A DNA stretch of 64,000 nucleotides from Chitinophagales bacterium (GTDB lineage: Bacteria > Bacteroidota > Bacteroidia > Chitinophagales > Chitinophagaceae). The stretch covers positions 1-64,000 of the forward strand of contig JAATFV010000065.1 in assembly GCA_015655015.1 (NCBI GenBank). Direction: 5' to 3'. Each line of letters starts with the position of its first letter. The first letter of the stretch is position 1. The notes under the pieces are model-generated. The model saw only the letters and a program-made list of their open reading frames with translations. It searched no databases and had not been told where the DNA came from. This document shows, piece after piece, positions 1 to 64,000 of the stretch. The translations under genes and the position numbers were made by a program.

Positions 1-779
1 AAATACTGATGCTCTTCCAGCAGATCATTCAATTCATAGAAAGCCTTTAAAGCCGATTTATAATCGTTGATCGTAATAAAATACTGGGCCTGGAACAACA
101 AGTGGATCTTCTGCGTTTCAAAGGTCTCGATCACCGGGCTGGAGACCAGGCCGATCTCGCTGACCACCAGGTCGTTCAATTCTCTTTTATGATCCGCCGT
201 CCGCACATTGCCCTTATAGACCAGCCGGTGGCGCAATAGCTCATAGAGGGAAGTATGCTGATGATTGGTGCGGGCATACCGCAGGAGCTCCTGGATCTTC
301 ATTTGTTTCTGTATCAGCTGCACCTCCGTGATAGCATGGAAATTCAGGTTCGACAGGTAATATAATTCCAGCCGGGTAGCCCATAATTGTACGATATGCT
401 GCTCATATTCCTCCGCATGCGCCTGTATCTTTCCCAGCTGCTGAAATCCTTCCTCGTACAATGACTTTTCAAAAAGGATATTCACTTTCAAAAGACCGGT
501 GATCAGCGACGTGTTTTTATCCTGCTCCATCCTCAATCGCAGCAGGCAATCGGTCAACACTTTATATAAGTGTTTCACCGTGGTCTCATAAGATGCTTTC
601 GGACGCGCTTTTAAAAAAGCGCTTTTTAATACGTCGGCCTTATCCGCCTTTTCAATGATCCTGAACAGTTGTAAATAGTCTTTGGGCCCCTTTTGTAAGG
701 CGCTATGTAATTTGAAATAACGCTTTTCCGTCCTGGAAAGAGAATTGACCAGTAATACCAGCGTAGATGTTTTTGCCAT
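1..779 (-). CDS. Conserved hypothetical helical protein, 3' end outside window
   Basis: The reverse strand is open from an ATG at 779 to the window edge (259 codons). The protein begins MAKTSTLVLLVNSLSRTEKR and is rich in leucine, lysine and glutamate, with regularly spaced aromatic residues, which suggests an all-helical, TPR-like fold. There is no signal peptide or membrane segment, so it should be cytoplasmic. I recognise the opening (LVNSL-x4-KRYFKL) as typical of a conserved Bacteroidota family of unknown function, but I cannot assign a role. It is divergent from the ribokinase gene. A one-mismatch -7 box (TACTTTCG, 829 to 822 on this strand) may be its promoter. It is not obviously the regulator of the adjacent ribose-type locus because no DNA-binding domain is visible in the part present. 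Confidence 0.75.
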   Translation of the reverse strand, partial: MAKTSTLVLLVNSLSRTEKRYFKLHSALQKGPKDYLQLFRIIEKADKADVLKSAFLKARPKASYETTVKHLYKVLTDCLLRLRMEQDKNTSLITGLLKVNILFEKSLYEEGFQQLGKIQAHAEEYEQHIVQLWATRLELYYLSNLNFHAITEVQLIQKQMKIQELLRYARTNHQHTSLYELLRHRLVYKGNVRTADHKRELNDLVVSEIGLVSSPVIETFETQKIHLLFQAQYFITINDYKSALKAFYELNDLLEEHQY

Positions 780-910
780 TTTTTAATGGTGGGATTGTCT
801 GTTTATTACCTATTTTAGAGCCGAAAGTAGGAAAAAATTAAACAGCAGGGATGTTTTTAGGATTGTCTATTTTGTCCAATTTCTGGTATCAATATGTTTT
901 CATCAACAAC

Positions 911-918
911 TAGTTTTG
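911..918 (+). promoter_or_regulatory. -7 promoter box for the ribokinase/SusC operon
   Basis: TAGTTTTG matches the Bacteroidota housekeeping -7 consensus TAnnTTTG exactly. It would place the transcript start near 924. That excludes the in-frame ATG at 920 as a start and favours ATG 950. No good -33 TTTG is seen at 19-21 bp upstream, so an activator may be needed. Confidence 0.45.
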
Positions 919-949
919 AATGAGAAAAAAGAAAACGATAACAGCCATT

Positions 950-1885
950 ATGAAGCCATCCATCTTAGTCATCGGCAGCTCAAATACAGACATGGTCATC
1001 AAAGCAGACCATCTGCCCGCACCCGGAGAGACCATTTTGGGAGGCGAATTTTTTATGAACCCCGGCGGAAAAGGAGCCAATCAGGCCGTCGCCGCCGCCC
1101 GTCTCGGGGGCCGCGTCGGATTCATCGGCAAGACAGGCAATGACATCTTCGGAAGACAGTCCGTACAATTATTCGAGGAAGAGGGGATCAATACGGCCCA
1201 TATCATATCCGACCCCAAACATCCTTCCGGTGTTGCCCTGATCACCGTAGACGCCCATGCGGAGAACTGCATCGTCGTCGCTTCCGGCGCCAATGCCACC
1301 CTGAATGCCAGCGACCTTCAAAAGGCCGGGGAGTCCATCCGGCAGTCCGCCATTATCTTAATGCAGCTGGAAACTCCGGTGCCAGCCCTGGAATTTGTCC
1401 TCGGCGTGGTGGCGGGTACCCCGACCAGGCTGGTCCTGAACCCGGCGCCGGTTTGCACCCTGCCCGATGAGCTTCTCAGTAAAATAGCCATCATCACTCC
1501 CAATAAGAAAGAAGCAGAAATGCTCACGGGCATTCCTATAACGGACGAAACCTCCGCAGAATCGGCCGCAAGGGCTCTGGCCGGGAAAGGCGTGGGAACA
1601 GTGATCATTACACTCGGTTCAAAAGGGGCTATGTTATTGCACGATGAAACCTGCACCATGATCATGGCGCCGCCCGTAAAAGCGATGGATACCACAGCGG
1701 CCGGCGATGTGTTCAACGGCGCCCTGGTAGTAGCGCTGTCGGAAGGAAAGGACATCAGGGAGGCAGTGGAGTTTGCCTGCAGCGCCGCAGCTATTTCCGT
1801 CACCCGCCTGGGCGCACAGTCCTCAGCACCCTTCCGGAACGAAGTGGATGCCTTTATCCGGCAAAACGCCTTGATCAAAGATTAA
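950..1885 (+). CDS. rbsK: Ribokinase (PfkB family)
   Basis: Predicted to phosphorylate D-ribose to ribose 5-phosphate with ATP in the cytoplasm, feeding the pentose phosphate pathway and nucleotide synthesis. The 311-residue length is normal for RbsK. It shows the N-terminal substrate motif GSSNTDM, the PfkB signature NPGGKGANQAVAAARLGG and the C-terminal anion-hole/catalytic motif DTTAAGDVFNGAL with the catalytic base Asp253. I chose ATG 950 rather than the in-frame ATG at 920 because the protein aligns naturally from MKPSILVIG and the promoter box lies at 911-918. It heads a co-directional locus with SusC/SusD, an ADP-ribosylglycohydrolase-family enzyme and a GRP-type sugar permease, which supports ribose over another sugar. 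A related PfkB sugar kinase with a different substrate remains possible. Confidence 0.9.
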   Translation: MKPSILVIGSSNTDMVIKADHLPAPGETILGGEFFMNPGGKGANQAVAAARLGGRVGFIGKTGNDIFGRQSVQLFEEEGINTAHIISDPKHPSGVALITVDAHAENCIVVASGANATLNASDLQKAGESIRQSAIILMQLETPVPALEFVLGVVAGTPTRLVLNPAPVCTLPDELLSKIAIITPNKKEAEMLTGIPITDETSAESAARALAGKGVGTVIITLGSKGAMLLHDETCTMIMAPPVKAMDTTAAGDVFNGALVVALSEGKDIREAVEFACSAAAISVTRLGAQSSAPFRNEVDAFIRQNALIKD

Positions 1886-1953
1886 GATCGGGCTCTGCCT
1901 GATCAATGAGTAAGACCAGGCTCTGCCTGATCAATGAGTAAGATCAGGCTCTG
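1884..1953 (+). repeat. 28-bp tandem repeat with embedded hairpins, 2.5 copies
   Basis: Units at 1884-1911 and 1912-1939 plus a half unit at 1940-1953. Each unit contains a near-perfect inverted repeat with arms GATCAGGC and GCCTGATC around TCT (1886-1904, 1914-1932). The array starts inside the rbsK stop codon and ends 27 bp before susC. It would form two consecutive small stem-loops in the intercistronic RNA, and could act as an mRNA processing or stability element between the kinase and the highly expressed receptor. No T-run follows, so it is not a classical terminator. Confidence 0.8.
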
Positions 1954-1980
1954 ATTAAAAAACAAACGACAAAGCTGCAT

Positions 1981-4900
1981 ATGAAATCGATTTATCCAAA
2001 CTACTGTAAGACGGTCTACGCCACTCTCTGGCTCTTAGGCCTGCTCTGCCTCCACCCTCATGACCTGCTTGCCAAAAGACAAGACAGACGCCCGGCCAAT
2101 CCGCCGCCCGTCGAGATCACCGGCAAGGTGACAGATGAAAAGACCGGCGAACCCCTGTCCGGGGTCAGCATCATCGTCTCCGGCAGCTCCAAAGGGACCA
2201 ATACCGATAAAAATGGCGTCTTTCATATAAAGACAGAGCAGGAGAACGCTGTTTTAAAAATAAGCTATACAGGTTATCTGTCCCAGGACATCCCGCTGAA
2301 CGGGAGAAGAGAGCTCTTCATAAAACTGGTCGTCGACGTAGCCAAGCTGAATGACGTAGTGGTCGTCGGTTATGGCGCCCAGAAAAAGAACAATGTAATA
2401 GGTTCCGTATCCGCCGTACAGGGAGAAGAGCTGGTAAAGAGCAATGCACCCAGCCTGAGCAATTCACTGGGAGGGCGTATCCCCGGCATCATCGCCATCC
2501 AACGCAGCGCCGAACCGGGAGATGACGATGCCGAACTCCTGATAAGAGGACGGTCCACCCTGAACGACAACGGCCCGCTCATTATGGTGGATGGTATCCA
2601 GCGCGATTTCTCCCAGATCGATCCCAACGAGATAGCTTCCGTCAGCGTTTTAAAAGACGCTTCCGCTACTGCCATCTATGGAACAAGAGGCGCCAATGGG
2701 GTCATCCTGGTAACGACCAAAAGAGGTGTCACCGGTAAACCCACCTTTACTTATAACGGTTATGCCGGTTACCAGAATGTAGTCAAGATCCCGCCTTATC
2801 TCAACGCCTATGATTTTGCCCGGTCCTACAACCAGGCTATGCTGAACGACAACCCCTCCCTGACACGCGATGACCTGCTCTATTCCGACGACGACCTCCA
2901 GAAATACAAAGATCATTCCGATCCCTACGGTCACCCCGATATCAACTGGTACAAACAGATCATCCAGCCCAACGCCATCCAGCAACGGCACTCTCTATCC
3001 ATGACGGGCGGATCGGACCGGTTTAAATATTTCTTATTATTCGGTTACCTGCAGCAGCAGGGCGTCTACCGCAGCGATAATCTGAAAAAGTACAATTTCC
3101 GGATCAACCTGGACGCAGACCTCACCAGGACCACTTCGCTGTCCCTGGGCGTCGCCAGCGACATGCAGCACCGCAGAAGGCCCGGGGTAGGTAATGTCAA
3201 GGATGACGGCGGCATCTTCAGCGTGGTGACCTACCTGCCCCCCAATGCCTTCCCCATTAAAAATCAGGACGGCACGTGGGCTTCCCTCTGGGGTGACAAC
3301 CCGGTAGCAGATCTTAGTGTGGCAGGGTCGAGGGATGACTATCCCGTTAACCTGCAAACCTCCGTCACCGCCAATCAAAAGCTTGATTTCATCACCAAAG
3401 GACTTTCCTTCAAGCTGGTCTATGGCTATGATTTCGGTTATTATAATTACAATGACTGGTACACCCCCTATCTGTCTTACCTCGATGGCTCGGAACTGGG
3501 CGGAGGTTTGCTGCCTTCCCTCTATGAAGGGTATTCGAAATACAATAACAGCACCTTCGAAGCGCATTTGAATTATAACCGCTCATTCGGCCGGCATGAG
3601 GTCAGCGGCCTGTTGCTCTATACCCAGTCCGCCAATTATTCCAGCAATATCGACGCCTCCCGGACCGATTTCGCTTCCGCAGCCGTACCCCGCTTATTCG
3701 CAGGTCCCCGGACCAACCTGGACAATAACGGCGGCGCTGCCGAAACAGGCAGGGAAGGAGTGGTGGGAAGATTCACCTACGCCTATGACAAAAGATATCT
3801 GCTGGAAGCCAGCTTCGGGTACAACGGTTCCGAAAACTTTCCTCCCGGCCATCGTTATGGTTTCTTCCCCGCCCTGGCCCTGGGATGGAATCTCCGGAAC
3901 GAAGCCTTCCTGAAAGACTATAACTTCATCAGCAATCTGAAACTTCGGGGCTCTTATGGTGAAGTAGGCAACGATAAGGTCGGTTACGGCAGCTTCCTCT
4001 ACCGGCAGCCGGTCTACTTCGGTGACAACTACGTTTTCGGGGGAGCCGCTCCCGTCCCTGTTCAGACCCTTTATCCGGGATCCCTGGCCAATCCCGTGGT
4101 CACCTGGGAAAGAGCCAAAAAGACCAACCTTGGAGTAGATGCCGACTTTGACAACTACCGCTACGGCTTCAACATCGACGTCTTCTCCGAAAAGAGAAAT
4201 AATATCCTGGCCAACCGCAATAAATCCGTTCCCCAAACTTTCGGGGCCACCTTACCTGTAGAAAACATCGGGAAAGTCTCCAACCACGGTTTCGATGCGC
4301 AATTCCGGTATAAGGATAAGATCGGCGCCTTCAACTATTCCGCCACCTTCAACTATACCTACGCCAGGAACAGGATCGACTTCATCGACGAAGCCGCCAA
4401 TATCCCTTCATATCAGCAACGGACAGGGCATCCCATCGGGCAGTTCTTCGGGTATATCAGCGAAGGATTATACCAGGACCAGCAGGAAATTGACAACCAT
4501 CCCAAAATCCCCGGCGTAGAGCCTAAACTGGGACAGATAAAGTACAAGGATGTTAATAAGGACGGTGTGATCGACGCATTGGACATCACCTCGATCGGCA
4601 AGTCAGAAACGCCTCAAAATATCTATGGTCTCAACCTGTCCGCCGAGTTTAAGGGCTTTGATCTCAGCATGCTGTGGCAGGGAGCTTCAGGGTACAATGT
4701 CATGAGGAACGGAGAATCTTTCACCGGGTTCACCTATGGCGGCTCCGCGCTGACCTATGTCCTTAACAACTGGACCCCCGACAACCCCAAAGCGACTTTC
4801 CCGAGACTGTCCCTGGAAGACTATAGCTACAAACAGGATCCGTCGAGCTTCTGGTTGCACAATGCCGGTTATCTCCGCTTAAAGAATATCGAGCTGGGTT

Positions 4901-5082
4901 ATACCTTTCCGAAAAAGATCTTCCGCAATACCTCTATTTCCAAACTCCGGATCTATGTAGCGGCTACGAACGCGCTTACCTTCTCCAAAGAAAAGGACTT
5001 CGATCCCGAGTCCGCCTCCGGTTATCCTTACTATTACCCGATAACCCGACTGACAAGTGTTGGTATTAATTTTTCCTTTTAA
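1981..5082 (+). CDS. SusC/RagA-family TonB-dependent outer membrane receptor (ribose-type locus)
   Basis: Outer membrane beta-barrel that, with a SusD lipoprotein lid, imports a ligand using TonB energy. The protein has 1033 residues: signal peptide about 1-32, carboxypeptidase-D-like regulatory domain about 45-118 (EITGKVTDEKTGEPLSGVSI), the SusC linker LNDVVVVGYG near 123-132, a plug domain with the VLKDASATAIYGTRGANGVI signature, then the barrel ending in an aromatic residue (NFSF). There is no STN domain, so it is not expected to signal to an ECF anti-sigma factor. The stop overlaps the SusD start by one base. The neighbours (ribokinase, ADP-ribosylglycohydrolase family, GRP permease) suggest a ribose-containing ligand such as a ribonucleoside or ribosylated compound. 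The substrate is inferred from context only. Confidence 0.93.
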   Translation: MKSIYPNYCKTVYATLWLLGLLCLHPHDLLAKRQDRRPANPPPVEITGKVTDEKTGEPLSGVSIIVSGSSKGTNTDKNGVFHIKTEQENAVLKISYTGYLSQDIPLNGRRELFIKLVVDVAKLNDVVVVGYGAQKKNNVIGSVSAVQGEELVKSNAPSLSNSLGGRIPGIIAIQRSAEPGDDDAELLIRGRSTLNDNGPLIMVDGIQRDFSQIDPNEIASVSVLKDASATAIYGTRGANGVILVTTKRGVTGKPTFTYNGYAGYQNVVKIPPYLNAYDFARSYNQAMLNDNPSLTRDDLLYSDDDLQKYKDHSDPYGHPDINWYKQIIQPNAIQQRHSLSMTGGSDRFKYFLLFGYLQQQGVYRSDNLKKYNFRINLDADLTRTTSLSLGVASDMQHRRRPGVGNVKDDGGIFSVVTYLPPNAFPIKNQDGTWASLWGDNPVADLSVAGSRDDYPVNLQTSVTANQKLDFITKGLSFKLVYGYDFGYYNYNDWYTPYLSYLDGSELGGGLLPSLYEGYSKYNNSTFEAHLNYNRSFGRHEVSGLLLYTQSANYSSNIDASRTDFASAAVPRLFAGPRTNLDNNGGAAETGREGVVGRFTYAYDKRYLLEASFGYNGSENFPPGHRYGFFPALALGWNLRNEAFLKDYNFISNLKLRGSYGEVGNDKVGYGSFLYRQPVYFGDNYVFGGAAPVPVQTLYPGSLANPVVTWERAKKTNLGVDADFDNYRYGFNIDVFSEKRNNILANRNKSVPQTFGATLPVENIGKVSNHGFDAQFRYKDKIGAFNYSATFNYTYARNRIDFIDEAANIPSYQQRTGHPIGQFFGYISEGLYQDQQEIDNHPKIPGVEPKLGQIKYKDVNKDGVIDALDITSIGKSETPQNIYGLNLSAEFKGFDLSMLWQGASGYNVMRNGESFTGFTYGGSALTYVLNNWTPDNPKATFPRLSLEDYSYKQDPSSFWLHNAGYLRLKNIELGYTFPKKIFRNTSISKLRIYVAATNALTFSKEKDFDPESASGYPYYYPITRLTSVGINFSF

Positions 5083-6704
5083 TGCCTAAAAAAAAGAGTA
5101 TGAACCCGATAAAAATATTTTTATATATCGGAACAGCCACCCTGTTAGGCTCCTGCGAAAAGAATGTGCTGAACAAGCAGCCCCTGGGCCAGATAGATAA
5201 CGACATCGTGTTTAAAGATGTCAACCTCGCCACTCTCTATGTCAACAACATGTACCTGGGCTTGCCCGGCGGACTCAGCAGGGGCCTGGATTGCGCTACG
5301 GAGATCGGCGAAGACGGTCACAACTGGGCGCCGGCCACCAGCTGGAATACAGGAGATATCAGCCCTTCCAATGCACCTTTCTCCGATGAATGGGGCTCGA
5401 TGTATACCCAGATCCGGAATGCCAACCTGGTCCTTCAGAATGCCCCCGGCCTGACAGGAGACCCTTCCGCCATCGATCAGCTGAAAGGACAAAGTTTTTT
5501 CCTGAGAGCTTATTTCTATACGGAGCTGGTCAACCTCTTCGGCGGCGTACCCATCATAACCAAAGCCCAAACCTTGCAGGACAGTCTGATGGTCTCCCGC
5601 AACACCTACCAGGAATGTGTGGACTTTATCCTTTCCGATCTCGACAGCGCATCGGCCCTCCTGCCGGCCGAATGGGATGCCGCGAATATAGGAAGAGCAA
5701 CAAAGGGCGCTGCCCTGGCCCTGAAATCCCGCTTATTATTATTCGCCGCCAGTCCTTTAAATAATCCTTCCAATGATATGTCCAAATGGCAGGCGGCGGC
5801 AGACGCCGCGAAGGCTGTCATAGATCTGGGCCAATACAGTCTTTATCCCGATTATTACAATCTTTTTCATGTGGACAATAACCAGGAAGTCATCTTTGAT
5901 ATCCAGTATGCCTATCCTACCCGGGTGGAAAACATCACCTACCGCACCAACCCGGCAGGTATGAACGGCGCATATGGCATGTCCAGGCCCACGGAAGACT
6001 TTGTGGAAAGATATGAAATGAGCAATGGGAAGAAGATCACCGATGCCGGTTCCGGTTACTCGCCGCAGGACCCCTATACGGACAGGGATCCCCGATTTTA
6101 TGGTACAGTTCTGTATAACGGAGATTCCTGGCGGGGGCAAACCCTCGAAATGTTCACCGATGGGGCCAATGGACCGGGGATCTATGACCAGTACGGCTCA
6201 GGCGCTTATATGACCGGATACTACAATAAAAAATTCATTACGGAAAACACCATCCTGGATTATACGCTGGACAAGAGCAACGACAACTGGATACTGATCC
6301 GGTATGCCGAAGTACTGCTCAACTATGCCGAAGCGGAACTGCATCTCGGCAATGAACCGGAAGCCAAAATATACCTGGATATGATCCGCACCCGGGCCGG
6401 CATGCCGGCGATCCCGGCTGCAGAGACCGGTACAGTCTTAATGGACCGTTTCATGAATGAGCGTACTATAGAGCTGGCCTTTGAAGAGCTGCATTTCTTC
6501 GACGTACGCCGCTGGAAGACAGCCCCGGCATTGGTAGGAGCCGATACGCATAAGATGATGATCACGAGGAACCCGGATGACAGCTTCACCTACCAGGTGA
6601 ACGTGATGAGCTCGCGCGCCTGGCTCGATTCCTATTACCATCTGCCGATCCCGCAGGATGAGATCAATAAAAATCCTAACCTGGTCCAAAATGATGGCTA
6701 TTAA
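5082..6704 (+). CDS. SusD/RagB-family surface lipoprotein
   Basis: Partner of the upstream SusC: a surface lipoprotein that captures ligand and closes the barrel. The 540 residues include a lipoprotein signal with lipobox LLGSC, the N-terminal SusD-like region (FKDVNLATLYVNNMYLGL) and the C-terminal RagB part, including the typical TRAGMPAIP and ERTIELAFEELHFFDVRRW motifs. ATG 5082 overlaps the SusC stop (TAATG), a classic coupled start. An in-frame ATG at 5100 would give a shorter, more usual lipoprotein signal. The substrate cannot be read from sequence. Its place in the ribokinase/ADP-ribosylglycohydrolase operon points to ribose-containing molecules. Confidence 0.93.
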   Translation: MPKKKSMNPIKIFLYIGTATLLGSCEKNVLNKQPLGQIDNDIVFKDVNLATLYVNNMYLGLPGGLSRGLDCATEIGEDGHNWAPATSWNTGDISPSNAPFSDEWGSMYTQIRNANLVLQNAPGLTGDPSAIDQLKGQSFFLRAYFYTELVNLFGGVPIITKAQTLQDSLMVSRNTYQECVDFILSDLDSASALLPAEWDAANIGRATKGAALALKSRLLLFAASPLNNPSNDMSKWQAAADAAKAVIDLGQYSLYPDYYNLFHVDNNQEVIFDIQYAYPTRVENITYRTNPAGMNGAYGMSRPTEDFVERYEMSNGKKITDAGSGYSPQDPYTDRDPRFYGTVLYNGDSWRGQTLEMFTDGANGPGIYDQYGSGAYMTGYYNKKFITENTILDYTLDKSNDNWILIRYAEVLLNYAEAELHLGNEPEAKIYLDMIRTRAGMPAIPAAETGTVLMDRFMNERTIELAFEELHFFDVRRWKTAPALVGADTHKMMITRNPDDSFTYQVNVMSSRAWLDSYYHLPIPQDEINKNPNLVQNDGY

Positions 6705-7947
6705 CATACTCTTCCTGCTTTTAGGCTGGACGGCCGTCAGCGCAGCTGGCGGTCCCGCTCACTATTATATCAGCAGCGAAAAAGGTAACGACAATAATAA
6801 CGGAACATCCCCAGGATCCCCCTGGGCAACCCTGAAAAATATCCAGAACAGAAAATTTCTTCCGGGTGACAGCATCCTGTTTGAAAAGAATGCACACTTT
6901 ACAGGAGGAACCCTTATCTCAAGCTCCGGCAGTGCGAAACACCCAATTGTCTTCGGCACTTACGGCAAAGGGAATAAGCCTGAATTTACCAATCCTGACT
7001 ATGCAGATCTATATGGCAATGTTCTCCGCATCGAAGGAAATTACATTGTCATCGATGGCCTGCATTTTACAAAGACTGCGAATTATACAGGCAAACATGA
7101 TGAAGGGAAAGCCGATAAAAAGGAAGGAGATAAAAAGACGCTGCTGCTGGGAGCGGTGTATCAGCTCACCGGAGCCCATCACCTGACCGTTACCAATTCG
7201 GAATTCGATGACTGTCCCATTGCCGTTTATGTCAACGGGCAGTTTAACCGGATCACCCGTAATTATTTCCATGACTGCAACCGGTTCCTCTGGGCGCCGG
7301 ACTGGGGGCCTATCGCCGTTGTCATCGGCAATGCCTTTAATGAAATATCCTATAATAAATGCACCAATTACCTGAAAGAAGGGGGCAATTTCGGCGCCGA
7401 CGGCGGGTTTATCGAGCTGGATAGCCGATATTACGGAGGGCCGATCCATGATCTGACCATCCATCACAATGACAGCCGGGGAAATGAAGGGTTTATGGAA
7501 GTGACCAACGCGGGAAAGAACCTGGACGTTTCCTTTAATGTCAGCGATGACTTCCAGCAATTCATCTTTTACTGGTCAGGCGACAGCTCAAGGATCGAAA
7601 ACAATACGGTGATCCGGACAAGGCCGGCCAATGCGACGGTCAACGTAGTATTTACCTTTCGGAAAAAAGGTTTCATTTTCCGGAATAATATCTTTGTGAT
7701 AGCGGACAGCTTAAAGGTCTTCGGTTCCGGCGCCTATGATGCCTGGAGCTTTGACCAGCTTCATGAGCACAATTTGTATTATTCCATCGACGGCAGCTCC
7801 AAAGATCCGGTAGGCAAGCCACTGGGAAAAGGAGAGCTGGTGGCTGATCCCTTGTTTGTCGATTATGCCAATAAGGATTACCGGTTGAAAAAAGACAGCC
7901 CCGCCCGCGGAAAGGGGAGTAACGGGGGCGATCTGGGAGCGCTATAA
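6691..7947 (+). CDS. Secreted right-handed parallel beta-helix protein
   Basis: About 418 residues with a signal peptide (NILFLLLGWTAVSAAGG), so exported to the periplasm or surface. The mature protein starts HYYISSEKGNDNNNGTSPG, the usual N-terminal cap of Bacteroidota pectate-lyase-like / PbH1 proteins. Repeated strand-turn units follow, with asparagine- and histidine-rich turns (VTNSEFDDCP, RITRNYFHDC, LTIHHNDSRG, SRIENNTVIR, FIFRNNIFVI). This is the solenoid fold of polysaccharide lyases and some hydrolases, but no catalytic set can be assigned. ATG 6691 or 6694 overlaps the end of SusD, so translation is probably coupled. It may bind or trim the glycan or nucleoside conjugate that supplies the locus. 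Confidence 0.85.
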   Translation: MMAINILFLLLGWTAVSAAGGPAHYYISSEKGNDNNNGTSPGSPWATLKNIQNRKFLPGDSILFEKNAHFTGGTLISSSGSAKHPIVFGTYGKGNKPEFTNPDYADLYGNVLRIEGNYIVIDGLHFTKTANYTGKHDEGKADKKEGDKKTLLLGAVYQLTGAHHLTVTNSEFDDCPIAVYVNGQFNRITRNYFHDCNRFLWAPDWGPIAVVIGNAFNEISYNKCTNYLKEGGNFGADGGFIELDSRYYGGPIHDLTIHHNDSRGNEGFMEVTNAGKNLDVSFNVSDDFQQFIFYWSGDSSRIENNTVIRTRPANATVNVVFTFRKKGFIFRNNIFVIADSLKVFGSGAYDAWSFDQLHEHNLYYSIDGSSKDPVGKPLGKGELVADPLFVDYANKDYRLKKDSPARGKGSNGGDLGAL

Positions 7948-8048
7948 TGCTGATAACTCCAAAACGAATTCTCCGTGCAATGAATATTTAGGGCAATGAA
8001 TTATTTTTTCAGCACAATAAGGAACCTTCACGAATAAAATAAAATAGG

Positions 8049-9566
8049 ATGAAAAGAATTGTTTGGATACTGCTCACCCTGATAACACTCAGCGGTTATA
8101 GCCAAAAGAAAACGGTGATTACCAGGGCCGCTCTAAAAGACAAGATCATGGGGGGATGGGCCGGGCAGACCATCGGGGTCACCTTTGGCGGGCCTTACGA
8201 GTTTCGCTTTACCGGCACTTTTATCCAGGAATACCAGCCCCTGCTCTGGTATGACGGCTATCTGAAAAAGACTATGCTGGACATACCGGGACTCTATGAT
8301 GATCTCTATATGGACCTCACTTTTGTCGACGTTTTTGAAAAATATGGGCTGGATGCACCGGTGGATTCTTTTGCCAATGCCTTTGCCAATGCGGGCTATA
8401 TGTTATGGCATGCCAACCAGGCCGGCAGGTATAATATCCTGAACGGTCTTAAGGCGCCTGCCTCCGGTTATTGGGCTAATAATCCCCATGCGGATGATAT
8501 CGATTACCAGATCGAATCCGACTATGCGGGCCTCATGAGCCCGGGTATGCCGAATACGGCGAGTGCTATCAGCGATAAGATCGGGCATATCATGAACTAT
8601 GGCGACGGCTGGTATGGAGGGATTTATATCGGAGCCATGTACAGCCTGGCTTTTATCACCAGCGATATCAACAGCATCGTCGAGGAAGCGCTGAAGGCGA
8701 TCCCTACGCAAAGCACCTATTACCAATGTATCGCCGATGTGATCCGGTGGCACCGTCAATATCCGGACGACTGGCGCAGCACCTGGTTCGAGCTCCAGAA
8801 AAAATGGGCGGAAGACAAGTTCTGCCCGGACGGTGTTTACACGTCCTTTGACATCGACGCCAAATTGAATTCCGCCTATGTGGTAATGGGATTGTTATAC
8901 GGGAAGGGCGATTTTGCAAGATCCCTGGAAGTGGCTACCCGCGCCGGCCAGGATGCGGATTGTAATCCCTCTTCTGTCGGAGGCATCCTGGGGACAGTGC
9001 TGGGATATGATAAAATTCCCGCTTATTGGAAACAGGGACTGAAAGAAGCGGAAGACATCGATTTCAAATACACGACTATTTCACTGAGCAAAGTATATAC
9101 GATCGGGATGAAACACGCGCTGGCGAATATTCAGCGCAATGGAGGTGCCGTTCAGGGCGATAATATCACCCTGGCTGTTCAGACCGTGGCCCCTGTGCGC
9201 CTGGAACAAAGTTTTCCCGGTCTCTACCTGGTCGGCAAAGTGCCCTTTGTACACCGCAACATTAAAGAAGAATCTTTTGACTTTGAAGGTACGGGCATCA
9301 TGATCAATGGAGATACGCACCGAAAAGACAGGGCCGGCAAAGACCGGGTCTGTGAAGCGGCGATCCTCATCGACGGCAAACAGGTGGAAGTGGTCCGGCT
9401 CCCGACAGAAACGATCAAAAGGAAGGACGGGCTGTTCTGGAGTTATCAGCTGCCCCGGGGTAAACATCACCTGACCATCCGGGCCATCGATCCGCAGGAA
9501 GGATATGAGATCAATTCCAGCGAATATATTGTCTATAGCGATCAGCCGGCGGCCGGCAGTAAATAG
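8049..9566 (+). CDS. Secreted ADP-ribosylglycohydrolase (ARH) family protein
   Basis: Family members hydrolyse ADP-ribose or related N-/O-ribosyl bonds using two Mg ions. The 505-residue protein has a signal peptide (to about residue 18), the ARH opening KDKIMGGWAGQTIGVTFGGP, an acidic metal segment (Asp84, Asp85, Asp89 in GLYDDLYMDLTF) and the C-terminal metal motif AGQDADCNPSSVGGILG (Asp302, Asp304). About 150 further residues follow the catalytic domain. The acidic segment differs from the usual TDDT form, so substrate range may have shifted. ARH-type genes also occur in ribose-utilisation loci of Bacteroides. Here it is likely to release ribose or ribosyl units in the periplasm for the ribokinase. 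The exact substrate is unknown. Confidence 0.85.
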   Translation: MKRIVWILLTLITLSGYSQKKTVITRAALKDKIMGGWAGQTIGVTFGGPYEFRFTGTFIQEYQPLLWYDGYLKKTMLDIPGLYDDLYMDLTFVDVFEKYGLDAPVDSFANAFANAGYMLWHANQAGRYNILNGLKAPASGYWANNPHADDIDYQIESDYAGLMSPGMPNTASAISDKIGHIMNYGDGWYGGIYIGAMYSLAFITSDINSIVEEALKAIPTQSTYYQCIADVIRWHRQYPDDWRSTWFELQKKWAEDKFCPDGVYTSFDIDAKLNSAYVVMGLLYGKGDFARSLEVATRAGQDADCNPSSVGGILGTVLGYDKIPAYWKQGLKEAEDIDFKYTTISLSKVYTIGMKHALANIQRNGGAVQGDNITLAVQTVAPVRLEQSFPGLYLVGKVPFVHRNIKEESFDFEGTGIMINGDTHRKDRAGKDRVCEAAILIDGKQVEVVRLPTETIKRKDGLFWSYQLPRGKHHLTIRAIDPQEGYEINSSEYIVYSDQPAAGSK

Positions 9567-9631
9567 AACACAGCGAATAAAATTTCGCCGGCAAACGAAT
9601 GCTAAATAGTTCATTTCCTCAACGATTGTAT

Positions 9632-10633
9632 ATGTTCATCATCGAAAATTATTCTACCGCCGTTGTCTTTTGCATCATCACCATGCTCTGCTGGGGCTCC
9701 TGGGCCAACACCCAGAAACTAACGGCGAATACCTGGCGTTTTGAATTGTTTTACTGGGATTATGTGATCGGGATCTTTCTTTTCTCCCTGCTCTCCGCTT
9801 TTACCCTGGGCAGCCATGGTGATCAGGGCCGGCCCTTTCTCGAAGATCTTCGACAGGCCGGAACAGATAATATAGGCAGCGCTTTCATCGGGGGGATCGT
9901 CTTTAATGCGGCGAATATCTTAGTGGTAGCGGCCATTTCCATAGCGGGGCTGGCCGTTGCATTTCCTATCGGGATCGGCCTGGCCCTGATCCTGGGAGTC
10001 CTTGTCAATTATTTTGCTGCACAAAAAGGAAATCCCTACCTGCTCTTCACCGGTGTGACCTTCGTCACCATTGCCATCGTGGTTAACGCCATCGCTTACC
10101 GCAAAAGAGGCGGGGACAATAAAAAAGCGTCCACCCGGGGAATCCTCCTGGCCCTGGCCGGCGGATTGCTGATGTCTTTCTTTTACCGGTTCATTGCCGC
10201 TTCCATGGACCTGGAGAACTTCTACAGCCCGGCCATCGGAAAGATGACCCCTTATACGGCCGTATTCATTTTCTCGGCGGGGATACTGGTAAGCAACCTG
10301 CTCTTCAACTCTATTCTGATCAGGAGACCTTTTGCCGGAGGACCCACCAGTTATGCCGCCTATTTTAAAGGAAATTTTAAAACGCACCTGGTAGGGATCC
10401 TGGGCGGGATGATCTGGGGCATCGGCAATTCCTTCAACCTCATTGCTGCCGGCAAGGCGGGACCCGCCATTTCCTATGGCTTGGGACAGGGCGCTACCCT
10501 GATAGCGGCGCTCTGGGGCGTTTTTATCTGGAAGGAGTTTACCAATTCCCCCAGGGGCACGGGAAACTATATCGCTGCGATGTTCCTTTTCTTCATCCTG
10601 GGACTGGGACTGGTAATTTATGCGGGGATTTGA
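9632..10633 (+). CDS. GRP/RbsU-family sugar permease (probable ribose transporter)
   Basis: Inner membrane transporter with about ten hydrophobic segments over 333 residues, beginning FIIENYSTAVVFCIITMLCWGSWANTQKL, the typical opening of the glucose/ribose porter branch of the drug/metabolite superfamily. The start was set at ATG 9632; the longer frame from 9599 adds an unlikely hydrophilic extension. It closes the ribokinase-SusC-SusD-beta-helix-ARH run with short gaps, so it most likely moves the liberated sugar (ribose) from periplasm to cytoplasm for phosphorylation by RbsK. Ribose is inferred from context; the family also includes glucose and other sugar porters. Confidence 0.82.
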   Translation: MFIIENYSTAVVFCIITMLCWGSWANTQKLTANTWRFELFYWDYVIGIFLFSLLSAFTLGSHGDQGRPFLEDLRQAGTDNIGSAFIGGIVFNAANILVVAAISIAGLAVAFPIGIGLALILGVLVNYFAAQKGNPYLLFTGVTFVTIAIVVNAIAYRKRGGDNKKASTRGILLALAGGLLMSFFYRFIAASMDLENFYSPAIGKMTPYTAVFIFSAGILVSNLLFNSILIRRPFAGGPTSYAAYFKGNFKTHLVGILGGMIWGIGNSFNLIAAGKAGPAISYGLGQGATLIAALWGVFIWKEFTNSPRGTGNYIAAMFLFFILGLGLVIYAGI

Positions 10634-10665
10634 GACGGCAAGCTCATTCTCACTAACTTTACCCC

Positions 10666-11835
10666 ATGAAAGACCAGGGACTATCGAAATCGCAGATCGC
10701 TATTATGGCGGTGGCTGCGGGAGCATGTGTAGCCAATATTTATTACAATCAGCCTATTTTGAAAGACATTGCCGCCAGCTTCGGGCTTAAAGCGGGCGAT
10801 ATTGGAATAATATCCGCCCTGTCACAGGGAGGATATGGGTTGGGGTTGTTTTTTCTTACCCCGCTGGGAGATAAGATCAGCCGTAAAAGGTTGATCCTGG
10901 TCTTGCATATCTTACTGGTGGCGGCGCTTGCGGGCATGACCTTTACCACCTCTGTCATGGGGCTGTATGCGATGAGCGGGCTCATAGGCGTGCTGGCAAT
11001 AGCCGCCCAGGTCATTCTGCCGATGGCTGCCAGCCTGGATAAAGTTACCAGGGGCCGAACGGTGGGCATCATCTTCACGGGTATACTTATCGGCATCCTC
11101 TTCGCGAGGGTCTTCAGCGGTTTTATCACCCAGTGGCTGGGATGGCGTTATGTCTATGGTTTATCAGCGGTCATAGTGCTGATCATGGCCGTGTTCATCT
11201 ATTTTGGTCTTCCTGACAAACGCAGCGATTTCACCGGCCATTACGGACAATTGCTGCGATCGACCCTGCTGCAGATGCGACGTTTCAGTCTTCTGCGGAG
11301 AACAGCGCTGCTTGGCAGCCTGGTTTTCGGGACCTTCTCTTCCTTTTGGACCACGCTCACTTTTCACCTAAGCGGGCCGCCTTTTCATTACCGGACCGAT
11401 ACGATCGGCCTGTTCGGTATCCTTGCTATTGCCGGGGCCTTGCTTGCTCCTCTCTTCGGGAAGCTTGCCGACAAGGGTAATCCGGCAAGGTCACAGGTTT
11501 TAACGGTTATCCTGATCATTGTCGGGATCCTGCTGCTAAAGTTCCTGCCTTTTTCCCTCCTGGCATTGATAATCGCTGTCCTGCTCCTTGACATAGGCGT
11601 GCAGGCAACACAAGTCACCAACGTAGCCATTATCTATACGCTCGATGAATCTGCCAATAGCCGGATTAACACAGGTTATATGACCTCCTATTTCATTGGG
11701 GGCGCTATCGGGACGCTGGCGGGGGTGCTTTCGTGGAAATTGGGCGGCTGGCCGGTGGTGACCTGGCAATTATTATTATGGGCTGTTCTCGCGTTGTTGG
11801 TCGCGGTAGGTGGTTATCGGCGAAGGGCCGTTTAA
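10666..11835 (+). CDS. MFS transporter (drug/arabinose efflux type)
   Basis: A 389-residue protein with twelve predicted membrane segments. It opens with the NIYYNQPILKDIAASFGL motif common in small MFS efflux proteins of the AraJ/YdhP type and carries the loop 2-3 motif TPLGDKISRKRLILV (general form G-D-x-x-S/G-R-K/R-R/K). It lies 32 bp after the sugar permease on the same strand and may be co-transcribed. Proteins of this branch usually export drugs or sugars as proton antiporters, so a role in the ribose locus is uncertain. A near-match -7 box (TAACTTTA) lies just before the ATG and may give it its own promoter. Confidence 0.85.
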   Translation: MKDQGLSKSQIAIMAVAAGACVANIYYNQPILKDIAASFGLKAGDIGIISALSQGGYGLGLFFLTPLGDKISRKRLILVLHILLVAALAGMTFTTSVMGLYAMSGLIGVLAIAAQVILPMAASLDKVTRGRTVGIIFTGILIGILFARVFSGFITQWLGWRYVYGLSAVIVLIMAVFIYFGLPDKRSDFTGHYGQLLRSTLLQMRRFSLLRRTALLGSLVFGTFSSFWTTLTFHLSGPPFHYRTDTIGLFGILAIAGALLAPLFGKLADKGNPARSQVLTVILIIVGILLLKFLPFSLLALIIAVLLLDIGVQATQVTNVAIIYTLDESANSRINTGYMTSYFIGGAIGTLAGVLSWKLGGWPVVTWQLLLWAVLALLVAVGGYRRRAV

Positions 11836-11860
11836 ATACGACCTGACAGAAGATTTCCCT

Positions 11861-12658
11861 TCAAAAAGCCACCAGCGAAGTCAGCGGATACCGCAAATTT
11901 TTGCAATCGATCATATCGATCTTTATCTTTCCAACAACAATTGCACTTTCCACCCGCAACGCAATATGATTGGGGTCGTCGCTGATCCATACTGTCATCT
12001 TCTCCCCGCCGGTGAATATATTGCTGTTGATCAGCAGGGGCTTGATCTTAATAGCCCGGAACTTCGCATATTTTGTCCGGATGGTCTCTCTCCCCATATA
12101 ACGGACATACATAGAGTAGACCTGCCTGTCCAGGAACATATTGAAAGGCACTTTATCGCCGGGTTTCAGATTGCTGAAGTCGAGGTTCCGGGTATAGGAC
12201 ATGGCGCTCATAGGGTCCTGCACACAAATGGGCACCTTATAGACACCTTCCGATGATACCGCCGTATTCGCAGCCTTCACGAAAGTGATATTCTCATATG
12301 TTTTATAGCCGCCTTCATTGACATTACGAATAAATTTGTAGGGCTGGAGGGTGGCGGTATCTATATAGGTTTCGTACCGGTCCCTCACTTTATAGACTTT
12401 GTCATAAAAGCTAAAGGTTTTTCCCTCGGCCACCACATGATAAACATCTTTTCCGACCATATGCTCCAGGGTGTTCGTAAAGACAGCTTCTCCTGCCCCG
12501 AAATAGGCGCCGGCGACGGTGTAATAGACTCTATAAGTAAGCCGCTCTCCCGGCTGGAAGGCGGTATTGGTGACGCCGCAAAAATCATTGTCGGCTTTCA
12601 GGGGTGAGGATATACCTGCCATGGCCAGGATAAAAAAAGGGATAATCAATCTCATCAA
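11861..12658 (-). CDS. DUF3108 domain-containing exported protein
   Basis: A 265-residue exported protein with signal peptide (MMRLIIPFFILAMAGISSPLKA). The mature part FQPGERLTYRVYYTVAGAYFGAGEAVF and the closing VWISDDPNHIALRVESAIVVGKIKIDM match the DUF3108 pattern, a beta-sandwich periplasmic family of unknown function sometimes linked to the cell envelope. It is convergent with the MFS gene (25 bp between stops) and downstream of the YeiH gene, from which a terminator at 12743-12770 separates it. No catalytic residues can be named. Confidence 0.8.
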   Translation of the reverse strand: MMRLIIPFFILAMAGISSPLKADNDFCGVTNTAFQPGERLTYRVYYTVAGAYFGAGEAVFTNTLEHMVGKDVYHVVAEGKTFSFYDKVYKVRDRYETYIDTATLQPYKFIRNVNEGGYKTYENITFVKAANTAVSSEGVYKVPICVQDPMSAMSYTRNLDFSNLKPGDKVPFNMFLDRQVYSMYVRYMGRETIRTKYAKFRAIKIKPLLINSNIFTGGEKMTVWISDDPNHIALRVESAIVVGKIKIDMIDCKNLRYPLTSLVAF

Positions 12659-12742
12659 TTTTCTATTTAATATGAAAGGGGCCGGACTTTCCGCAATTTC
12701 TATGAAATTTAGGGTATTTTATCATTGCTATGCATTATACGC

Positions 12743-12770
12743 AAAAAATAGGCCGCCTTCCGGCAGCCTA
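12743..12770 (-). terminator. Intrinsic terminator after the YeiH gene
   Basis: On the reverse strand a 9-bp stem with one mismatch (12749-12757 with 12762-12770, loop 12758-12761) is followed by six T (12748-12743). It is well placed about 50 bp after the YeiH stop. Confidence 0.7.
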
Positions 12771-12818
12771 TCCTTCAAAATTATCCAGGATATTTTTGCG
12801 TAAACTTTTCTATATCCT

Positions 12819-14192
12819 CTATTTAAAATCCGGGATGGGGAAAATATACCCTCCGAATAACAGGTAAGACCATAACAAAGTCCAGAAAATATTGAAGATC
12901 TGTGCTCCGACGAAAGTAGCCGCCGGCCTTCCCCCCTGTATTTTCACCAGGTCGGCAAACTTCGCTTCCAGGCCAATGGAAATAAAGGCCAAAGCAAACC
13001 ATACCGTACGAAGGTTATTCAACACGGGGCCAATGCTTTTCACCGTTGCTGGCGATAAAACGAAAGAGAAGAGCAGGGATACCCCAATAAAACCCAATAC
13101 GAACTTGGGAAACCGTTCCCAGACCAGCTTCAGCCCCGGCTTTTCCGTCGGTGTGGCCACATTGATCTTCAGCCCGCCTGTCGTCTCTCCCGGTGCTTTC
13201 GGTTTCCGGTACGCCCACCAGATGGCTATAAAAAAGGCCGTCACCCCGATAAAAACATTCTGTGAGAACTTGGCGATAACACCAGCCTTGACAGCCGCCG
13301 GCCCTACCAGCGCCCCTGCTGCCGCAACGGATGCCGTTGTATCCAACGTCCCGCCCAACCAGGCCCCGCCAACTATTTCCGGGATATGTAATACCTTGAC
13401 GATCCAGGGCTGGATGATCAGCATGGGGATCGCCATCAGCAGCACCAGGGTAGTGACATAAGACAACTTTTTCTTATCACCGTTGATAGCGCCGGCTGCT
13501 ACGATAGCAGCCGACACGCCGCAGATCGATACCGCCGAGGCAAGGATAACGCCGAATTCATCATCTACTTTCAGCTTTCTGCTCAGCCATAAAGAAAAGA
13601 ACCAGACAGCCGTCACTACGATGATAGCCTGAACAATGCCCGGCAATCCCGCCTTGATAAGATCGGAAGACAAAATGGTGGACCCAAGGATCACCAATCC
13701 CGTCTTGATATAAAACTCCGAACGAACAGCTTCTTTCAGCCAGGCCGGCAATTGAACTAAATTTCCAAGGAGCAGGCCGATCAGCAACGCGAATACAACA
13801 TATTCCAGTCCGTAATAGGCGATCGTCTTATTACCGGCTATAATGAAGGATATAATTACCAGCAAATAAAGAAAGCCAAACCCTGCCGCAAACCTTTTGA
13901 TGCTTCCCCCGGATAAGGCTATCGAAAAAGACGCCAGCGCCAGAAAAACCACCCCGGTTTCAATGATCAGCAATAAATTTCCCCCAGCCAGGACCTTGCC
14001 GAAGAGATCCGGCAACCCGCTCCATTGATAGGCGGGCAAATGAAAGGCTACCCCATTACTGTTCAATAATATAACGGCGAATATAATAGCTCCGCCAAGA
14101 ATGACCGCCCACCAGTCTTCGGTGAGTCCCTTAGCAGCTGTTTTTTTGATAGGAGATGACACCTGTTCATCTGCCGTGATCGTTGTTGACAT
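12819..14192 (-). CDS. YeiH-family putative sulfate exporter
   Basis: Polytopic inner membrane protein of 457 residues with about eleven hydrophobic segments. It matches the YeiH/UPF0324 family, named putative sulfate exporters: YIKTGLVILGSTILSSDL, FGVILASAVSICGVSAAIVAAGAI and GGAWLGGTLDTTASVAAAGALVG are recognisable family stretches. In other bacteria such genes are often linked to sulfur-amino-acid or sulfonate metabolism, but direct proof of sulfate export is thin. It is divergent from a SusC gene. A copy of the window-wide palindrome lies 66 bp upstream (14258-14280), which suggests it shares a regulator with several SusC loci. Confidence 0.85.
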   Translation of the reverse strand: MSTTITADEQVSSPIKKTAAKGLTEDWWAVILGGAIIFAVILLNSNGVAFHLPAYQWSGLPDLFGKVLAGGNLLLIIETGVVFLALASFSIALSGGSIKRFAAGFGFLYLLVIISFIIAGNKTIAYYGLEYVVFALLIGLLLGNLVQLPAWLKEAVRSEFYIKTGLVILGSTILSSDLIKAGLPGIVQAIIVVTAVWFFSLWLSRKLKVDDEFGVILASAVSICGVSAAIVAAGAINGDKKKLSYVTTLVLLMAIPMLIIQPWIVKVLHIPEIVGGAWLGGTLDTTASVAAAGALVGPAAVKAGVIAKFSQNVFIGVTAFFIAIWWAYRKPKAPGETTGGLKINVATPTEKPGLKLVWERFPKFVLGFIGVSLLFSFVLSPATVKSIGPVLNNLRTVWFALAFISIGLEAKFADLVKIQGGRPAATFVGAQIFNIFWTLLWSYLLFGGYIFPIPDFK

Positions 14193-14257
14193 AATTTACT
14201 AAATAATATAAGTGTGGTTGTATGTAAAGTATACTGCAATACTATATAAAAAAATAA

Positions 14258-14280
14258 TAGTCTACAAAGTCTATAGAGTA
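14258..14280 (-). promoter_or_regulatory. Putative palindromic operator, copy 1 (YeiH)
   Basis: Left half TAGTCTACAA (9 of 10 to the consensus TAGTCTACTA), right half weaker (6 of 10). Same 23-bp span as the other copies. It lies 66 bp upstream of the YeiH start. Confidence 0.5.
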
Positions 14281-14379
14281 AATTTTTTAAAATATAATAT
14301 TGGTCCTATGAAATATCATATGGGTCATATGGCGATATAGTATAATGTAATAGGGCGGCATAGTATAATGTAACTGAGG

Positions 14380-14451
14380 CCGGAATTATCCCACTGGAAA
14401 TAACCGGAATCCGCCTACTGGAATTAACCAGGATCATCCCACCGGAAATAA
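14380..14451. repeat. 24-bp degenerate tandem repeat, three copies
   Basis: Units 14380-14403, 14404-14427 and 14428-14451 share the pattern CCGGAAT-n-CC-n-CTGGAA-n-TAA. They sit between the YeiH and SusC genes, just upstream of the SusC-side operator and promoter. Function unknown; it could be a multi-site binding region or a slippage-derived minisatellite. Confidence 0.75.
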
Positions 14452-14495
14452 TTAGTGGGAAAATATTTTTTTATATATTCCGCACACTGTACTTT

Positions 14496-14518
14496 TACTC
14501 TACTAAAATAGTAGACTA
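14496..14518 (+). promoter_or_regulatory. Putative palindromic operator, copy 2 (SusC)
   Basis: Halves TACTCTACTA and TAGTAGACTA around AAA, 19 of 20 to the consensus. It ends 28 bp before the SusC ATG at 14547 and would overlap or follow the transcript start, as expected for a repressor site. Confidence 0.65.
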
Positions 14519-14546
14519 ATTGATAAGGGTTCCAAAACAAACCAAC

Positions 14547-17500
14547 ATGACCAAAGCTGATTACCAGGGATATGGAAGATATTTTCTGATCGGAATACTG
14601 CCGCTATTGATCTTCTTTTCCGCCCGGGCGCAGAATAACAACAATCTCACCATCACCGGGAAGGTGTATGATGAAAAGACGGGAACAGGCTTGCCGGGAG
14701 CCACGGTGCACCTTAAAAACACTACCCACGAAGTGGTAACGGATAAAGACGGAGTATTCCGCTTTCTTACCGGGCAAAAATTACCGGTAGTGCTGATCGT
14801 CACCTACATCGGCTATCAGCAAAAGGAAATAACGGAAAATACTTCCCGTAATATCGACATCCCGCTGAAAGAAACCACCAGCCAGCTGAACGACGTGGTG
14901 GTCGTGGGGTATGGCACCCAGCGGAGAAGGGACCTTACCAGCTCCATCTCCACGATCAAGGCATCCGAAGTGACCAGCATCCCGGCAGCAAGCTTCGATG
15001 CCCTCTTACAGGGTAAAGCTCCGGGATTACAGATCAACTCCAATGCCGGCGTCCCGGGTGACGGGATCTTTGTACGGGTAAGAGGCACCACTTCCATCAA
15101 TGCAGATAATAATCCCCTCTATATCATCGACGGCGTATTTATCAACAACACCAGCCTGCAATCGGTCAATTCAGGAGGAAGATTCACTTCCCCGCTGGCG
15201 GATATCAATCCTTCCGACATCGAAAATATAGAAGTGCTCAAAGACGCCAGCGCCACCGCTATCTATGGATCACGGGGCGCCAACGGGGTCGTCATCGTTA
15301 CCACCAAAAGGGGCAATTTCAACGGAGGATCCAAATTGAACTTCGATGTATCCACCGGCTCGGCCTGGGCACCCAAGCTCTGGGACCTGACCACCGGCCC
15401 CCAGCACGCCACCCTGGTGAATGAATTCTATGCGAATTCCGAACAGGATGCCATCGCCGCTGGAGACAATGCCGGCATTACCAAATATAAAACAGCCCCT
15501 TTCACAGGAACCACCCTTAACCCCAGCGCTGCCACCGCCCGCGGCACCCCCGACTTGCAGCATACCTACGACCGCCTGCATGAACTATTCCGCACCGGTA
15601 ACCTGCAGAACTATAATCTTTCCCTGTCAGGAGGCAATAAAGAGACCCGGTATTATTTCGGCGGCGGATACACCCGGCAGGAAGCTGATATTAAGCCGCT
15701 TTATTTCGAAAGAGCCAGCTTCAAGCTGAATCTCGACACAAAAGTGAACGACAAGGTTACGGTAGGGGCCAGCAACAGCTTCTCCCGCAGTTTCAGGAAC
15801 CAGGGCAGGTCAGGGGATGGACCGGCAGGAGGACTGCTCCAGGCTGCCTTGCACACACCCACCTATCTGCCGGAAACGAATGCGGACGGCACACCGGCCC
15901 GATGGGCGGGTTTCGATAACCTGCAGGTCCTGCTCAACAATTACGATGTGCATACGATCAGCCTGCGTTATATAGGCAACCTTTACCTGGATGCCCAGCT
16001 CACCCGTGACCTGAAATTCCATAGCACCTTCAGCCTTGACTATAATAACTATAACGAATCCGAATACTGGAACAACCTCACCCAGCTGGGTGCGGCCCCT
16101 ACCAATGGACTGGCTACTTCCTCCATCACCCAGAACACTTCCTGGATCAATGAACAGACGCTTGCTTACCGCAAGAGCCTGAACAAACATACTTTCGGCG
16201 TTCTGATCGGAAATACCGTACAGAGCAACCAGGTCATCAGCACCTTTGCCCAGGGCAACGGATTCCCGAACAATTCCTACAAGGATATCTCCTCCGCAGC
16301 AACCCGCACTTCGAATGACTCTTCGAGAAAAGCTACCCTGGCTTCCTTTTTTGCCAGGATCGATTATAACTATGCCGGCAAATATTACCTGGAGCTGAGC
16401 GGCCGCGCAGACGGTTCTTCGAAATTCGGCGCCAATAACAAATGGGGTTACTTCCCTTCTGTCGGGGTCTCCTGGAGAGCCAAGGAAGAGAGCTTCCTGA
16501 AGAAAGTGGACTTTATCAGCGATCTGAAATTACGGGGCAGCTACGGGATCACCGGCAATCAGAACGGCATCAGCAATTTTGCCGCCCAGGGCCTTTGGTC
16601 CGGCGGTTACGGTTATCCCGACGGCAGCACCGGCGATCAGCCCGGCACCGCCCCCCTCCAATTGGGCAATCCCAACCTGAAATGGGAGCGAACCAGCCAG
16701 TCCAACCTGGGCCTGGACCTGGGATTGTTCAACGGCCGCATCAGTGTAGACTTCAATGTCTATTACAAATACACCAGTAATGTATTGCTCCAGCTGCCCG
16801 TGCCCGGCATCACCGGCTTCTCCAACTATTACAGCAATGCGGGAGAGATCAGCAACAAAGGATATGAATTGGGGATCAACACCATTAATTTCCGCAACGG
16901 GGACTTTACCTGGCAGACGAATTTCAGCATCTCCGGCAATGTCAATAAAGTGGAAAAGCTGCCAACCCCGATTTATCAGTACAATCGTAACTGGATCATC
17001 ATGCAGCAGGGATCTCCCATGTACTCTTTCTGGTTGTACAAACAGCTCTACGTAGATCCGAAGACCGGCGCTGCCGTTTTTCAGGGCGAGACAAATGGCA
17101 CTCTGCCCGTATCCGCCCGCCAGGTAATGCACAATGCCATGCCTAAATTTTTCGGAGGGATCAACAATACGTTCTCCTGGAGAGGGTTTGACCTGAGTGT
17201 CCTCTTCTCTTACGAATACGGCAATTATGTCTACAACCTGAACAAATTCTTCGGAGAAGGCGGCGGCACCCGGGACGCCAACCGGGTCATCTTTGCCGAT
17301 CAGCTCAACCGGTGGCAGAAACCGGGAGATATTACCAATGTACCGCGGGAGACAGCCTATGGACCGAACTACACCATCGATCAGAACAGCCGTTTCCTGG
17401 AGGATGGCTCTTTTATACGGCTCAAATCCCTCAATATCGGTTACACAATACCCCGCAGCCTGACCGCAAAGCTGAAGGTCGAAACGGTACGTCTTTATTT

Positions 17501-17648
17501 CGCCGGCACCAATTTACTCCTGCTGACGAAATATACCGGACCGGACCCCGAAGCCAATGTCACCGGGATCCAAACGATTCAGGGACTTGATCTTGGGACA
17601 CCACCCCAACCCCGCAGCGTACAGTTCGGCCTGAATGTCACCCTATAA
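14547..17648 (+). CDS. SusC/RagA-family TonB-dependent receptor (YeiH/DoxX locus)
   Basis: Outer membrane receptor of 1033 residues: signal peptide to about residue 28 (IGILPLLIFFSARAQN), carboxypeptidase-D-like domain about 33-115 (LTITGKVYDEKTGTGLPGAT), the linker LNDVVVVGYGTQRRRDLTSS, a plug with VLKDASATAIYGSRGANGVV, and a long barrel ending VQFGLNVTL. No STN domain. The start was moved from a TTG at 14520 to ATG 14547, which gives a normal signal peptide and leaves the operator at 14496-14518 untranslated. It precedes SusD and two DoxX-like membrane proteins and is divergent from a putative sulfate exporter that also has the palindrome. The ligand is unknown; a sulfur-containing compound is a reasonable guess. 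Confidence 0.92.
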   Translation: MTKADYQGYGRYFLIGILPLLIFFSARAQNNNNLTITGKVYDEKTGTGLPGATVHLKNTTHEVVTDKDGVFRFLTGQKLPVVLIVTYIGYQQKEITENTSRNIDIPLKETTSQLNDVVVVGYGTQRRRDLTSSISTIKASEVTSIPAASFDALLQGKAPGLQINSNAGVPGDGIFVRVRGTTSINADNNPLYIIDGVFINNTSLQSVNSGGRFTSPLADINPSDIENIEVLKDASATAIYGSRGANGVVIVTTKRGNFNGGSKLNFDVSTGSAWAPKLWDLTTGPQHATLVNEFYANSEQDAIAAGDNAGITKYKTAPFTGTTLNPSAATARGTPDLQHTYDRLHELFRTGNLQNYNLSLSGGNKETRYYFGGGYTRQEADIKPLYFERASFKLNLDTKVNDKVTVGASNSFSRSFRNQGRSGDGPAGGLLQAALHTPTYLPETNADGTPARWAGFDNLQVLLNNYDVHTISLRYIGNLYLDAQLTRDLKFHSTFSLDYNNYNESEYWNNLTQLGAAPTNGLATSSITQNTSWINEQTLAYRKSLNKHTFGVLIGNTVQSNQVISTFAQGNGFPNNSYKDISSAATRTSNDSSRKATLASFFARIDYNYAGKYYLELSGRADGSSKFGANNKWGYFPSVGVSWRAKEESFLKKVDFISDLKLRGSYGITGNQNGISNFAAQGLWSGGYGYPDGSTGDQPGTAPLQLGNPNLKWERTSQSNLGLDLGLFNGRISVDFNVYYKYTSNVLLQLPVPGITGFSNYYSNAGEISNKGYELGINTINFRNGDFTWQTNFSISGNVNKVEKLPTPIYQYNRNWIIMQQGSPMYSFWLYKQLYVDPKTGAAVFQGETNGTLPVSARQVMHNAMPKFFGGINNTFSWRGFDLSVLFSYEYGNYVYNLNKFFGEGGGTRDANRVIFADQLNRWQKPGDITNVPRETAYGPNYTIDQNSRFLEDGSFIRLKSLNIGYTIPRSLTAKLKVETVRLYFAGTNLLLLTKYTGPDPEANVTGIQTIQGLDLGTPPQPRSVQFGLNVTL

Positions 17649-17677
17649 AAATAAAACAAGACTAAATCATCGCTATC

Positions 17678-19045
17678 ATGCAAGCTCAAATAAAATATAG
17701 TTTTCTTTTTTTTCTCACTGTCACCCTGGTCTCCTGCAAGAAGTTCCTGGCTGTCCAGCCGGTAGATTATGTCTCCGACCAGGTCACCATCGTCGACGCT
17801 ACTTCGGCACAGACAGCTGTCCGGGGTGTATACAGGGCCCTGGCGAACGATAATTATTACGGCTCCCTCTTCCAGACCTTCGGGTACCTGCCCGGGGATA
17901 ATGTCCAGTGGACAGGGTCACAGTCTGTCATCCAACAATTCATCTCCCATAATATACAGGCGGATAATGGCAACCTGGAAAGCGTATGGCTGGGAATCTA
18001 CGCTACGATCAACGACGCTAACAATGTGATCGCGAAAGTCCCCGGTGTCGTCGATGTCACGTTCACGCCCGTATTGAGGAACCAGCTTATCGGGGAGGCC
18101 CGCTTCATACGGGCCCTGGCTTATTTCGATCTGGCGCGGGTATGGGGAGGCGTGCCTGTTGTACTGACCCCCACGCTGTCCTCAGCGGACAAGAGCAGCA
18201 CCGGCGTAAGCTCATCCGACCAGGTATACGCGCAGGTATTGAGCGATCTGAATGCAGCCGATTCCCTCTTGCCATTGCCAGCCACCCAGAATCCCGTCCG
18301 GGCTAACCGGGAGACGGTCTGGGCCCTGAAGGCGCGTTATTACCTCTACCAGCAGAAATGGGCGCTGGCGGAAAATTATGCCAGCCAGGTGATTGCAGAT
18401 ACGAAGAATTTTACCTTACTGACTCCTTATAGCTCCTTCTTTAATCCTGCCAGTGCGGTCGCCACCAAAGAATCCGTCTTTGAACTTTCCTATAGCCCTA
18501 CCTATACGAATGCTCACCGGGGTTATTGGCAGCCCCCGGCTAATGGAGGCACCCGGCAATGGGCGCCCAACGATGCTTTCGTAGCCCTGGTCAATGATCC
18601 AACGATCGGGGGCAACCGCAGCGCTCTGGTGGCAAAGACTTCGGCAGGTCTGTGGTACGGGAACTTATACTACCGCAGCCCGTCCACCGATCCGGCCTAT
18701 GTCATCCGTATCGCTGAACTCTACCTGATCCGTGCAGAGGCAAGGGCGCAGCAGAATAACCTGTCCGCAACAGATGGAGCCCTCAGCGATCTGAATGCCA
18801 TCCGTACCCGGGCCGGCCTGGGCGCCAGCCCCGCTGTTAACCAGACGGATGTGCTCCTGGCTATCGAAAATGAACGAAGGATCGAATTCGCACTGGAACC
18901 CCACCGCTGGTTTGACCTGGTGAGGACCGGCAGGGCCGCAGCCGTTCTGGGAGTGACCGATCCTAAAAAATACGTATTCCCATTTCCGGCAACGGAAGTG
19001 ACTTTGTCCAATGGTAATCTTCCGCAAAATCCCGGATACAATTAA
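17678..19045 (+). CDS. SusD/RagB-family lipoprotein
   Basis: A 455-residue surface lipoprotein with lipobox TLVSC (Cys20), the N-terminal SusD fold (FLAVQPVDYVSDQVTIVDATSA) and the C-terminal RagB signature (ALSDLNAIRTRAGLGAS, ENERRIEFALEPHRWFDLVRTG). It starts 30 bp after the SusC stop, so the two form a capture-and-import pair. At 455 residues it is on the short side for SusD, which would fit a small ligand rather than a long glycan, but this is weak evidence. Confidence 0.92.
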   Translation: MQAQIKYSFLFFLTVTLVSCKKFLAVQPVDYVSDQVTIVDATSAQTAVRGVYRALANDNYYGSLFQTFGYLPGDNVQWTGSQSVIQQFISHNIQADNGNLESVWLGIYATINDANNVIAKVPGVVDVTFTPVLRNQLIGEARFIRALAYFDLARVWGGVPVVLTPTLSSADKSSTGVSSSDQVYAQVLSDLNAADSLLPLPATQNPVRANRETVWALKARYYLYQQKWALAENYASQVIADTKNFTLLTPYSSFFNPASAVATKESVFELSYSPTYTNAHRGYWQPPANGGTRQWAPNDAFVALVNDPTIGGNRSALVAKTSAGLWYGNLYYRSPSTDPAYVIRIAELYLIRAEARAQQNNLSATDGALSDLNAIRTRAGLGASPAVNQTDVLLAIENERRIEFALEPHRWFDLVRTGRAAAVLGVTDPKKYVFPFPATEVTLSNGNLPQNPGYN

Positions 19046-19073
19046 CCCCCCAACCCCTTGAAAGGGGAGGGCT
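19046..19073. repeat. C-run/G-run palindromic repeat (REP-like)
   Basis: CCCCTTGAAAGGGG (19054-19067) flanked by further C and G runs, starting just after the SusD stop. A related element occurs at 22235-22260. Such short intergenic palindromes are common in Bacteroidota and may stabilise mRNA ends. No T-run follows. Confidence 0.6.
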
Positions 19074-19098
19074 GAAATAAACTTTTAAATCTTATGCC

Positions 19099-20463
19099 AT
19101 GAGCAAGATACCAACATCACAGCCATCATCCCCTTCCACCTGGAAGGGTTATGAGAAGATCGCCTTCCGGCTCTTCTTTATTTATTTCTTTCTCCAGGCC
19201 GTTCCCCTGGACTGGAAGTTTTACCGGGAGCTCTTTTCCATCAACTGGGCGCACCTGCATTATGGCGCTATCTTCAACCTGGCGCACTATTCGCCCAGCT
19301 GGTCATCCGGACCGCAGGACTATAGCGACTGGGGCATCCTTTTCGGAATAGCGATAATTGGCGCAGCTGTTTGGACCTATCTCGACAACAGATCTTATCA
19401 TGCTGCCAACTACGACAAAGGTTATTACTGGATAAGGGTCATCACCCGCTACAGGCTGGCGATCGGCATCATCGCCTACGGCTTCCTGAAGTTATTTCCC
19501 CTGCAGGCGCCCTTCCCTTCTTTAAGCAACCTGAATACCGACTACGGTGATTTTACCCGCTGGAAATTATTCTCGCTAAGCCTGGGAGTCGTTCCCTCCT
19601 ATGAATCCTTTCTCGGATTGGTAGAGATCATCGGCGGCTTATTATTGTTCTACCGGCGGTCCGCTTCCGTCGGGGCATTCATCATCGCCATCTTTCTGGG
19701 CAATGTATTCATGTCCAACCTCGCCTATGGAGGCGGGGACCAGGTCTATAGCTTATACCTGATCAGCCTGGCCTTGTTCATATTGAGTTATGATTTCCAA
19801 AGACTGGCGAACCTATTGGTCTTCCAGCAACCGGCCTCTCCCAACCGGTTTAAACTGGTCTTTACGGAGAAATGGCAATACCGTGGGCGGCTGGTCCTCA
19901 AGAGCCTCTTCATTTTCTTTTTTGTCATATTCTATGGCTTCAAAACCCGTTCAGGTTATAGTAAAGACCCTTATCAGTTCCCCACCACCAAAGGTCTTAA
20001 CGGAGCAAGCGGCCTCTACAATGTCTCCTTCTTCCGGATAAATAAAGACACCCTGGCCTACTCGAAAACAGATTCGCTGCGATGGCAGGACGTCGTCTTC
20101 GAGAAATGGGCTACCCTCAGCATCCGCTCCAATCGCCCTGTTGTACTGGATTCCAACAATGTTGAAAGACCGGAGCTCCGGGACAATGAGCGGACCTATG
20201 AGCTGGAAGGCTCGGCAGGACGGCATTACTACAGCTACGAGACAGATACGGTCAACCACGTCCTTACCCTGCATAATAAGAATCCTCACTATAACGGAGA
20301 GGAGCTGATCCTGCATTATGAACGGCCCGGCGGCTCCCGGATCGTCCTGTGGGGAATCGATCAAAACAAAGACTCGGTTTCCGTAGTATTAGACAAGATC
20401 GATAAAAAATACCTCCTGGAGGAAGCCGCTAAAAAAGGCCGCCAGGGCGGGCTGAAATTATAA
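19099..20463 (+). CDS. DoxX-like polytopic membrane protein
   Basis: A 454-residue inner membrane protein. About seven hydrophobic segments fill residues 20-285. The central part ITRYRLAIGIIAYGFLKLFPLQ resembles the DoxX/DoxD family, whose founding members form a thiosulfate:quinone oxidoreductase, though most relatives are uncharacterised. The last 165 residues are a soluble domain (DTLRWQDVVFEKW-type strands ending VLWGIDQNKDSVSVVLDKID), likely periplasmic. It is paralogous to the next gene, follows SusD by 53 bp and is probably in the same operon. A role in transferring electrons from the imported substrate, or in its oxidation, is conceivable but unproven. Confidence 0.7.
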   Translation: MSKIPTSQPSSPSTWKGYEKIAFRLFFIYFFLQAVPLDWKFYRELFSINWAHLHYGAIFNLAHYSPSWSSGPQDYSDWGILFGIAIIGAAVWTYLDNRSYHAANYDKGYYWIRVITRYRLAIGIIAYGFLKLFPLQAPFPSLSNLNTDYGDFTRWKLFSLSLGVVPSYESFLGLVEIIGGLLLFYRRSASVGAFIIAIFLGNVFMSNLAYGGGDQVYSLYLISLALFILSYDFQRLANLLVFQQPASPNRFKLVFTEKWQYRGRLVLKSLFIFFFVIFYGFKTRSGYSKDPYQFPTTKGLNGASGLYNVSFFRINKDTLAYSKTDSLRWQDVVFEKWATLSIRSNRPVVLDSNNVERPELRDNERTYELEGSAGRHYYSYETDTVNHVLTLHNKNPHYNGEELILHYERPGGSRIVLWGIDQNKDSVSVVLDKIDKKYLLEEAAKKGRQGGLKL

Positions 20464-20563
20464 ATAAGCTATGCACCCGATAACCAGACTGACCTGAAAT
20501 AATCAATCTGGCAATCATTCTGGTAACCATCTGTTTCAATAACGATCATAAATAACCACTATC

Positions 20564-22234
20564 ATGTCAGCAGCTACCACACTTCCACCGCCTGTCTCCG
20601 AATGGAAGAACGGGTATAAGATAGCCTTCCGCATCGCCTTCATCTTCTTTATCAGTCTTGCCATACCGAACAGCGTGGAATGGTATAATACCGTTCTACA
20701 TATCGACTGGACCCGTCTGAACTACCGGGACCTGTATGATATAGCCCGTTTCGGTTCCGGCATTAATATTTTTGGAGATAAATTATTCGGTTCTTCCTTA
20801 TTAGGATACGCCAACTGGATCATTACCCTGCTCATCTCCATTGCAGGAGGATTGATCTGGACGGTCATCGTTCGCCGGAGAGGCACGGAAAGAAAGGAAT
20901 ACAACACGCTATACTACTGGCTGCGGGTGGCGGTCCGTTACCGGGCAGGGATCGGGATCATCGGTTTTGGATTCACCAAATTATTACCGGTGCAGATGCC
21001 TTATCCGGGCCTCGGCCTCCTGAACACTAATTTCGGAGACCTGACGGCGCAAAAGATCTTCTGGCTGTCCGTCGGCATCGTCCCCTGGTACCAGGTCTTT
21101 GCGGGAATCGTGGAAGTGCTGGCAGGCACCTTATTATTTTTCCGCCGCACCACCACCATCGGGGCCATTTTATTGGTGGGGGCCCTGGGAGATATAGTTT
21201 ACGTCAACTTCGCTTATGACGGAGGCGTTCATGTTTACAGCAGTTATTTTGTATTGCTGGCCGGCTTCCTGCTGGTAGATGATATCCCCCGGTTATATAA
21301 TCTCCTTATCCGGGAACGATATACGGTGCCGGTGCACTTTTATCCCTCTTTTTCCGCCCGCTGGCTGAAATTCACCCGTATTGGACTGAAGGCCCTGACC
21401 ATCTTCCTTTTCCTGGGCGTATTATTCTATCTCCAGCTGGTCAACTTTTTATATGATCCGTACAAACAACCTGCCGTAGCCGGGATAAGGACCCTGAGAG
21501 GCAACTATGCGGTTACTGAGTTCCGGCTGAACAACAAGCAGATCCCTTATTCCCCCCTGGATACCCTGGGCTGGCACGAAGTGGAATTTGAAAACTGGTC
21601 TTCCCTGACCTATACGGTGAACAAACCCACTCCTCTCGACCTTTCTAACGGAGGAGGCGACCCGCAGCGGGATGTCAACCGCACCTTTGAGATCACCGGA
21701 GTGGCCGGCGGCAGAAGGGTCTTTCATTATTACGCGGATACCGTAGACAAAGTACTCTACCTGGAGGATAAATATAAAGCCGCCCCCGACCGGAGAAACA
21801 GGGCGGCAGGAGTAGGAGGGGATGGAGGAACGGAGAACAGCCGGGGTCGTCGGAAAAAGGGTGACCGGCGCGGTGATGACCAATCGGACGGCGACAAAAA
21901 GAACAATCCTGAATATGAAGCCGGGGTGGAAAAAACGGCGAAGTCACACCCCGCAGAGGATTGGATCCCGAAAGAAGCCCGGGCGCATATCGGCAATGAG
22001 GTAAACCAGATCGATAAAAGAGCGGCCTCTTCCCGAAGGGACAGGGATTATGCCGAAGCCGCCACTAAAAAAGAGAAAAGGAACAGGATGATCCTGAAAT
22101 ACGATACGATCGACGGCTCCCATGTGATCCTGACCGGTATCAACGAGAATAAGGACTCCATCTATATCGTGCTGGATAAGATCAATAAGAATTTTGCGTT
22201 GACGCAGAGCAGCCTGCAGGCAGGAAAATATTAA
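20564..22234 (+). CDS. DoxX-like polytopic membrane protein with charged insert
   Basis: Paralogue of the preceding gene, 556 residues. The membrane part (residues about 20-300, with VAVRYRAGIGIIGFGFTKLLPVQ) and the C-terminal domain (ending VILTGINENKDSIYIVLDKINKNF) match its neighbour. It differs by a hydrophilic insert of about 90 residues (about 405-500) made mostly of Arg, Lys, Asp, Glu and Gly, inside the soluble domain. The insert is low-complexity and probably disordered; it may be an interaction region or an expanded repeat. The tandem pair suggests a heteromeric complex. Its function is not known. Confidence 0.7.
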   Translation: MSAATTLPPPVSEWKNGYKIAFRIAFIFFISLAIPNSVEWYNTVLHIDWTRLNYRDLYDIARFGSGINIFGDKLFGSSLLGYANWIITLLISIAGGLIWTVIVRRRGTERKEYNTLYYWLRVAVRYRAGIGIIGFGFTKLLPVQMPYPGLGLLNTNFGDLTAQKIFWLSVGIVPWYQVFAGIVEVLAGTLLFFRRTTTIGAILLVGALGDIVYVNFAYDGGVHVYSSYFVLLAGFLLVDDIPRLYNLLIRERYTVPVHFYPSFSARWLKFTRIGLKALTIFLFLGVLFYLQLVNFLYDPYKQPAVAGIRTLRGNYAVTEFRLNNKQIPYSPLDTLGWHEVEFENWSSLTYTVNKPTPLDLSNGGGDPQRDVNRTFEITGVAGGRRVFHYYADTVDKVLYLEDKYKAAPDRRNRAAGVGGDGGTENSRGRRKKGDRRGDDQSDGDKKNNPEYEAGVEKTAKSHPAEDWIPKEARAHIGNEVNQIDKRAASSRRDRDYAEAATKKEKRNRMILKYDTIDGSHVILTGINENKDSIYIVLDKINKNFALTQSSLQAGKY

Positions 22235-22260
22235 CCCCTCCTGCCCCCTGAAGGGGAAAG
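22235..22260. repeat. C-run/G-run palindromic repeat (REP-like), second copy
   Basis: Core CCCCCTGAAGGGG (22244-22256) after the stop of the DoxX-like gene. Related to the element at 19046-19073. Confidence 0.55.
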
Positions 22261-22342
22261 AGAGATTGCACCGGGATGGCAGCGTTTTATTCCGGCTGGA
22301 AACATGAAAATAAGATTAAATTTATGCGGAATAAATTAACTA

Positions 22343-23776
22343 ATGAGCAGACAGGATAAAACCGAATTTGATGCAGTCGTGGTAGGATCAGGCCCGAATG
22401 GCCTGGCAGCAGGGATCACCTTACAGCAGAAAGGCCTCTCTGTGCTGTTGCTGGAAGCAAAAGACACCATCGGAGGAGGACTTCGTTCAGCGGAGCTGAC
22501 ACTCCCGGGTTACGTACACGATATCTGTTCGGCTATCCATCCCCTGGCGGCGGGCTCTCCTTTTTTCAGCACCCTGCCCCTGACAGACCATGGCCTGGAA
22601 TATATCTATCCCGATGTGGCGGCAGCCCATCCTTTCGATAACGGGCAGGCTGTTATCCTGAAGGGATCGATAGCGGAAACGGCCAGATTATTAGGAAGGG
22701 ATGAACGGGCTTATATGCGGTTAATGTCACCCCTGGTAGAAGACTGGCCTTCCATTGCGCCGGATGTCCTGGGCCCCCTGCATTTTCCAAAATCCCCGCT
22801 CGCCATGGCACGGTTTGGCCTGAAGGCCCTGCCTTCCGCCAGTTTCACGGCCCGGTCCTTTCATACAAAGGAATTGAGAGGGCTATGGGCAGGCATGGCG
22901 GCCCATGCTATATTACCGCTGTCGCAGGTCACTACCTCGGCGATTGCCCTGGTATTGATGATCGCGGGGCATCGTAAAGGATGGCCCTTGCCCGGGAGAG
23001 GTTCCTCCTCGATAGCCGATGCGCTGGCCTCTTATTTCATTTCACTGGGGGGAAAGATAGAGACGGGAATATATGTAAGATCGCTAAAAGATTTACCCAC
23101 CTCGAAGGCGGTTTTGCTGGATCTCACCCCAAGACAATTATTAAGGCTGGCAGGGCACCAATGGTCCCCGTTGTACCAACGGCAGCTGGAAAAATACCGC
23201 TATGGATCGGGTGTATTTAAGGTCGACTGGGCGCTGGATGGCCGGATCCCTTTTACAGCTGCAGGATGCAGGCAGGCAGGCACGGTGCATATCGGCAACA
23301 CGCTGGAAGAAATTGCGGAGGCGGAATTACTCACCTGGAAAGGGGGGCATCCGGACAAGCCCTTTGTATTACTGGCCCAGCAAAGTGCCTTCGATCCTTC
23401 ACGTGCCCCGTCGGGCAAACATACGGCATGGGCCTATTGTCATGTGCCGAATGGTTCGGGGAAGGATATGACGGAAGCCATAGAACGACAGGTGGAGCGT
23501 TTCGCTCCCGGTTTCAGGGACCTTATCCTGGCGAGGCATGTCATGAATACAGCTCAGCTGGAGGAATATAATGCCAATTATATCGGGGGAGATATTAGCG
23601 GGGGCGCCATCGACTGGCGGCAGCTCTTTACCCGGCCTGCTTTGCGAAGCTCTCCCTATAGAACTTCGGAGAAAGGTATTTACATCTGCTCTTCTTCTAC
23701 TCCTCCCGGGGGCGGCGTGCATGGCATGTGCGGGTATCATGCAGCGCAAAGGGCCTGGAAGGATATCTTTCAATAG
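22343..23776 (+). CDS. FAD-dependent oxidoreductase, phytoene dehydrogenase-like
   Basis: A 477-residue flavoprotein. The dinucleotide-binding motif VVVGSGPNGLAAG (Gly15, Gly17, Gly20) and LLLEAKDTIGGGLRS lie at the N-terminus; the C-terminal FAD motif GIYICSSSTPPGGGVHGMCGYHAA is typical of the CrtI/amine oxidase-like branch now called phytoene desaturase-like NAD(P)/FAD oxidoreductases. No signal peptide or membrane anchor. Substrates in this branch range from carotenoids to lipids and amines, and no carotenoid genes lie nearby. It is separated by 108 bp from the DoxX-like gene and may or may not belong to that operon. Confidence 0.85.
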   Translation: MSRQDKTEFDAVVVGSGPNGLAAGITLQQKGLSVLLLEAKDTIGGGLRSAELTLPGYVHDICSAIHPLAAGSPFFSTLPLTDHGLEYIYPDVAAAHPFDNGQAVILKGSIAETARLLGRDERAYMRLMSPLVEDWPSIAPDVLGPLHFPKSPLAMARFGLKALPSASFTARSFHTKELRGLWAGMAAHAILPLSQVTTSAIALVLMIAGHRKGWPLPGRGSSSIADALASYFISLGGKIETGIYVRSLKDLPTSKAVLLDLTPRQLLRLAGHQWSPLYQRQLEKYRYGSGVFKVDWALDGRIPFTAAGCRQAGTVHIGNTLEEIAEAELLTWKGGHPDKPFVLLAQQSAFDPSRAPSGKHTAWAYCHVPNGSGKDMTEAIERQVERFAPGFRDLILARHVMNTAQLEEYNANYIGGDISGGAIDWRQLFTRPALRSSPYRTSEKGIYICSSSTPPGGGVHGMCGYHAAQRAWKDIFQ

Positions 23777-23793
23777 CCGGTATCCGGAACAGC

Positions 23794-23864
23794 TTATGGC
23801 CGAAAGCCGGGAAAAGTTTATGGCCGGATGCGGGAACAATTTATAGCCGAATGCGGGGACGACT
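23794..23864. repeat. 24-bp degenerate tandem repeat, about three copies
   Basis: Units starting at 23794, 23818 and 23842 share TTATGGCCG-n-GCGGGAA. They fill the short gap between the convergent FAD oxidoreductase and DNA repair genes. Same scale as the repeats at 1884 and 14380. Confidence 0.7.
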
Positions 23865-23876
23865 TATGATGAACGG

Positions 23877-24974
23877 TTAAACAGTCAGCTCAAAAGTTTT
23901 GATAGCCTTTTCTTCGCCATTGATAATAATGGATAGCTGATGACGTCCGGCATAGAACTTCCTGGTCGTTATTAATTTGAAGGATTGTTTTCGGTGAATA
24001 ACGGCCTTTTCTCCTGCCTGATACATTCTTTCGCTGATCTTGAATACTTTTTTAGACAGCTGTCCATTCGATTTGTAGTAATAAACGGCATACTCTGCCC
24101 TGATTGTTTGATTATCCGTATCGTTTAAAAGGCAAAGGGAGAACTCCAGCTGGTGGCCTATTTTTACTTTGGGCGTCAGGATCTTAAACTCGCTGAGATG
24201 TACATCCTTACCATCCAGACCATACAGCTTCAATATTTCCGTATGGCCCTGTTTTAATAAGGTCCTTGAGCCATGTTTGATGATAGCATCCGTTTCCTTG
24301 CTGATCCCCTTCCATTTTTTTGCAATTTTCAGCACGACTTCCGGATGATCTTTTGCAATATCGTTCAGGCTGTTGGCGACGCTCCTCCGCACCGATTCGG
24401 AAGGATCTTTTTTTAAGTTTTCTAAAATTGGCAAAATAGGGGCGGGGTCCTTCTTTAATGCCGGGATAGCCATTGCCCAGGGCAAACGGGGCCGGCTGCC
24501 CTCGCTCGACAGCCGCCGGACCTGGTCGTTCTTATGTAAGGACCAGTCCACCATCTGGCTGATCATTTTTTTCCCATATTTCAGGATAAAGGGCCGGACG
24601 GCAAATTCGCAGCTAATGAACTGGGTAATGAATTCAAAGGCTTTTACCGAGGTTGGAAGATCCTCCAACCCATAGGTCTCTATATAATCCGCAAAAAATA
24701 TAAAAGCCAGGTTACCTTCTCCGAAATTTTCTTTCCGAAGCGTTGCGATCGTCTTTTCAATCACTTTAACGGCCCTGGGGAAGTCCTTAGGAAGGAACTC
24801 GTGAAATACCCGGGTGGTATGTTTCATACGGTCCTTCCACTCTTTGTTCTTAAAGTCTGCATCGAAGATCTGTTCGATGAATTTCTTTTTGGTAAAGGAA
24901 GGGACGGTCTGAACAAGAATATCGGCAAATTGATTATAAAATGAAGGGGAATAAATGTCTTTGATCAGGCCCAT
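23877..24974 (-). CDS. DNA alkylation repair protein (AlkD-like HEAT repeats)
   Basis: A 365-residue cytoplasmic protein matching the DNA alkylation repair enzyme family: N-terminal helical repeats (WKDRMKHTTRVFHEFLP, FALSADYI-like FAFIFFADYIETYGLED) and the family stretch EGSRPRLPWAMAIPALKKDP, followed by HEAT units PILENLKKDPSESVRRSVANSLND and HPEVVLKIAKKW. The last 110 residues form a beta-rich tail that occurs in the longer subgroup of the family. Relatives excise N3/N7-alkylated purines. It lies 30 bp downstream of a small HTH-like gene with which it is probably co-transcribed. Confidence 0.85.
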   Translation of the reverse strand: MGLIKDIYSPSFYNQFADILVQTVPSFTKKKFIEQIFDADFKNKEWKDRMKHTTRVFHEFLPKDFPRAVKVIEKTIATLRKENFGEGNLAFIFFADYIETYGLEDLPTSVKAFEFITQFISCEFAVRPFILKYGKKMISQMVDWSLHKNDQVRRLSSEGSRPRLPWAMAIPALKKDPAPILPILENLKKDPSESVRRSVANSLNDIAKDHPEVVLKIAKKWKGISKETDAIIKHGSRTLLKQGHTEILKLYGLDGKDVHLSEFKILTPKVKIGHQLEFSLCLLNDTDNQTIRAEYAVYYYKSNGQLSKKVFKISERMYQAGEKAVIHRKQSFKLITTRKFYAGRHQLSIIINGEEKAIKTFELTV

Positions 24975-25004
24975 AATAAAGCGGGGTTTTGTATCGGAGC
25001 TTAT

Positions 25005-25283
25005 TTACTTTTTCTTTTTGCTCTTTTTATCTTCAATGCATTGTTGATATATCAGATTTATGATAGCCATTTCTTCACACCCTATCATAGCTGCAATTCG
25101 GAAGGCATCTTTGAAGGTGATCCGTTCCGGGTTATCGATCATCTTTTGAAACGTTTGGTGGTGCATACCCAAATCCTTCGCAATGGTGGTTTTAGGTATT
25201 GTATCCAATAGTTCTCTAAAGGTTTTTATGTATCCCGTTGAAATTAGATTATTTACAACCTTATAACGCTTATCCTTCGTCAT
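25005..25283 (-). CDS. Small HTH-like DNA-binding protein
   Basis: A 92-residue basic protein with a central segment (KTTIAKDLGMHHQTFQKMIDNP) that reads as a helix-turn-helix of the lambda-repressor type, and a lysine tail. The upstream region contains a perfect palindrome (25314-25328) and further TGAC/CGTC half sites, as expected for an autoregulator. It lies upstream of the DNA alkylation repair gene on the same strand, so it may control that gene. No closer family name can be given. Confidence 0.6.
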   Translation of the reverse strand: MTKDKRYKVVNNLISTGYIKTFRELLDTIPKTTIAKDLGMHHQTFQKMIDNPERITFKDAFRIAAMIGCEEMAIINLIYQQCIEDKKSKKKK

Positions 25284-25313
25284 TTGACAAAGAAAAGGGC
25301 AAAGTCTTGAACA

Positions 25314-25380
25314 GACGTATTATACGTCATACTATTACCTTAATTGCGTCTAATTATGACATTAAATACGTCAGTATTTG
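25314..25380 (-). promoter_or_regulatory. Palindrome cluster upstream of the HTH-like gene
   Basis: A perfect palindrome GACGTA-TTA-TACGTC at 25314-25328 lies 31 bp upstream of the start codon. Further TGAC/CGTC half sites follow at about 25346-25350, 25357-25360, 25366-25373 and 25379-25381. Probable operator for the adjacent small regulator. Confidence 0.5.
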
Positions 25381-25444
25381 ACATTTTTAAGTCAGGCATT
25401 ATCCCTTTATATTTATACTTCATTAAGCATAAGGTTTTAGGTAT

Positions 25445-25558
25445 ATGGCGTACTTAGTAGCGGCCCCGCTCTTAGGGCTTCAAACAGGAGTACCGACATT
25501 TTCCCCGGTTGAGGTGGAAAAAGACTACAGTTCGGTTGGTATAAGGCCGCCCCCGTAA
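25445..25558 (+). other. Possible 37-codon ORF or small RNA body
   Basis: A short open frame starts ATG 25445 (MAYLVAAPLLGLQTG) and stops at 25556-25558 inside the loop of the terminator hairpin at 25547-25569. The frame has no recognisable domain. The strong terminator with no upstream + strand gene within 1.6 kb implies a short independent transcript. It may be a noncoding RNA, with the frame by chance, or a small peptide gene. A -7-like box TATATTTA lies at 25408-25415. Confidence 0.35.
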
Positions 25559-25569
25559 GGGCGGTTTTT
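25547..25569 (+). terminator. Intrinsic terminator of a short + strand transcript
   Basis: Perfect 6-bp GC stem (CCGCCC 25547-25552, GGGCGG 25559-25564) with a 6-nt loop and TTTTT at 25565-25569. It is convergent with the efflux adaptor gene. Confidence 0.75.
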
Positions 25570-25583
25570 ATTTGGGATCACAT

Positions 25584-26873
25584 TTACTCATCCTCATCTC
25601 CTTTCGCCTTTTCCATTGACAACAGGTAAAAAGCCCCTTTCTTTACAATCCAGGTGTTTTCCGGCAGACCTGAGAGGGGAGTGACCTGCACATAACCTAA
25701 CTCCGATTCGCCTGTAACTACCTCCGTCTTTGTAAAAGCCACTGATCTGTCAACCTTTTTTTCCTCCTGTGTTATGAAAATATAATCCTTCCCTTCCGAC
25801 CGCACCAGGGCATCGGCCGGTACCGCCATCGTTTGCTGATTGCCTACATCGATCAGCGCCGTTACATACATCCCGGGAATAAGCTTATGGGTATTGGCCC
25901 CCTCAATGATCGCATGTACGATAATGCCTTTACTATCATCTTCGAAAGATTTATTGATCCCATAAATCTTTCCCTCAATGAGCTGATTATTCTGATTGGT
26001 TAAGATGAAATTGACCTTTTGTCCGATCTTCACTTTAAACAGGTCCTTTTCATACACGATCAGGTCACAGTGGATCTGGGAATTATCGATGATCTGCATC
26101 AACGGCTTCCCTGTTTCCGCATAGGTTCCCATATTGACGGTGATATGTCCGATCGTTCCCGCTATCGGCGCCGTCACCGATACCTGCGAGACAATATGTC
26201 CGCCCGCCACACTCACCGGATCAATGCCCAACTGTAACAGCTGTCTTTCCATCGTCAGGAGCCTGGCCGTCTCTGCATTGTAGTTCGCCCGGATCTGCTG
26301 CAGGTTCTTTCCTGTCCCCGCCCCTGCGTCGCTCAGCTCCTTTTGCCGGGTCAGCTCTTCCCGGGTATAAGCAAACTGGTTCTTACCCGTCAGATACTCC
26401 TGCTGCAGCTTAATGAGCTCCGTATTTTCCAAGGTGGCCAGCACCTGCCCCTTCCGTACTGTCTGCCCTTCGAGTACCCGGATGGACCGGAGAATGCCCC
26501 CTATCAGCACATTGACATCCGCCTTATTCTGTGGGGGAACGGCAAGCTGCCCGCTTGCCTTCACCACCGCATGAAGGTTCTTTTGCTCCATCGGGCCGGT
26601 CTCGATGCCTACTGCCCTGATCTGTTCCTGGGATAATTCCAGTTGGATACGCGGCTTGCTGCCCTCCCTGCCGTTGACTGCGTTATCTTTTGCGCTGCCG
26701 GTTGCATTATCCTTTGTACTGTCTGTTGCACTTCCCTTTGCACTGCCTGTTGCACTTTCCTTCCCGTCGGCCCCTGCCGCCGGCCCAGCCCCCTTGTTGC
26801 TACCACAGGCTGACAAAACAATCATCCCTATCAGGGAACTACCTATAAAAAATCGAATGGTTTTACTTTTCAT
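25584..26873 (-). CDS. RND efflux periplasmic adaptor (CzcB-like lipoprotein)
   Basis: A 429-residue membrane fusion protein linking the inner membrane pump to the outer membrane channel. It has a lipoprotein signal (IGMIVLSAC, Cys23), then an unusual Ser/Ala/Asp/Lys-rich linker (about residues 30-72) built of 8-residue repeats, then the adaptor core: IRVLEGQTVRKGQVLATLEN lipoyl half, helical hairpin, VTAPIAGTIGHITVNMGTYAE second half, and a beta-barrel with VNFILTNQNNQLIEGKIYGI. It starts 16 bp after the CzcA-TolC gene, in a heavy-metal efflux operon. The linker is encoded by a 24-bp tandem repeat (26679-26770). Confidence 0.92.
   Translation of the reverse strand: MKSKTIRFFIGSSLIGMIVLSACGSNKGAGPAAGADGKESATGSAKGSATDSTKDNATGSAKDNAVNGREGSKPRIQLELSQEQIRAVGIETGPMEQKNLHAVVKASGQLAVPPQNKADVNVLIGGILRSIRVLEGQTVRKGQVLATLENTELIKLQQEYLTGKNQFAYTREELTRQKELSDAGAGTGKNLQQIRANYNAETARLLTMERQLLQLGIDPVSVAGGHIVSQVSVTAPIAGTIGHITVNMGTYAETGKPLMQIIDNSQIHCDLIVYEKDLFKVKIGQKVNFILTNQNNQLIEGKIYGINKSFEDDSKGIIVHAIIEGANTHKLIPGMYVTALIDVGNQQTMAVPADALVRSEGKDYIFITQEEKKVDRSVAFTKTEVVTGESELGYVQVTPLSGLPENTWIVKKGAFYLLSMEKAKGDEDE
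26679..26770. repeat. 24-bp tandem repeat in the adaptor linker, 3.8 copies
   Basis: Units 26679-26702, 26703-26726, 26727-26750 and a partial at 26751-26770. They encode an eight-residue Ser/Ala/Lys-rich repeat just after the lipid anchor, so copy number would change the tether length without shifting the frame. Confidence 0.75.
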
Positions 26874-26888
26874 ACTGTTTAGTTTGAT

Positions 26889-29800
26889 TTACCGGTCACT
26901 TCTCAAATATTGCAGGCTGATCACTGTTTTATTATACTCATTGACAGCCTTCAGGTAATTCAGGCGGCTGTCTGTAGCCAATGTAATGTTCTGGATATAT
27001 TCCAGATACCCGATCTCCCCTTTGCTGAAGGCAAATTGAGCGACCCGGATCTGTTCTGCCGCCAGCGACAGGCCGGAAGATTGGTAATAGTCTACCGTTT
27101 GCTTTAATTTCAAATATTCCTGCCAGGTCTTATTCCATTCAGCGCTCAATAACAGCCGGGCTGCCGCCAGCTGCGAAGCCGCTACCGATACTCCGATCTT
27201 CTCGGCATCGATCCTGGCTTTGTAAGCTCCCGTAAAAAGCGGTACGGCCAGCCCCAGCTGGAAACCTCCTATCCGGGTGCCGGGAGAATAATCGCGGTTG
27301 TTCTTAGCGGGATCAAAGCCCTTAATCACCAACTGCTGATTATACCCTACTAGCAGCTCCGGCCACATCTTCGCCTTTTCCAGCCGCACCCGGGCATCCG
27401 CCAGGTTCCGGTTCTGCTGATAATAACGGATCAGCGGTGTCTCCTCCCTACCGGCTGTATCGGTTACTTCGACATAGGACAGCGGCAGCAGGGCCTCCTG
27501 TATCGCCACCGGCTGGTCGCTATTGATCAACTGCTGCATCGTCAGCTCATCCACTTTCAGGTCGGCAATGGCCTCCCTTTTGCGCAGCAGCACTTCCTGG
27601 TATTTATTCTGCGCCGTCAGCTTTTCCAGGTTGGACGTCTCCCCTGTCCGCTGTCGTACGCCCGCCTTCCGGGAAAAATCTTCATAAAGACTGTCCAGAA
27701 AGGACAGTACTTTAATCTTCTCTAGCCTGTATACATAGTTATAATAAGCCAGCTTCACTTCCTTTATAATTTCTCCTTCCGTCATGGTCTTTGCGTTCTC
27801 CAGCAGGGAGGTCTGCGCCCGGTGTACGTTTTTTTGGTTCCTGTACAAGCCGGGAAGGGCGAAGTTCTGGGTGATCCCAATCGAGTTGTCGATATTACCG
27901 CCGCTGGTCGGATCCTGTGTCAACAGGAGATTGGTTTTACCGGGATCAAAGGAAGACCGCTGCAAAGCCTGGCTTTGCTTCACTTCCAGCCCCGAGGTCT
28001 TTATCTGCAGGTTATTCTTTAAAGCCAGGTCGATGTAAAAAGACACGGCCAACGGGGTTGTCGGCGCGTTGGCCTGCTGTACATTTATCGCTTGCGCATT
28101 TATCATCTGAGCCTTTGTCGGTCGTGCTGATACCGACTGTTCCTTTATTGACTGTGCTTTTATCGGCTGTACTCCCATCATGGTGAGTAACCCCAGGAGC
28201 CCTAATACCGGTAATACTGGTTTCATGACTTTAGTAGTAGTTTTTTCTTTTCCTGAAAAAAGGAGGTATAAACAGGGTAATACGAACAGCGTGAGAAAAG
28301 TCGCTGTGATCAGCCCCCCGATGACAACGGTGGCCAACGGTTTTTGCACTTCCGCCCCTGCGCTCCCCGACAAGGCCATCGGAAGAAAACCCAGCGAGGC
28401 CACCGAGGCCGTCATAATCACGGGACGCAGCCGGACTTCCGTTCCTCTTATTACCCGGTGATAGATATTGGTGACCCCTTCCTGTTTTAATTGATTAAAA
28501 TAACCGATCAGGACTATGCCATTCAATACAGCCACCCCGAAAAGGGCAATGAACCCGACGCCCGCAGAAATGCTGAAAGGCATGCCCCGTATCAATAAGG
28601 CGAAGACCCCGCCTATCGCCGACAAGGGAACCGCCGTAAAGATCAGCAGGGTTTGTTTGAGACTGCGGAAAGTCACATACAACAACACCAGGATCAGCAA
28701 CAGGGCCGCAGGAACAGCGAAACTCAACCGCTGCCTGGCTTCCCGGAGGTTCTGGAACTGGCCACCATAGGTCGTAAAATAACCGGACGGCAGTTTCAGG
28801 TTCTTATCGAGGGTCTGCTGAATTTCCAATACCGTGCTCTCCACGTCCCGCCCCCGGACATTGAACCCTACGTAAATCCTTCGTTTGCCATCTTCTCTTG
28901 ATATCTGCGCAGGTGCATCCTTAAACGATATACCCGCTACCTGGTTCAACGGCACCCGGTTGCCGGAAGGGAGGGGAATAAACAGGTTTTCGATATTTAC
29001 AATATTCTCACGCAGGTCCCTTTGCAGGCGCACCACCATGTCGAATCGTCGTTCCCCTTCAAATACCACTCCCGCCATATTGCCAGCAAAAGCTGTCCGC
29101 AGAATGGTATTGACATCACGGATGTTTAGACCATACTGCGCCATTTTATCCCGGTTGTACTCCACCGTGATCTGTGGCAGTCCGGCTACTTTTTCCACGT
29201 AGGGCTCGTTCACACCCTTCACTTTTCCGATCAGCCCTGCCACCTTATCCGCCTCTCCCGTCAGTATGTCCAGGTCATCTCCGTATATTTTAATCGCCAC
29301 GTCCTGCCGGATCCCCGTCATCAATTCATTAAACCGCATCTGCATCGGCTGCGTGATCTCCGCATTGATCCCCGGAATGACGGACAAGGCCTTCTCCATT
29401 TTCCCGATCATCTCTTCTTTCGTCCGGGCGCTGGTCCATTTTTCTTTAGGTAACATCGCTACCATCATATCCCCTTTTTCCAATGGCATAGGATCCGTGG
29501 GGATCTCCGCACTGCCGATCCGGGTCACCACCTGCCGTACTTCCGGGAATTTCTCTTTCAGGATCTTTTCCGCTTTGCCGAAGGTCTCAACGACCTGGCT
29601 TAAAGAAGCGCCTTGCATCATTGCGATCTCCACGGTCAGATCTCCTTCCTCCAGGGTGGGAATGAATTCCCCGCCCAGGCGGTTAAAAAGGGTGATGCTG
29701 ATCACCAACAGGACCAGCGCCAGCCCGACCACCGTTATCTTAAAGCGCAATACAAATTTTAGCAGCGGCTCGTATACACGGTGAATGAATTTCACGATCC

Positions 29801-31355
29801 TGTCCGACATATTCTTCTTATGGGTAGTATTCCTGCTCAGGACCAGGGCGCTCATCATCGGCACATACGTCAGCGACAGAATAAACGCTCCCAGGATGGC
29901 AAATGCCACTGTCTCCGCCATCGGCCGGAACATCTTCCCTTCTATCCCCACCAGGGCAAACAGGGGCAGGTAGACGATCAGGATGATGATCTCTCCAAAG
30001 GCCGCGCTGCTCCTGATCTTCGATGCCGCTCCATATACCTCCGCATCCATTTGCGGCTGTGTCAGCCTGGGCATTCCCGGAAAGGCCCTGCTTTCCGTCA
30101 GCCTGAAAATGATCGCCTCCACGATGATCACCGCCCCATCCACGATCAGCCCGAAATCGATCGCGCCCAGGCTCATCAGGTTGCCCGACACCCCAAAAGT
30201 TCGCATCATCCCAAAGGCGAACAACATTGACAAGGGAATTACAGAAGCCACCAGCAGCCCCGCCCGGAAGTTCCCCAGCAACAATACCAGCATGAGGACC
30301 ACGATCGCTGCCCCTTCCAGCAGGTTCTTTTTCACCGTTCCGATTGCCCGGTCCACCAATTCCGTCCGGTCAATGAATGGTTCGATCACCACTCCCTCCG
30401 GCAGGGACTTTTGAATCTGTTTCATCCGCTCTTTTACATTAGCGATCACCTTGCTGAAATTCTCCCCTTTCAGCATCAGGGCTACTCCCGCCACCACTTC
30501 TCCCTCTCCGTTGCGGGTAACTGCCCCGTAACGGTTGGCGCTTCCGAATTGTACGAGCGCCACATCCCGGATCAACACCGGCATGCCCTTTACACTCTTA
30601 ATAACGATCTTCTCTATATCACCGAGACTTTTTACCTGCCCCAGGCCACGGATAAAATACGTATTGCTGCGTTGTTCAATATAAGAGCCCCCGGTATTCT
30701 CATTGTTCTTTTCCAGGGCCGCGAATATTTCCGGGATGGTAATATTCTGCGCATTCAGCCTTTCGTTGTCCAAAGCGATCTCGTATTGTTTGACATAACC
30801 GCCCCAGCCGCTCACTTCCGCCAGCCCTTCCGTGCCTGCCAACTGCGGCCGCACCACCCAATCCTGGAGCGTACGAAGATCCATGGCCGTATATTTTTGT
30901 TCATAGCCTTTCTTTGCGTGCAGTACATATTGGTAGATCTCACCCAGGCCTGTAGCGATCGGGGCCAAAGAAGTCTGCCCCGTTCCTTTCGGGATATTGG
31001 CCTCCGCCTCCTGCAGCCGCTCGTTCACCTGCTGCCGGGCCCAGTACATATTCACCCTGTCTTTAAAAACGATCGTGATCACCGAAATGCCCGACCGCGA
31101 AATAGACCGTTTCTCGATCACGTCTGCGATATTAGCCAGGGCCAGCTCGATCGGCGCCGTAACATATAACTCCACCTCCTGCGCCCCCAGGGTAGGCGCC
31201 TGCGTAATCACCTGCACCTGGTTATTGGTAATATCCGGCACCGCATCGATCGGCAGCGTGGACAGGGAAACGCCGCCCCAGGCAGCCAGGATAAGCGTAA
31301 ACAGGCCTATAACCAACTTATTTCGTATGGAAAAATGAATGATCTTATCGAACAT
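26889..31355 (-). CDS. czcA: CzcA-type heavy-metal RND pump fused to a TolC-like outer membrane channel
   Basis: A 1488-residue fusion. Residues about 1-1045 form a complete HME-RND pump starting MFDKIIHFSIRNKLVIG. The TM4 motif DFGLIVDGAVIIVE carries the Asp/Asp/Glu proton-relay set of the CzcA (Zn/Co/Ni/Cd) branch rather than the CusA branch. After a membrane segment (about 1050-1070) and a pentapeptide-repeat linker comes a TolC/OEP domain (PLAVSFYIDLALKNNLQI, then coiled-coil helices to the end). Pump-channel fusions of this kind are known in Bacteroidota. The start was placed at ATG 31355, 93 bp inside the longer open frame, because that is the conserved pump start. It lies between the DUF6660 gene and the adaptor gene. 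Confidence 0.93.
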   Translation of the reverse strand: MFDKIIHFSIRNKLVIGLFTLILAAWGGVSLSTLPIDAVPDITNNQVQVITQAPTLGAQEVELYVTAPIELALANIADVIEKRSISRSGISVITIVFKDRVNMYWARQQVNERLQEAEANIPKGTGQTSLAPIATGLGEIYQYVLHAKKGYEQKYTAMDLRTLQDWVVRPQLAGTEGLAEVSGWGGYVKQYEIALDNERLNAQNITIPEIFAALEKNNENTGGSYIEQRSNTYFIRGLGQVKSLGDIEKIVIKSVKGMPVLIRDVALVQFGSANRYGAVTRNGEGEVVAGVALMLKGENFSKVIANVKERMKQIQKSLPEGVVIEPFIDRTELVDRAIGTVKKNLLEGAAIVVLMLVLLLGNFRAGLLVASVIPLSMLFAFGMMRTFGVSGNLMSLGAIDFGLIVDGAVIIVEAIIFRLTESRAFPGMPRLTQPQMDAEVYGAASKIRSSAAFGEIIILIVYLPLFALVGIEGKMFRPMAETVAFAILGAFILSLTYVPMMSALVLSRNTTHKKNMSDRIVKFIHRVYEPLLKFVLRFKITVVGLALVLLVISITLFNRLGGEFIPTLEEGDLTVEIAMMQGASLSQVVETFGKAEKILKEKFPEVRQVVTRIGSAEIPTDPMPLEKGDMMVAMLPKEKWTSARTKEEMIGKMEKALSVIPGINAEITQPMQMRFNELMTGIRQDVAIKIYGDDLDILTGEADKVAGLIGKVKGVNEPYVEKVAGLPQITVEYNRDKMAQYGLNIRDVNTILRTAFAGNMAGVVFEGERRFDMVVRLQRDLRENIVNIENLFIPLPSGNRVPLNQVAGISFKDAPAQISREDGKRRIYVGFNVRGRDVESTVLEIQQTLDKNLKLPSGYFTTYGGQFQNLREARQRLSFAVPAALLLILVLLYVTFRSLKQTLLIFTAVPLSAIGGVFALLIRGMPFSISAGVGFIALFGVAVLNGIVLIGYFNQLKQEGVTNIYHRVIRGTEVRLRPVIMTASVASLGFLPMALSGSAGAEVQKPLATVVIGGLITATFLTLFVLPCLYLLFSGKEKTTTKVMKPVLPVLGLLGLLTMMGVQPIKAQSIKEQSVSARPTKAQMINAQAINVQQANAPTTPLAVSFYIDLALKNNLQIKTSGLEVKQSQALQRSSFDPGKTNLLLTQDPTSGGNIDNSIGITQNFALPGLYRNQKNVHRAQTSLLENAKTMTEGEIIKEVKLAYYNYVYRLEKIKVLSFLDSLYEDFSRKAGVRQRTGETSNLEKLTAQNKYQEVLLRKREAIADLKVDELTMQQLINSDQPVAIQEALLPLSYVEVTDTAGREETPLIRYYQQNRNLADARVRLEKAKMWPELLVGYNQQLVIKGFDPAKNNRDYSPGTRIGGFQLGLAVPLFTGAYKARIDAEKIGVSVAASQLAAARLLLSAEWNKTWQEYLKLKQTVDYYQSSGLSLAAEQIRVAQFAFSKGEIGYLEYIQNITLATDSRLNYLKAVNEYNKTVISLQYLRSDR
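28063..28167. repeat. 15-bp tandem repeat in the pump-channel linker, seven copies
   Basis: Seven in-frame 15-bp units encode a degenerate pentapeptide (QxIKA type: QPIKA, QSIKE, QSVSA, RPTKA, QMINA, QAINV, QQANA) precisely between the RND and TolC parts of the fusion. The repeat probably sets linker length. Confidence 0.75.
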
Positions 31356-31471
31356 AATATTAATATTTTGAAACAGCCTGGTAATAGTAAACCGGCTATT
31401 TACGGGTTGATGACGCACGAGTTCGTCATAACCTTGATTTGTCAACAAATAGTGATGATAAAAGGAAGTAG

Positions 31472-31786
31472 CTAAGAAGCCAATTGTGGCGGTTGCCAGA
31501 TAGGAAGAGATACCTTTCGGATAGAAGAGAGATAAAATTCAGTGTGTTGGAGGGAAATTTCCGGCAGGATGGCAAGGACCGGCGACGGATGAAAGATAAA
31601 AGCAAACCCGGTGCAACAGCCGCATTGACAGAACGGAGAGCATAAATCGCTTTGCGGATTCTGGCATCCATGCGAGCTGGTGATGGTGGCTGTCCCGGTA
31701 TCTGCACTCACTGCAAATATATCCGAACAAGGCAGGCAGCTTTGTACCAGTACTATAATTGCCAATATGAGCGAGAAAGGTTTCAC
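31472..31786 (-). CDS. DUF6660-like small Cys/His-rich exported protein
   Basis: A 104-residue protein with a signal peptide (SLILAIIVLVQSCLPCSD) and a Cys/His-rich centre (SSHGCQNPQSDLCSPFCQC, then GCC) suited to metal binding. Proteins of this type (DUF6660) precede CzcA-like pump genes in many Bacteroidota. It may sense or sequester metal in the periplasm. The only in-frame start giving the signal peptide is GTG at 31786. A perfect -7 box ends five bases upstream, so the mRNA may be leaderless. Confidence 0.75.
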   Translation of the reverse strand: MKPFSLILAIIVLVQSCLPCSDIFAVSADTGTATITSSHGCQNPQSDLCSPFCQCGCCTGFAFIFHPSPVLAILPEISLQHTEFYLSSIRKVSLPIWQPPQLAS

Positions 31787-31790
31787 AGGG

Positions 31791-31798
31791 CAAAGGTA
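31791..31798 (-). promoter_or_regulatory. -7 box of the metal efflux operon
   Basis: TACCTTTG on the reverse strand matches TAnnTTTG exactly. A TTTG at 31818-31815 lies 16 bp upstream, slightly short of the usual spacing. The predicted transcript start (about 31785) coincides with the GTG start codon of the first gene. Confidence 0.5.
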
Positions 31799-31907
31799 CG
31801 TTTTGCCCGGAAATCAAAATCCTTTAAAATAACAATGATGTTGCATTTTACAGGGAAATTTAAGCTTACAGGGAACTGTTAAATCCTGGAGCAGGAAAAA
31901 GCCCGGA

Positions 31908-32336
31908 TTACTCTAACATGTCCCATGTCAGCGTCCTTCCAAAAACCGGCACTCCTTTGAACACGCGCATGCTCATGACCTTTCCCTCAATCCGGATCGT
32001 CACATCGTAGCTGTTGCCATCCTGGAAATTATAGATCTTTCCCCCGGTCCACTTGCCGTCCTGGTACGTCAACCCGCTAATCAGGGTATACTCTTTCAGT
32101 TCCCGGGACCGGAGCGCCGGGTCGGGATTGTGGATGTCCTTTTTATAGGTCTTCCCGTCGGCCTCGAACAGCTGCTTGCCGTACAGCATCTTTGCGTAGT
32201 AGGTGTTCCCGGATCTCAGCATTAGAATTTTACCGTCTTTTTCCCGGGTCTGCCAGACATGCAGAATGCTGTCGCCCGGTGTCTGTGCAGGGCTGACGGT
32301 GGCCCAAAAGAGTAAGATGTGTAATAGGGTTACCAT
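31908..32336 (-). CDS. DUF2147 domain-containing exported protein
   Basis: A 142-residue protein with signal peptide (TLLHILLFWATVSPAQ) and a DUF2147-like core: ILHVWQTREKDGKILM, YYAKMLYGKQLFEADGKTYK, DPALRSRELKEYTLISGL, KWTGGKIYNFQDGNSYDV and MRVFKGVPVFGRTLTW. The family is small, beta-rich and periplasmic, of unknown role. The ATG at 32336 overlaps the end of the steroid-reductase-like gene by 7 bp and is the last gene of its operon. The longer frame from 32495 was rejected because it lacks a signal peptide. Confidence 0.8.
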   Translation of the reverse strand: MVTLLHILLFWATVSPAQTPGDSILHVWQTREKDGKILMLRSGNTYYAKMLYGKQLFEADGKTYKKDIHNPDPALRSRELKEYTLISGLTYQDGKWTGGKIYNFQDGNSYDVTIRIEGKVMSMRVFKGVPVFGRTLTWDMLE

Positions 32337-33088
32337 ATCAAAGGCAATAGTTTTTTCCTGTCCGGGGGATAATCGGGGAAGTGCTGCTTGTACCACCGGT
32401 GATTGGAAAGGACCCGTGGTATGAGATTGGCACAGGTCCAGACAAAGAATGCAAGCGCGGGCAGGCTCCAGGTAAGTAAGGCGTAACCGCCCCATTCGAG
32501 GATCTCCCCCAACAGGTTAGGCGAAGATACATATTTGAAAAGTCCGGACTGCGGTATTTTATAACCGGTTTCCCCTTTCTTCCTGAGGTGTATGAGGATA
32601 TAATCGGATTGCCAGTTGATGGCCAGGCCACCGATGAAAAGGGCGGCGCCGGTCACAAAGAGCGGCGACCGGAACCAATCTGCCGGATAAAACGCCAACC
32701 GGGCAAACCAGATGCCCAGCAGTGAGCCGTTCACCGTATTGAACAGGATGGCGGACAGCATAATCACGATGGGCATGCGCTTGCCCCTGGTCCGGATCAT
32801 GAACGGGTAGACCAGGCTCCTGTGTACGTAGTGGACAAAGAACAGGGCGACCATAATACCCGAAGGAGATTTCCAGTTGAACTGGCGGAAGGCAATCCGG
32901 GAAGCGAATGCCGCCAGCACGGCAGCTTCCATGAGGAACCATCCCCACCGGTTGCTGATCATCGGTCCCCATTTCTTATTGCTGAAGCGTCCATAAGGCG
33001 CCTCCTGCCGCAACAGATAACTGCCGGCGCCTATGCCGACTGCTATCCAGCAGATCATAACGATAACATACCATTTTGGCGGAACCAT
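32330..33088 (-). CDS. Steroid 5-alpha-reductase-like membrane protein
   Basis: A 252-residue polytopic inner membrane protein with about six hydrophobic segments. The C-terminal portion (GYKIPQSGLFKYVSSPNLLGEILEWGGYALLTWSLPAL) carries the NADPH-binding S-P-N-x-x-G-E-x-x-E-W motif of the 3-oxo-5-alpha-steroid 4-dehydrogenase family. It probably reduces a double bond in a lipid or steroid-like substrate. It overlaps the epimerase gene by 34 bp and the DUF2147 gene by 7 bp, so it is translationally coupled with both. Confidence 0.85.
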   Translation of the reverse strand: MVPPKWYVIVMICWIAVGIGAGSYLLRQEAPYGRFSNKKWGPMISNRWGWFLMEAAVLAAFASRIAFRQFNWKSPSGIMVALFFVHYVHRSLVYPFMIRTRGKRMPIVIMLSAILFNTVNGSLLGIWFARLAFYPADWFRSPLFVTGAALFIGGLAINWQSDYILIHLRKKGETGYKIPQSGLFKYVSSPNLLGEILEWGGYALLTWSLPALAFFVWTCANLIPRVLSNHRWYKQHFPDYPPDRKKLLPLIW

Positions 33089-34029
33089 GCGATTGTATCT
33101 TTTAGTGTCTCTTCAAAAGGCCGCGGCTGAAAATGCAGGTCAGTTTTGGCCCGGCCGGAGTCAATCCTTCTATTGCTGTAGAGCAGGTTATAGACTGCCT
33201 GCCGGGTGTAGTATGGGGTGCTTCCTGTCAATCTCGCCCACCCCTTTACAAGGGGCAAGGCAGCAAATATCAACCAGGGAGGTAGGACCGGGATCACCCC
33301 TTTTTTCCCTGTGATCCTGTCGATATCCGTGCTCAACGTTCTGAAAGACACCCATTGACCGCTCAACAGATAAACGTTTCCAGGAACGCCTTTGTTCAAA
33401 GCAGCGGCCACGGCGCCGGCCACATCACGGACATCCACGAAGTCCACGCCTCCAGGAGGTAATGCCGGTATGCGGCGATTGCAGATGTCGATAACCGCAG
33501 TCCCTATCAGAGATGGCTTATAATCGAAGGGGCCTATTCTGGCTGTGGGCGCCAGGACTATCACCTCCAGCCCCTTACTGTTGTATTCCAGGGCTGCAGC
33601 CTGGGAGACGGCTTTCGAGTAGTCATAGTTGTGCCGCGCGGCTGCGACCGGTACGCGGCTTTCATCCAAACGTTCCCCGTAGGGCGCCTGTTCAAAGGCG
33701 GTGACAGAACTCAGGTGAATAAACCGCTGCACACCCGCCCGCCGGGCCGCTTCCAGCAATAAACGGGTCCCTGTGATATTCACTTTCAGGGTCTGTTCGT
33801 CGGGCCTGTCCTGTATGGAGATGACGGCAGCCATATGGATCACTACGTCAGCCTCCCTGACTAGTTCAGCAACGCTGTCTTCGTTCAGCAGGTCGCCTTT
33901 TATCAACTGTGCATCCGTGGGAGGGATCCCGGAATGAATGAGCAAGCGCAGGGAGTGTCCTGCAGCCGCCAGCATAGGGATCAGCACACGGCCAGTATAA
34001 CCTGAAGCTCCGGTAATTGCGATGGTCAT
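33055..34029 (-). CDS. NAD-dependent epimerase/dehydratase family protein
   Basis: A 324-residue extended short-chain dehydrogenase. It shows the Rossmann motif TGASGYTGRVLIPML, the conserved IHLSSVTAF strand and the catalytic YDYSK (Tyr-x3-Lys). The C-terminal part (DFVDVRDVAGAVAAALNKGVPGNVYLL) is typical of the 3-beta-hydroxysteroid dehydrogenase / dihydroflavonol reductase-like branch. Together with the overlapping 5-alpha-reductase-like gene this suggests a two-step oxidoreduction of a sterol-like or isoprenoid lipid. The substrate is inferred, not shown. Confidence 0.85.
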   Translation of the reverse strand: MTIAITGASGYTGRVLIPMLAAAGHSLRLLIHSGIPPTDAQLIKGDLLNEDSVAELVREADVVIHMAAVISIQDRPDEQTLKVNITGTRLLLEAARRAGVQRFIHLSSVTAFEQAPYGERLDESRVPVAAARHNYDYSKAVSQAAALEYNSKGLEVIVLAPTARIGPFDYKPSLIGTAVIDICNRRIPALPPGGVDFVDVRDVAGAVAAALNKGVPGNVYLLSGQWVSFRTLSTDIDRITGKKGVIPVLPPWLIFAALPLVKGWARLTGSTPYYTRQAVYNLLYSNRRIDSGRAKTDLHFQPRPFEETLKDTIAWFRQNGMLSL

Positions 34030-34096
34030 TCGTCCATTTTTAGAAGACTAAATTAGTGATGAAAATTAAAAGCGCCCTTTTCGTTTTGAGCGGTGC

Positions 34097-35668
34097 TCAA
34101 TGCGCCTCCGCTTCTATTTTTGGCGGCGGCGGAGCACCGGGAGGAAGCGCCTTCTTCCGGCGGATGGTCATCACCACCAGGGGTATACAAACGGCATTCA
34201 GCAGAAAGAGCAACAGGAAGGCATCCATATAGCTCAGCAGATAGGTCTGTTTTACGATCGTAGCTTCCAATGCGCCCAGGGCCTGGCGTGAGGCCTGCCA
34301 GAGGGTGGAGCCTTCGGAGACGAAACGATTGGTGGCCTGGCGAAGCCATTCCTGTGTAGGCAGGTCGGTGGCGGTCACATGGGAGATCAGGATCGTGCGA
34401 TTAAAGGCGGCGCGATGAGCGATATAGGTGTTGATGAGCGCAATGCCAAAGGAGCCGCCCATCTGCCGCATCATGTTGTTGAGGGCAGCTCCCTGGGGAA
34501 TGTCGCGGGGAGCCAGCTCGGACACCGCCAGTGCGGTCAGCGGTACGATCAGCAGCGAAGCCCCCATTCCCCGCAGGATCAATGGGCCGATGAAGTTGCT
34601 GGCCCCGGATTCGAGATTGGAACGGGACAGCCAGAAGTTGAAAATGGCGGTCAGGGCAAAGCCGGTGATGACCATATATTGGGGTCTGACGCCTTTCTGC
34701 ATCAGCTTACCCAGAAAAGGGGAAATAAAAGCAGCCAGCAGCGTACCGGGCAAAAGCATCAGCCCCGTCTGATAAGCGGTGTAACCGATGATACGCTGGG
34801 AGAATAAGGGAAAGACGAATACGGCGCTAAACAATCCGAAACCGAGGATAAAGGTCATGATCGCTGAAACGGAAAGCGTCAAACTCTTCAGCACCCGTAA
34901 ATTGACGACAGGAAATTCTACCCGAAGCTCCCACCAGACGAAAAGTGTCAGACAGAGTGCGGCCACAACAGACAAAACAACAATATAGGTCGCAGCAAAC
35001 CAGTCATCGGTTTCCCCTCTTTCCAGCACGACCTGCAGAGATCCTATGCCTAAACTCAGCAGGCCTATTCCCAGCCAGTCGATCGGTTTGCCATCCCGCG
35101 ACCGCTGTGTAGGGTGCAGATAATAGGCGCAAAGAATGACGGCCAGCAGACCAATAGGGATATTGACGAAGAAGATCCAGGGCCAGGAAGCATTATCGAC
35201 GATATAACCGCCCAGCACCGGGCCTATAGAGGGACCAATGATGACCCCCAGGCTGAATAAGCCACTGGCCAGGGCGCGGTCTTTGGGAGGGAAGGTTTCG
35301 AAGAGGATAGCCTGGGACGTGGACAGTAAGGCGCCCCCTCCGACACCCTGCAAAAAACGCCAGCCTACCAGCTCCCAGAGATTGTTAGATAAACCACACA
35401 ACATCGAAGCGACCGTAAAGAGGATGATCGACCCGATGTAGTACTGTTTGCGGCCGATCTTCTCTGCCAGGAAGCTGGTCATGGGAATAATAATGACATT
35501 GGCTATGGCATAGGAAGTAATGACCCAGGCGGTGTCTTCCAGGGAAGCTGCCAGGTTACCGCTCATTGTATTGATCGATACGTTTACAATGGTCGTGTCG
35601 ATCAGCTCTATTATAGCCGAAATAATGACAGTGATCGTAATGATCCACTTTCTAAAGCCTGTTTCCAT
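34097..35668 (-). CDS. DHA2-family MFS drug efflux permease (EmrB/QacA type)
   Basis: A 523-residue transporter with fourteen predicted membrane segments. It opens MVFIMxTIVNV-like (IELIDTTIVNVSINTMSGNLAA), followed by WVITSYAIANVIIIPMTSFLAEKIGRK and GWRFLQGVGGGALLSTSQAI, all characteristic of the EmrB subfamily. It would export drugs, lipids or acids with protons. No adjacent EmrA adaptor is present, which is unusual for EmrB and may mean it uses another adaptor. A 16-bp direct repeat lies 27 bp upstream (35695-35730), a likely site for the AraC regulator encoded next door. Confidence 0.9.
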   Translation of the reverse strand: METGFRKWIITITVIISAIIELIDTTIVNVSINTMSGNLAASLEDTAWVITSYAIANVIIIPMTSFLAEKIGRKQYYIGSIILFTVASMLCGLSNNLWELVGWRFLQGVGGGALLSTSQAILFETFPPKDRALASGLFSLGVIIGPSIGPVLGGYIVDNASWPWIFFVNIPIGLLAVILCAYYLHPTQRSRDGKPIDWLGIGLLSLGIGSLQVVLERGETDDWFAATYIVVLSVVAALCLTLFVWWELRVEFPVVNLRVLKSLTLSVSAIMTFILGFGLFSAVFVFPLFSQRIIGYTAYQTGLMLLPGTLLAAFISPFLGKLMQKGVRPQYMVITGFALTAIFNFWLSRSNLESGASNFIGPLILRGMGASLLIVPLTALAVSELAPRDIPQGAALNNMMRQMGGSFGIALINTYIAHRAAFNRTILISHVTATDLPTQEWLRQATNRFVSEGSTLWQASRQALGALEATIVKQTYLLSYMDAFLLLFLLNAVCIPLVVMTIRRKKALPPGAPPPPKIEAEAH

Positions 35669-35694
35669 GTTGTCTAATCCAATTTGTTTTAAAG

Positions 35695-35730
35695 CCAGTC
35701 AATCGGGATAGTATCCAGTCAATCGGGATA
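35695..35730 (-). promoter_or_regulatory. Direct repeat, likely AraC-type operator
   Basis: CCAGTCAATCGGGATA occurs at 35695-35710 and again at 35715-35730 (20-bp period, two helical turns), between the AraC gene and the MFS gene. This is the typical geometry of an AraC-family activator site. Confidence 0.5.
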
Positions 35731-35814
35731 TTCTAAAAACAAAGGAACCAACTTAACTGGAGCTTAAATTGTCATAGCGGCTAAAAAAAGTGTCGGATCG
35801 GGTGAGATCGGGTG

Positions 35815-36801
35815 TCAAACGGCATCCTGCGGCAGCCTGAGCTGGAATTTTTTTGGCTTTTCATGGTAGATCCGTTCGAACAGGCGGGAAAAGTGTCCAA
35901 TATTGGTGAAGCCCAGCTCATAACCTACCTCTTTCACGGTCCGGTTGTTTGCTGCCAGCAGCTGGCGGGCTTTTTCCAATCGCATCAGCTGAAAGTACTG
36001 GTAAATGCTGATCCCAAATATTTCCCGGAAGGATTGTTTGAGCTGGGATTCGCTCATCAGGACGTTGCGGGCCAGACTGGCGATCGTGGGCGGGGAGGAG
36101 AGATCGCTGACGAGCAGGGCCCGGGCCTGGAAGATACGTGCGATATGTACGGGGTCTCCATGTCGATTGGGTTCGATCGTCCTTTTGTTCAGCTGTGCCA
36201 TCAGCAGATAGAGCAGCTGCATCACGCCGGCATGATAAAAGAGCTGCCGCAACGCTGCAGGAGGCTGCGCTCTCAATTCATGCAATAGTCCGCGCATCTC
36301 CACAGACATCGGCTCATGGATAAAAAAAGAGTTCTCCTGGCGAAGCAGGTTGTTAAGATAGGCGCGATGACCTTCCCCCAGAATGGATTCCAGCCGCGAA
36401 CGGCCGATGCGGATACAAACGACATTCCGGCTCGAATGTGGAGGAAATTTGAGCACCACGTCGATGGCTTGCGTAAATACATTTACGCCATCATGGTCAT
36501 AGACCACTTCGTTCTCCTGTATATAGGCGGTTTCCGGAAGGTCCAGCTGAAAAAAGACGATATAGACGCAGTCAGAAGGATCTTCTGTAGCTTTTTTTAT
36601 AACCTGGAGGGGAACGTTCAGCCGGTAGAACTGAAAGTTAGCATGAAAGTCATTATTGATCTCCAGGGCGGTCAATACACCTTCACCGACAAAGGCAGGT
36701 ACTTTGACATTGTGAAAACCTTCCGGGAAAGCCAGTGTCTCTTCAAAAGCTTTCAGGTCGGGTCCCGGATGCCCGGCTCCGATTTTGTATTGTATCAGCA
36801 T
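35815..36801 (-). CDS. AraC-family transcriptional regulator
   Basis: A 328-residue regulator. Residues about 230-322 form the double helix-turn-helix: SLARNVLMSESQLKQSFREI and TVKEVGYELGFTNIGHFSRLF, with the closing YHEKPKKFQLR. The N-terminal 220 residues are an AraC-like sensor domain without a clear effector motif. It lies upstream of and in the same direction as the exporter/epimerase/5-alpha-reductase operon, and probably activates it via the direct repeat at 35695-35730. A -7 box (36816-36809) lies seven bases before the ATG, so its mRNA may be almost leaderless. Confidence 0.9.
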   Translation of the reverse strand: MLIQYKIGAGHPGPDLKAFEETLAFPEGFHNVKVPAFVGEGVLTALEINNDFHANFQFYRLNVPLQVIKKATEDPSDCVYIVFFQLDLPETAYIQENEVVYDHDGVNVFTQAIDVVLKFPPHSSRNVVCIRIGRSRLESILGEGHRAYLNNLLRQENSFFIHEPMSVEMRGLLHELRAQPPAALRQLFYHAGVMQLLYLLMAQLNKRTIEPNRHGDPVHIARIFQARALLVSDLSSPPTIASLARNVLMSESQLKQSFREIFGISIYQYFQLMRLEKARQLLAANNRTVKEVGYELGFTNIGHFSRLFERIYHEKPKKFQLRLPQDAV

Positions 36802-36808
36802 GATCGGA

Positions 36809-36816
36809 CAAAATTA
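36809..36816 (-). promoter_or_regulatory. -7 box of the AraC regulator gene
   Basis: TAATTTTG on the reverse strand matches TAnnTTTG. The predicted transcript start is within about three bases of the ATG at 36801. Confidence 0.45.
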
Positions 36817-36865
36817 ATTAATAATATCCAATCCTTTTAGCATCGTATCTGGCTCCGGGGAGCTT

Positions 36866-38026
36866 CTAAAGTGTTTGGTAAACTGTATCACGGATATCCA
36901 TTGGGAAACGCCCCCCGCCAGACATTCCTTCGAGAGCTGTATTCGTAAAGGCGACCACCGTAAGTCGCTTTTCAGGATCGACAAACCATGAATGTCCATA
37001 GGCTCCGCCCCAACGCCAGGTACCAACCGACTCAGGAGTGTTTGCTTCCCGGGGATCCGCTAAAATGGAAAAGCCGAGGCCATAGCTCCACCCGGGCCAA
37101 CCTGCTACTGGTAATGCAGCGGTTTGATTTTTACTCATCTCCTGAACGAATGATTGCGGAAAAAGCAAATCACTCCCCGTTCGCAATGTTTCGAGGAGCA
37201 CCAGAAGGTCTTTGGGAGCACCCAACATTCCGGCGCCGCCCGAGGGAAAAGCATTTTTCTGAAACGCCCGATCCGGTGACATCAGCACTGGCGCCAACCC
37301 TTCAAAGCCATTTATTTTCTCTGCTGCACGCATTTTGACAGGCGCAGGGTCGGCGTTCATGTATGCCGGCGCCAGGCGGGCTACATCTTTGATCTCAAAG
37401 CCGGTATCGTTTAAATGAAGAGGTTGGGTAATCAGATCCCGGATAATCACCGGCAGCGGCTTATTTTCAATATTCTCCAATACTCCACCCAGAACATCAA
37501 ATGACAGTGAGTAAAGCCAGGCTGACCCCGGATAAAAATTGAGCGGAACAGCTGAAAGTCTGCGAAGGTTCTCTTCTAAGGTAAGGTTAGTTATATCCAT
37601 CCCGTCAGAAACGGCTGAACGATGAAGCGGCCCATCTTCCTTTTCAAGAAAACCATAACCAAGACCCGATGTATGCGTGAGCAAATGTCGAATTGTTATC
37701 TTTGGTTTTGAACCGTCTGTCAAATGAGGCTGGAAGTAAGGCAGATACTGGTCTACAGAATCTTCTAATTTCAATTTACCTTTTGATACCAGGATCATCG
37801 TGGCAACTGCAACATAGAGCTTCGTCACGGAGGCCAGCCTGAAGATCGCATCTGCCTTCATTGGAGCTCCGGCTTCGACGTCAAAGAAACCTTCTGCGGT
37901 TTCGCCAATCAATTTCCCATCTTGAGCAACCAGGACAATAGCTCCGCGAATGCGATTTTCTTTAATAGCGGTTTGGATCGTTTGAGATACTTGTTGTTTC
38001 ATCATTTTAAATTGTTGTTTCATCAT
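36866..38026 (-). CDS. Beta-lactamase-like serine hydrolase (class C/esterase type)
   Basis: A 386-residue member of the beta-lactamase/penicillin-binding-like hydrolases. The nucleophile motif is FRLASVTKLYVA (Ser66-x-x-Lys69), the second conserved tyrosine region is YSLSFDVLGG, and the C-terminal stretch GGAYGHSWFVDPE sits where class C enzymes have H/K-x-G. No signal peptide is visible, so it should act in the cytoplasm, probably as an esterase or peptidase rather than a true beta-lactamase. The first residues are a 7-residue duplication (MMKQQFK, MMKQQV), which leaves the start between 38026 and 38002 uncertain. It is divergent from an HxlR regulator. Confidence 0.85.
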   Translation of the reverse strand: MMKQQFKMMKQQVSQTIQTAIKENRIRGAIVLVAQDGKLIGETAEGFFDVEAGAPMKADAIFRLASVTKLYVAVATMILVSKGKLKLEDSVDQYLPYFQPHLTDGSKPKITIRHLLTHTSGLGYGFLEKEDGPLHRSAVSDGMDITNLTLEENLRRLSAVPLNFYPGSAWLYSLSFDVLGGVLENIENKPLPVIIRDLITQPLHLNDTGFEIKDVARLAPAYMNADPAPVKMRAAEKINGFEGLAPVLMSPDRAFQKNAFPSGGAGMLGAPKDLLVLLETLRTGSDLLFPQSFVQEMSKNQTAALPVAGWPGWSYGLGFSILADPREANTPESVGTWRWGGAYGHSWFVDPEKRLTVVAFTNTALEGMSGGGRFPMDIRDTVYQTL

Positions 38027-38208
38027 TTCAATATGTCTGCTGAATTTTAAGACCTTGTTCTAAAACCTTTCGCGCCGCGTCATCTTTTGTTTTATGTCAG
38101 CGGTCAAAGTTCGCGATGAATGAAACGCCAGGCAAGTACGGGTTAATTAATCTATACCTGATTAATTAATCCTTTTTCTACCTTTGCAGGTAGAAAAAAA
38201 CGTTACTA
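38027..38208. other. Divergent region with two palindromes between serine hydrolase and HxlR genes
   Basis: The region holds two palindromes centred about 30 bp apart: arms TTAATTAATC and GATTAATTAA (38143-38152, 38160-38169, spacer 7) and arms TTTTTCTACCT and AGGTAGAAAAA (38173-38183, 38188-38198, spacer 4). The second one contains the -7 box of hxlR. Confidence 0.7.
38173..38198 (+). promoter_or_regulatory. 26-bp palindrome enclosing the HxlR gene promoter box
   Basis: Perfect 11-bp arms (TTTTTCTACCT and AGGTAGAAAAA) around TTGC. The exact -7 box TACCTTTG (38179-38186) lies inside, with the transcript start expected about 18 nt before ATG 38209. A dimer bound here would block RNA polymerase, so this is a strong autorepression candidate. 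Confidence 0.65.
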
Positions 38209-38568
38209 ATGTATCAAAGGAAGATTCCTGTTGCGTTGGACTGCGGGCTGCACCTGTTCCGGGAGGTAATCAACGGAAAATGGAAAATGAATCTCATTTA
38301 CTTCATTCACGATGGCATCAAACGCCCCGGCGAATTAAAACGCCGGATACCTGATACAACACGAAGAGTGCTCGACACCCAATTAAATCAATTAGTAGCA
38401 CATGGATTACTGGCTAAAACAGTTTTCCCGGGTCTGCCGTTGAAAGTGGAGTACGAGCTGACTGATTTATGCAAACCCCTGATACCAATAATCAATGCAA
38501 TTGTATTATGGGGCGAAGACAACCGGCCGGAGTTGGTGGCATTGATAAAGAATGCGAAAATCATTTAA
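38209..38568 (+). CDS. HxlR-family winged-helix transcriptional regulator
   Basis: A 119-residue dimeric regulator of the HxlR (MarR-like winged helix) family: LFREVINGKWKMNLIYFI, DGIKRPGELKRRIPDTTRRVL and LVAHGLLAKTVFPGLPLKVEYELT follow the family order. It lacks the paired cysteines found in redox-sensing HypR/QorR members. It is divergent from the serine hydrolase gene and is flanked by two palindromes, so it likely represses itself and the hydrolase in response to an unknown small molecule. Confidence 0.9.
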   Translation: MYQRKIPVALDCGLHLFREVINGKWKMNLIYFIHDGIKRPGELKRRIPDTTRRVLDTQLNQLVAHGLLAKTVFPGLPLKVEYELTDLCKPLIPIINAIVLWGEDNRPELVALIKNAKII

Positions 38569-38582
38569 CAGGTGGAAATAAA

Positions 38583-40817
38583 CTACTTAACTGCGCTGAC
38601 TTTCAGCAACAGTACTCCATGCGCAGCTATCCGGACCGGGAAGGAATCCCTGTAACGCCCCAGGTCCTGCTGACGCCATAAGTCCCGCAATTTTGCAGAC
38701 GAAGGCAGCGTCATCTCTGAAAAAGAGACGGTTGTTTTCAGGGGAACAGTTTTCAGGTTGAAGAGTCCCACTGCTTTTGATCCATCACTCAGCTCTTTCA
38801 CCCAGACCTGGAGGCTGTCCCTGTTCAGGACTTTGGAAGCGGGCCGGACCAACCGGTCCTGGTCGACGGCCAGCACTTCGTCGTTGTTCAGCAACCCCAA
38901 TGTAAAATCGTCCAGCTGGCTCATGTCACAGCCGATAAGCAGGGGCGCGGACAACAGACACCAAAGGCTGATATGGGTGAATTGCTCGTCAGGGGACAAA
39001 CGTGAATTATGAAGCAGCGGACCCCAGCCTACCTTGCCCACTACGAGCATATCCGGATCGTTGAATTCGCCCGGAGTTACAAAAGGAGCAGAATTATCCT
39101 GGCGGAAACCAATGCCTGAAAGACTGCCCCAGTTATCGGAAATATCGCCGGTCGTACGCCAGGAATTGGCTCCGACGGATCCTCCCCATTTCCAGATCTC
39201 CGCCGCTCCATATTGCGAAAGACTATACACGATATCCCTGTGTACTTTATCAAGGGACTGTTTCATAACGATAAAGGGGAACTTGGCATCTTCAAGTGTC
39301 GGAGATTTTGGGGCGACCTCACTATAAGAGCACCAATCGTATTTGAGGTAATCGATCCCCCAGCGGGCATAGGTAGCGGCATCCTGGTCTTCATGCTGAT
39401 AGCTGCCCATGTAGCCGCCACAGGTCGTGGGGCCGGGAGAAGAATAGATGCCTATTTTCAGTCCAAGAGCATGCACGTAGTCGGAAAGTTTCTTCATGTT
39501 GGGAAATTTGCCGTTCGGCACGATCTCTCCCTGTGCATCTCTTTTGTCTTCCCAGCCATCGTCGATGTTCACATAGGACCAGCCGTGGTCAGCCAGTTTA
39601 GCGGCCATTGCATCGGCGGAAGCTCTTACTTTCTCATCACTGACGGTAAGTCCCCAGCAGTTCCAGCTATTCCAGCCGAGTGCAGGGGTGAGAGAGATCT
39701 TTTCTCCGCAGACAATGGTAAGATCTCTGGTGACGGTGCCGGCTCCGTTCTTTATCGTCAATTGCAGGGTATAACTTCCTTTTTCAGCCAGGGAACCGGT
39801 AAGAATGCCCTGTTGCCTGTCGAGGTGAAGCGTAGGAGGCAGACCCGCTGCCTGGAATGTCAGCGGTCTTTGCCCCGTTACGGGTATTTTATACTGGATC
39901 GGGGCGCCGGGTCTTACTCCATAAACCTCCGGCCCGTTGATCCGGGGAGCGGCACGGTCGATCGGTGTAAGAATATAAGGCATGTCTTCCGCCATGGTCA
40001 GCTGCTGGCCGCTTTTGTTGTCCTCGAAACTATAGTCAATGCGATAAGACTTGCTTTCCGGGAGGGGAGTAATATAAGTATATTCAAAAGGCCGGTTATG
40101 ATCAAAATTAGCATTGATCGTTTGCCTGAAGACTACCACACCGGAAAAAGGATCCGTCAGACGGATGTTGAGCCTGCCGCGAAATAAATATTTTTCACTG
40201 GAAGAGATCAGGACAACTTTCCTGGTGAAGGGCTTTCCGCCGGCCAGCCGGAAAGCGGCCCCTGACGGTCTCAAAGTGATGAAGTCTGTCACATCCATGG
40301 CGCTGACGCCATACCGGCCTTCATACATTCCTCCATTCCTTCTCCCATTCCAAACCCTGACGGCAAGCACGTTGTCATTATCCCACCGGATATGCGGATC
40401 ACTCAGCGGCAGGAGATAAGACCTTTCCATCCGTTTGAAACCAGCCTTTATATCCCCGGGCAGCCCCGCATTTCTACCGATAAGGAACCCATTCAGGTAT
40501 ACTTCATCTCCATCTTCGATCTTTCCCAAATCAAACCGCAGTGTTTCTTTCAGAAAAACCTTATTGCGGATAGAAGAGGGGATGACGATATGCCGTCGGT
40601 ACCAGGCAAAACCATCATAACCGGCATATCCTTGTCTTTCCCAGGGAGCACCGACCCGGATAGTCTTCCAGGCGGAGTCATTGAAAGCAGCGTCCTCCCA
40701 CCCCGGCTGGTCTCCTGTCATGAATTTCCATTCCCCTCCGATTGAGAGATCCTGGGCCCTTACGATGACCACTGATAGGGTGCAGAAGATTGCAAGGACG
40801 AGGGACCGTGTCAACAT
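38583..40817 (-). CDS. Secreted GH27 alpha-galactosidase with N-terminal carbohydrate-binding region
   Basis: A 744-residue exported enzyme (signal peptide to about residue 20). Residues about 20-200 look like a galactose-binding-type beta-sandwich (GGEWKFMTGDQPGWEDAAFNDSAW), then a linker and Ig-like segment, then the GH27 catalytic domain from LTPALGWNSWNCWGLTV. The nucleophile Asp494 lies in YLKYDWC and the acid/base candidate in RTTGDISDNW. It is expected to release terminal alpha-galactose from galacto-oligosaccharides or glycans in the periplasm. ATG 40817 was chosen over an upstream TTG. It follows the SusC/SusD/TlpA locus on the same strand but has its own upstream region and a likely terminator between. 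Confidence 0.92.
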   Translation of the reverse strand: MLTRSLVLAIFCTLSVVIVRAQDLSIGGEWKFMTGDQPGWEDAAFNDSAWKTIRVGAPWERQGYAGYDGFAWYRRHIVIPSSIRNKVFLKETLRFDLGKIEDGDEVYLNGFLIGRNAGLPGDIKAGFKRMERSYLLPLSDPHIRWDNDNVLAVRVWNGRRNGGMYEGRYGVSAMDVTDFITLRPSGAAFRLAGGKPFTRKVVLISSSEKYLFRGRLNIRLTDPFSGVVVFRQTINANFDHNRPFEYTYITPLPESKSYRIDYSFEDNKSGQQLTMAEDMPYILTPIDRAAPRINGPEVYGVRPGAPIQYKIPVTGQRPLTFQAAGLPPTLHLDRQQGILTGSLAEKGSYTLQLTIKNGAGTVTRDLTIVCGEKISLTPALGWNSWNCWGLTVSDEKVRASADAMAAKLADHGWSYVNIDDGWEDKRDAQGEIVPNGKFPNMKKLSDYVHALGLKIGIYSSPGPTTCGGYMGSYQHEDQDAATYARWGIDYLKYDWCSYSEVAPKSPTLEDAKFPFIVMKQSLDKVHRDIVYSLSQYGAAEIWKWGGSVGANSWRTTGDISDNWGSLSGIGFRQDNSAPFVTPGEFNDPDMLVVGKVGWGPLLHNSRLSPDEQFTHISLWCLLSAPLLIGCDMSQLDDFTLGLLNNDEVLAVDQDRLVRPASKVLNRDSLQVWVKELSDGSKAVGLFNLKTVPLKTTVSFSEMTLPSSAKLRDLWRQQDLGRYRDSFPVRIAAHGVLLLKVSAVK

Positions 40818-40846
40818 AATTAGTAAAAATTGAGGCAGCAAATTAC

Positions 40847-40864
40847 AAAAACGACCATCGGTCG
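40847..40864 (-). terminator. Weak intrinsic terminator after the TlpA-like gene
   Basis: On the reverse strand a 5-bp stem (CGACC 40852-40856 with GGTCG 40860-40864, loop of three) is followed by five T. The stem is short, so termination may be partial. Confidence 0.45.
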
Positions 40865-40931
40865 ATATTATGGATTTGTTATTTTCCGGGTCGCCTACAG
40901 AACTTGAAACCGGGACAGTAAATACATGTAT

Positions 40932-42281
40932 TTAATTATTCAAGTCTTTAATTACTAAAATATCAGTTGGCCTGTTTTCTTTTATGAGAGCGAGGCCATA
41001 TTTATTCAATTCAACATTTAGGGCCTCTGGTTTGCCTATTTCTGCTTCCAGATGCAGGTCCAGGTTACCCGTATAACCTGTTTCGTCAACTACCGGCAGG
41101 TCATTATTTTGATACGCCAATTGCAAAACCATTAAAAAAGATTTTGCAGGGAACCTATTGCAAATTAAATAATAGGGATTTCGTTCAATGGTTGATTGCC
41201 CGGTATCTTTAGACTTAAACAGACTATTACCTGGAATTTGTCTCAATACCAGACAAGGCCGGTTTTGTTTTTCGATGGCAACCGATACAAAGGGGAACAG
41301 GGCGTTAATATCCTTGCGCATTATTTCGAATTTCTTAGCAGAGTCCCCGACAGGAACCTTCAATATATAGTTATACAAATGTCCTGGTTGCGGGCGCCAC
41401 ATATTCCGATACTGAAGACTAACAAGCCCCGGACCGCAATTATCCGTAAATCTGGTTGAATCTTTTGTTAATAGCTGCAATCTGCTCCATCCGCCAAAAA
41501 ATCGAAGCCCTTCTCCATAAGCTATTGCAAAGAGTGCAATGATAGAAGAGTTGGACATGCTTATCCAATTGTGGTGACCATAATTACCTCCTCCGGGGTA
41601 ACCGGGGATATATTTTGTTGCCAGATGAAGTGTCGTGATATTACTATCTTCTCCAATTGATTTTCCAAAATCAAATGCACCTTTTGAATGCAAGATCGAA
41701 GAGAGGGAGGAGTCTGAACCTATATTTACCGGAACCCTCTCGTCATTTCTTACCGGCAAACGCAATTTTTCTCCGGTAAGAAAGGCTTTTATATTGGCCA
41801 AAGTCAATGATTCAGGATAAGTAATGGCCCGAACGATGCCATTTTTATCAATCCATACATAATGGGGAACAGTAGTGTGGGGAAACAACCTATTTAGCTT
41901 TTGATCGTTTACCACAGAAACAGGTTGTATCTTTTTAACGTGTCCGAGCTTAGTCAGGAAATATTCAACGGAGGTTTTATCCTCATAGGTTACAGGCAGT
42001 ATGATTAATTTTTCCGGAAAATCTTTCTGCATGGAATCCATTTTAGGAAACGAGCCTACACAAGGAGCACACCAGGTGGCCCAAAAATCCAGAATGACCG
42101 CTTTCTTCCTGAAATCTGACAGCTTTGCTGTTGATGCGGAATAATTGACCATAGACAATTCTACTTCCGGACATAAATCACCAATGTGTAAAGGTTGTAT
42201 TGATTCTTGTGCGAAAGAAAATGAAAACAGGCCGGCGAATAGCAATGGAATCTGCAGGCAGACTATAATTTTTTTATTCAT
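40932..42281 (-). CDS. TlpA/redoxin-family protein with long C-terminal domain
   Basis: A 449-residue exported protein (signal peptide VCLQIPLLFAGLFSFSFAQ). Residues about 30-175 form a thioredoxin-like domain with VILDFWATWCAPCVGSFPKM, active-site Cys71 and Cys74, of the TlpA/ResA type that reduces periplasmic disulphides. The remaining 270 residues are a Bacteroidota-specific region with no catalytic motif I recognise (FDFGKSIGED, LVSLQYRNMWRPQPGHLYNY). Such TlpA proteins often follow SusC/SusD genes whose SusC has an STN domain, as here. The gene is visibly more AT-rich than most of the window. Confidence 0.85.
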   Translation of the reverse strand: MNKKIIVCLQIPLLFAGLFSFSFAQESIQPLHIGDLCPEVELSMVNYSASTAKLSDFRKKAVILDFWATWCAPCVGSFPKMDSMQKDFPEKLIILPVTYEDKTSVEYFLTKLGHVKKIQPVSVVNDQKLNRLFPHTTVPHYVWIDKNGIVRAITYPESLTLANIKAFLTGEKLRLPVRNDERVPVNIGSDSSLSSILHSKGAFDFGKSIGEDSNITTLHLATKYIPGYPGGGNYGHHNWISMSNSSIIALFAIAYGEGLRFFGGWSRLQLLTKDSTRFTDNCGPGLVSLQYRNMWRPQPGHLYNYILKVPVGDSAKKFEIMRKDINALFPFVSVAIEKQNRPCLVLRQIPGNSLFKSKDTGQSTIERNPYYLICNRFPAKSFLMVLQLAYQNNDLPVVDETGYTGNLDLHLEAEIGKPEALNVELNKYGLALIKENRPTDILVIKDLNN

Positions 42282-42298
42282 TTTAATTTTTTTGTGGA

Positions 42299-42321
42299 AA
42301 GGAGTGCTTTATGCACCCCTT
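42299..42321 (-). other. Intercistronic stem-loop between SusD and TlpA genes
   Basis: Nine-base arms with one mismatch (AAGGAGTGC and GCACCCCTT) around TTTAT. There is no T-run on either strand, so it more likely protects or marks the susD mRNA end than terminates it. Confidence 0.5.
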
Positions 42322-42364
42322 GTGATAAAGCTTAACTAGCTATGGAGCGTATCCCCTAACCTTA

Positions 42365-43777
42365 TCATCTTGGATTCTGTGCTATCCCGCTATATAAAAT
42401 CTCATCATCCGGTATAGGATAAACATATTTGTTGTCGTTGGGCGGTAAGGTATAAACAGTTCCGTTATATATTTTGGTAAGTGTAGTTGCAAATCTGGGA
42501 TCCTTATTCAATCTGCGTAAATCTGTCCACCTTGTTGCACGCATGATCAATTCCTTTCTTCTCTCCGTCAATATTTTTGTTAAGGCATCATTCATATCTG
42601 CCGCTGTGTAGGGCACAAACGTTCCATTTTTCCACCTCGTTATTAATAAGGTATTCAAATCGTTCATGGCCGCAGAAATATTACCGGTGCGCGCATAACA
42701 TTCTGACCTGATTAAATATAATTCGTCTACTGCCGGCGCCGTAAAAAATGCGTTTTGATTGGTTCCGTCATAGGTGCCTATAAAGGAGATGCCATTCACT
42801 CCGGTATAGGAACTACTGGATGTAAAAAAATAGGTCTTTCTTAAATCATTGGTGGAATACATTTGGTATAAGGACGAATCGATTTCTGCATTATACATAT
42901 TGAGATGGCCGCTGGAAGTCCAACTGTAAAAGATGACTTCCGGATTTTTGTTAAAAGCCGGCATGCCAAAATTCCTGGAGGGTGTTACAGTATTGTAATC
43001 CAATAAAGTGCCGTTGAGCTTCAGGGAGGAATCGGCATATGAAAGTGCTTTTTTATAGTCTTCAACTGCCAGATAAGCCCTGGCCAGCATTGCATAGGCT
43101 GATCCTTTGTTCGGACGGGTTTTATACACTTGTGTTGATGGAGGTAACAAAGTGGAAGCCTGTAAAAGATCCGAAAATATTTGATCATAAACCTGTTTTA
43201 CGGTTCCCCTTCCGACTTTCGCATTTATATCCGCATCCAGCCGTAAAGGAATGCCCGGATCAGTGTTGGCAGATGTTGAATCATAAGATTTCATAAATGC
43301 CTGTCCCAGTTCATAATATGTAAAAGCCCTCCAAAATAACGCGCTTCCGTATACCTGGTTATACAAATCTTTGTTACCTGAATTTTGATCAATTTTACCA
43401 AGTCCTGCCAAAGCAGTATTGCAATTAAAAATTCCATTATATAATCCCCATACATCTATGGTAGGGACGCCATAACCATTAGGCGCCCAAATATAGACGG
43501 CTATTTCTGAAACATTAAGCCAGGGGAAATTGATCTCTGCTACATAACAATTATCTGTGGCCGCCTCTCCGATGTAATTAGATACGCTTAATGACCTGTT
43601 ATCCAGGAGCGTTTGATAATCCGTTAAGCTGCTTAATACAGCCAGGTGACTATCCGGTTTTTCGTCCAGCCAATTTTTTTTGCAGGAAGAGGTCAGCAGA
43701 AGGATGCATGACAGAATAAACAGCATAAAATGTCTTGCAAACGGCTGTTTAGAGTAATTAAATATTTTCTTTTTCAT
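42365..43777 (-). CDS. SusD/RagB-family lipoprotein (ECF/FecR-linked locus)
   Basis: A 470-residue surface lipoprotein with lipobox LLTSSC (Cys32), the N-terminal SusD region (WLDEKPDSHLAVLSSLTDYQ) and a RagB C-terminal half with AMNDLNTLLITRW and TERRKELIMRATRWTDLRRLNKDP. It follows its STN-SusC partner by 48 bp. Like the SusC and TlpA genes around it, it is AT-rich with many TTA/ATA codons compared with the SusD genes elsewhere in the window. Confidence 0.92.
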   Translation of the reverse strand: MKKKIFNYSKQPFARHFMLFILSCILLLTSSCKKNWLDEKPDSHLAVLSSLTDYQTLLDNRSLSVSNYIGEAATDNCYVAEINFPWLNVSEIAVYIWAPNGYGVPTIDVWGLYNGIFNCNTALAGLGKIDQNSGNKDLYNQVYGSALFWRAFTYYELGQAFMKSYDSTSANTDPGIPLRLDADINAKVGRGTVKQVYDQIFSDLLQASTLLPPSTQVYKTRPNKGSAYAMLARAYLAVEDYKKALSYADSSLKLNGTLLDYNTVTPSRNFGMPAFNKNPEVIFYSWTSSGHLNMYNAEIDSSLYQMYSTNDLRKTYFFTSSSSYTGVNGISFIGTYDGTNQNAFFTAPAVDELYLIRSECYARTGNISAAMNDLNTLLITRWKNGTFVPYTAADMNDALTKILTERRKELIMRATRWTDLRRLNKDPRFATTLTKIYNGTVYTLPPNDNKYVYPIPDDEILYSGIAQNPR

Positions 43778-43825
43778 ACATATTTTTTTTGAATGAACAG
43801 TTAACCGAAACTAAAATTGAGATCT

Positions 43826-46800
43826 TTAAAAGTTCGCTTTTAAACTAAAGGCGAAAGTTTTAGGCGGCAGGTAAGCTGCCCTCTGGTAATCAGGATCAAT
43901 CCCGTATTTGTTCGCCTTCCATATAAGCCCGAGGTTGTTGGCATAAACGGAAAGTTGCACATGTTTTAAGGGCAATTGATGCAATTGTGTTTTTTCCAGG
44001 TCATAACTCAGGATAACATCCTGTAACCGAATATGGCTTCCATTGGTTACCAATGCTTCAGAACTTTCGTAAAACTGGTCTCTTAAGGAGTTGGCCGGCA
44101 AAGAAGGCAGGGACGGAACATTCGTTATTTTTTCATCTCCGGGTTTCTGCCAGCGGTTGGCATAATCCACATTTCCCTGCCAGCTATAAAATAAATTGTA
44201 GTATTTGACAGAACTGCGTCGGAAATAGTAGCCAAATTTATAAGATATGTTAACAGACAGGGAAACGCCCTTATAAGAAAAAGTATTTCTCATACCTCCA
44301 AAAACAGTAGGCGCCGATCTTCCATCATATGCCATTTGTTTAGCACTTACCGGTAATAAAGAGGAATAGTTGGTACTTACTTTCCCTGTCGTATCATACC
44401 CTCTTGGATCCCCGGTGTTAGGGTCCAATCCGGCCCACTTGAAACTGTACAATGCTTCTACCGGTCTTCCTTTTACAATAGTGGTGGAGAGGCTGCTTCC
44501 TCCATTGTATTGGGTTACTTTATCCTCCGCATAACTAAAAATAAAAGAAGTGACCCACTGAAAGGTGCTGTTGATGTTCTTTGAATTTAAAACAATATCA
44601 ACACCCTGCCCCTTCATGTTGGCATAATTTAAAGTAGCGGAAACAAAACCTGTACTGGAAGGAACAGGATCGGTTCCTATTAGATTATTCCCATTTTTAT
44701 TAAAGTATTCCAGGCTGCCGGAAAGTATATTTTTAGCCAGAGAGAAATCTGCACCTATATTTAACATCCCGATTTTTTCCCAGGTCAACTGCGGGTTTCC
44801 GGGAGAAGTTATTTGATAAAAGGACGGGAATAAGCTATTATTCGAAGAATAATAAGTAGCTGTAGTATAGGCAGTACCATTATTCAATAAATTGCCGCTA
44901 TAACCGTATGTCGCCCTTAATTGTAAGCCAGGCAACCATTTTACAGCATAAAAGCGTTCTTTACCAACATCCCATTTACCCCCCACAGACCATAATGGAA
45001 CTGACTTATCGTTCGTTTTTACGCCAAATAAATTAGCCTGGTCAATCCGGCCGCTGGCGGATAAAGTATACTTATCCCTGAAGGTGTAAGAGGCATTGCC
45101 GAAATAAGACCGGTACCGGTTGGTGGTGTGATCCAGATAAAAAGCATTGGGTATGGTAGCCGAACCGGAAGGATAGAGTGTATAATTGGTATTATAATTA
45201 ACACTCTGATAGACATCTGTCGAGGAAGAATATCCGTACAATGTATTATTGTAATCATTTTCCCCTGTCACTTCTCTCTGTTCCACACCCGCCAGGGCAA
45301 TGATATTATGCGACTCCCCAAAGTTGCGGTTAAAATTGAGTTGCATTCTGTCATTGACAGATACATAATCAATATTATAGATATTCAGGATACCACCATT
45401 AGGGATATTGTTTGTGTGTGGAGTGGTAAATGGATTGGTATACCTGTTGATAAGGTCTCTGGCATTATACGTTTCCGGTGAATAATATACCCTTTGCTTG
45501 TTATTTCCCCTTTCATATTGATAAATACCTTCCAGGCTGAGGCCGGGAATAACAGTATATTTAATACCGGCGCGAAGGCGGGTATCGTACAACCCTGTAG
45601 TATTGTCAGAGAGATTTTTTTCAATCAAAGGATAATATTGCCAGTTTAACAGGCCATTACCCGGTGCTGCCAAAACGAAAGAATCCCGGTAGTTTTTGAC
45701 AATGGGCAATGGATTACCTTGGGCATCCGCCAATTGCGCATACGGATAGATACTTTTACTGTATTGTCCTCCTGTGGTTATAGCACTTATATTACTATTA
45801 CTATATGTCTTACTTTGTGTATAGTTGATTCCTCCTGTAATTTCCAGGTTGGTTATTGGTTTAAACGAGCCCAAAGAATTAAGGGTAATACGGTCATTGG
45901 AATTCCTGACAGCATTCGATAGATCCTTATCATACCCTGCAGACATCGTATAAGTGGTATTCCTGCTGCCTCCGCTCATATTGAGCGCATATTGCTGGTT
46001 AACCAGTCCCTGGTAAAAATACTTTTTCAAATCCTTACGTACATCCAGGGTGCGAAGTGCATTGATCCGGCTGGCGGCATCGGTAGCAGATAGAATTCCG
46101 GCCCGTTGTTTCGCCAGAATTTCTACTACCGGAGAAATCGGCGGATATTGAGTACTGGATAAATCAGCATCGTAAAACCCTTTGGTAAAGAGAGTTTGTT
46201 CCACGTCAATAAAATCATTGGAATTCAAAAAGCTGCGGTTGTAACTTAAATCGGGTTTCCCGCTGACAGTCACATTCGCGGCTAGACTCACCTGCGACGG
46301 CTGGTTAAATCTTCCCTTTTTGGTGGTAATGACAATGACTCCGTTACCTGCGCGCGCTCCCCAGATGGAAGCGGCGGCGGCATCTTTTAAGACAGTCACC
46401 CCTTCCACATCATTCGGGTTAATATTAGTAATGTCTCCATCATAAGGAAAATTATCTACCACGATCAAAGGCGATGCATTGGCATTAATAGTGCTGTACC
46501 CCCGGATATGTAAGCCTGTTCCGGTAGAAGGGTCTTTGTTAAACAACAGCCCGCTGGTAATGCCGTCCAGTTTGCTCATCACATCCGTTGAGATTCTGCC
46601 CTCAAATAGTTCTTTATCCGGTTGAGCAAACGATCCGGTAGCCCGCTCCTTCGGTATTTGCTGGTAGCCAGTTGAAACAGAAACAGTCACATCTCCTAAA
46701 ACTGCTTGCTTCATTTTGAGTTTGACCGTTATGGCAAGCTTACCCGCGACTTCAACCGTCGCGTTTTCATACCCGATGCTACTTATCATTAAAACAGCAT

Positions 46801-47332
46801 CGGAGTTGATATTTTTTAGCTGGAACTCTCCGGCGTCATCCGTCGTCGCTACTTTCTTTGATCCCTTTACATAAACAGAGGCGCCAGGGATGGGCTCACC
46901 TTTCTCGTTGACCACCTTGCCTCTGATACTATCAGGGGGCGCATCTAACGCAAGATCGTTTTTAGGCATCTCCTTCACCAGCTTTACCAACACAAATTTT
47001 TCTTTGATGGTATAAGTAAAAGGCTGATTCCGGAAGCATTGCTCCAGGGCAACCAGGAGTGTTGCATCCTTAACATCGATGTTGACAGGTTTGGCCAGTT
47101 TTTTTAAAGCGGGGTCAAACCAGAAACGGTAGCCACTTTGCCTTTGGATAGCAGAAAAAGCTTCCTGCATGGGGGCGTTCTTCAAGCTGAGATTAATCTT
47201 TTCCTGGGAATATCCCCTGGCGCTGACCTGGATGGTGCCGATAAGCAGTAAAAATGCTGCCAGTTTCATGCAGACCATGATTTTTAAGGACAAACGCCAG
47301 CCTGGCTGTTTGCCCGGGTTCCTTAATTTCAT
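43826..47332 (-). CDS. STN-containing SusC TonB-dependent transducer receptor
   Basis: A 1168-residue outer membrane receptor with signal peptide, an STN (secretin/TonB short N-terminal) domain about 50-118 (INLSLKNAPMQEAFSAIQRQ), carboxypeptidase-D-like domain about 138-210, plug with VLKDAAAASIWGARAGNGVI, and barrel ending FSLKANF. The STN domain can contact a FecR anti-sigma factor, and ECF sigma and FecR genes lie just upstream, so ligand binding should raise transcription of the locus. The leader contains a nested hairpin and a likely antisense RNA (47345-47434). It is AT-rich relative to neighbours. The ligand is unknown. Confidence 0.93.
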   Translation of the reverse strand: MKLRNPGKQPGWRLSLKIMVCMKLAAFLLLIGTIQVSARGYSQEKINLSLKNAPMQEAFSAIQRQSGYRFWFDPALKKLAKPVNIDVKDATLLVALEQCFRNQPFTYTIKEKFVLVKLVKEMPKNDLALDAPPDSIRGKVVNEKGEPIPGASVYVKGSKKVATTDDAGEFQLKNINSDAVLMISSIGYENATVEVAGKLAITVKLKMKQAVLGDVTVSVSTGYQQIPKERATGSFAQPDKELFEGRISTDVMSKLDGITSGLLFNKDPSTGTGLHIRGYSTINANASPLIVVDNFPYDGDITNINPNDVEGVTVLKDAAAASIWGARAGNGVIVITTKKGRFNQPSQVSLAANVTVSGKPDLSYNRSFLNSNDFIDVEQTLFTKGFYDADLSSTQYPPISPVVEILAKQRAGILSATDAASRINALRTLDVRKDLKKYFYQGLVNQQYALNMSGGSRNTTYTMSAGYDKDLSNAVRNSNDRITLNSLGSFKPITNLEITGGINYTQSKTYSNSNISAITTGGQYSKSIYPYAQLADAQGNPLPIVKNYRDSFVLAAPGNGLLNWQYYPLIEKNLSDNTTGLYDTRLRAGIKYTVIPGLSLEGIYQYERGNNKQRVYYSPETYNARDLINRYTNPFTTPHTNNIPNGGILNIYNIDYVSVNDRMQLNFNRNFGESHNIIALAGVEQREVTGENDYNNTLYGYSSSTDVYQSVNYNTNYTLYPSGSATIPNAFYLDHTTNRYRSYFGNASYTFRDKYTLSASGRIDQANLFGVKTNDKSVPLWSVGGKWDVGKERFYAVKWLPGLQLRATYGYSGNLLNNGTAYTTATYYSSNNSLFPSFYQITSPGNPQLTWEKIGMLNIGADFSLAKNILSGSLEYFNKNGNNLIGTDPVPSSTGFVSATLNYANMKGQGVDIVLNSKNINSTFQWVTSFIFSYAEDKVTQYNGGSSLSTTIVKGRPVEALYSFKWAGLDPNTGDPRGYDTTGKVSTNYSSLLPVSAKQMAYDGRSAPTVFGGMRNTFSYKGVSLSVNISYKFGYYFRRSSVKYYNLFYSWQGNVDYANRWQKPGDEKITNVPSLPSLPANSLRDQFYESSEALVTNGSHIRLQDVILSYDLEKTQLHQLPLKHVQLSVYANNLGLIWKANKYGIDPDYQRAAYLPPKTFAFSLKANF

Positions 47333-47344
47333 ACCTTCGTTTGG

Positions 47345-47434
47345 GTTTTGGTGTTAAAAAATTGAGTCTGGCTGATTTCATTTTTTGCCCATAACCTTCC
47401 AGGCCGGTGTGTTGGAAGCACGCTGGCCTTTTTT
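47345..47434 (+). ncRNA. Candidate DonS-like cis-antisense small RNA in the SusC leader
   Basis: On the + strand, opposite the susC leader, TTTG (47309-47312) and TACCTTCG (47332-47339, one mismatch from TAnnTTTG) are 19 bp apart, which gives a predicted start near 47345. An 11-bp stem with two G-U pairs (47401-47411 with 47419-47429) and six T (47429-47434) ends it. The resulting RNA is about 90 nt. DonS-type antisense RNAs of similar size repress SusC-type loci in Bacteroides fragilis. No protein frame is involved. Expression is untested. Confidence 0.45.
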
Positions 47435-47441
47435 ATGGGCA
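47386..47441. other. Nested palindrome (two stacked stems) in the SusC leader
   Basis: Outer arms TGCCCATAA (47386-47394) and TTATGGGCA (47433-47441) enclose the inner 11-bp stem at 47401-47429. In the susC mRNA this can fold as one long hairpin; on the other strand the inner stem plus T-run is a terminator. Confidence 0.7.
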
Positions 47442-47557
47442 TGTCAAACTTTAATCAAGGGATAAGGGGCAACCTTGCAATCGTGGTAATCTTTATAGGA
47501 AGGGGTCATGGTTTGAATTTTCATACTACGTGTGTAGTCGAAAAGTGGGGATAGTGC

Positions 47558-48739
47558 TCATGGTTCTACTATTACGGTTCGGCCTTCTATGCTTGCATGT
47601 ACATTGATAACACTGAGTAATTGCAGGATGGTCGATAATTGCGTATTTCTTGGCGCAGATCCCGATAGGAGCCGGTTAGGCACCTTTCCTTTATATATCA
47701 CCTCCACATCATACCAGCGCGAAATTTGCCGCATTACGCTATAGAGGTCGGCATCTGAGAACACAAATTCATTGTGCAGCCAGGACGTTTCCTGTTCAAC
47801 TTTGGCGTCCTTTACGAGCAGGCTGTTGTGATCATCTCTTTGCGCCTGTTGGCCAGGTTTTAAAGAGATCGTCTTGTCAGCTACCGTTACACTTATGGCG
47901 CCTTCTTCCAGGGTCGTTTTAGTGACCGGTTCGTTTTCAAAGGCCATCACATTAAAGTGGGTGCCTATGTCCTGGATATTCCCCGCCCGGGAAAATACGG
48001 TAAAGGGTACGGACTGTAAATGCTTCACCTCGAAATAACCTTCACCGGTTAGGGTAACTTCCCGCTTCCCTCCGGCGAAAGCCGTGGGGTAAGTAAGAGA
48101 CGACGCATTATTCAACCATACCTTGCTACCGTCCGGCAGGACGAGGGTATATTTACCACCGCGCGGGGTAGTCAGGGTATTGTAGATGATTCCCGTTGGA
48201 ATGACACCCGTGGTATTGACATAGGAAAGTTGTCCGGAATCCTGTTTGATCGCCTGCACAGCTCCTTGTTGAAAAACAGCCCCCTTGCCGGCACTATCCA
48301 GGTTCACTTTGCGGCCGTCTCCCAGGGTTAATATGGCCCGATCCTTTGCGGGTTGGATGGCTGCAAATTCAATAGGCGGATGAACCGGCAGCTTTACGTG
48401 CGTGGTTTTCCAGAACAAAAACGCACCATAACTCAAGGCGGCTATGCTGGCGGCGGCTACCAAAAACCAAAACATCGGCCTGGAGACATTACCTTTCTGA
48501 TCTTCCCGGGTCGCCAGATCAAACCTTTTGATGGCTGCCGGCACCCGGGCCCGGATCATTTCCATTTCAGAAAGACTTTCTTTGAATCGGGAGCTATCGG
48601 AAAGCCAATCAAGCATTTCCTGATTTTCCGGTTCTTCGTCCGCCCAAACCTGCAATGCCGCTTTATCTTCGGCAGACAGCTCTTCCCAGAACACTTGTTG
48701 TTTAAGTAAGAGCACCAGCTCGTCCACATGTTTGTTCAT
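47558..48739 (-). CDS. FecR-family anti-sigma factor
   Basis: A 393-residue single-pass inner membrane protein: cytoplasmic sigma-binding part (about 1-85), membrane segment WFLVAAASIAALSYGAFLFW, then a periplasmic FecR domain (TPRGGKYTLVLPDGSKVWLN, TLTGEGYFEVKH) and the C-terminal DUF4974-like domain that contacts the STN domain of SusC. It should hold the adjacent ECF sigma factor and release it on signal. ATG 48739 was preferred to the upstream frame start. A 225-bp gap with an antisense RNA candidate separates it from susC. Confidence 0.9.
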   Translation of the reverse strand: MNKHVDELVLLLKQQVFWEELSAEDKAALQVWADEEPENQEMLDWLSDSSRFKESLSEMEMIRARVPAAIKRFDLATREDQKGNVSRPMFWFLVAAASIAALSYGAFLFWKTTHVKLPVHPPIEFAAIQPAKDRAILTLGDGRKVNLDSAGKGAVFQQGAVQAIKQDSGQLSYVNTTGVIPTGIIYNTLTTPRGGKYTLVLPDGSKVWLNNASSLTYPTAFAGGKREVTLTGEGYFEVKHLQSVPFTVFSRAGNIQDIGTHFNVMAFENEPVTKTTLEEGAISVTVADKTISLKPGQQAQRDDHNSLLVKDAKVEQETSWLHNEFVFSDADLYSVMRQISRWYDVEVIYKGKVPNRLLSGSAPRNTQLSTILQLLSVINVHASIEGRTVIVEP

Positions 48740-48813
48740 TTTCTCAATAGGATTTAGTTTCCTGCTTACAAAACGACAAATTGGGAAAAGCAACCCACGG
48801 AGGAATGTTTTTT

Positions 48814-49434
48814 TTAATTGCCGTTCCGGGACACGAAAAGGAGCAGGAATATAAAGGCCAGGTTGGATAAGTGTTTTTGTAAATTCCGGATGGCTTTACT
48901 GCGATAATTTCGCACTGTCTGGGAAGGCAGGGACATGATGGCAGCTATCTCTGCGGTGTCCAATCCTTCCAATGTTAGCCGGATTACCGTCCGCTGCTGT
49001 TCGCCCAGCTGATCGAGTGCGGTGAGCACTTCTTTAAGTAAAGTAGCCTTAATGACCTGATTTTCAAGAATCTTGCTAAAGTCTTCGGTTTCCTCTGGTT
49101 TCTGGTCAATTAGATATTTCCTGAACCGGGCGTCGCCACGGCCTTTTACCTTAATATGGTCCAGCGCGGCACGGTGCCCCACCGTAACGAGCCAGGCTTT
49201 GGCTTCATCTTCGTCTAAAAAGTGCTTGTCCGGCAGCTTCCAGGCTTTGAGAAAAGTATCGTCCGCCAGTTCTTCTGCCACTTCAAGGTTATCAACAATA
49301 TTTTTTATATAGTAGACCAGTTCCGGGTAAAATGCACTGAACAGGTGGTGAAAGGCTGTTTTTGCGCCCCGGTTGAATTCCTTAGCCCAGATGGCCGGAT
49401 TATTAATAAAGGTATTGGCGACCGATAAGCTCAT
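48814..49434 (-). CDS. ECF RNA polymerase sigma factor
   Basis: A 206-residue sigma-70 family factor with region 2 (FHHLFSAFYPELVYYIKNIV, ELADDTFLKAWKLPDK) and region 4 (LDQLGEQQRTVIRLTLEGLDTAEIAAIM). Paired with the FecR gene 75 bp downstream, it is expected to transcribe the SusC/SusD/TlpA genes on ligand signal. ATG 49434 was chosen; the frame extends to 49485 without a better start. A short hairpin (49474-49488) lies in its leader. Confidence 0.9.
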   Translation of the reverse strand: MSLSVANTFINNPAIWAKEFNRGAKTAFHHLFSAFYPELVYYIKNIVDNLEVAEELADDTFLKAWKLPDKHFLDEDEAKAWLVTVGHRAALDHIKVKGRGDARFRKYLIDQKPEETEDFSKILENQVIKATLLKEVLTALDQLGEQQRTVIRLTLEGLDTAEIAAIMSLPSQTVRNYRSKAIRNLQKHLSNLAFIFLLLFVSRNGN

Positions 49435-49678
49435 CGCTATAAAAATACTGTTCTCAAGTATGGGTTTGTAAAGGAGGTTCGGCACCTCTAATCACCACAA
49501 TATTAGGGATAAATCGGTTCACCTGGAAAAGGAGATACCTTTTCCCGGATTTTCACATATCAGGTCTCTTAAACTTCAGTTAACCGTCTCCATTGGTGTT
49601 GAAATATTCACAAGTTTGTGATTGTAAACTGTTTTAATACTCTATTATACATTTAAGTTATATTTTTTTATGAATTAT

Positions 49679-49701
49679 TAGTCTACTAAATTTGTAGGAT
49701 A
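49679..49701 (+). promoter_or_regulatory. Putative palindromic operator, copy 3 (SusC)
   Basis: Left half TAGTCTACTA is a perfect match; right half TTGTAGGATA matches at 7 of 10. It occupies the -18 to -40 region directly upstream of the -7 box at 49703. Confidence 0.6.
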
Positions 49702-49702
49702 A

Positions 49703-49710
49703 TATCTTTG
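49703..49710 (+). promoter_or_regulatory. -7 box of the SusC/SusD operon
   Basis: TATCTTTG, exact match to TAnnTTTG, two bases after the operator and 55 bp before ATG 49766. Confidence 0.6.
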
Positions 49711-49765
49711 CCATAATATCAAGTATAAGAACCGATCGAAGAATAGTAAGAAAAACAACTGTATT

Positions 49766-52700
49766 ATGAGAAAAATGACATTCCTCCTGCCTTTATTCCT
49801 GTTCCTTTTCGTAGGTAGTATCATCCGGGCGCAGGACCGGGGTACCTCCGGCAAGACTGCGGATACCCCCCGCATTTCTTCCGACACGGTTCCGTCCCGG
49901 TTCAATAACAACCTCGATTCCGTATTCGTTACTACCGCGCTGGGCATCAAAAGGAGCCGGAACTCGCTTCCCTACGCTACCCAGCAGGTATCTGCCGCGG
50001 AATTGAACAGGACCCCGAATACCAATTTTATCAACAACCTGTCCGGCAAAGTGGCCGGCCTGCAGGTCACGGCCAGCAATGCCCTGGGGGGCAGCTCCAA
50101 TGTGATCTTACGGGGTTCCAAATCCCTGACACAATCCAACCAGGCGTTATTCGTCGTGGACGGCGTTCCCTATGACAACAGTACACAGAATCAGGGCGGT
50201 TATGATCTGGGCAATCCGGCCTCTGATATCAACCCGGACGACATAGAATCGGTTACTGTTTTGAAAGGGGCCGCAGCTTCTGCGCTCTATGGCTCCCGGG
50301 CGGCCAACGGGGTGATCGTGCTTACCACTAAAAAGGCCAATCCTAAAAACAAGAAGCTGGGCATCACGGTCAGCCAGAGCACCCAGGTAGGTTCCATCGA
50401 CCGGAGCACCCTTCCAAAATACCAGACACAGTACGGACAGGGGTATGGGAGCGCCGGGGCTACTTCTCCGGACGGTTATTTCTATTATCAGCCGGCCGTC
50501 GGCAGCGGCGGGCAGCCGGTCAGCATCGTAGAGACAGATGAGGACCAGGTCTGGGGATCCGCTTATAATCCCAATTTAAAGGTTTATAACTGGGATGCCT
50601 TTTCCCCGGGTAATCCCAATTATGGGAAAGCCACACCCTGGGTCGCCGCACCGCATCACAATGCCACCGATTTCCTCGTAACGCCCGTCACTTCTGTTAC
50701 CAGCGTATACATCGACGCAGCCAATGATAATTCCAGTGTCAAAGCCGGCTATTCGAACAGCTATGATAAAGGCGTCCTGCCGAACAGCAACATCAAAAAG
50801 ACTTCCCTGAACCTCAATCTCAGCTATAATCTCAGCTCCCGGCTCACCCTGGGCGGCCTGATCAGCTATACCGATGAGAACGGGCTCAACAGGAGCAGCT
50901 ATGATTTTCGCGCCACCAATACCGCGATCCGCGACTTTCGCCAATGGTGGCCTACCAACGTGGACCTACATGCGCAAAAAGCGGACTATTTCCGGACACG
51001 CACCAATAATTCCTGGAATATCCTGGGGGGATATGCCACCGCCGCTCCGGGCAATCTACCCAAGGCGGCTTACCACAACAATGCCTACTGGACCCAGTAT
51101 GAGAATTACAATAATGACTCCCGTCAGCGGTATTTTGGTAATATCAGCCTGAACTATAAGATCACGGATCATGTCAATCTGCTGGGTCGTGTATCGAAAG
51201 ACAGCTACGATCAGCTTTTCGAGACCCGTATTGCCGTGGGATCTTATCAGACACCATCTTATAGCAAATACCTGGGTAATTTCTCCGAGACGAATTATGA
51301 CCTGTTGCTGAACTATGACCAGGATCTCGGCCATGGCCTCAACCTGAAGGCCCTGCTGGGCGGGAATGTACGGCAGAATGTGAACTCCTCCACTTCGGAC
51401 GCTACGAGCGGAGGGCTGGTGGTCCCTCATTTCTATTCCCTGTCCAATTCCGTCAAAACTCCCAATGCCCCCACGGAACTCTACGGCCGAAAAGAAGTGG
51501 ATGGAATTTTCGCCGGCGCCACCCTCAGCTACAAAGAGCTGCTGACCCTGGACGCCACTCTCCGGAGGGACCAGAGCTCGACCCTGCCCAACAGCAATAA
51601 GACCTACTATTATCCGGCAGTATCGGGTAACTTCCTGTTCAGCCGGCTGCTGCCCGATCTCAGCTGGCTGTCTTATGGGAAGTTAAGAGCCAACTACGCA
51701 GAAGTCGGTAACGATGCCCCGCTCTACAGCACACAAAATACCTATTCCGCCGGTACGCCTTTCAATGGCCAGACCCTGTTCACCTATACAACGACCAATA
51801 ACAATCCCAATCTCGTTCCGGAAAGGAACAGATCTTATGAGGTGGGTGTTGAAGCGTCTTTTCTGCATAACCGGATTGGATTCGATCTTACGTACTACCA
51901 GTCAAGGCTGATCAATCAGATCACTCCGATCATTCCATCGGCCGCCTCGGGTTTTACCCAGTTCTATGTCAACGGGGGGACCGTGCAGAATCGCGGGTTT
52001 GAGCTAAGTGTCAATGCCGTTCCCATCCGGACAAAAGACTTCAGCTGGAATATCCTGCTGAACTGGAGCAAGAACAACAACAAAGTATTGTCTCTCTATA
52101 ACAATCAACCCTCTTACACCATTGCCTCCTATCAGAACGCCATCCAGCTGGTGGCCGAAACGGGGAAGTCCAGCGGGATCCTCCGGGGAACAGATTATAA
52201 ATATGTCAACGGACAAAGGCTGATCGATGCAGCAGGTTACCCCGACAGCCTTACAAAGGCCGACATCGGCGATATCAACCCGGATTGGCTGGGGGGCATC
52301 ACCAACAGCTTCCGGTATAAGAACTTTTCTTTCAGCTTCCTCATAGATGTCCGGCAAGGCGGGGATGTCTATTCTCTCGACATGGACTATGCTTCCTGGT
52401 CGGGCGTAATTCCGGAGACTGCCGGAAACAACAGCCAGGGCAAACCGGTACGAAGCCCCGTCAGCCAGGGTGGGGGACTGGTGTTGCAGGGAGTGACGTC
52501 AGACGGCAAGCCGAATACGACCCCGGTAGATATATCCGATATTAATAAAGCCAGTAAATTTCCTTTCGGCTCCATCAACAGCATTGCCGCAAAGACCTAT
52601 GTCTATGATGCCAGTTATGTCAAGCTAAGAGAAGTAGCTCTCACGTGGTCCCTGCCCGATGGTGTGCTGGGTAAAGCAAGCTTTGTCAGGGGAGTGGACT

Positions 52701-52894
52701 TTTCGCTGACCGGAAGGAACCTCTGGATCATCCACAAGAATCTGCCTTACGCCGACCCGGAACAGGGAGCAGCCTCGACGACTCCCACCTCCAGCGCCCC
52801 GATCGTTTATAATCCCAATGCCTCCATCGGTTATCAGACGGGCGTTTATCCCAGTGTCCGGACCTTCGCTTTTAACGTTAAACTGAAATTCTAA
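49766..52894 (+). CDS. SusC-family receptor without the N-terminal carboxypeptidase-D domain
   Basis: A 1042-residue TonB-dependent receptor. After the signal peptide (LLPLFLFLFVGSIIRAQ) only about 30 linker residues precede the plug (LDSVFVTTALGIKRSRNSLP, then VLKGAAASALYGSRAANGVI). Ordinary SusC proteins carry a carboxypeptidase-D-like domain at that point. The barrel ends FAFNVKLKF. It forms an operon with a SusD-like lipoprotein and a small exported protein, under the palindrome operator and a clear promoter. An orphan carboxypeptidase-D-like protein with the same operator lies 6 kb downstream (59207-59686). The ligand is unknown. Confidence 0.92.
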   Translation: MRKMTFLLPLFLFLFVGSIIRAQDRGTSGKTADTPRISSDTVPSRFNNNLDSVFVTTALGIKRSRNSLPYATQQVSAAELNRTPNTNFINNLSGKVAGLQVTASNALGGSSNVILRGSKSLTQSNQALFVVDGVPYDNSTQNQGGYDLGNPASDINPDDIESVTVLKGAAASALYGSRAANGVIVLTTKKANPKNKKLGITVSQSTQVGSIDRSTLPKYQTQYGQGYGSAGATSPDGYFYYQPAVGSGGQPVSIVETDEDQVWGSAYNPNLKVYNWDAFSPGNPNYGKATPWVAAPHHNATDFLVTPVTSVTSVYIDAANDNSSVKAGYSNSYDKGVLPNSNIKKTSLNLNLSYNLSSRLTLGGLISYTDENGLNRSSYDFRATNTAIRDFRQWWPTNVDLHAQKADYFRTRTNNSWNILGGYATAAPGNLPKAAYHNNAYWTQYENYNNDSRQRYFGNISLNYKITDHVNLLGRVSKDSYDQLFETRIAVGSYQTPSYSKYLGNFSETNYDLLLNYDQDLGHGLNLKALLGGNVRQNVNSSTSDATSGGLVVPHFYSLSNSVKTPNAPTELYGRKEVDGIFAGATLSYKELLTLDATLRRDQSSTLPNSNKTYYYPAVSGNFLFSRLLPDLSWLSYGKLRANYAEVGNDAPLYSTQNTYSAGTPFNGQTLFTYTTTNNNPNLVPERNRSYEVGVEASFLHNRIGFDLTYYQSRLINQITPIIPSAASGFTQFYVNGGTVQNRGFELSVNAVPIRTKDFSWNILLNWSKNNNKVLSLYNNQPSYTIASYQNAIQLVAETGKSSGILRGTDYKYVNGQRLIDAAGYPDSLTKADIGDINPDWLGGITNSFRYKNFSFSFLIDVRQGGDVYSLDMDYASWSGVIPETAGNNSQGKPVRSPVSQGGGLVLQGVTSDGKPNTTPVDISDINKASKFPFGSINSIAAKTYVYDASYVKLREVALTWSLPDGVLGKASFVRGVDFSLTGRNLWIIHKNLPYADPEQGAASTTPTSSAPIVYNPNASIGYQTGVYPSVRTFAFNVKLKF

Positions 52895-52905
52895 CATTGA
52901 AAAGA

Positions 52906-54348
52906 ATGAAAAAACTATTTTTCTATATACTATTTCCTGTGCTGGCGACGTCCTGCACAAAGAATATCACCAGCCTGAACGATAATCCAAAGGCTTCTTT
53001 AACGGCCCCTTCGGCAGCTGTATTTTTAGCCGGTGAAAAAGGCCTGGTGGATCTTTATACCTCGGATAGCTGGAGCCAGGCCCCATTCCGGTTAGTAGCC
53101 CAGGTCTGGTCGGAGAATACGTTTGCCATCGAATCGAATTACCAGTTTGCCACGAATAATGCACCAGGTGGCTGGTGGACAGCTGTTTACACCACGGCAC
53201 TGAGCAACCTGTCACAGGCCAAATCCTTATTTGCGACGGATGTGCCCGACCCGAACATATTACGGAACGATCTGATCGTAACCGATATCCTGGAAGTATA
53301 TGCCTACAGCCTGCTGGTCAATACCTATGGGAATATCCCGTACACCCAGGCGCTGAACCGCACCATACCCTTTCCGAAATATGACGATGCGAAGACCGTC
53401 GAATATGACCTCTTGCAGAGGCTGGATACAGCCATTGCAGGATTGAATACCAGCTATGGTTCACTGGGGACAGCCGATCAGATCTATCAGGGGAATACTG
53501 CCCAATGGAAGAAATTTGCCGCCAGCCTTAAATTGAAGCTTGCCCTGCTCATTGCTGACACAGATCCCGCCACAGCCGCTAAAAAAGTACAGGAGGCTAT
53601 CACTACCGGCGTGTTTCAATCCAATAGCGATAATGCTGTTTTCGCCTATGATGCCGGCTCGGTGGTTAATTCCAACCCGATCTGGCAGGACCTGGTCAAC
53701 GGGACCAACCTTCACTATTATAGCCCGGCCTCCTATTTTATCAATACCCTATTGGCCTGGAACGATCCCCGGTTGCCTTTGCTGTTCACTAAAGACATTA
53801 ATGGACATTATTCCGGAGGGATCGCAGGAGGCGGTAACTCTGCTACGACACTTTCTTCTTTTTCGCCCCAATGGTTATCGCCCACTTTTCCCGGCGACCT
53901 GCTGGACTATAGCGAGACCTCCTTCCTCCTGGCGGAGGCCACGGAAAGAGGTATAACTACCGGGGGAACGGCTGCCGTTTATTATGACAGCGCCGTGGCT
54001 GCTTCTATCCGTTACTGGGGCGGCACCCAGACCGATGCGATCAGTTATCTCAACCAGCCGTTGGTGGCATATGCTACGGCCACAGGCTCGTGGAAACAAA
54101 AGATCGGTTACCAGAAATGGATCGCTTTTGCAAATCGTAACTGGGACAGCTGGACAGAAATACGCCGGTTAGGCTTTCCGGATATAAATACCATCAGCCC
54201 CCCTGTAGCGGCTGTCAGTACATTCCCACTGCGCTTATATTATCCTCCTGCAGAGCAGACCTCCAATCCCGCTAATTGGTCGGATGCTGTCAAGGCCCTG
54301 CCTGGCGGGCAGGATGTAGTAACAGCAAAATTGTTCTGGCTCCCTTAA
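52906..54348 (+). CDS. SusD/RagB-like lipoprotein (SusD-like_2 type)
   Basis: A 480-residue surface lipoprotein with lipobox LATSC (Cys17). The opening SLNDNPKASLTAPSAAVFLAGEKGLVD and later motifs FAASLKLKLALLIADTDP and YSETSFLLAEATERGI fit the SusD-like_2 branch, which pairs with SusC receptors that lack the regulatory domain. Start ATG 52906 chosen over a TTG at 52897. It begins 11 bp after the SusC stop. Confidence 0.9.
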   Translation: MKKLFFYILFPVLATSCTKNITSLNDNPKASLTAPSAAVFLAGEKGLVDLYTSDSWSQAPFRLVAQVWSENTFAIESNYQFATNNAPGGWWTAVYTTALSNLSQAKSLFATDVPDPNILRNDLIVTDILEVYAYSLLVNTYGNIPYTQALNRTIPFPKYDDAKTVEYDLLQRLDTAIAGLNTSYGSLGTADQIYQGNTAQWKKFAASLKLKLALLIADTDPATAAKKVQEAITTGVFQSNSDNAVFAYDAGSVVNSNPIWQDLVNGTNLHYYSPASYFINTLLAWNDPRLPLLFTKDINGHYSGGIAGGGNSATTLSSFSPQWLSPTFPGDLLDYSETSFLLAEATERGITTGGTAAVYYDSAVAASIRYWGGTQTDAISYLNQPLVAYATATGSWKQKIGYQKWIAFANRNWDSWTEIRRLGFPDINTISPPVAAVSTFPLRLYYPPAEQTSNPANWSDAVKALPGGQDVVTAKLFWLP

Positions 54349-54397
54349 GAAAGGGGAATAAATATTATACTTATACTTTTAAATAAAACAAACCACC

Positions 54398-54889
54398 ATG
54401 TCATCACCGATCAATCAGAAAATGAAAAGCGTTTTCATTGCCTTTGCCGTATCCTCCCTTGCCTTCCAGGGACTGGCTCAAAAGGCTCCCGCAAAAGCCG
54501 GCGCTACGGGCAGTACCAGCGCAACCGCGGCCGCTGAATATTTCGCCGTCGAAGATTATTACCGGGTAAAATGGGGTTATGCCGATGAATTCATCGCCTT
54601 GTGGAAAGCCAATCACTATCCTTTGCTGAAAAAGGCGCAGGAAAAGGGAGATGTGATCAGCATCAAGGCAGAATCCCCCCGTCTTCATGCCGGCGAAGAC
54701 ACCCGCTGGGATTTCCGGGTCACCGTAGTTTTCAGGACGGCGGCGCTGGCCTTCGATGAGAACCTGACGGCTCCCTATAAAAAAGAGCTTTATCCGGACC
54801 AGGCTGCGTTCGGAAAAGCCGAACAACACCGGTTTGAGATCTTATTATCTCATTGGGATGTTGAGGTAGCCGGAATACCCCTGGAATAA
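54398..54889 (+). CDS. Small exported protein, possible ferredoxin-like fold
   Basis: A 163-residue protein with signal peptide (VFIAFAVSSLAFQGLAQ) and an Ala/Thr/Gly-rich linker. The mature part VEDYYRVKWGYADEFIALWK and WDFRVTVVFR resembles dimeric alpha-beta barrel (Dabb/NIPSNAP-like) proteins, but I cannot place it in a named family. It follows SusD by 49 bp and is probably translated from the same mRNA, so it may bind or process the imported ligand in the periplasm. Confidence 0.6.
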   Translation: MSSPINQKMKSVFIAFAVSSLAFQGLAQKAPAKAGATGSTSATAAAEYFAVEDYYRVKWGYADEFIALWKANHYPLLKKAQEKGDVISIKAESPRLHAGEDTRWDFRVTVVFRTAALAFDENLTAPYKKELYPDQAAFGKAEQHRFEILLSHWDVEVAGIPLE

Positions 54890-54984
54890 TAACCAGGTTT
54901 TTTGCGGCATTTCAACCCCGTTCGGAAGGGATTGGTCAATCTTGCGATCCTGCTGCCCCTTTGTTCCAGGAATTTCTGCATTTA

Positions 54985-55007
54985 TACTCTACTAATTTTG
55001 TAGACTA
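54985..55007 (+). promoter_or_regulatory. Putative palindromic operator, copy 4
   Basis: TACTCTACTA and TTGTAGACTA around ATT, 9 of 10 in each half. It lies 45 bp upstream of the TTG start at 55053. Confidence 0.6.
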
Positions 55008-55052
55008 ATAAAAATTGAATAATATTGTTCCAAGAACCATAAACAAGGCATT

Positions 55053-56165
55053 TTGAAATTATTTCTGAGTTTCGTACTTATTCTCAGCTGTATACATGTA
55101 CATGCTCTCGGCTGGCCGACGGCAGCGGCTATATCCGGGATGGACTCCCTTTTGCCTGTCCGGAACAGCTACCATCAAAACGACGAGATGTCCTCCGATC
55201 TGCTGGATGCCGAAACGGATTATACGACAACAGGAGACGACCTAAAGGCCCTTACCCGCCTGCTGAGAATATTGAGGATGAAAAAGATCAACCGGGAGAG
55301 CAGGGTAGGGTACCGGTTCTTCAACGACCTCGCGGCTGTTTCTGTCCGGCTTAAATTATATCCCCTGGCTATGAAATGTTATTCCAAAGCCCTGGAATAT
55401 AAGAAGGTTACGCTGACGCCCTGGTATAAAGTCCCTGTAATTATTACTCCCGGCCTCCCGGCTGCGGACGCAGAACAGGCTCTCCCCATATTAGATAGTA
55501 CCGCCTATGCCGGGCTGGAAAATACGGATACATCATATCAGACCCTTCCCACGTCCGCCTATACCGCTAAATCTTTACCTATACCGGGCCAGCAGATATG
55601 GTCTTCTTTCGACGACGGCAAACCTGCTTCTTCCTATGCCATGATCGTTCACGTAAAACAACCCGTCTCCGGACGACGAAGATCCTTCACCCATATCAAT
55701 AATGTGGGGCATATGTTCATCACACTGATCAAATACAATAACGATAATTCGGTAGTATCCCGATCATTCGGTTTTTACCCGCTCAAGAATAATATTCTTT
55801 CAGCCACTCCACTCCATGCCGGTTCCTCGTCTGTTTTCAAAAATGATACCCTCCACGACTGGGATGAAGTGGTGGGAAAATTTATTTCCTATAAAAGATT
55901 CAGTAGAATCATCGAGGTCATAAAATACTACGATCACCTCACCTATAACCTCAACCGGAATAATTGCACCGATTTCGGACTGGCCCTGGCATCGATCGGC
56001 GGGATCAGCATCACGGAGACAAAGGGTTCCTGGCCCCTGGGCAAAGGCAACAACCCCGGAAATGCCGGGCAAAGCATGCTGGAAGGCAAATTCCGGAATA
56101 TAGATGCCGACTATCACGGGCCGTTGTTCGTCAGCAACAACATCCAGGCGCCTGCAGGCCGCTAA
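55053..56165 (+). CDS. Exported protein with papain-like His/Cys motifs (unknown family)
   Basis: A 370-residue protein with signal peptide MKLFLSFVLILSCIHVHA. The only in-frame start giving it is TTG at 55053. Two motifs, GHMFITL (His220) and NRNNCTDFGLAL (Cys305), fit a permuted NlpC/P60-like or Lnb/DUF4105-like papain fold where His precedes Cys. Helical repeats occupy the N-terminal 130 residues. It is preceded by the palindrome at 54985 and lies downstream of the SusC/SusD operon. A peptidase, amidase or acyltransferase role is possible; none is shown. Confidence 0.6.
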   Translation: MKLFLSFVLILSCIHVHALGWPTAAAISGMDSLLPVRNSYHQNDEMSSDLLDAETDYTTTGDDLKALTRLLRILRMKKINRESRVGYRFFNDLAAVSVRLKLYPLAMKCYSKALEYKKVTLTPWYKVPVIITPGLPAADAEQALPILDSTAYAGLENTDTSYQTLPTSAYTAKSLPIPGQQIWSSFDDGKPASSYAMIVHVKQPVSGRRRSFTHINNVGHMFITLIKYNNDNSVVSRSFGFYPLKNNILSATPLHAGSSSVFKNDTLHDWDEVVGKFISYKRFSRIIEVIKYYDHLTYNLNRNNCTDFGLALASIGGISITETKGSWPLGKGNNPGNAGQSMLEGKFRNIDADYHGPLFVSNNIQAPAGR

Positions 56166-56230
56166 AGAGTTCCTTAAATGCATACCATCCGGGTCTCCCC
56201 CGGGTAACCTTTGTTACTATTTAATAATCA

Positions 56231-56297
56231 ATTATTTATATGGTTATTTCCCTATAGTGCCTATTTTTGTGGTATATTGTCTAACCATATAAATAAT
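56231..56297. promoter_or_regulatory. 16-bp inverted repeat flanking a promoter
   Basis: Perfect arms ATTATTTATATGGTTA (56231-56246) and TAACCATATAAATAAT (56282-56297) lie 35 bp apart. The exact -7 box TATTTTTG (56262-56269) sits between them, so one arm covers about -45 to -30 and the other +7 to +22 of the expected start. The DoxX ATG is at 56306. Confidence 0.65.
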
Positions 56298-56305
56298 AGC
56301 TTGTC

Positions 56306-56752
56306 ATGAAGTTGACGCATAAAATTTCGAACTGGGGTGATCAGCATCATCCCAAGATCCTGGATGTGCTTCGAATGGTGTTGGGACTTTTTTTAGTTGT
56401 CAAAGGAATTATTTTTTTAAACAATGCCGGATATCTACGATACCTGATCATTGATCATCAAGCCATCAACCAACCTCCGGGAGTCATAACTGCAATCATT
56501 TATTATGTGACCTATGTGCATGTACTGGGCGGCGCCCTTATCTTTTTGGGGCTTTATACGAGATTGTGGGCCCTCCTGCAATTTCCTGTGGTATTTGGAG
56601 CCGTATTTTTCGTGAACATCACCTCTCCCTATGTTAATTCCGAGCTCTGGCTGTCGGTCCTCGTACTTACGCTATTGTGCCTCTTCATCATTATTGGGTC
56701 CGGGCCTTTATCACTCGACCGCCTTTTGGCAAACAGTAAATCGAGGGATTAA
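56306..56752 (+). CDS. DoxX family membrane protein
   Basis: A 148-residue protein with four hydrophobic segments, matching the DoxX family (VLRMVLGLFLVVKGIIFL, YYVTYVHVLGGALIFLGLYTRLWALLQFPVV). Small DoxX proteins are widespread and poorly characterised; some are tied to oxidative or sulfur stress. It is a separate unit from the two larger DoxX-like genes at 19-22 kb. It has its own promoter, flanked by a 16-bp inverted repeat. Confidence 0.85.
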   Translation: MKLTHKISNWGDQHHPKILDVLRMVLGLFLVVKGIIFLNNAGYLRYLIIDHQAINQPPGVITAIIYYVTYVHVLGGALIFLGLYTRLWALLQFPVVFGAVFFVNITSPYVNSELWLSVLVLTLLCLFIIIGSGPLSLDRLLANSKSRD

Positions 56753-56816
56753 TACCCCGGGATTTGGAAGATATTCAGGCAACCAACCGCTGCATTGCCG
56801 GGCGTATTTTATTGTT

Positions 56817-57713
56817 TTAGTGAGTTCCGTAATTTTTTTCACCGGCAGTCACTGCTAACGGCAAGACATTTTGCCGGGGAGGTAATGGGCAGGTGGCATA
56901 ATTCGTAAACGCACAGGGAGGATTATAGGCTTTGTTAAAATCGATGATAGTGGTGCCGTCTTTCCCCGGCTTTTTTACAGATAAGAACCTCCCCGATGGA
57001 TAGGTCGTGTTGCCGCTGGTCTCGTCAGCAAAAATGATAAATAGCTCGTCGCCTTCTTCCAGGGCATCCAGGGTATATTGTTTGTTATTTACGGTAAAAA
57101 CCAGTTTTCCTGGTGTCTGCTGTTGACTGGTCTGCCCGAGGATATTCGTGATGGCAATGCTCCGGGGCTGCCCTTCTGCTTGCAGCGCGGCTTGTACCCT
57201 CCAGCCGGGATCGATGGAATAACGATCGATATCTTTAAAATGGGTCGCAAGCGGACTTTCCAGGTCTCTGAGGCGCACTCCGATCTTATCATCCCGCCGG
57301 ATGATCGTCCATCGTAAGCTGCCGGAGGAGACCACAGGAGGACGGAGCGAATCACCGCCGAAGATCACCGCTTCTGTGACAGGTTGATCATTTACCTTTA
57401 TAGCTGTATTGTTTTGGACTACGAGTTTTACCGTATTGCCGGTACGTTCAAAATAACCCGCCGCTTCGGCAATAGTCCCTTTCGGGAAAATGATTTTGTT
57501 TTGCCGCCCGCTCCCAAAACTGTTTTTTCCTTCATCCAGCCAGTACAGACCGACAAGATTCAGCCAGCCGTTGGCCGCTTTAAGGTTCTGTATTCTTTTG
57601 GTATGCCAGCTTTCTATTTCCTGTTGATAAGCCGGAACGGCTTGTGCATAGATGCCCGTGCCAAATAACAGGCAGTACAGGCTGGCGGTCAGCACGTAAC
57701 AATATTTTTTCAT
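56817..57713 (-). CDS. DUF1684 domain-containing exported protein
   Basis: A 298-residue exported protein (signal peptide YVLTASLYCLLFGTGIYAQA). The core YQQEIESWHTKRIQNLKA, GWLNLVGLYWLDEGKNSFG and C-terminal FADETSGNTTYPSGRFL, DFNKAYNPPCAFTNYATCPLPP match DUF1684, a family of unknown function with conserved cysteines near the end. Start ATG 57713 chosen over the longer frame. A degenerate version of the palindrome lies at 57763-57784. It converges on the DoxX gene. Confidence 0.85.
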   Translation of the reverse strand: MKKYCYVLTASLYCLLFGTGIYAQAVPAYQQEIESWHTKRIQNLKAANGWLNLVGLYWLDEGKNSFGSGRQNKIIFPKGTIAEAAGYFERTGNTVKLVVQNNTAIKVNDQPVTEAVIFGGDSLRPPVVSSGSLRWTIIRRDDKIGVRLRDLESPLATHFKDIDRYSIDPGWRVQAALQAEGQPRSIAITNILGQTSQQQTPGKLVFTVNNKQYTLDALEEGDELFIIFADETSGNTTYPSGRFLSVKKPGKDGTTIIDFNKAYNPPCAFTNYATCPLPPRQNVLPLAVTAGEKNYGTH

Positions 57714-57762
57714 TATTTTACAGGTTATGGTATATAAATGGCTATAAATGTATTGATTTTTA

Positions 57763-57794
57763 TAGTCTATAAAAATGTAGACAAAAATGTAGAC
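57763..57794 (-). promoter_or_regulatory. Degenerate palindrome copy upstream of DUF1684 gene
   Basis: TAGTCTATAA (8 of 10) with ATGTAGACAA one base closer than in other copies, followed by a second ATGTAGAC. It lies 50 bp upstream of the start codon. Weak match; may be a diverged or alternative site. Confidence 0.3.
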
Positions 57795-57832
57795 AAAAAT
57801 AAAAAGACATGTTTCGCTTTTATACGCATATG

Positions 57833-57857
57833 AAAAAAAGCGGTGTAGACACACCGC
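57833..57857 (-). terminator. Intrinsic terminator after the 91-residue gene
   Basis: On the reverse strand a perfect 7-bp stem (GCGGTGT 57840-57846 with ACACCGC 57851-57857) is followed by seven T (57839-57833). Confidence 0.75.
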
Positions 57858-57916
57858 CTCTAACGACTACATGCAATGAAAATAACAGCATTTAATGGGT
57901 TGAAAAAAGAATTTTG

Positions 57917-58192
57917 TCATAGCAAAGGCGTCCTTTTTTCCCGGATCACCGTAAAAGAATATTTCTTTCCCGTTCTGTTGGCTGCCCGGGATACAGCGCC
58001 ATTTACATCCAGTAGGGAAATATTGCCGTGAAGATTATATTCAGTGGGACCGACCGGATATTTTCCGCCCTTGCTCCGGGATGTATTCACTCTTTTAAAA
58101 GATTCCCTTTCCATCTCGATATCTAACTTTTCAAGATCGGTTGGCTGCGCTCCCTGGAGCTGTACCCTTGTAATAAATGTATGGATTGCCAT
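57917..58192 (-). CDS. Small protein, possible DUF2622/GhoS-like fold
   Basis: A 91-residue cytoplasmic protein: TFITRVQLQGAQPTDLEKL, MERESFKR, EYNLHGNISLLDVNGAVSRAANRTGKKYSF. The order resembles small Bacteroidota proteins of the DUF2622 type, a ferredoxin-like fold related to the GhoS/Cas2 RNases, but similarity is by eye only. It lies between the dioxygenase gene and a strong terminator, and may be co-transcribed with the dioxygenase. Confidence 0.5.
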   Translation of the reverse strand: MAIHTFITRVQLQGAQPTDLEKLDIEMERESFKRVNTSRSKGGKYPVGPTEYNLHGNISLLDVNGAVSRAANRTGKKYSFTVIREKRTPLL

Positions 58193-58252
58193 TGGATTAA
58201 ATTTTATAAGAAGGATTTAAATAATTGATTCATGGTACAGGAGGCCAGGCTG

Positions 58253-59128
58253 TCAGGCCGCCCATTTTTTCTTCCTGGATTTTAACAGGGAAAGGACCGT
58301 TTTGTTCCCGGGCCGGTTTAGGGCAAGCTGTCCCAGCTTATGATAAAAAGGAGTGGAGCTATGGACCGTTTTAGGGCGGTAGGCGCCGGTGATAATAGGA
58401 ATATACATCACCCTTCGCCGGCTTGTTTCCCCTTCGAATGGAGACTGCTGCACCCGATGCCACAAACGGCCATCATGCACGGTCAGATCGCCTGCTTCGA
58501 TATTAAATCCAACCTCCCGCTTGTCGGGAGTATGATCGATAAAATATTTCTTTCGGAATAACAGCCTGAACAACCCCTGTTCATGTGTACCCGGCAATAC
58601 CCGGAGGCCGCCGTTCTCATAAGGGCAGTCATCCAGGTGAAGGCCCACATTCAGCATGGGCCGGATCCGGCTGCCGAGGAAAAGATCCCTGGGACTGTCC
58701 GTATGCCATCCTAATTGCGTAAAGGCGCTGGTCCCGGTGTTGACATAATGATTCACTACCAGCCCGTCCTTTTCATTTTCTCCGATCCTGCCCTCATAAT
58801 TCCCCAGGAATTGTGTCAGCACCTTCAGGCGGGGATCCTGTAAGAACTCCTTAAGTACAGGAGAATAATGAGAGGCAAAGGCAATACGCTGGATCAGGGA
58901 GGACCCGTCCGTATCATGACCGAATTTCAGCGGTATCCCATTCACCTTGGTAATGTTATTGGATAGTAAATACTGTTCGGCGCTCTTGATCTCCCTGATA
59001 AACAAGGTCAGCGTTTCCCTGTCGATAAAATTCCTGAACTGGATAACTCCATGTGTATGAAAATACTGTAAATGTGTATTGGTCAGATTTTTCCCCAGTC
59101 GAAAAATACCGGGCATCACTTTGTCCAT
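58253..59128 (-). CDS. Phytanoyl-CoA dioxygenase (PhyH) family protein
   Basis: A 291-residue Fe(II)/2-oxoglutarate-dependent oxygenase. The iron triad is His142-x-Asp144 (GWHTDSPRDL) and His224 (GRLWHRVQQSP), with the 2-oxoglutarate arginine in ETSRRRVMYIP. The fold-defining MLNVGLHLDDCPYENGGLRVLPGTH is typical of PhyH proteins. The substrate cannot be read from the sequence; the family hydroxylates lipids, amino acids and small metabolites. No signal peptide is present, so it is cytoplasmic. It sits among exported proteins of unknown function. Confidence 0.85.
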   Translation of the reverse strand: MDKVMPGIFRLGKNLTNTHLQYFHTHGVIQFRNFIDRETLTLFIREIKSAEQYLLSNNITKVNGIPLKFGHDTDGSSLIQRIAFASHYSPVLKEFLQDPRLKVLTQFLGNYEGRIGENEKDGLVVNHYVNTGTSAFTQLGWHTDSPRDLFLGSRIRPMLNVGLHLDDCPYENGGLRVLPGTHEQGLFRLLFRKKYFIDHTPDKREVGFNIEAGDLTVHDGRLWHRVQQSPFEGETSRRRVMYIPIITGAYRPKTVHSSTPFYHKLGQLALNRPGNKTVLSLLKSRKKKWAA

Positions 59129-59206
59129 ATTAGTGTTTTTAGTTAATGAAGATGGCTCATTGAAAATCCATCGGTTTCGTAAGACGGCTCATCGGTTACC
59201 GGGCGG

Positions 59207-59686
59207 TCAGAGCGGTTGCAAGGTCACATAGTATTCCGTAGCCCTGGTGATAGGCACCTCCTGGGCCTTATACCCTTCTGCCGTGATTACCAATACCTTG
59301 TCTCCCGGTTTGATAAGGAGCGTAAAAGTCCCGTCCACCTGTGTGCCGGTTATATTCTTAGTCCCCTTTACCAGTATTCCCGCACCTTCCAATGGCGAAG
59401 ACGAATCACCGGCAGTGACCTTCCCGTTAATGACGATCTCTTTGCTCTGGCCGGATGTATCCTGGTTTTGACCGGATCTATCATGATCGTTGCCAGATGT
59501 ATACTGGTCTTGGCCGGGTCTGACCTTATTTTGGCCGGACATATCGGGCAGACTTTGCAGAGACAGGCCCTGCCGGCAGAGAACGGATGACCCATGCAGG
59601 TCACGGGCATATAAAGTCTTACAATAGCAGGTCGTTGCAAGCAGCAGCAGGACAGCGACCAGGGATTTTAAGGAGTATAAATGCAT
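59207..59686 (-). CDS. Orphan carboxypeptidase-D-like regulatory domain protein
   Basis: A 159-residue exported protein. A signal peptide (SLKSLVAVLLLLATTCYC) is followed by five 7-residue repeats of the DxSGQNx type and then one carboxypeptidase-D-like domain (EIVINGKVTAGDSSSPLEGAGILVKG) ending TRATEYYVTLQPL, exactly where a SusC would go on to its TonB-box linker. It could be a relic of a SusC gene, or a free-standing version of the domain missing from the SusC at 49766. A perfect palindrome (59699-59721) lies 12 bp before its ATG. Confidence 0.7.
   Translation of the reverse strand: MHLYSLKSLVAVLLLLATTCYCKTLYARDLHGSSVLCRQGLSLQSLPDMSGQNKVRPGQDQYTSGNDHDRSGQNQDTSGQSKEIVINGKVTAGDSSSPLEGAGILVKGTKNITGTQVDGTFTLLIKPGDKVLVITAEGYKAQEVPITRATEYYVTLQPL
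59441..59545. repeat. 21-bp tandem repeat, five copies, within the orphan domain gene
   Basis: Five in-frame 21-bp units (starts 59441, 59462, 59483, 59504, 59525) encode a 7-residue Ser-Gly-Gln-rich repeat between the signal peptide and the folded domain. Confidence 0.8.
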
Positions 59687-59698
59687 GTCTGATTCTTT

Positions 59699-59721
59699 TA
59701 GTCTACTAAATTAGTAGACTA
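59699..59721 (-). promoter_or_regulatory. Putative palindromic operator, copy 5 (perfect)
   Basis: Perfect 10-bp arms TAGTCTACTA and TAGTAGACTA around AAT; this is the best copy in the window and defines the consensus. It lies 12 bp upstream of the reverse-strand ATG at 59686 and 64 bp from the sigma factor start at 59786. Confidence 0.75.
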
Positions 59722-59762
59722 AATTGACTTGAACAAATATTTTATCGGTTAAATTTATATAT

Positions 59763-59785
59763 TTGTCTACTAATTGAATAGATTA
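59763..59785 (+). promoter_or_regulatory. Putative palindromic operator, copy 6 (sigma factor)
   Basis: TTGTCTACTA (9 of 10) and GAATAGATTA (7 of 10) around ATT. It abuts the sigma factor ATG at 59786, so binding would cover the start of the gene. Confidence 0.5.
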
Positions 59786-60385
59786 ATGAGTAGCAGGCTC
59801 TCATCAGGAACGAACAGGCGGTCTAATTTGTCCGGGGCACCGGAAAAAGACCTGGTATGGGAATTGAAATCCGGTTCGGCTGCTGCTTTCGGAGAGATAT
59901 ACGACCGATATTGGAAAATATTACTGGCCATAGCCTTTAACCGGCTGGCTGACCGCCAGGCTTCCGAAGAAGCCGTGCAGGAAGTCTTTCTCAGCTTATG
60001 GGCACGCCGGGAAGATGTGCTGATCGAATCCCTTCCCGCATATCTCGCCACTGCCGTTAAATTCACCGTCTTCCGTCAATTGCTGAATGAAAAAAGACGG
60101 AAAAACCTCCTGGAGCAGAATTATCATCCGCACAAAGAACAATTTGAAGAGACAAAAATATACGGTAAATTCCTGGAAGAATATATTCAGGGCATCGTAG
60201 AGAAGCTTCCCGAAAAATGCAGACTGGTCTTTAAATACAGCCGGGAAGAAGGAATGACCCTCCCGGAGATCGCCAAAGAAATGAACATCTCCGTTAAGAC
60301 TGCCGAGGCTCATCTTACCAAGGCGCTCAAAACCCTCCGTGGCTCCCTGAAAAGATCCGGTTTGTTCATATGGATCTTCTTCTGA
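59786..60385 (+). CDS. ECF RNA polymerase sigma factor (second cassette)
   Basis: A 199-residue ECF sigma factor: region 2 (FGEIYDRYWKILLAIAFNRL, EEAVQEVFLSLWARREDV) and region 4 (LPEKCRLVFKYSREEGMTLPEIAKEMNIS, VKTAEAHLTKALKTLR). ATG 59786 was chosen over a TTG at 59774 because it gives a normal N-terminus. It precedes a FecR gene and an STN-SusC gene, the standard cell-surface signalling set. The operator at 59763-59785 suggests a second layer of control above the sigma/anti-sigma switch. Confidence 0.9.
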   Translation: MSSRLSSGTNRRSNLSGAPEKDLVWELKSGSAAAFGEIYDRYWKILLAIAFNRLADRQASEEAVQEVFLSLWARREDVLIESLPAYLATAVKFTVFRQLLNEKRRKNLLEQNYHPHKEQFEETKIYGKFLEEYIQGIVEKLPEKCRLVFKYSREEGMTLPEIAKEMNISVKTAEAHLTKALKTLRGSLKRSGLFIWIFF

Positions 60386-60481
60386 TTTACCGGCTTTCAT
60401 CTTCTCCCGATATTTTTTTTTACACCCACTAAGGGTAAATAGAGAGCCAGGATACGTATTGTCTAAAGACAATAGTAACTG

Positions 60482-61546
60482 ATGGAAAGATCATCCCTAT
60501 ATCATTTAATAGAAAAATATTTCAATAACGAATCCACGCCGGAAGAAGAGTCGGCCCTGATGACCTGGTACCGTCTCGCGCACCGGGACACCGTGGAATG
60601 GCCCTCCGCTTACCCCGATGAAGAACAGCAGGTAAAGGCAAGGATGTTACAATATATAGAAACCCGGAGAACACCGGCCTCATCTATAGAACGAATAACC
60701 CCATCCGTAAAAATAACCCCGCTTGCTAAAATAACCGAACCCGCCAAAATAACCCCGCCTGTTAAAACAACCCCGTCCGTTAAAAGGATACCTATCAAAA
60801 GAGGACTTGTCGCAGCAGCCCTGTTATTCGTCATCTGCACTTCTGCATTTTTCTTCCTCCGGCGTAGCGACCCTGCTGCCGGCGGGTGGGTAACCCTGAA
60901 CAGCCCAGCCGGGAAAATACAAAAGATCGGCCTGCCGGATGGATCGGAAGTATGGCTGAATGCCAATAGCCAGCTACGGTATAGGAAGGATTTCTCCGCC
61001 AAACGGGAAATAGAGCTGGAAGGCGAGGCGTTTTTCAAAGTCAGCCCTGCAAACAGCCGCCCCTTCCTGGTACGAAGCCGGGGCATTTTAACACAAGTAC
61101 TGGGAACCGCCTTTAACATCGATGCCTATAAAAATGAGCCGCTGCTCCATATCTCTGTACAAAGCGGTAAAATAGCGGTGAAAGAACTAAAAACGGGTAA
61201 CGCTCAGGCTGTATTGACGGCCGACCAGGAAATGGCTTATGATGTGGTGTCTTCCCGGATGGAGATCAGAAAAGCCCCCGCAGGAAACAGCTCCTGGATC
61301 AACGGCAAATGGCAGTTCGAAACAGCCACCATGGAAGAGATAACCGGCTTATTGGAAAACTGGTATGGCGTCCATTTCTCCTTTGCGAGCAATGCGCTGC
61401 GATCCTGTCAGTATACAGCTACTTTCGATAATACCATCCGGCTGAAGGACCTGCTTACCCTCTTATGCGACATCAACAATATCCATTTCACCATCGATGA
61501 GACCAACCGGACAGTCACACTTTCCGGGAAAGGATGTCCGGGATAA
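60482..61546 (+). CDS. FecR-family anti-sigma factor (second cassette)
   Basis: A 354-residue inner membrane protein: cytoplasmic part (about 1-100), a Lys/Pro/Thr-rich linker of six-residue repeats just before the membrane segment (LVAAALLFVICTSAFFFLR), then a periplasmic FecR domain (LPDGSEVWLNANSQLRYRK, ELEGEAFFKVSPANS) and C-terminal DUF4974-like part. The linker is encoded by 18-bp tandem repeats (60692-60781). It should control the ECF sigma factor in response to the following STN-SusC. Confidence 0.9.
   Translation: MERSSLYHLIEKYFNNESTPEEESALMTWYRLAHRDTVEWPSAYPDEEQQVKARMLQYIETRRTPASSIERITPSVKITPLAKITEPAKITPPVKTTPSVKRIPIKRGLVAAALLFVICTSAFFFLRRSDPAAGGWVTLNSPAGKIQKIGLPDGSEVWLNANSQLRYRKDFSAKREIELEGEAFFKVSPANSRPFLVRSRGILTQVLGTAFNIDAYKNEPLLHISVQSGKIAVKELKTGNAQAVLTADQEMAYDVVSSRMEIRKAPAGNSSWINGKWQFETATMEEITGLLENWYGVHFSFASNALRSCQYTATFDNTIRLKDLLTLLCDINNIHFTIDETNRTVTLSGKGCPG
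60692..60781. repeat. 18-bp tandem repeat, five copies, within the FecR gene
   Basis: Units start at 60692, 60710, 60728, 60746 and 60764 and encode KITPxA/V-type hexapeptides on the cytoplasmic side of the membrane segment. Confidence 0.8.
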
Positions 61547-61566
61547 GAGGATTTTTTTTGAGTTAA

Positions 61567-61589
61567 AACCCTACTAAAATGATAGACTA
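61567..61589 (+). promoter_or_regulatory. Putative palindromic operator, copy 7 (STN-SusC)
   Basis: AACCCTACTA (7 of 10) and TGATAGACTA (8 of 10) around AAA, 14 bp before the SusC ATG at 61604. Confidence 0.5.
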
Positions 61590-61603
61590 TTAATCTGAAA
61601 ATT

Positions 61604-64000
61604 ATGCGTAACAACACCAACACTAACCAACTGATCAGGCTCCCGCAATTTACGAACCGCTTTACAAGGAATATGCGGGTAACATTTTTGACGATCCTGC
61701 TGTTATTCACCGGCTTCCTCACCCTTTTTGCTTACCGGGGAGACAGCCAGCCTCTCAACAGCGTCCGGCTCAGCCTGGAGCTCAGGCATGTTACCCTGAA
61801 AAGATCCCTCAGCATCATAGAAGACAAGACGATCTTCAAATTCATCTATAATGCACAGGAGATCGGTAATGAAAAAGATATTACCCTCATCGTAACGGAC
61901 CAGCCGCTCGACAAAGTGCTGGATGAGCTATTGGGGAAAAGAAATCTTTCCTATAAAGATGCCGGCACCAATATCCTGATCAAAACAAAACCAGCTCCGG
62001 AGACGACAATAGCCGGCATTTCCGCGGACCCCGCTCCGCCCATCCGCCTGAAAGGAAAAGTGGTCGATGAAAGCGGGGAGAAGCTCACCGGCGTCACCGT
62101 CCGGGTGAAAGGCTCCAACACCACTGTAGTAACGGATGCCGAAGGCAATTTCCAGGTAGCCGTACCCGATGAATCGACGATACTCTTATTGTCTTTTACC
62201 GGTTACCATACCAAAGAGCTCTCCGCAGGCAACAGCCGGCAATTGCTCATCCGGCTGGAACCCTCTCAGAACAAGCTGGACGAAGTAGTGGTCGTCGGAT
62301 ATGCCCAGCAGAAAAAGAGCACCCTGACAGGCTCTCTCACCAAGGTCAGCGGCCAGCAATTGGTAGATCTGCACGGAGCAAGTTTTAATGAGAAGCTCCA
62401 GGGGCTTGCCCCCGGCCTGCAGATCTCCGCCGCATCCGGTGTGGAAGGCGGCAGCACCCTGGTGAGGCTAAGAGGAGTCACCTCCATCAACGCAGGCAAT
62501 GACCCGCTCTATGTGATCGACGGAGTTTTTCTGAGCAGCTCCCCCCTGCAATCCCTGGGACAGGGCGGTAACACCATCAACCCCATGGCGGACATCAACC
62601 CCAACGATATTGAGAGCGTCCAGGTCCTGAAAGATGCCAACGCGACAGCCGTTTATGGAGCCCGGGGAGCCAACGGCGTGATCCTCATCACTACAAAAAG
62701 AGGAGGTAAGGGTAAGACCCAGGTCAGCTTTAACTCACAATACGGCCTGGCTCATTATGATAAGCTCTGGAAGCTGGTGACAGGTCCCCAACATGCGGAA
62801 ATACTGAATGAGGCCTTTCTCAATGACGGAGGCGCCTTTGCCTCCCGCCCTTATACCAATCCCGATTCCGTCGGTACCTACGACCGTCTCCACCTGGTGT
62901 TCCGGACGGCTCAGCAGCAAACACATAATGTATCGGTGTCGGGAGGAGACGACAAAACAAAGTTTTACCTGGGCGGCGACTTCACCAACCAGCAGTCCAT
63001 CCTCAAGCTGCAGGACTTCCGGCGCCTGGGCTTCCGGGCCAATATCGACCACACCATGAACAGGGCCCTTCAGATCGGCGTCAGCCTGGCTTATTCTACA
63101 ACTTCCCGCACGCTCACTCCAACAGGTGATACGGGCGGTATCCTCAATACAGGTCTGCATACCCCAACCCTGACCCCCATTTTCAAACCGGATGGATCTT
63201 ACAATAACTCCGAGCGCTTCAATAATCCCTATATCCTGTTCGCCAATAACAATGACCATGCCTATGGCAAACACCTGATCAGCAACGGTTACCTCAAATG
63301 GAATATCCTGCCCGGCCTTAGCTTCAAAAGTTCCTGGAGCCTGGATGATAATACCTACCATGAATTTGTCTATTATAACGCCAACCTGAGCCAGGGAAAA
63401 GCGACCAATGGCAGCGCCACCGATGCGACTTCCAGCAACGTCACCTGGATCGGCGAACAATTGCTGAACTATAACACCACGATCCATAAAAAAAATTTCC
63501 TGTCCGTCTTCGCCGGCAACACGCTTCAGAAGACCCAATACCAGAACGCTACCGTCAGAGGCACCAATTTTCCCAGCATTCAGTTTAAAGCATTATCCTC
63601 TGCCGCCATCACATCCGGCAGCACTACAGGTGTCATCCCTTCCGGCCTGATCTCTTATTTTGGAGGCGCTAATTATAGCTATGACAATAAGTATATAGCC
63701 GATGTCAACTTCAGGGCCGATGCCTCTTCCAGTTTCGGCAGCAGGCACCAGTGGGGGGAATTTCCTTCCGCCGGCCTCGCCTGGAGGATCAGCCAGGAAA
63801 ACTTCTTCCGCGACAACGTCTCTTTCGTAGATGAGCTGAAGATCAAAGCCAGCCTGGGCTGGACCGGCAACCAGAACATCGCCAACTTCGCCTCCCTCGG
63901 ACTTTGGAACGGCGGCAACAACTACCAGGACTTACCCGGCGTAGCTCCCTCTCAATTATCCAACCCGGATCTTAAATGGGAGACCACCCGCCAATGGAAC
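61604..64000 (+). CDS. STN-containing SusC receptor, 3' end outside window
   Basis: The open frame runs 799 codons from ATG 61604 to the window edge. It has a membrane-like signal region (VTFLTILLLFTGFLTLFAYR), an STN domain about 60-125 (LRHVTLKRSLSIIEDKTIFK), carboxypeptidase-D-like domain about 145-220 (LKGKVVDESGEKLTGVTVRV), the linker LDEVVVVGYAQQKKSTLTGS, and a plug with VLKDANATAVYGARGANGVI. The STN domain matches the ECF/FecR pair just upstream, so it is the signal-receiving receptor of that set. The operator at 61567-61589 lies just before it. Any SusD partner would be beyond the window. Confidence 0.92.
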   Translation, partial: MRNNTNTNQLIRLPQFTNRFTRNMRVTFLTILLLFTGFLTLFAYRGDSQPLNSVRLSLELRHVTLKRSLSIIEDKTIFKFIYNAQEIGNEKDITLIVTDQPLDKVLDELLGKRNLSYKDAGTNILIKTKPAPETTIAGISADPAPPIRLKGKVVDESGEKLTGVTVRVKGSNTTVVTDAEGNFQVAVPDESTILLLSFTGYHTKELSAGNSRQLLIRLEPSQNKLDEVVVVGYAQQKKSTLTGSLTKVSGQQLVDLHGASFNEKLQGLAPGLQISAASGVEGGSTLVRLRGVTSINAGNDPLYVIDGVFLSSSPLQSLGQGGNTINPMADINPNDIESVQVLKDANATAVYGARGANGVILITTKRGGKGKTQVSFNSQYGLAHYDKLWKLVTGPQHAEILNEAFLNDGGAFASRPYTNPDSVGTYDRLHLVFRTAQQQTHNVSVSGGDDKTKFYLGGDFTNQQSILKLQDFRRLGFRANIDHTMNRALQIGVSLAYSTTSRTLTPTGDTGGILNTGLHTPTLTPIFKPDGSYNNSERFNNPYILFANNNDHAYGKHLISNGYLKWNILPGLSFKSSWSLDDNTYHEFVYYNANLSQGKATNGSATDATSSNVTWIGEQLLNYNTTIHKKNFLSVFAGNTLQKTQYQNATVRGTNFPSIQFKALSSAAITSGSTTGVIPSGLISYFGGANYSYDNKYIADVNFRADASSSFGSRHQWGEFPSAGLAWRISQENFFRDNVSFVDELKIKASLGWTGNQNIANFASLGLWNGGNNYQDLPGVAPSQLSNPDLKWETTRQWN

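Follow-up and report, generated by a model that had tools for sequence, protein, structure and literature searches.

What joins genes as different as a putative exporter, SusC-type receptors and an ECF sigma factor that all begin shortly after the same palindrome? The question is raised by a stretch of 64,000 nucleotides (hereafter the window), positions 1 to 64,000 of contig JAATFV010000065.1 from a Chitinophagales bacterium. A sequence-only reading had described seven copies with one 23-bp geometry and a degenerate eighth at 57763, lying 0–66 bp upstream of start codons and never inside a gene, and had proposed a single dimeric regulator encoded elsewhere, with responsiveness to sulfur as a guess. 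After scanning the window, the organism's own genome and other genomes, we consider it likely that Chitinophagaceae and Chryseobacterium-like genomes possess a global regulon for sulfur (cysteine) limitation, with the palindrome as its operator and an Rrf2-family protein as its reader.

All seven palindromes are present at the coordinates claimed. The putative operators (listed without strand) and the genes next to them are as follows.

12819–14192, minus strand: YeiH-family (PF03601) putative exporter (Pfam 159.9 bits)
14258–14280: putative operator, 65 bp upstream of the YeiH-family gene (minus strand); PWM 21.3 bits
14496–14518: putative operator upstream of the SusC gene 14520–17648, 28 bp before ATG 14547; PWM 30.5 bits; 1 mismatch
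14520–17648, plus strand: SusC-type TonB receptor
49679–49701: putative operator, 64 bp upstream of the SusC gene 49766–52894; PWM 27.8 bits
49766–52894, plus strand: SusC-type TonB receptor; the next gene is SusD-like
54398–54889, plus strand: 163-aa protein without family (68% homologue in locus L257)
54985–55007: putative operator, 45 bp upstream of the 370-aa gene 55053–56165; PWM 31.9 bits
55053–56165, plus strand: 370-aa protein without family match; a DoxX gene is next
58253–59128, minus strand: PhyH-type dioxygenase
59207–59686, minus strand: orphan CarboxypepD_reg-like protein
59699–59721: putative operator, the best copy, with perfect 10-bp arms; PWM 38.5 bits
59763–59785: second putative operator, at the ECF sigma start, 0 bp to ATG 59786; PWM 22.2 bits
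59774–60385, plus strand: ECF sigma factor; the next two genes, read from the sequence, encode an anti-sigma-like protein and a TonB receptor
61567–61589: weak putative operator, 14 bp upstream of the TonB/SusC receptor gene 61604 onward; PWM 17.3 bits

The consensus with up to three mismatches recovered four of the seven window copies and nothing in 100 dinucleotide shuffles. A position weight matrix (PWM) trained on 66 sites (52 from relatives and 14 from the own genome, including four of the window copies and leaving out 14258, 59763 and 61567) returned exactly the seven copies at 8 bits or more, with no match of at least 8 bits in 2 Mb of Markov sequence, and a matrix built from the 14 own sites alone returned the same seven at 10 bits or more. 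Distances to the starts were 0–65 bp, as anticipated. None of the seven lies inside a window gene; the copy at 59763 overlaps the TTG start given for the ECF gene in the list of open reading frames, with the ATG downstream. The best copy, at 59699, is situated between the divergent CarboxypepD-like gene (12 bp away) and the ECF sigma gene, and 61567 is the weakest of the real copies. The eighth copy had to be dropped: at 57763 the sequence reads GTCTAC-N6-ATAGAC, with the half-sites one base nearer to each other, and it scores below 8 bits.

The own genome is a draft, 97% complete with 5.85% contamination. With up to three mismatches it contained 14 sites, while the reversed pattern gave none. 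Downstream of them lie genes for TonB/SusC receptors and ECF sigma factors, a sulfatase locus (the site L017:9898 has a TonB/SusD/sulfatase locus on one side and an ECF locus on the other) and genes of a sulfate-assimilation operon comprising cysH, cysD, cysN, a cobA-type methylase, cysJ- and cysI-like genes, a TonB receptor and a sirohaem synthase-TauE gene. Three sites belong to this operon, at L023:9964 (27.4 bits), 17894 (16.3 bits) and 10107 (13.2 bits); the site at metX/Y is weak (14.4 bits) and 331 bp away. The looser pattern with two mismatches was rejected as a regulon finder: it gave 54 matches in the own genome versus 69 in the control, thus weak matches arise mostly by chance, and some of them were coding and low-scoring (L040, 8.2 bits; L050, 3.6 bits). 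Two of the outcomes that the reading had named as refuting it, a motif equally common inside genes or one upstream of unrelated genes, were not borne out: of the 103 sites scoring at least 17 bits across the loci examined in the own genome and in relatives, only four fall inside an ORF (counted from the longest start) and one lacks a downstream start. Several own sites, however, lie upstream of ECF and TonB/SusC loci, or of other genes, without known sulfur function.

In relatives the palindrome was found upstream of cysH/D, cobA, sirohaem synthase/TauE, peroxiredoxin, PhyH and SrpI-encapsulin genes. Among 90 site-adjacent proteins there were eight cobA-type methylases, eight AhpC/TSA proteins (five with the 1-Cys domain), four PAPS_reduct, three NIR_SIR, two TauE and one SrpI. 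Several orphan genes of the window have counterparts in such surroundings. Homologues of the YeiH-family protein (itself below the TIGR00698 cut-off, 72.4 versus 232.6 bits) with 63–64% identity occur among sulfur-regulon genes in L119 and L257, and the homologue of the 163-aa protein lies within the L257 YeiH/PhyH cluster that carries operators. PhyH homologues (51–67%) adjoin a site in L213, L225, L241 and L257 and are one gene farther away in L228; small CarboxypepD-like proteins were repeatedly found under the palindrome. The guess of a sulfur role was supported by the scans, which yielded the sulfate-assimilation operon, sirohaem synthase/TauE, the sulfatase locus and tRNA-Cys genes. Across the phylum the motif was detected in 12 of 296 genomes (29 sites) and its reversed control in 10 (12 sites), so that the only informative feature is the motif's concentration in a single family and a single genus; outside the family nine of ten matches fell in one genus.

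The regulator is very probably the only Rrf2 protein of the own genome (C129:3350–3760, 136 aa), as judged from sequence comparisons. It is the single Rrf2 match in 8.1 Mb, is encoded on the contig of the sulfate operon, and passes the superfamily cut-offs (PF02082, 121.8 versus 30 bits; TIGR00738, 119.6 versus 73.3). Four cysteines, spaced C-x8-C-x2-C-x4-C, stand unchanged in all 129 aligned rows, of which 114 are distinct. Its orthologues are located just 5' of cys operons in relatives. Among the named Rrf2 loci (the best 80 of 493), 35 of the 38 that include sulfur-assimilation genes have a site and none of the 42 others does; the own-sites-only matrix at 12 bits gave 36/38 versus 3/42. Rrf2 loci were examined in 20 of the 35 motif genomes, nine of them picked for having motif and Rrf2 on one contig, and in seven of these 20 the Rrf2 gene stands shortly before cysH-D-N, with sites of at least 14 bits in six of the seven clusters. 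A high-scoring Rrf2 was encoded in 34 of the 35 motif genomes (the exception being G023) versus 31 of 63 others among 98 genomes (p=3e-7, uncorrected for relatedness and genome size). In the genus outside the family the Rrf2 is 68–70% identical to the own one and a site of 17–23 bits adjoins it in 5/5, while five genomes with Rrf2 at 48–55% identity have no site of at least 10 bits in the Rrf2 locus examined. Genome-wide and cross-genome scans agree with the proposal of one regulator, encoded outside the window, that joins the SusC loci to YeiH; its dimerisation we infer.

Wherever promoter boxes are recognisable, the palindrome covers the -33 or the -7 box. The 49679 copy is directly followed by a -7 box, TATCTTTG, and holds a further one, TAAATTTG, within the site; the 59763 copy overlaps a -7-like box. 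Twenty rows carry TAnnTTTG at +23 to +26 relative to the centre of the site, and 12 of them have an in-palindrome TTTG 19–20 bp before it, although these are counts without a shuffled control, only 51 boxes lie within -20 to +40 among 138 site-gene pairs, and a box at -3/-4 may belong to the palindrome itself. Because the operator sits on the -33 or -7 box, the Rrf2 regulator is most likely a repressor.

The computations support the sites, their positions and gene content, the linkage and co-occurrence with this Rrf2 subfamily and, for the recognisable pairs, the promoter-box overlap. Under sufficient sulfur a dimeric Rrf2 would bind the operator and block the -33 or -7 box. When sulfur is short the repressor would leave, and sulfate reduction, sirohaem synthesis and sulfatases would be expressed together with SusC/D importers and their ECF sigma factors, YeiH, peroxiredoxin and extra tRNA-Cys. 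As the signal, cysteine is a candidate, and so is an Fe-S or metal centre bound by the four cysteines.

With the same genes and operator, Rrf2 might instead activate or only modulate, or sense iron-sulfur or redox state rather than sulfur. An Fe-S or metal sensor would be in keeping with the four invariant cysteines; iron or nitrite/NO is the cue for some Rrf2 proteins according to the available part of PMC1274295, and peroxiredoxin-like proteins adjoin sites. We nevertheless think this unlikely: sulfur acquisition is the common theme of the regulon genes, and where boxes are recognisable the operator lies on them and not upstream of the promoter. That another protein reads the operator and Rrf2 merely neighbours cys genes is quite improbable. 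It would suit the 31 motif-negative genomes with a high-scoring Rrf2, and the own Rrf2 gene, which has no operator nearby in the scanned locus L051 (the nearest is 27 kb away) and adjoins dapB, an arrangement shared by many relatives that lack nearby sites. Against it stand the linkage of Rrf2 and site in several genera, including G066, where a site lies 59 bp before the Rrf2 gene itself, and an identity threshold across families, 65–70% with an adjoining site and 48–55% without; moreover, the 25 commonest of the 55 families that the 90 site-adjacent proteins match include no family of helix-turn-helix regulators. Hardly credible, finally, is that the palindromes are SusC-linked repeats without regulatory meaning. 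Many sites are indeed near SusC genes (20 of the 90 proteins match the SusC/RagA model), but the window sites share only 23 bp (by eye), and sites are nearly always intergenic, with their placement ahead of cys and tRNA-Cys genes conserved from genus to genus.

Unexpectedly, strong operators were found at two of the three tRNA-Cys genes of the own genome. Relatives possess a second, divergent class in which U73, the G1-C72 pair or U33 is often missing; its RF00005 scores reach the gathering threshold of 29 in 4/4 in the loci scanned (L022, 49; L015, 56.2; L237, 54; L301, 48.3 bits). Bacterial tRNA-Cys identity is given as U73 with a GCA anticodon in the available text of PMC9976931. All 25 second-class members carry GCA, the triplet by which ARAGORN assigns tRNA-Cys, and only 12 of the 25 have U73 versus 34/34 canonical tRNA-Cys, so that the class departs from this identity. 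An upstream site accompanies 13 of the 25 and none of 36 canonical copies (flanks of about 1–1.5 kb in most, identical sequences taken once), which rejects chance as the cause of the proximity; eight of the 25 had been found via the motif, and of the 17 found otherwise six have a site (2/6 from motif genomes, 4/11 from tRNA searches alone). We tentatively suggest, with considerable doubt, that under sulfur starvation the regulon brings into play tRNA-Cys-like RNAs of a second, dedicated class, which keep the cloverleaf but are not ordinary cysteine carriers. Such RNAs might spare cysteine by placing another residue at Cys codons, as a CysRS decoy or by supplying a tRNA-dependent enzyme; a simple boost of tRNA-Cys would be the ordinary alternative. 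Apart from tRNA, no Rfam match was obtained in the 18 loci scanned. A conserved 3' element, ATGGCAAGCAATCG, was rejected as a sulfur-specific small RNA: 66 of the 98 genomes of the family contain it, and many unrelated gene ends are among the 35 contexts examined.

No sulfur master regulator of Bacteroidota and no account of the present regulon were met with in the open-licence PMC literature searched; the available part of PMC5424206 does not contain the term Bacteroid. Operator, likely regulator and gene set were obtained together here. They suggest that orphan SusC/D loci, like the YeiH, PhyH, 163-aa and small CarboxypepD-like genes, have a sulfur-related role, and they join global nutrient control to import gated by ECF and anti-sigma factors. 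The tRNA-Cys members raise the testable question whether cysteine decoding or charging is altered in bacteria when sulfur is scarce.

Among known systems, CysB and Cbl of enterobacteria exert global control of sulfate and organosulfur use as LysR-family activators, and thus differ from our candidate in protein family and in activation as opposed to the proposed repression. Closer is the CymR regulon of Bacillus and Staphylococcus, likewise governed by a regulator of sulfur acquisition with the Rrf2 fold (here predicted). The own Rrf2 matches the CymR structure 2y75 with E 4.4e-13, and matches to 2y75 and 3t8r end at residue 91. The available part of PMC2940859 describes CymR as the master repressor of cysteine metabolism in these bacteria and CysK as its sensor partner. 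Our protein scores 69.9 bits against the NF047409 equivalog cut-off of 195 and is not assigned to CymR; unlike CymR it has four invariant cysteines, and the candidate set, unlike the CymR regulon, includes TonB/SusC, ECF sigma, YeiH, encapsulin and tRNA-Cys genes. IscR, RirA and NsrR, which sense Fe-S, iron or NO, belong to the same superfamily, and the NsrR site gATGyAT-N5-ATrCATc (PMC1274295, part of the text) spans 19 bp, as does GTCTAC-N7-GTAGAC here. The C-x8-C-x2-C-x4-C arrangement, the site sequence and the gene set are different, and membership was rejected for IscR (70.2 bits versus TIGR02010 cut-off 207.55), NsrR (40.4 versus NF008240 cut-off 182) and RirA (56.5 versus NF008886 cut-off 193). 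In cyanobacteria, an unrelated phylum, sulfur starvation raises the expression of SrpI and its desulfurase, and the available part of PMC8049743 names no regulator. The same SrpI/desulfurase pair adjoins the operator in L228 and lies a few genes behind one in L213.

All seven copies of the 23-bp palindrome (GTCTAC-N7-GTAGAC type) proposed in the sequence-only reading of the window were recovered at their positions (14258, 14496, 49679, 54985, 59699, 59763 and 61567), while the degenerate eighth copy at 57763 failed as a site. A consensus search of the window with up to three mismatches gave four matches versus none in 100 shuffles. A symmetric matrix (PWM) trained on 14 own sites together with 52 from related genomes revealed exactly seven sites of at least 8 bits in the 64 kb, and 2 Mb of first-order Markov sequence contained none. 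The training set lacked three of the seven, and a matrix built from own sites only recovered the same seven. Thus, the palindrome is real.

The genome scan suggested in the same reading was performed on the own genome, an 8.1-Mb draft of 259 contigs (97% complete, 5.85% contamination) in which the window is contig C199. The pattern with up to three mismatches was found at 14 sites versus none for the reversed pattern, with a sulfate operon, a sulfatase locus and tRNA-Cys among the targets. Since a looser pattern gave 54 matches versus 69 for the control, only matrix-supported sites were used. The matrix scan covered the window and fetched stretches chosen around matches and along contig C129 (447,892 bases), where 22 distinct sites reached at least 17 bits, seven of them in the window. 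The sites outside it, with two weaker ones, are as follows.

Putative operator sites in the own genome (G000) and adjoining genes
C174:3224, 34.4 bits: tRNA-Cys gene C174:3278-3349 (stretch L022) starts 32 bp behind
C248:120520, 34.7 bits: tRNA-Cys gene C248:120652-120723 (L015:8653-8724) 110 bp behind
C84:36267 (L018:9268-9490), 34.6 bits: degenerate tRNA-like sequence, then an ECF sigma gene
C101:5265 (L019:5265), 31.1 bits: flanked by two converging genes; a cysteine-synthase/desampylase-like/MoeB-like cluster lies upstream
C88, C185, C196, C133:7132, at least 17 bits: upstream of ECF sigma genes
C189, at least 17 bits: between a TonB receptor/SusD-like/sulfatase locus and an ECF gene
C217, C113, C133:18914, C129:30963 (the last within the sulfate operon), at least 17 bits: upstream of TonB receptors
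C133:5656, C171, at least 17 bits: upstream of genes without clear role
Weaker, 16.3 bits: upstream of cysH
Weaker, 14.4 bits: 331 bp upstream of a cluster encoding two Cys/Met PLP enzymes plus a MetX-like hydrolase

Around C101:5265 (L019) neither a clear target gene nor a tRNA was found. It should be mentioned that the sulfate operon also contains a sirohaem synthase N-terminal domain fused to a TauE exporter (L023:5489-7138).

The site at C248:120520 is common to the tRNA-Cys gene and a divergent 371-aa gene; the canonical tRNA-Cys at C248:77449 has no operator within the 4 kb examined. Inspected by eye, the tRNA-like sequence on C84 has lost GCA and is followed by a conserved 3' element that carries a terminator-like hairpin. 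In sulfur loci of relatives, a divergent second class of tRNA-Cys genes was found repeatedly; its members lie 61-413 bp (L215, L237, L253, L304, L311, L358, L370) or 641-1965 bp (L114, L241, L290) behind sites. Counting sites of at least 13 bits and identical tRNAs once, with classes sorted by sequence, we found an upstream site in 13 of 25 second-class tRNA-Cys versus 0 of 36 canonical copies. Eight of the 25 came via the motif search itself; among the other 17, six had a site (p=5e-4 versus 0/36 canonical). Six of these 17 were fetched from motif genomes, and four of the remaining 11 had one.

Several second-class tRNA-Cys are preceded by small CarboxypepD-like genes: proteins of about 100-116 aa are encoded between operator and tRNA in L237 (6047-6367; the only one tested, CarboxypepD_reg-like), L304, L311, L302 (operator of only 11.1 bits) and L370, and a Cys/Met PLP enzyme lies downstream of the tRNA in L304. 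The element TTTTTCATATGGCAAGCAATCGTTAGAGG with a hairpin and T-run marks the 3' ends of many small genes (e.g., L022:3366, L018:9445, L314-L353), and ATGGCAAGCAATCG occurs as an exact match in 66 of 98 family genomes. At 57800-57870 (minus strand) of the window, 3' of a 91-aa gene, a T-run follows the hairpin CGTTAGAGGCGGTGTGTCTACACCGC, an arrangement similar to the terminator portion of this element. Rfam scanning of 18 loci matched nothing but tRNA, leaving TTTTTCATATGGCAAGCAATCGTTAGAGG without a match.

The cloverleaf of the second class is supported by covariation in 19 sequences: both bases change in 12 of the 20 pairs, and the score was 0.454 versus 0.218 for shuffles (0 of 500 as high), which ignore relatedness. 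In 10 of the 19, positions 1 and 72 do not pair. U73 is retained in 12 of 25 and G1-C72 in one (two with the 73-base L215 tRNA moved by one position), and six of the 25 lack U33, while strictly canonical tRNA-Cys keep all three features in 34 of 34. U73 and GCA are described as major CysRS determinants (PMC9976931), and tRNA-Cys with A73 and G73 have been reported from some methanogens (PMC8762117).

Proteins adjoining sites number 115, of which 90 (relatives only, one long protein omitted) were scanned; the counts come from 25 listed of 55 matched families. CarboxypepD_reg-like domains (26) and Plug (21) were followed by CobA-type methylase (8), AhpC/TSA (8, five with a 1-Cys peroxiredoxin domain), PAPS reductase/CysD (4), PhyH (4), NIR_SIR (3), fatty-acid hydroxylase (3), TauE (2) and SrpI (1). 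At L228:6070-10114 the operator separates an SrpI-like type 2A encapsulin, together with a cysteine-desulfurase-like enzyme, from a cysteine-synthase-like PALP enzyme; at L213:9166-12001 PhyH adjoins the operator, with such an encapsulin and desulfurase-like enzyme a few genes further. In Synechococcus, sulfur starvation is reported to induce SrpI and its desulfurase (PMC8049743). Homologues of the window YeiH, 163-aa and PhyH genes share one operator-bearing cluster in L257.

The candidate regulator is a predicted 136-aa Rrf2 protein (C129:3350-3760), the single PF02082 match in the own genome, located on the sulfate-operon contig 27 kb from the nearest operator. An alignment of 129 rows (114 distinct) showed no variation at its Cys 91, 100, 103 and 108. 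It scored far below the IscR, CymR, RirA and NsrR cut-offs; its relatives with solved structures belong to the Rrf2 proteins, CymR and IscR among them.

The motif (up to one mismatch) was revealed in 35 of 98 family genomes, sampled at close to one per genus, and the control pattern once each in four; among the matches listed, an Rrf2 above about 105 bits was present in 34 of 35 motif genomes versus 31 of 63 others. The Rrf2 locus was fetched for 20 of the 35 (54-87% identity to own Rrf2), nine of them picked for having motif and Rrf2 on one contig. In seven of the 20, Rrf2 lies shortly upstream of cysH-cysD-cysN, and six of these clusters contain sites of at least 14 bits (none in G006); G066 has a site 59 bp upstream of Rrf2. 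For the best 80 of 493 relatives, mostly from Chitinophagaceae and Chryseobacterium, sites of at least 14 bits were found in 35 of 38 Rrf2 loci that contain genes of sulfur assimilation (homologues of Cys, CobA or sirohaem synthase/TauE) versus 0 of 42 lacking them, one of which has a sulfatase homologue. With the own-site matrix at 12 bits, the same loci gave 36/38 versus 3/42.

Across the phylum, the motif was found in 12 of 296 genomes (29 sites) and the reversed control in 10 (12 sites). The carriers were seven of 11 family genomes, four of five from one other genus, and one further genome. Judging by Rrf2 identity, this genus is probably Chryseobacterium; its Rrf2 is 68-70% identical to own and adjoins a 17-23 bit site in 5/5. 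G370 (65% identical) has a site of 26.9 bits, G309 (53%) weak sites only (11-13 bits), and five genomes with a best Rrf2 of 48-55% identity have none of at least 10 bits in the 3.4-kb Rrf2 locus.

The Bacteroidota -7 box has the consensus TAnnTTTG. In 138 site-gene pairs, only 51 boxes fell within -20 to +40 of the site centre, with raw counts of 17 at +24/+25, nine at -16 and 10 at -3/-4, where the box can derive from the palindrome itself. Boxes at +23 to +26 occur in 20 rows, and in 12 of these a TTTG inside the palindrome lies 19-20 bp upstream of the box; where the -7 box lies at -16 (nine rows), it is completed by TTGTC, the left edge of the site. These box positions and the TTTG within the palindrome suggest that in these pairs the operator would cover the -33 or -7 box, as a repressor would.

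The guess of the sequence-only reading that the regulon responds to sulfur is supported. The system is probably an Rrf2-type cysteine regulon in a new variant, and its tRNA-Cys part is the surprise.
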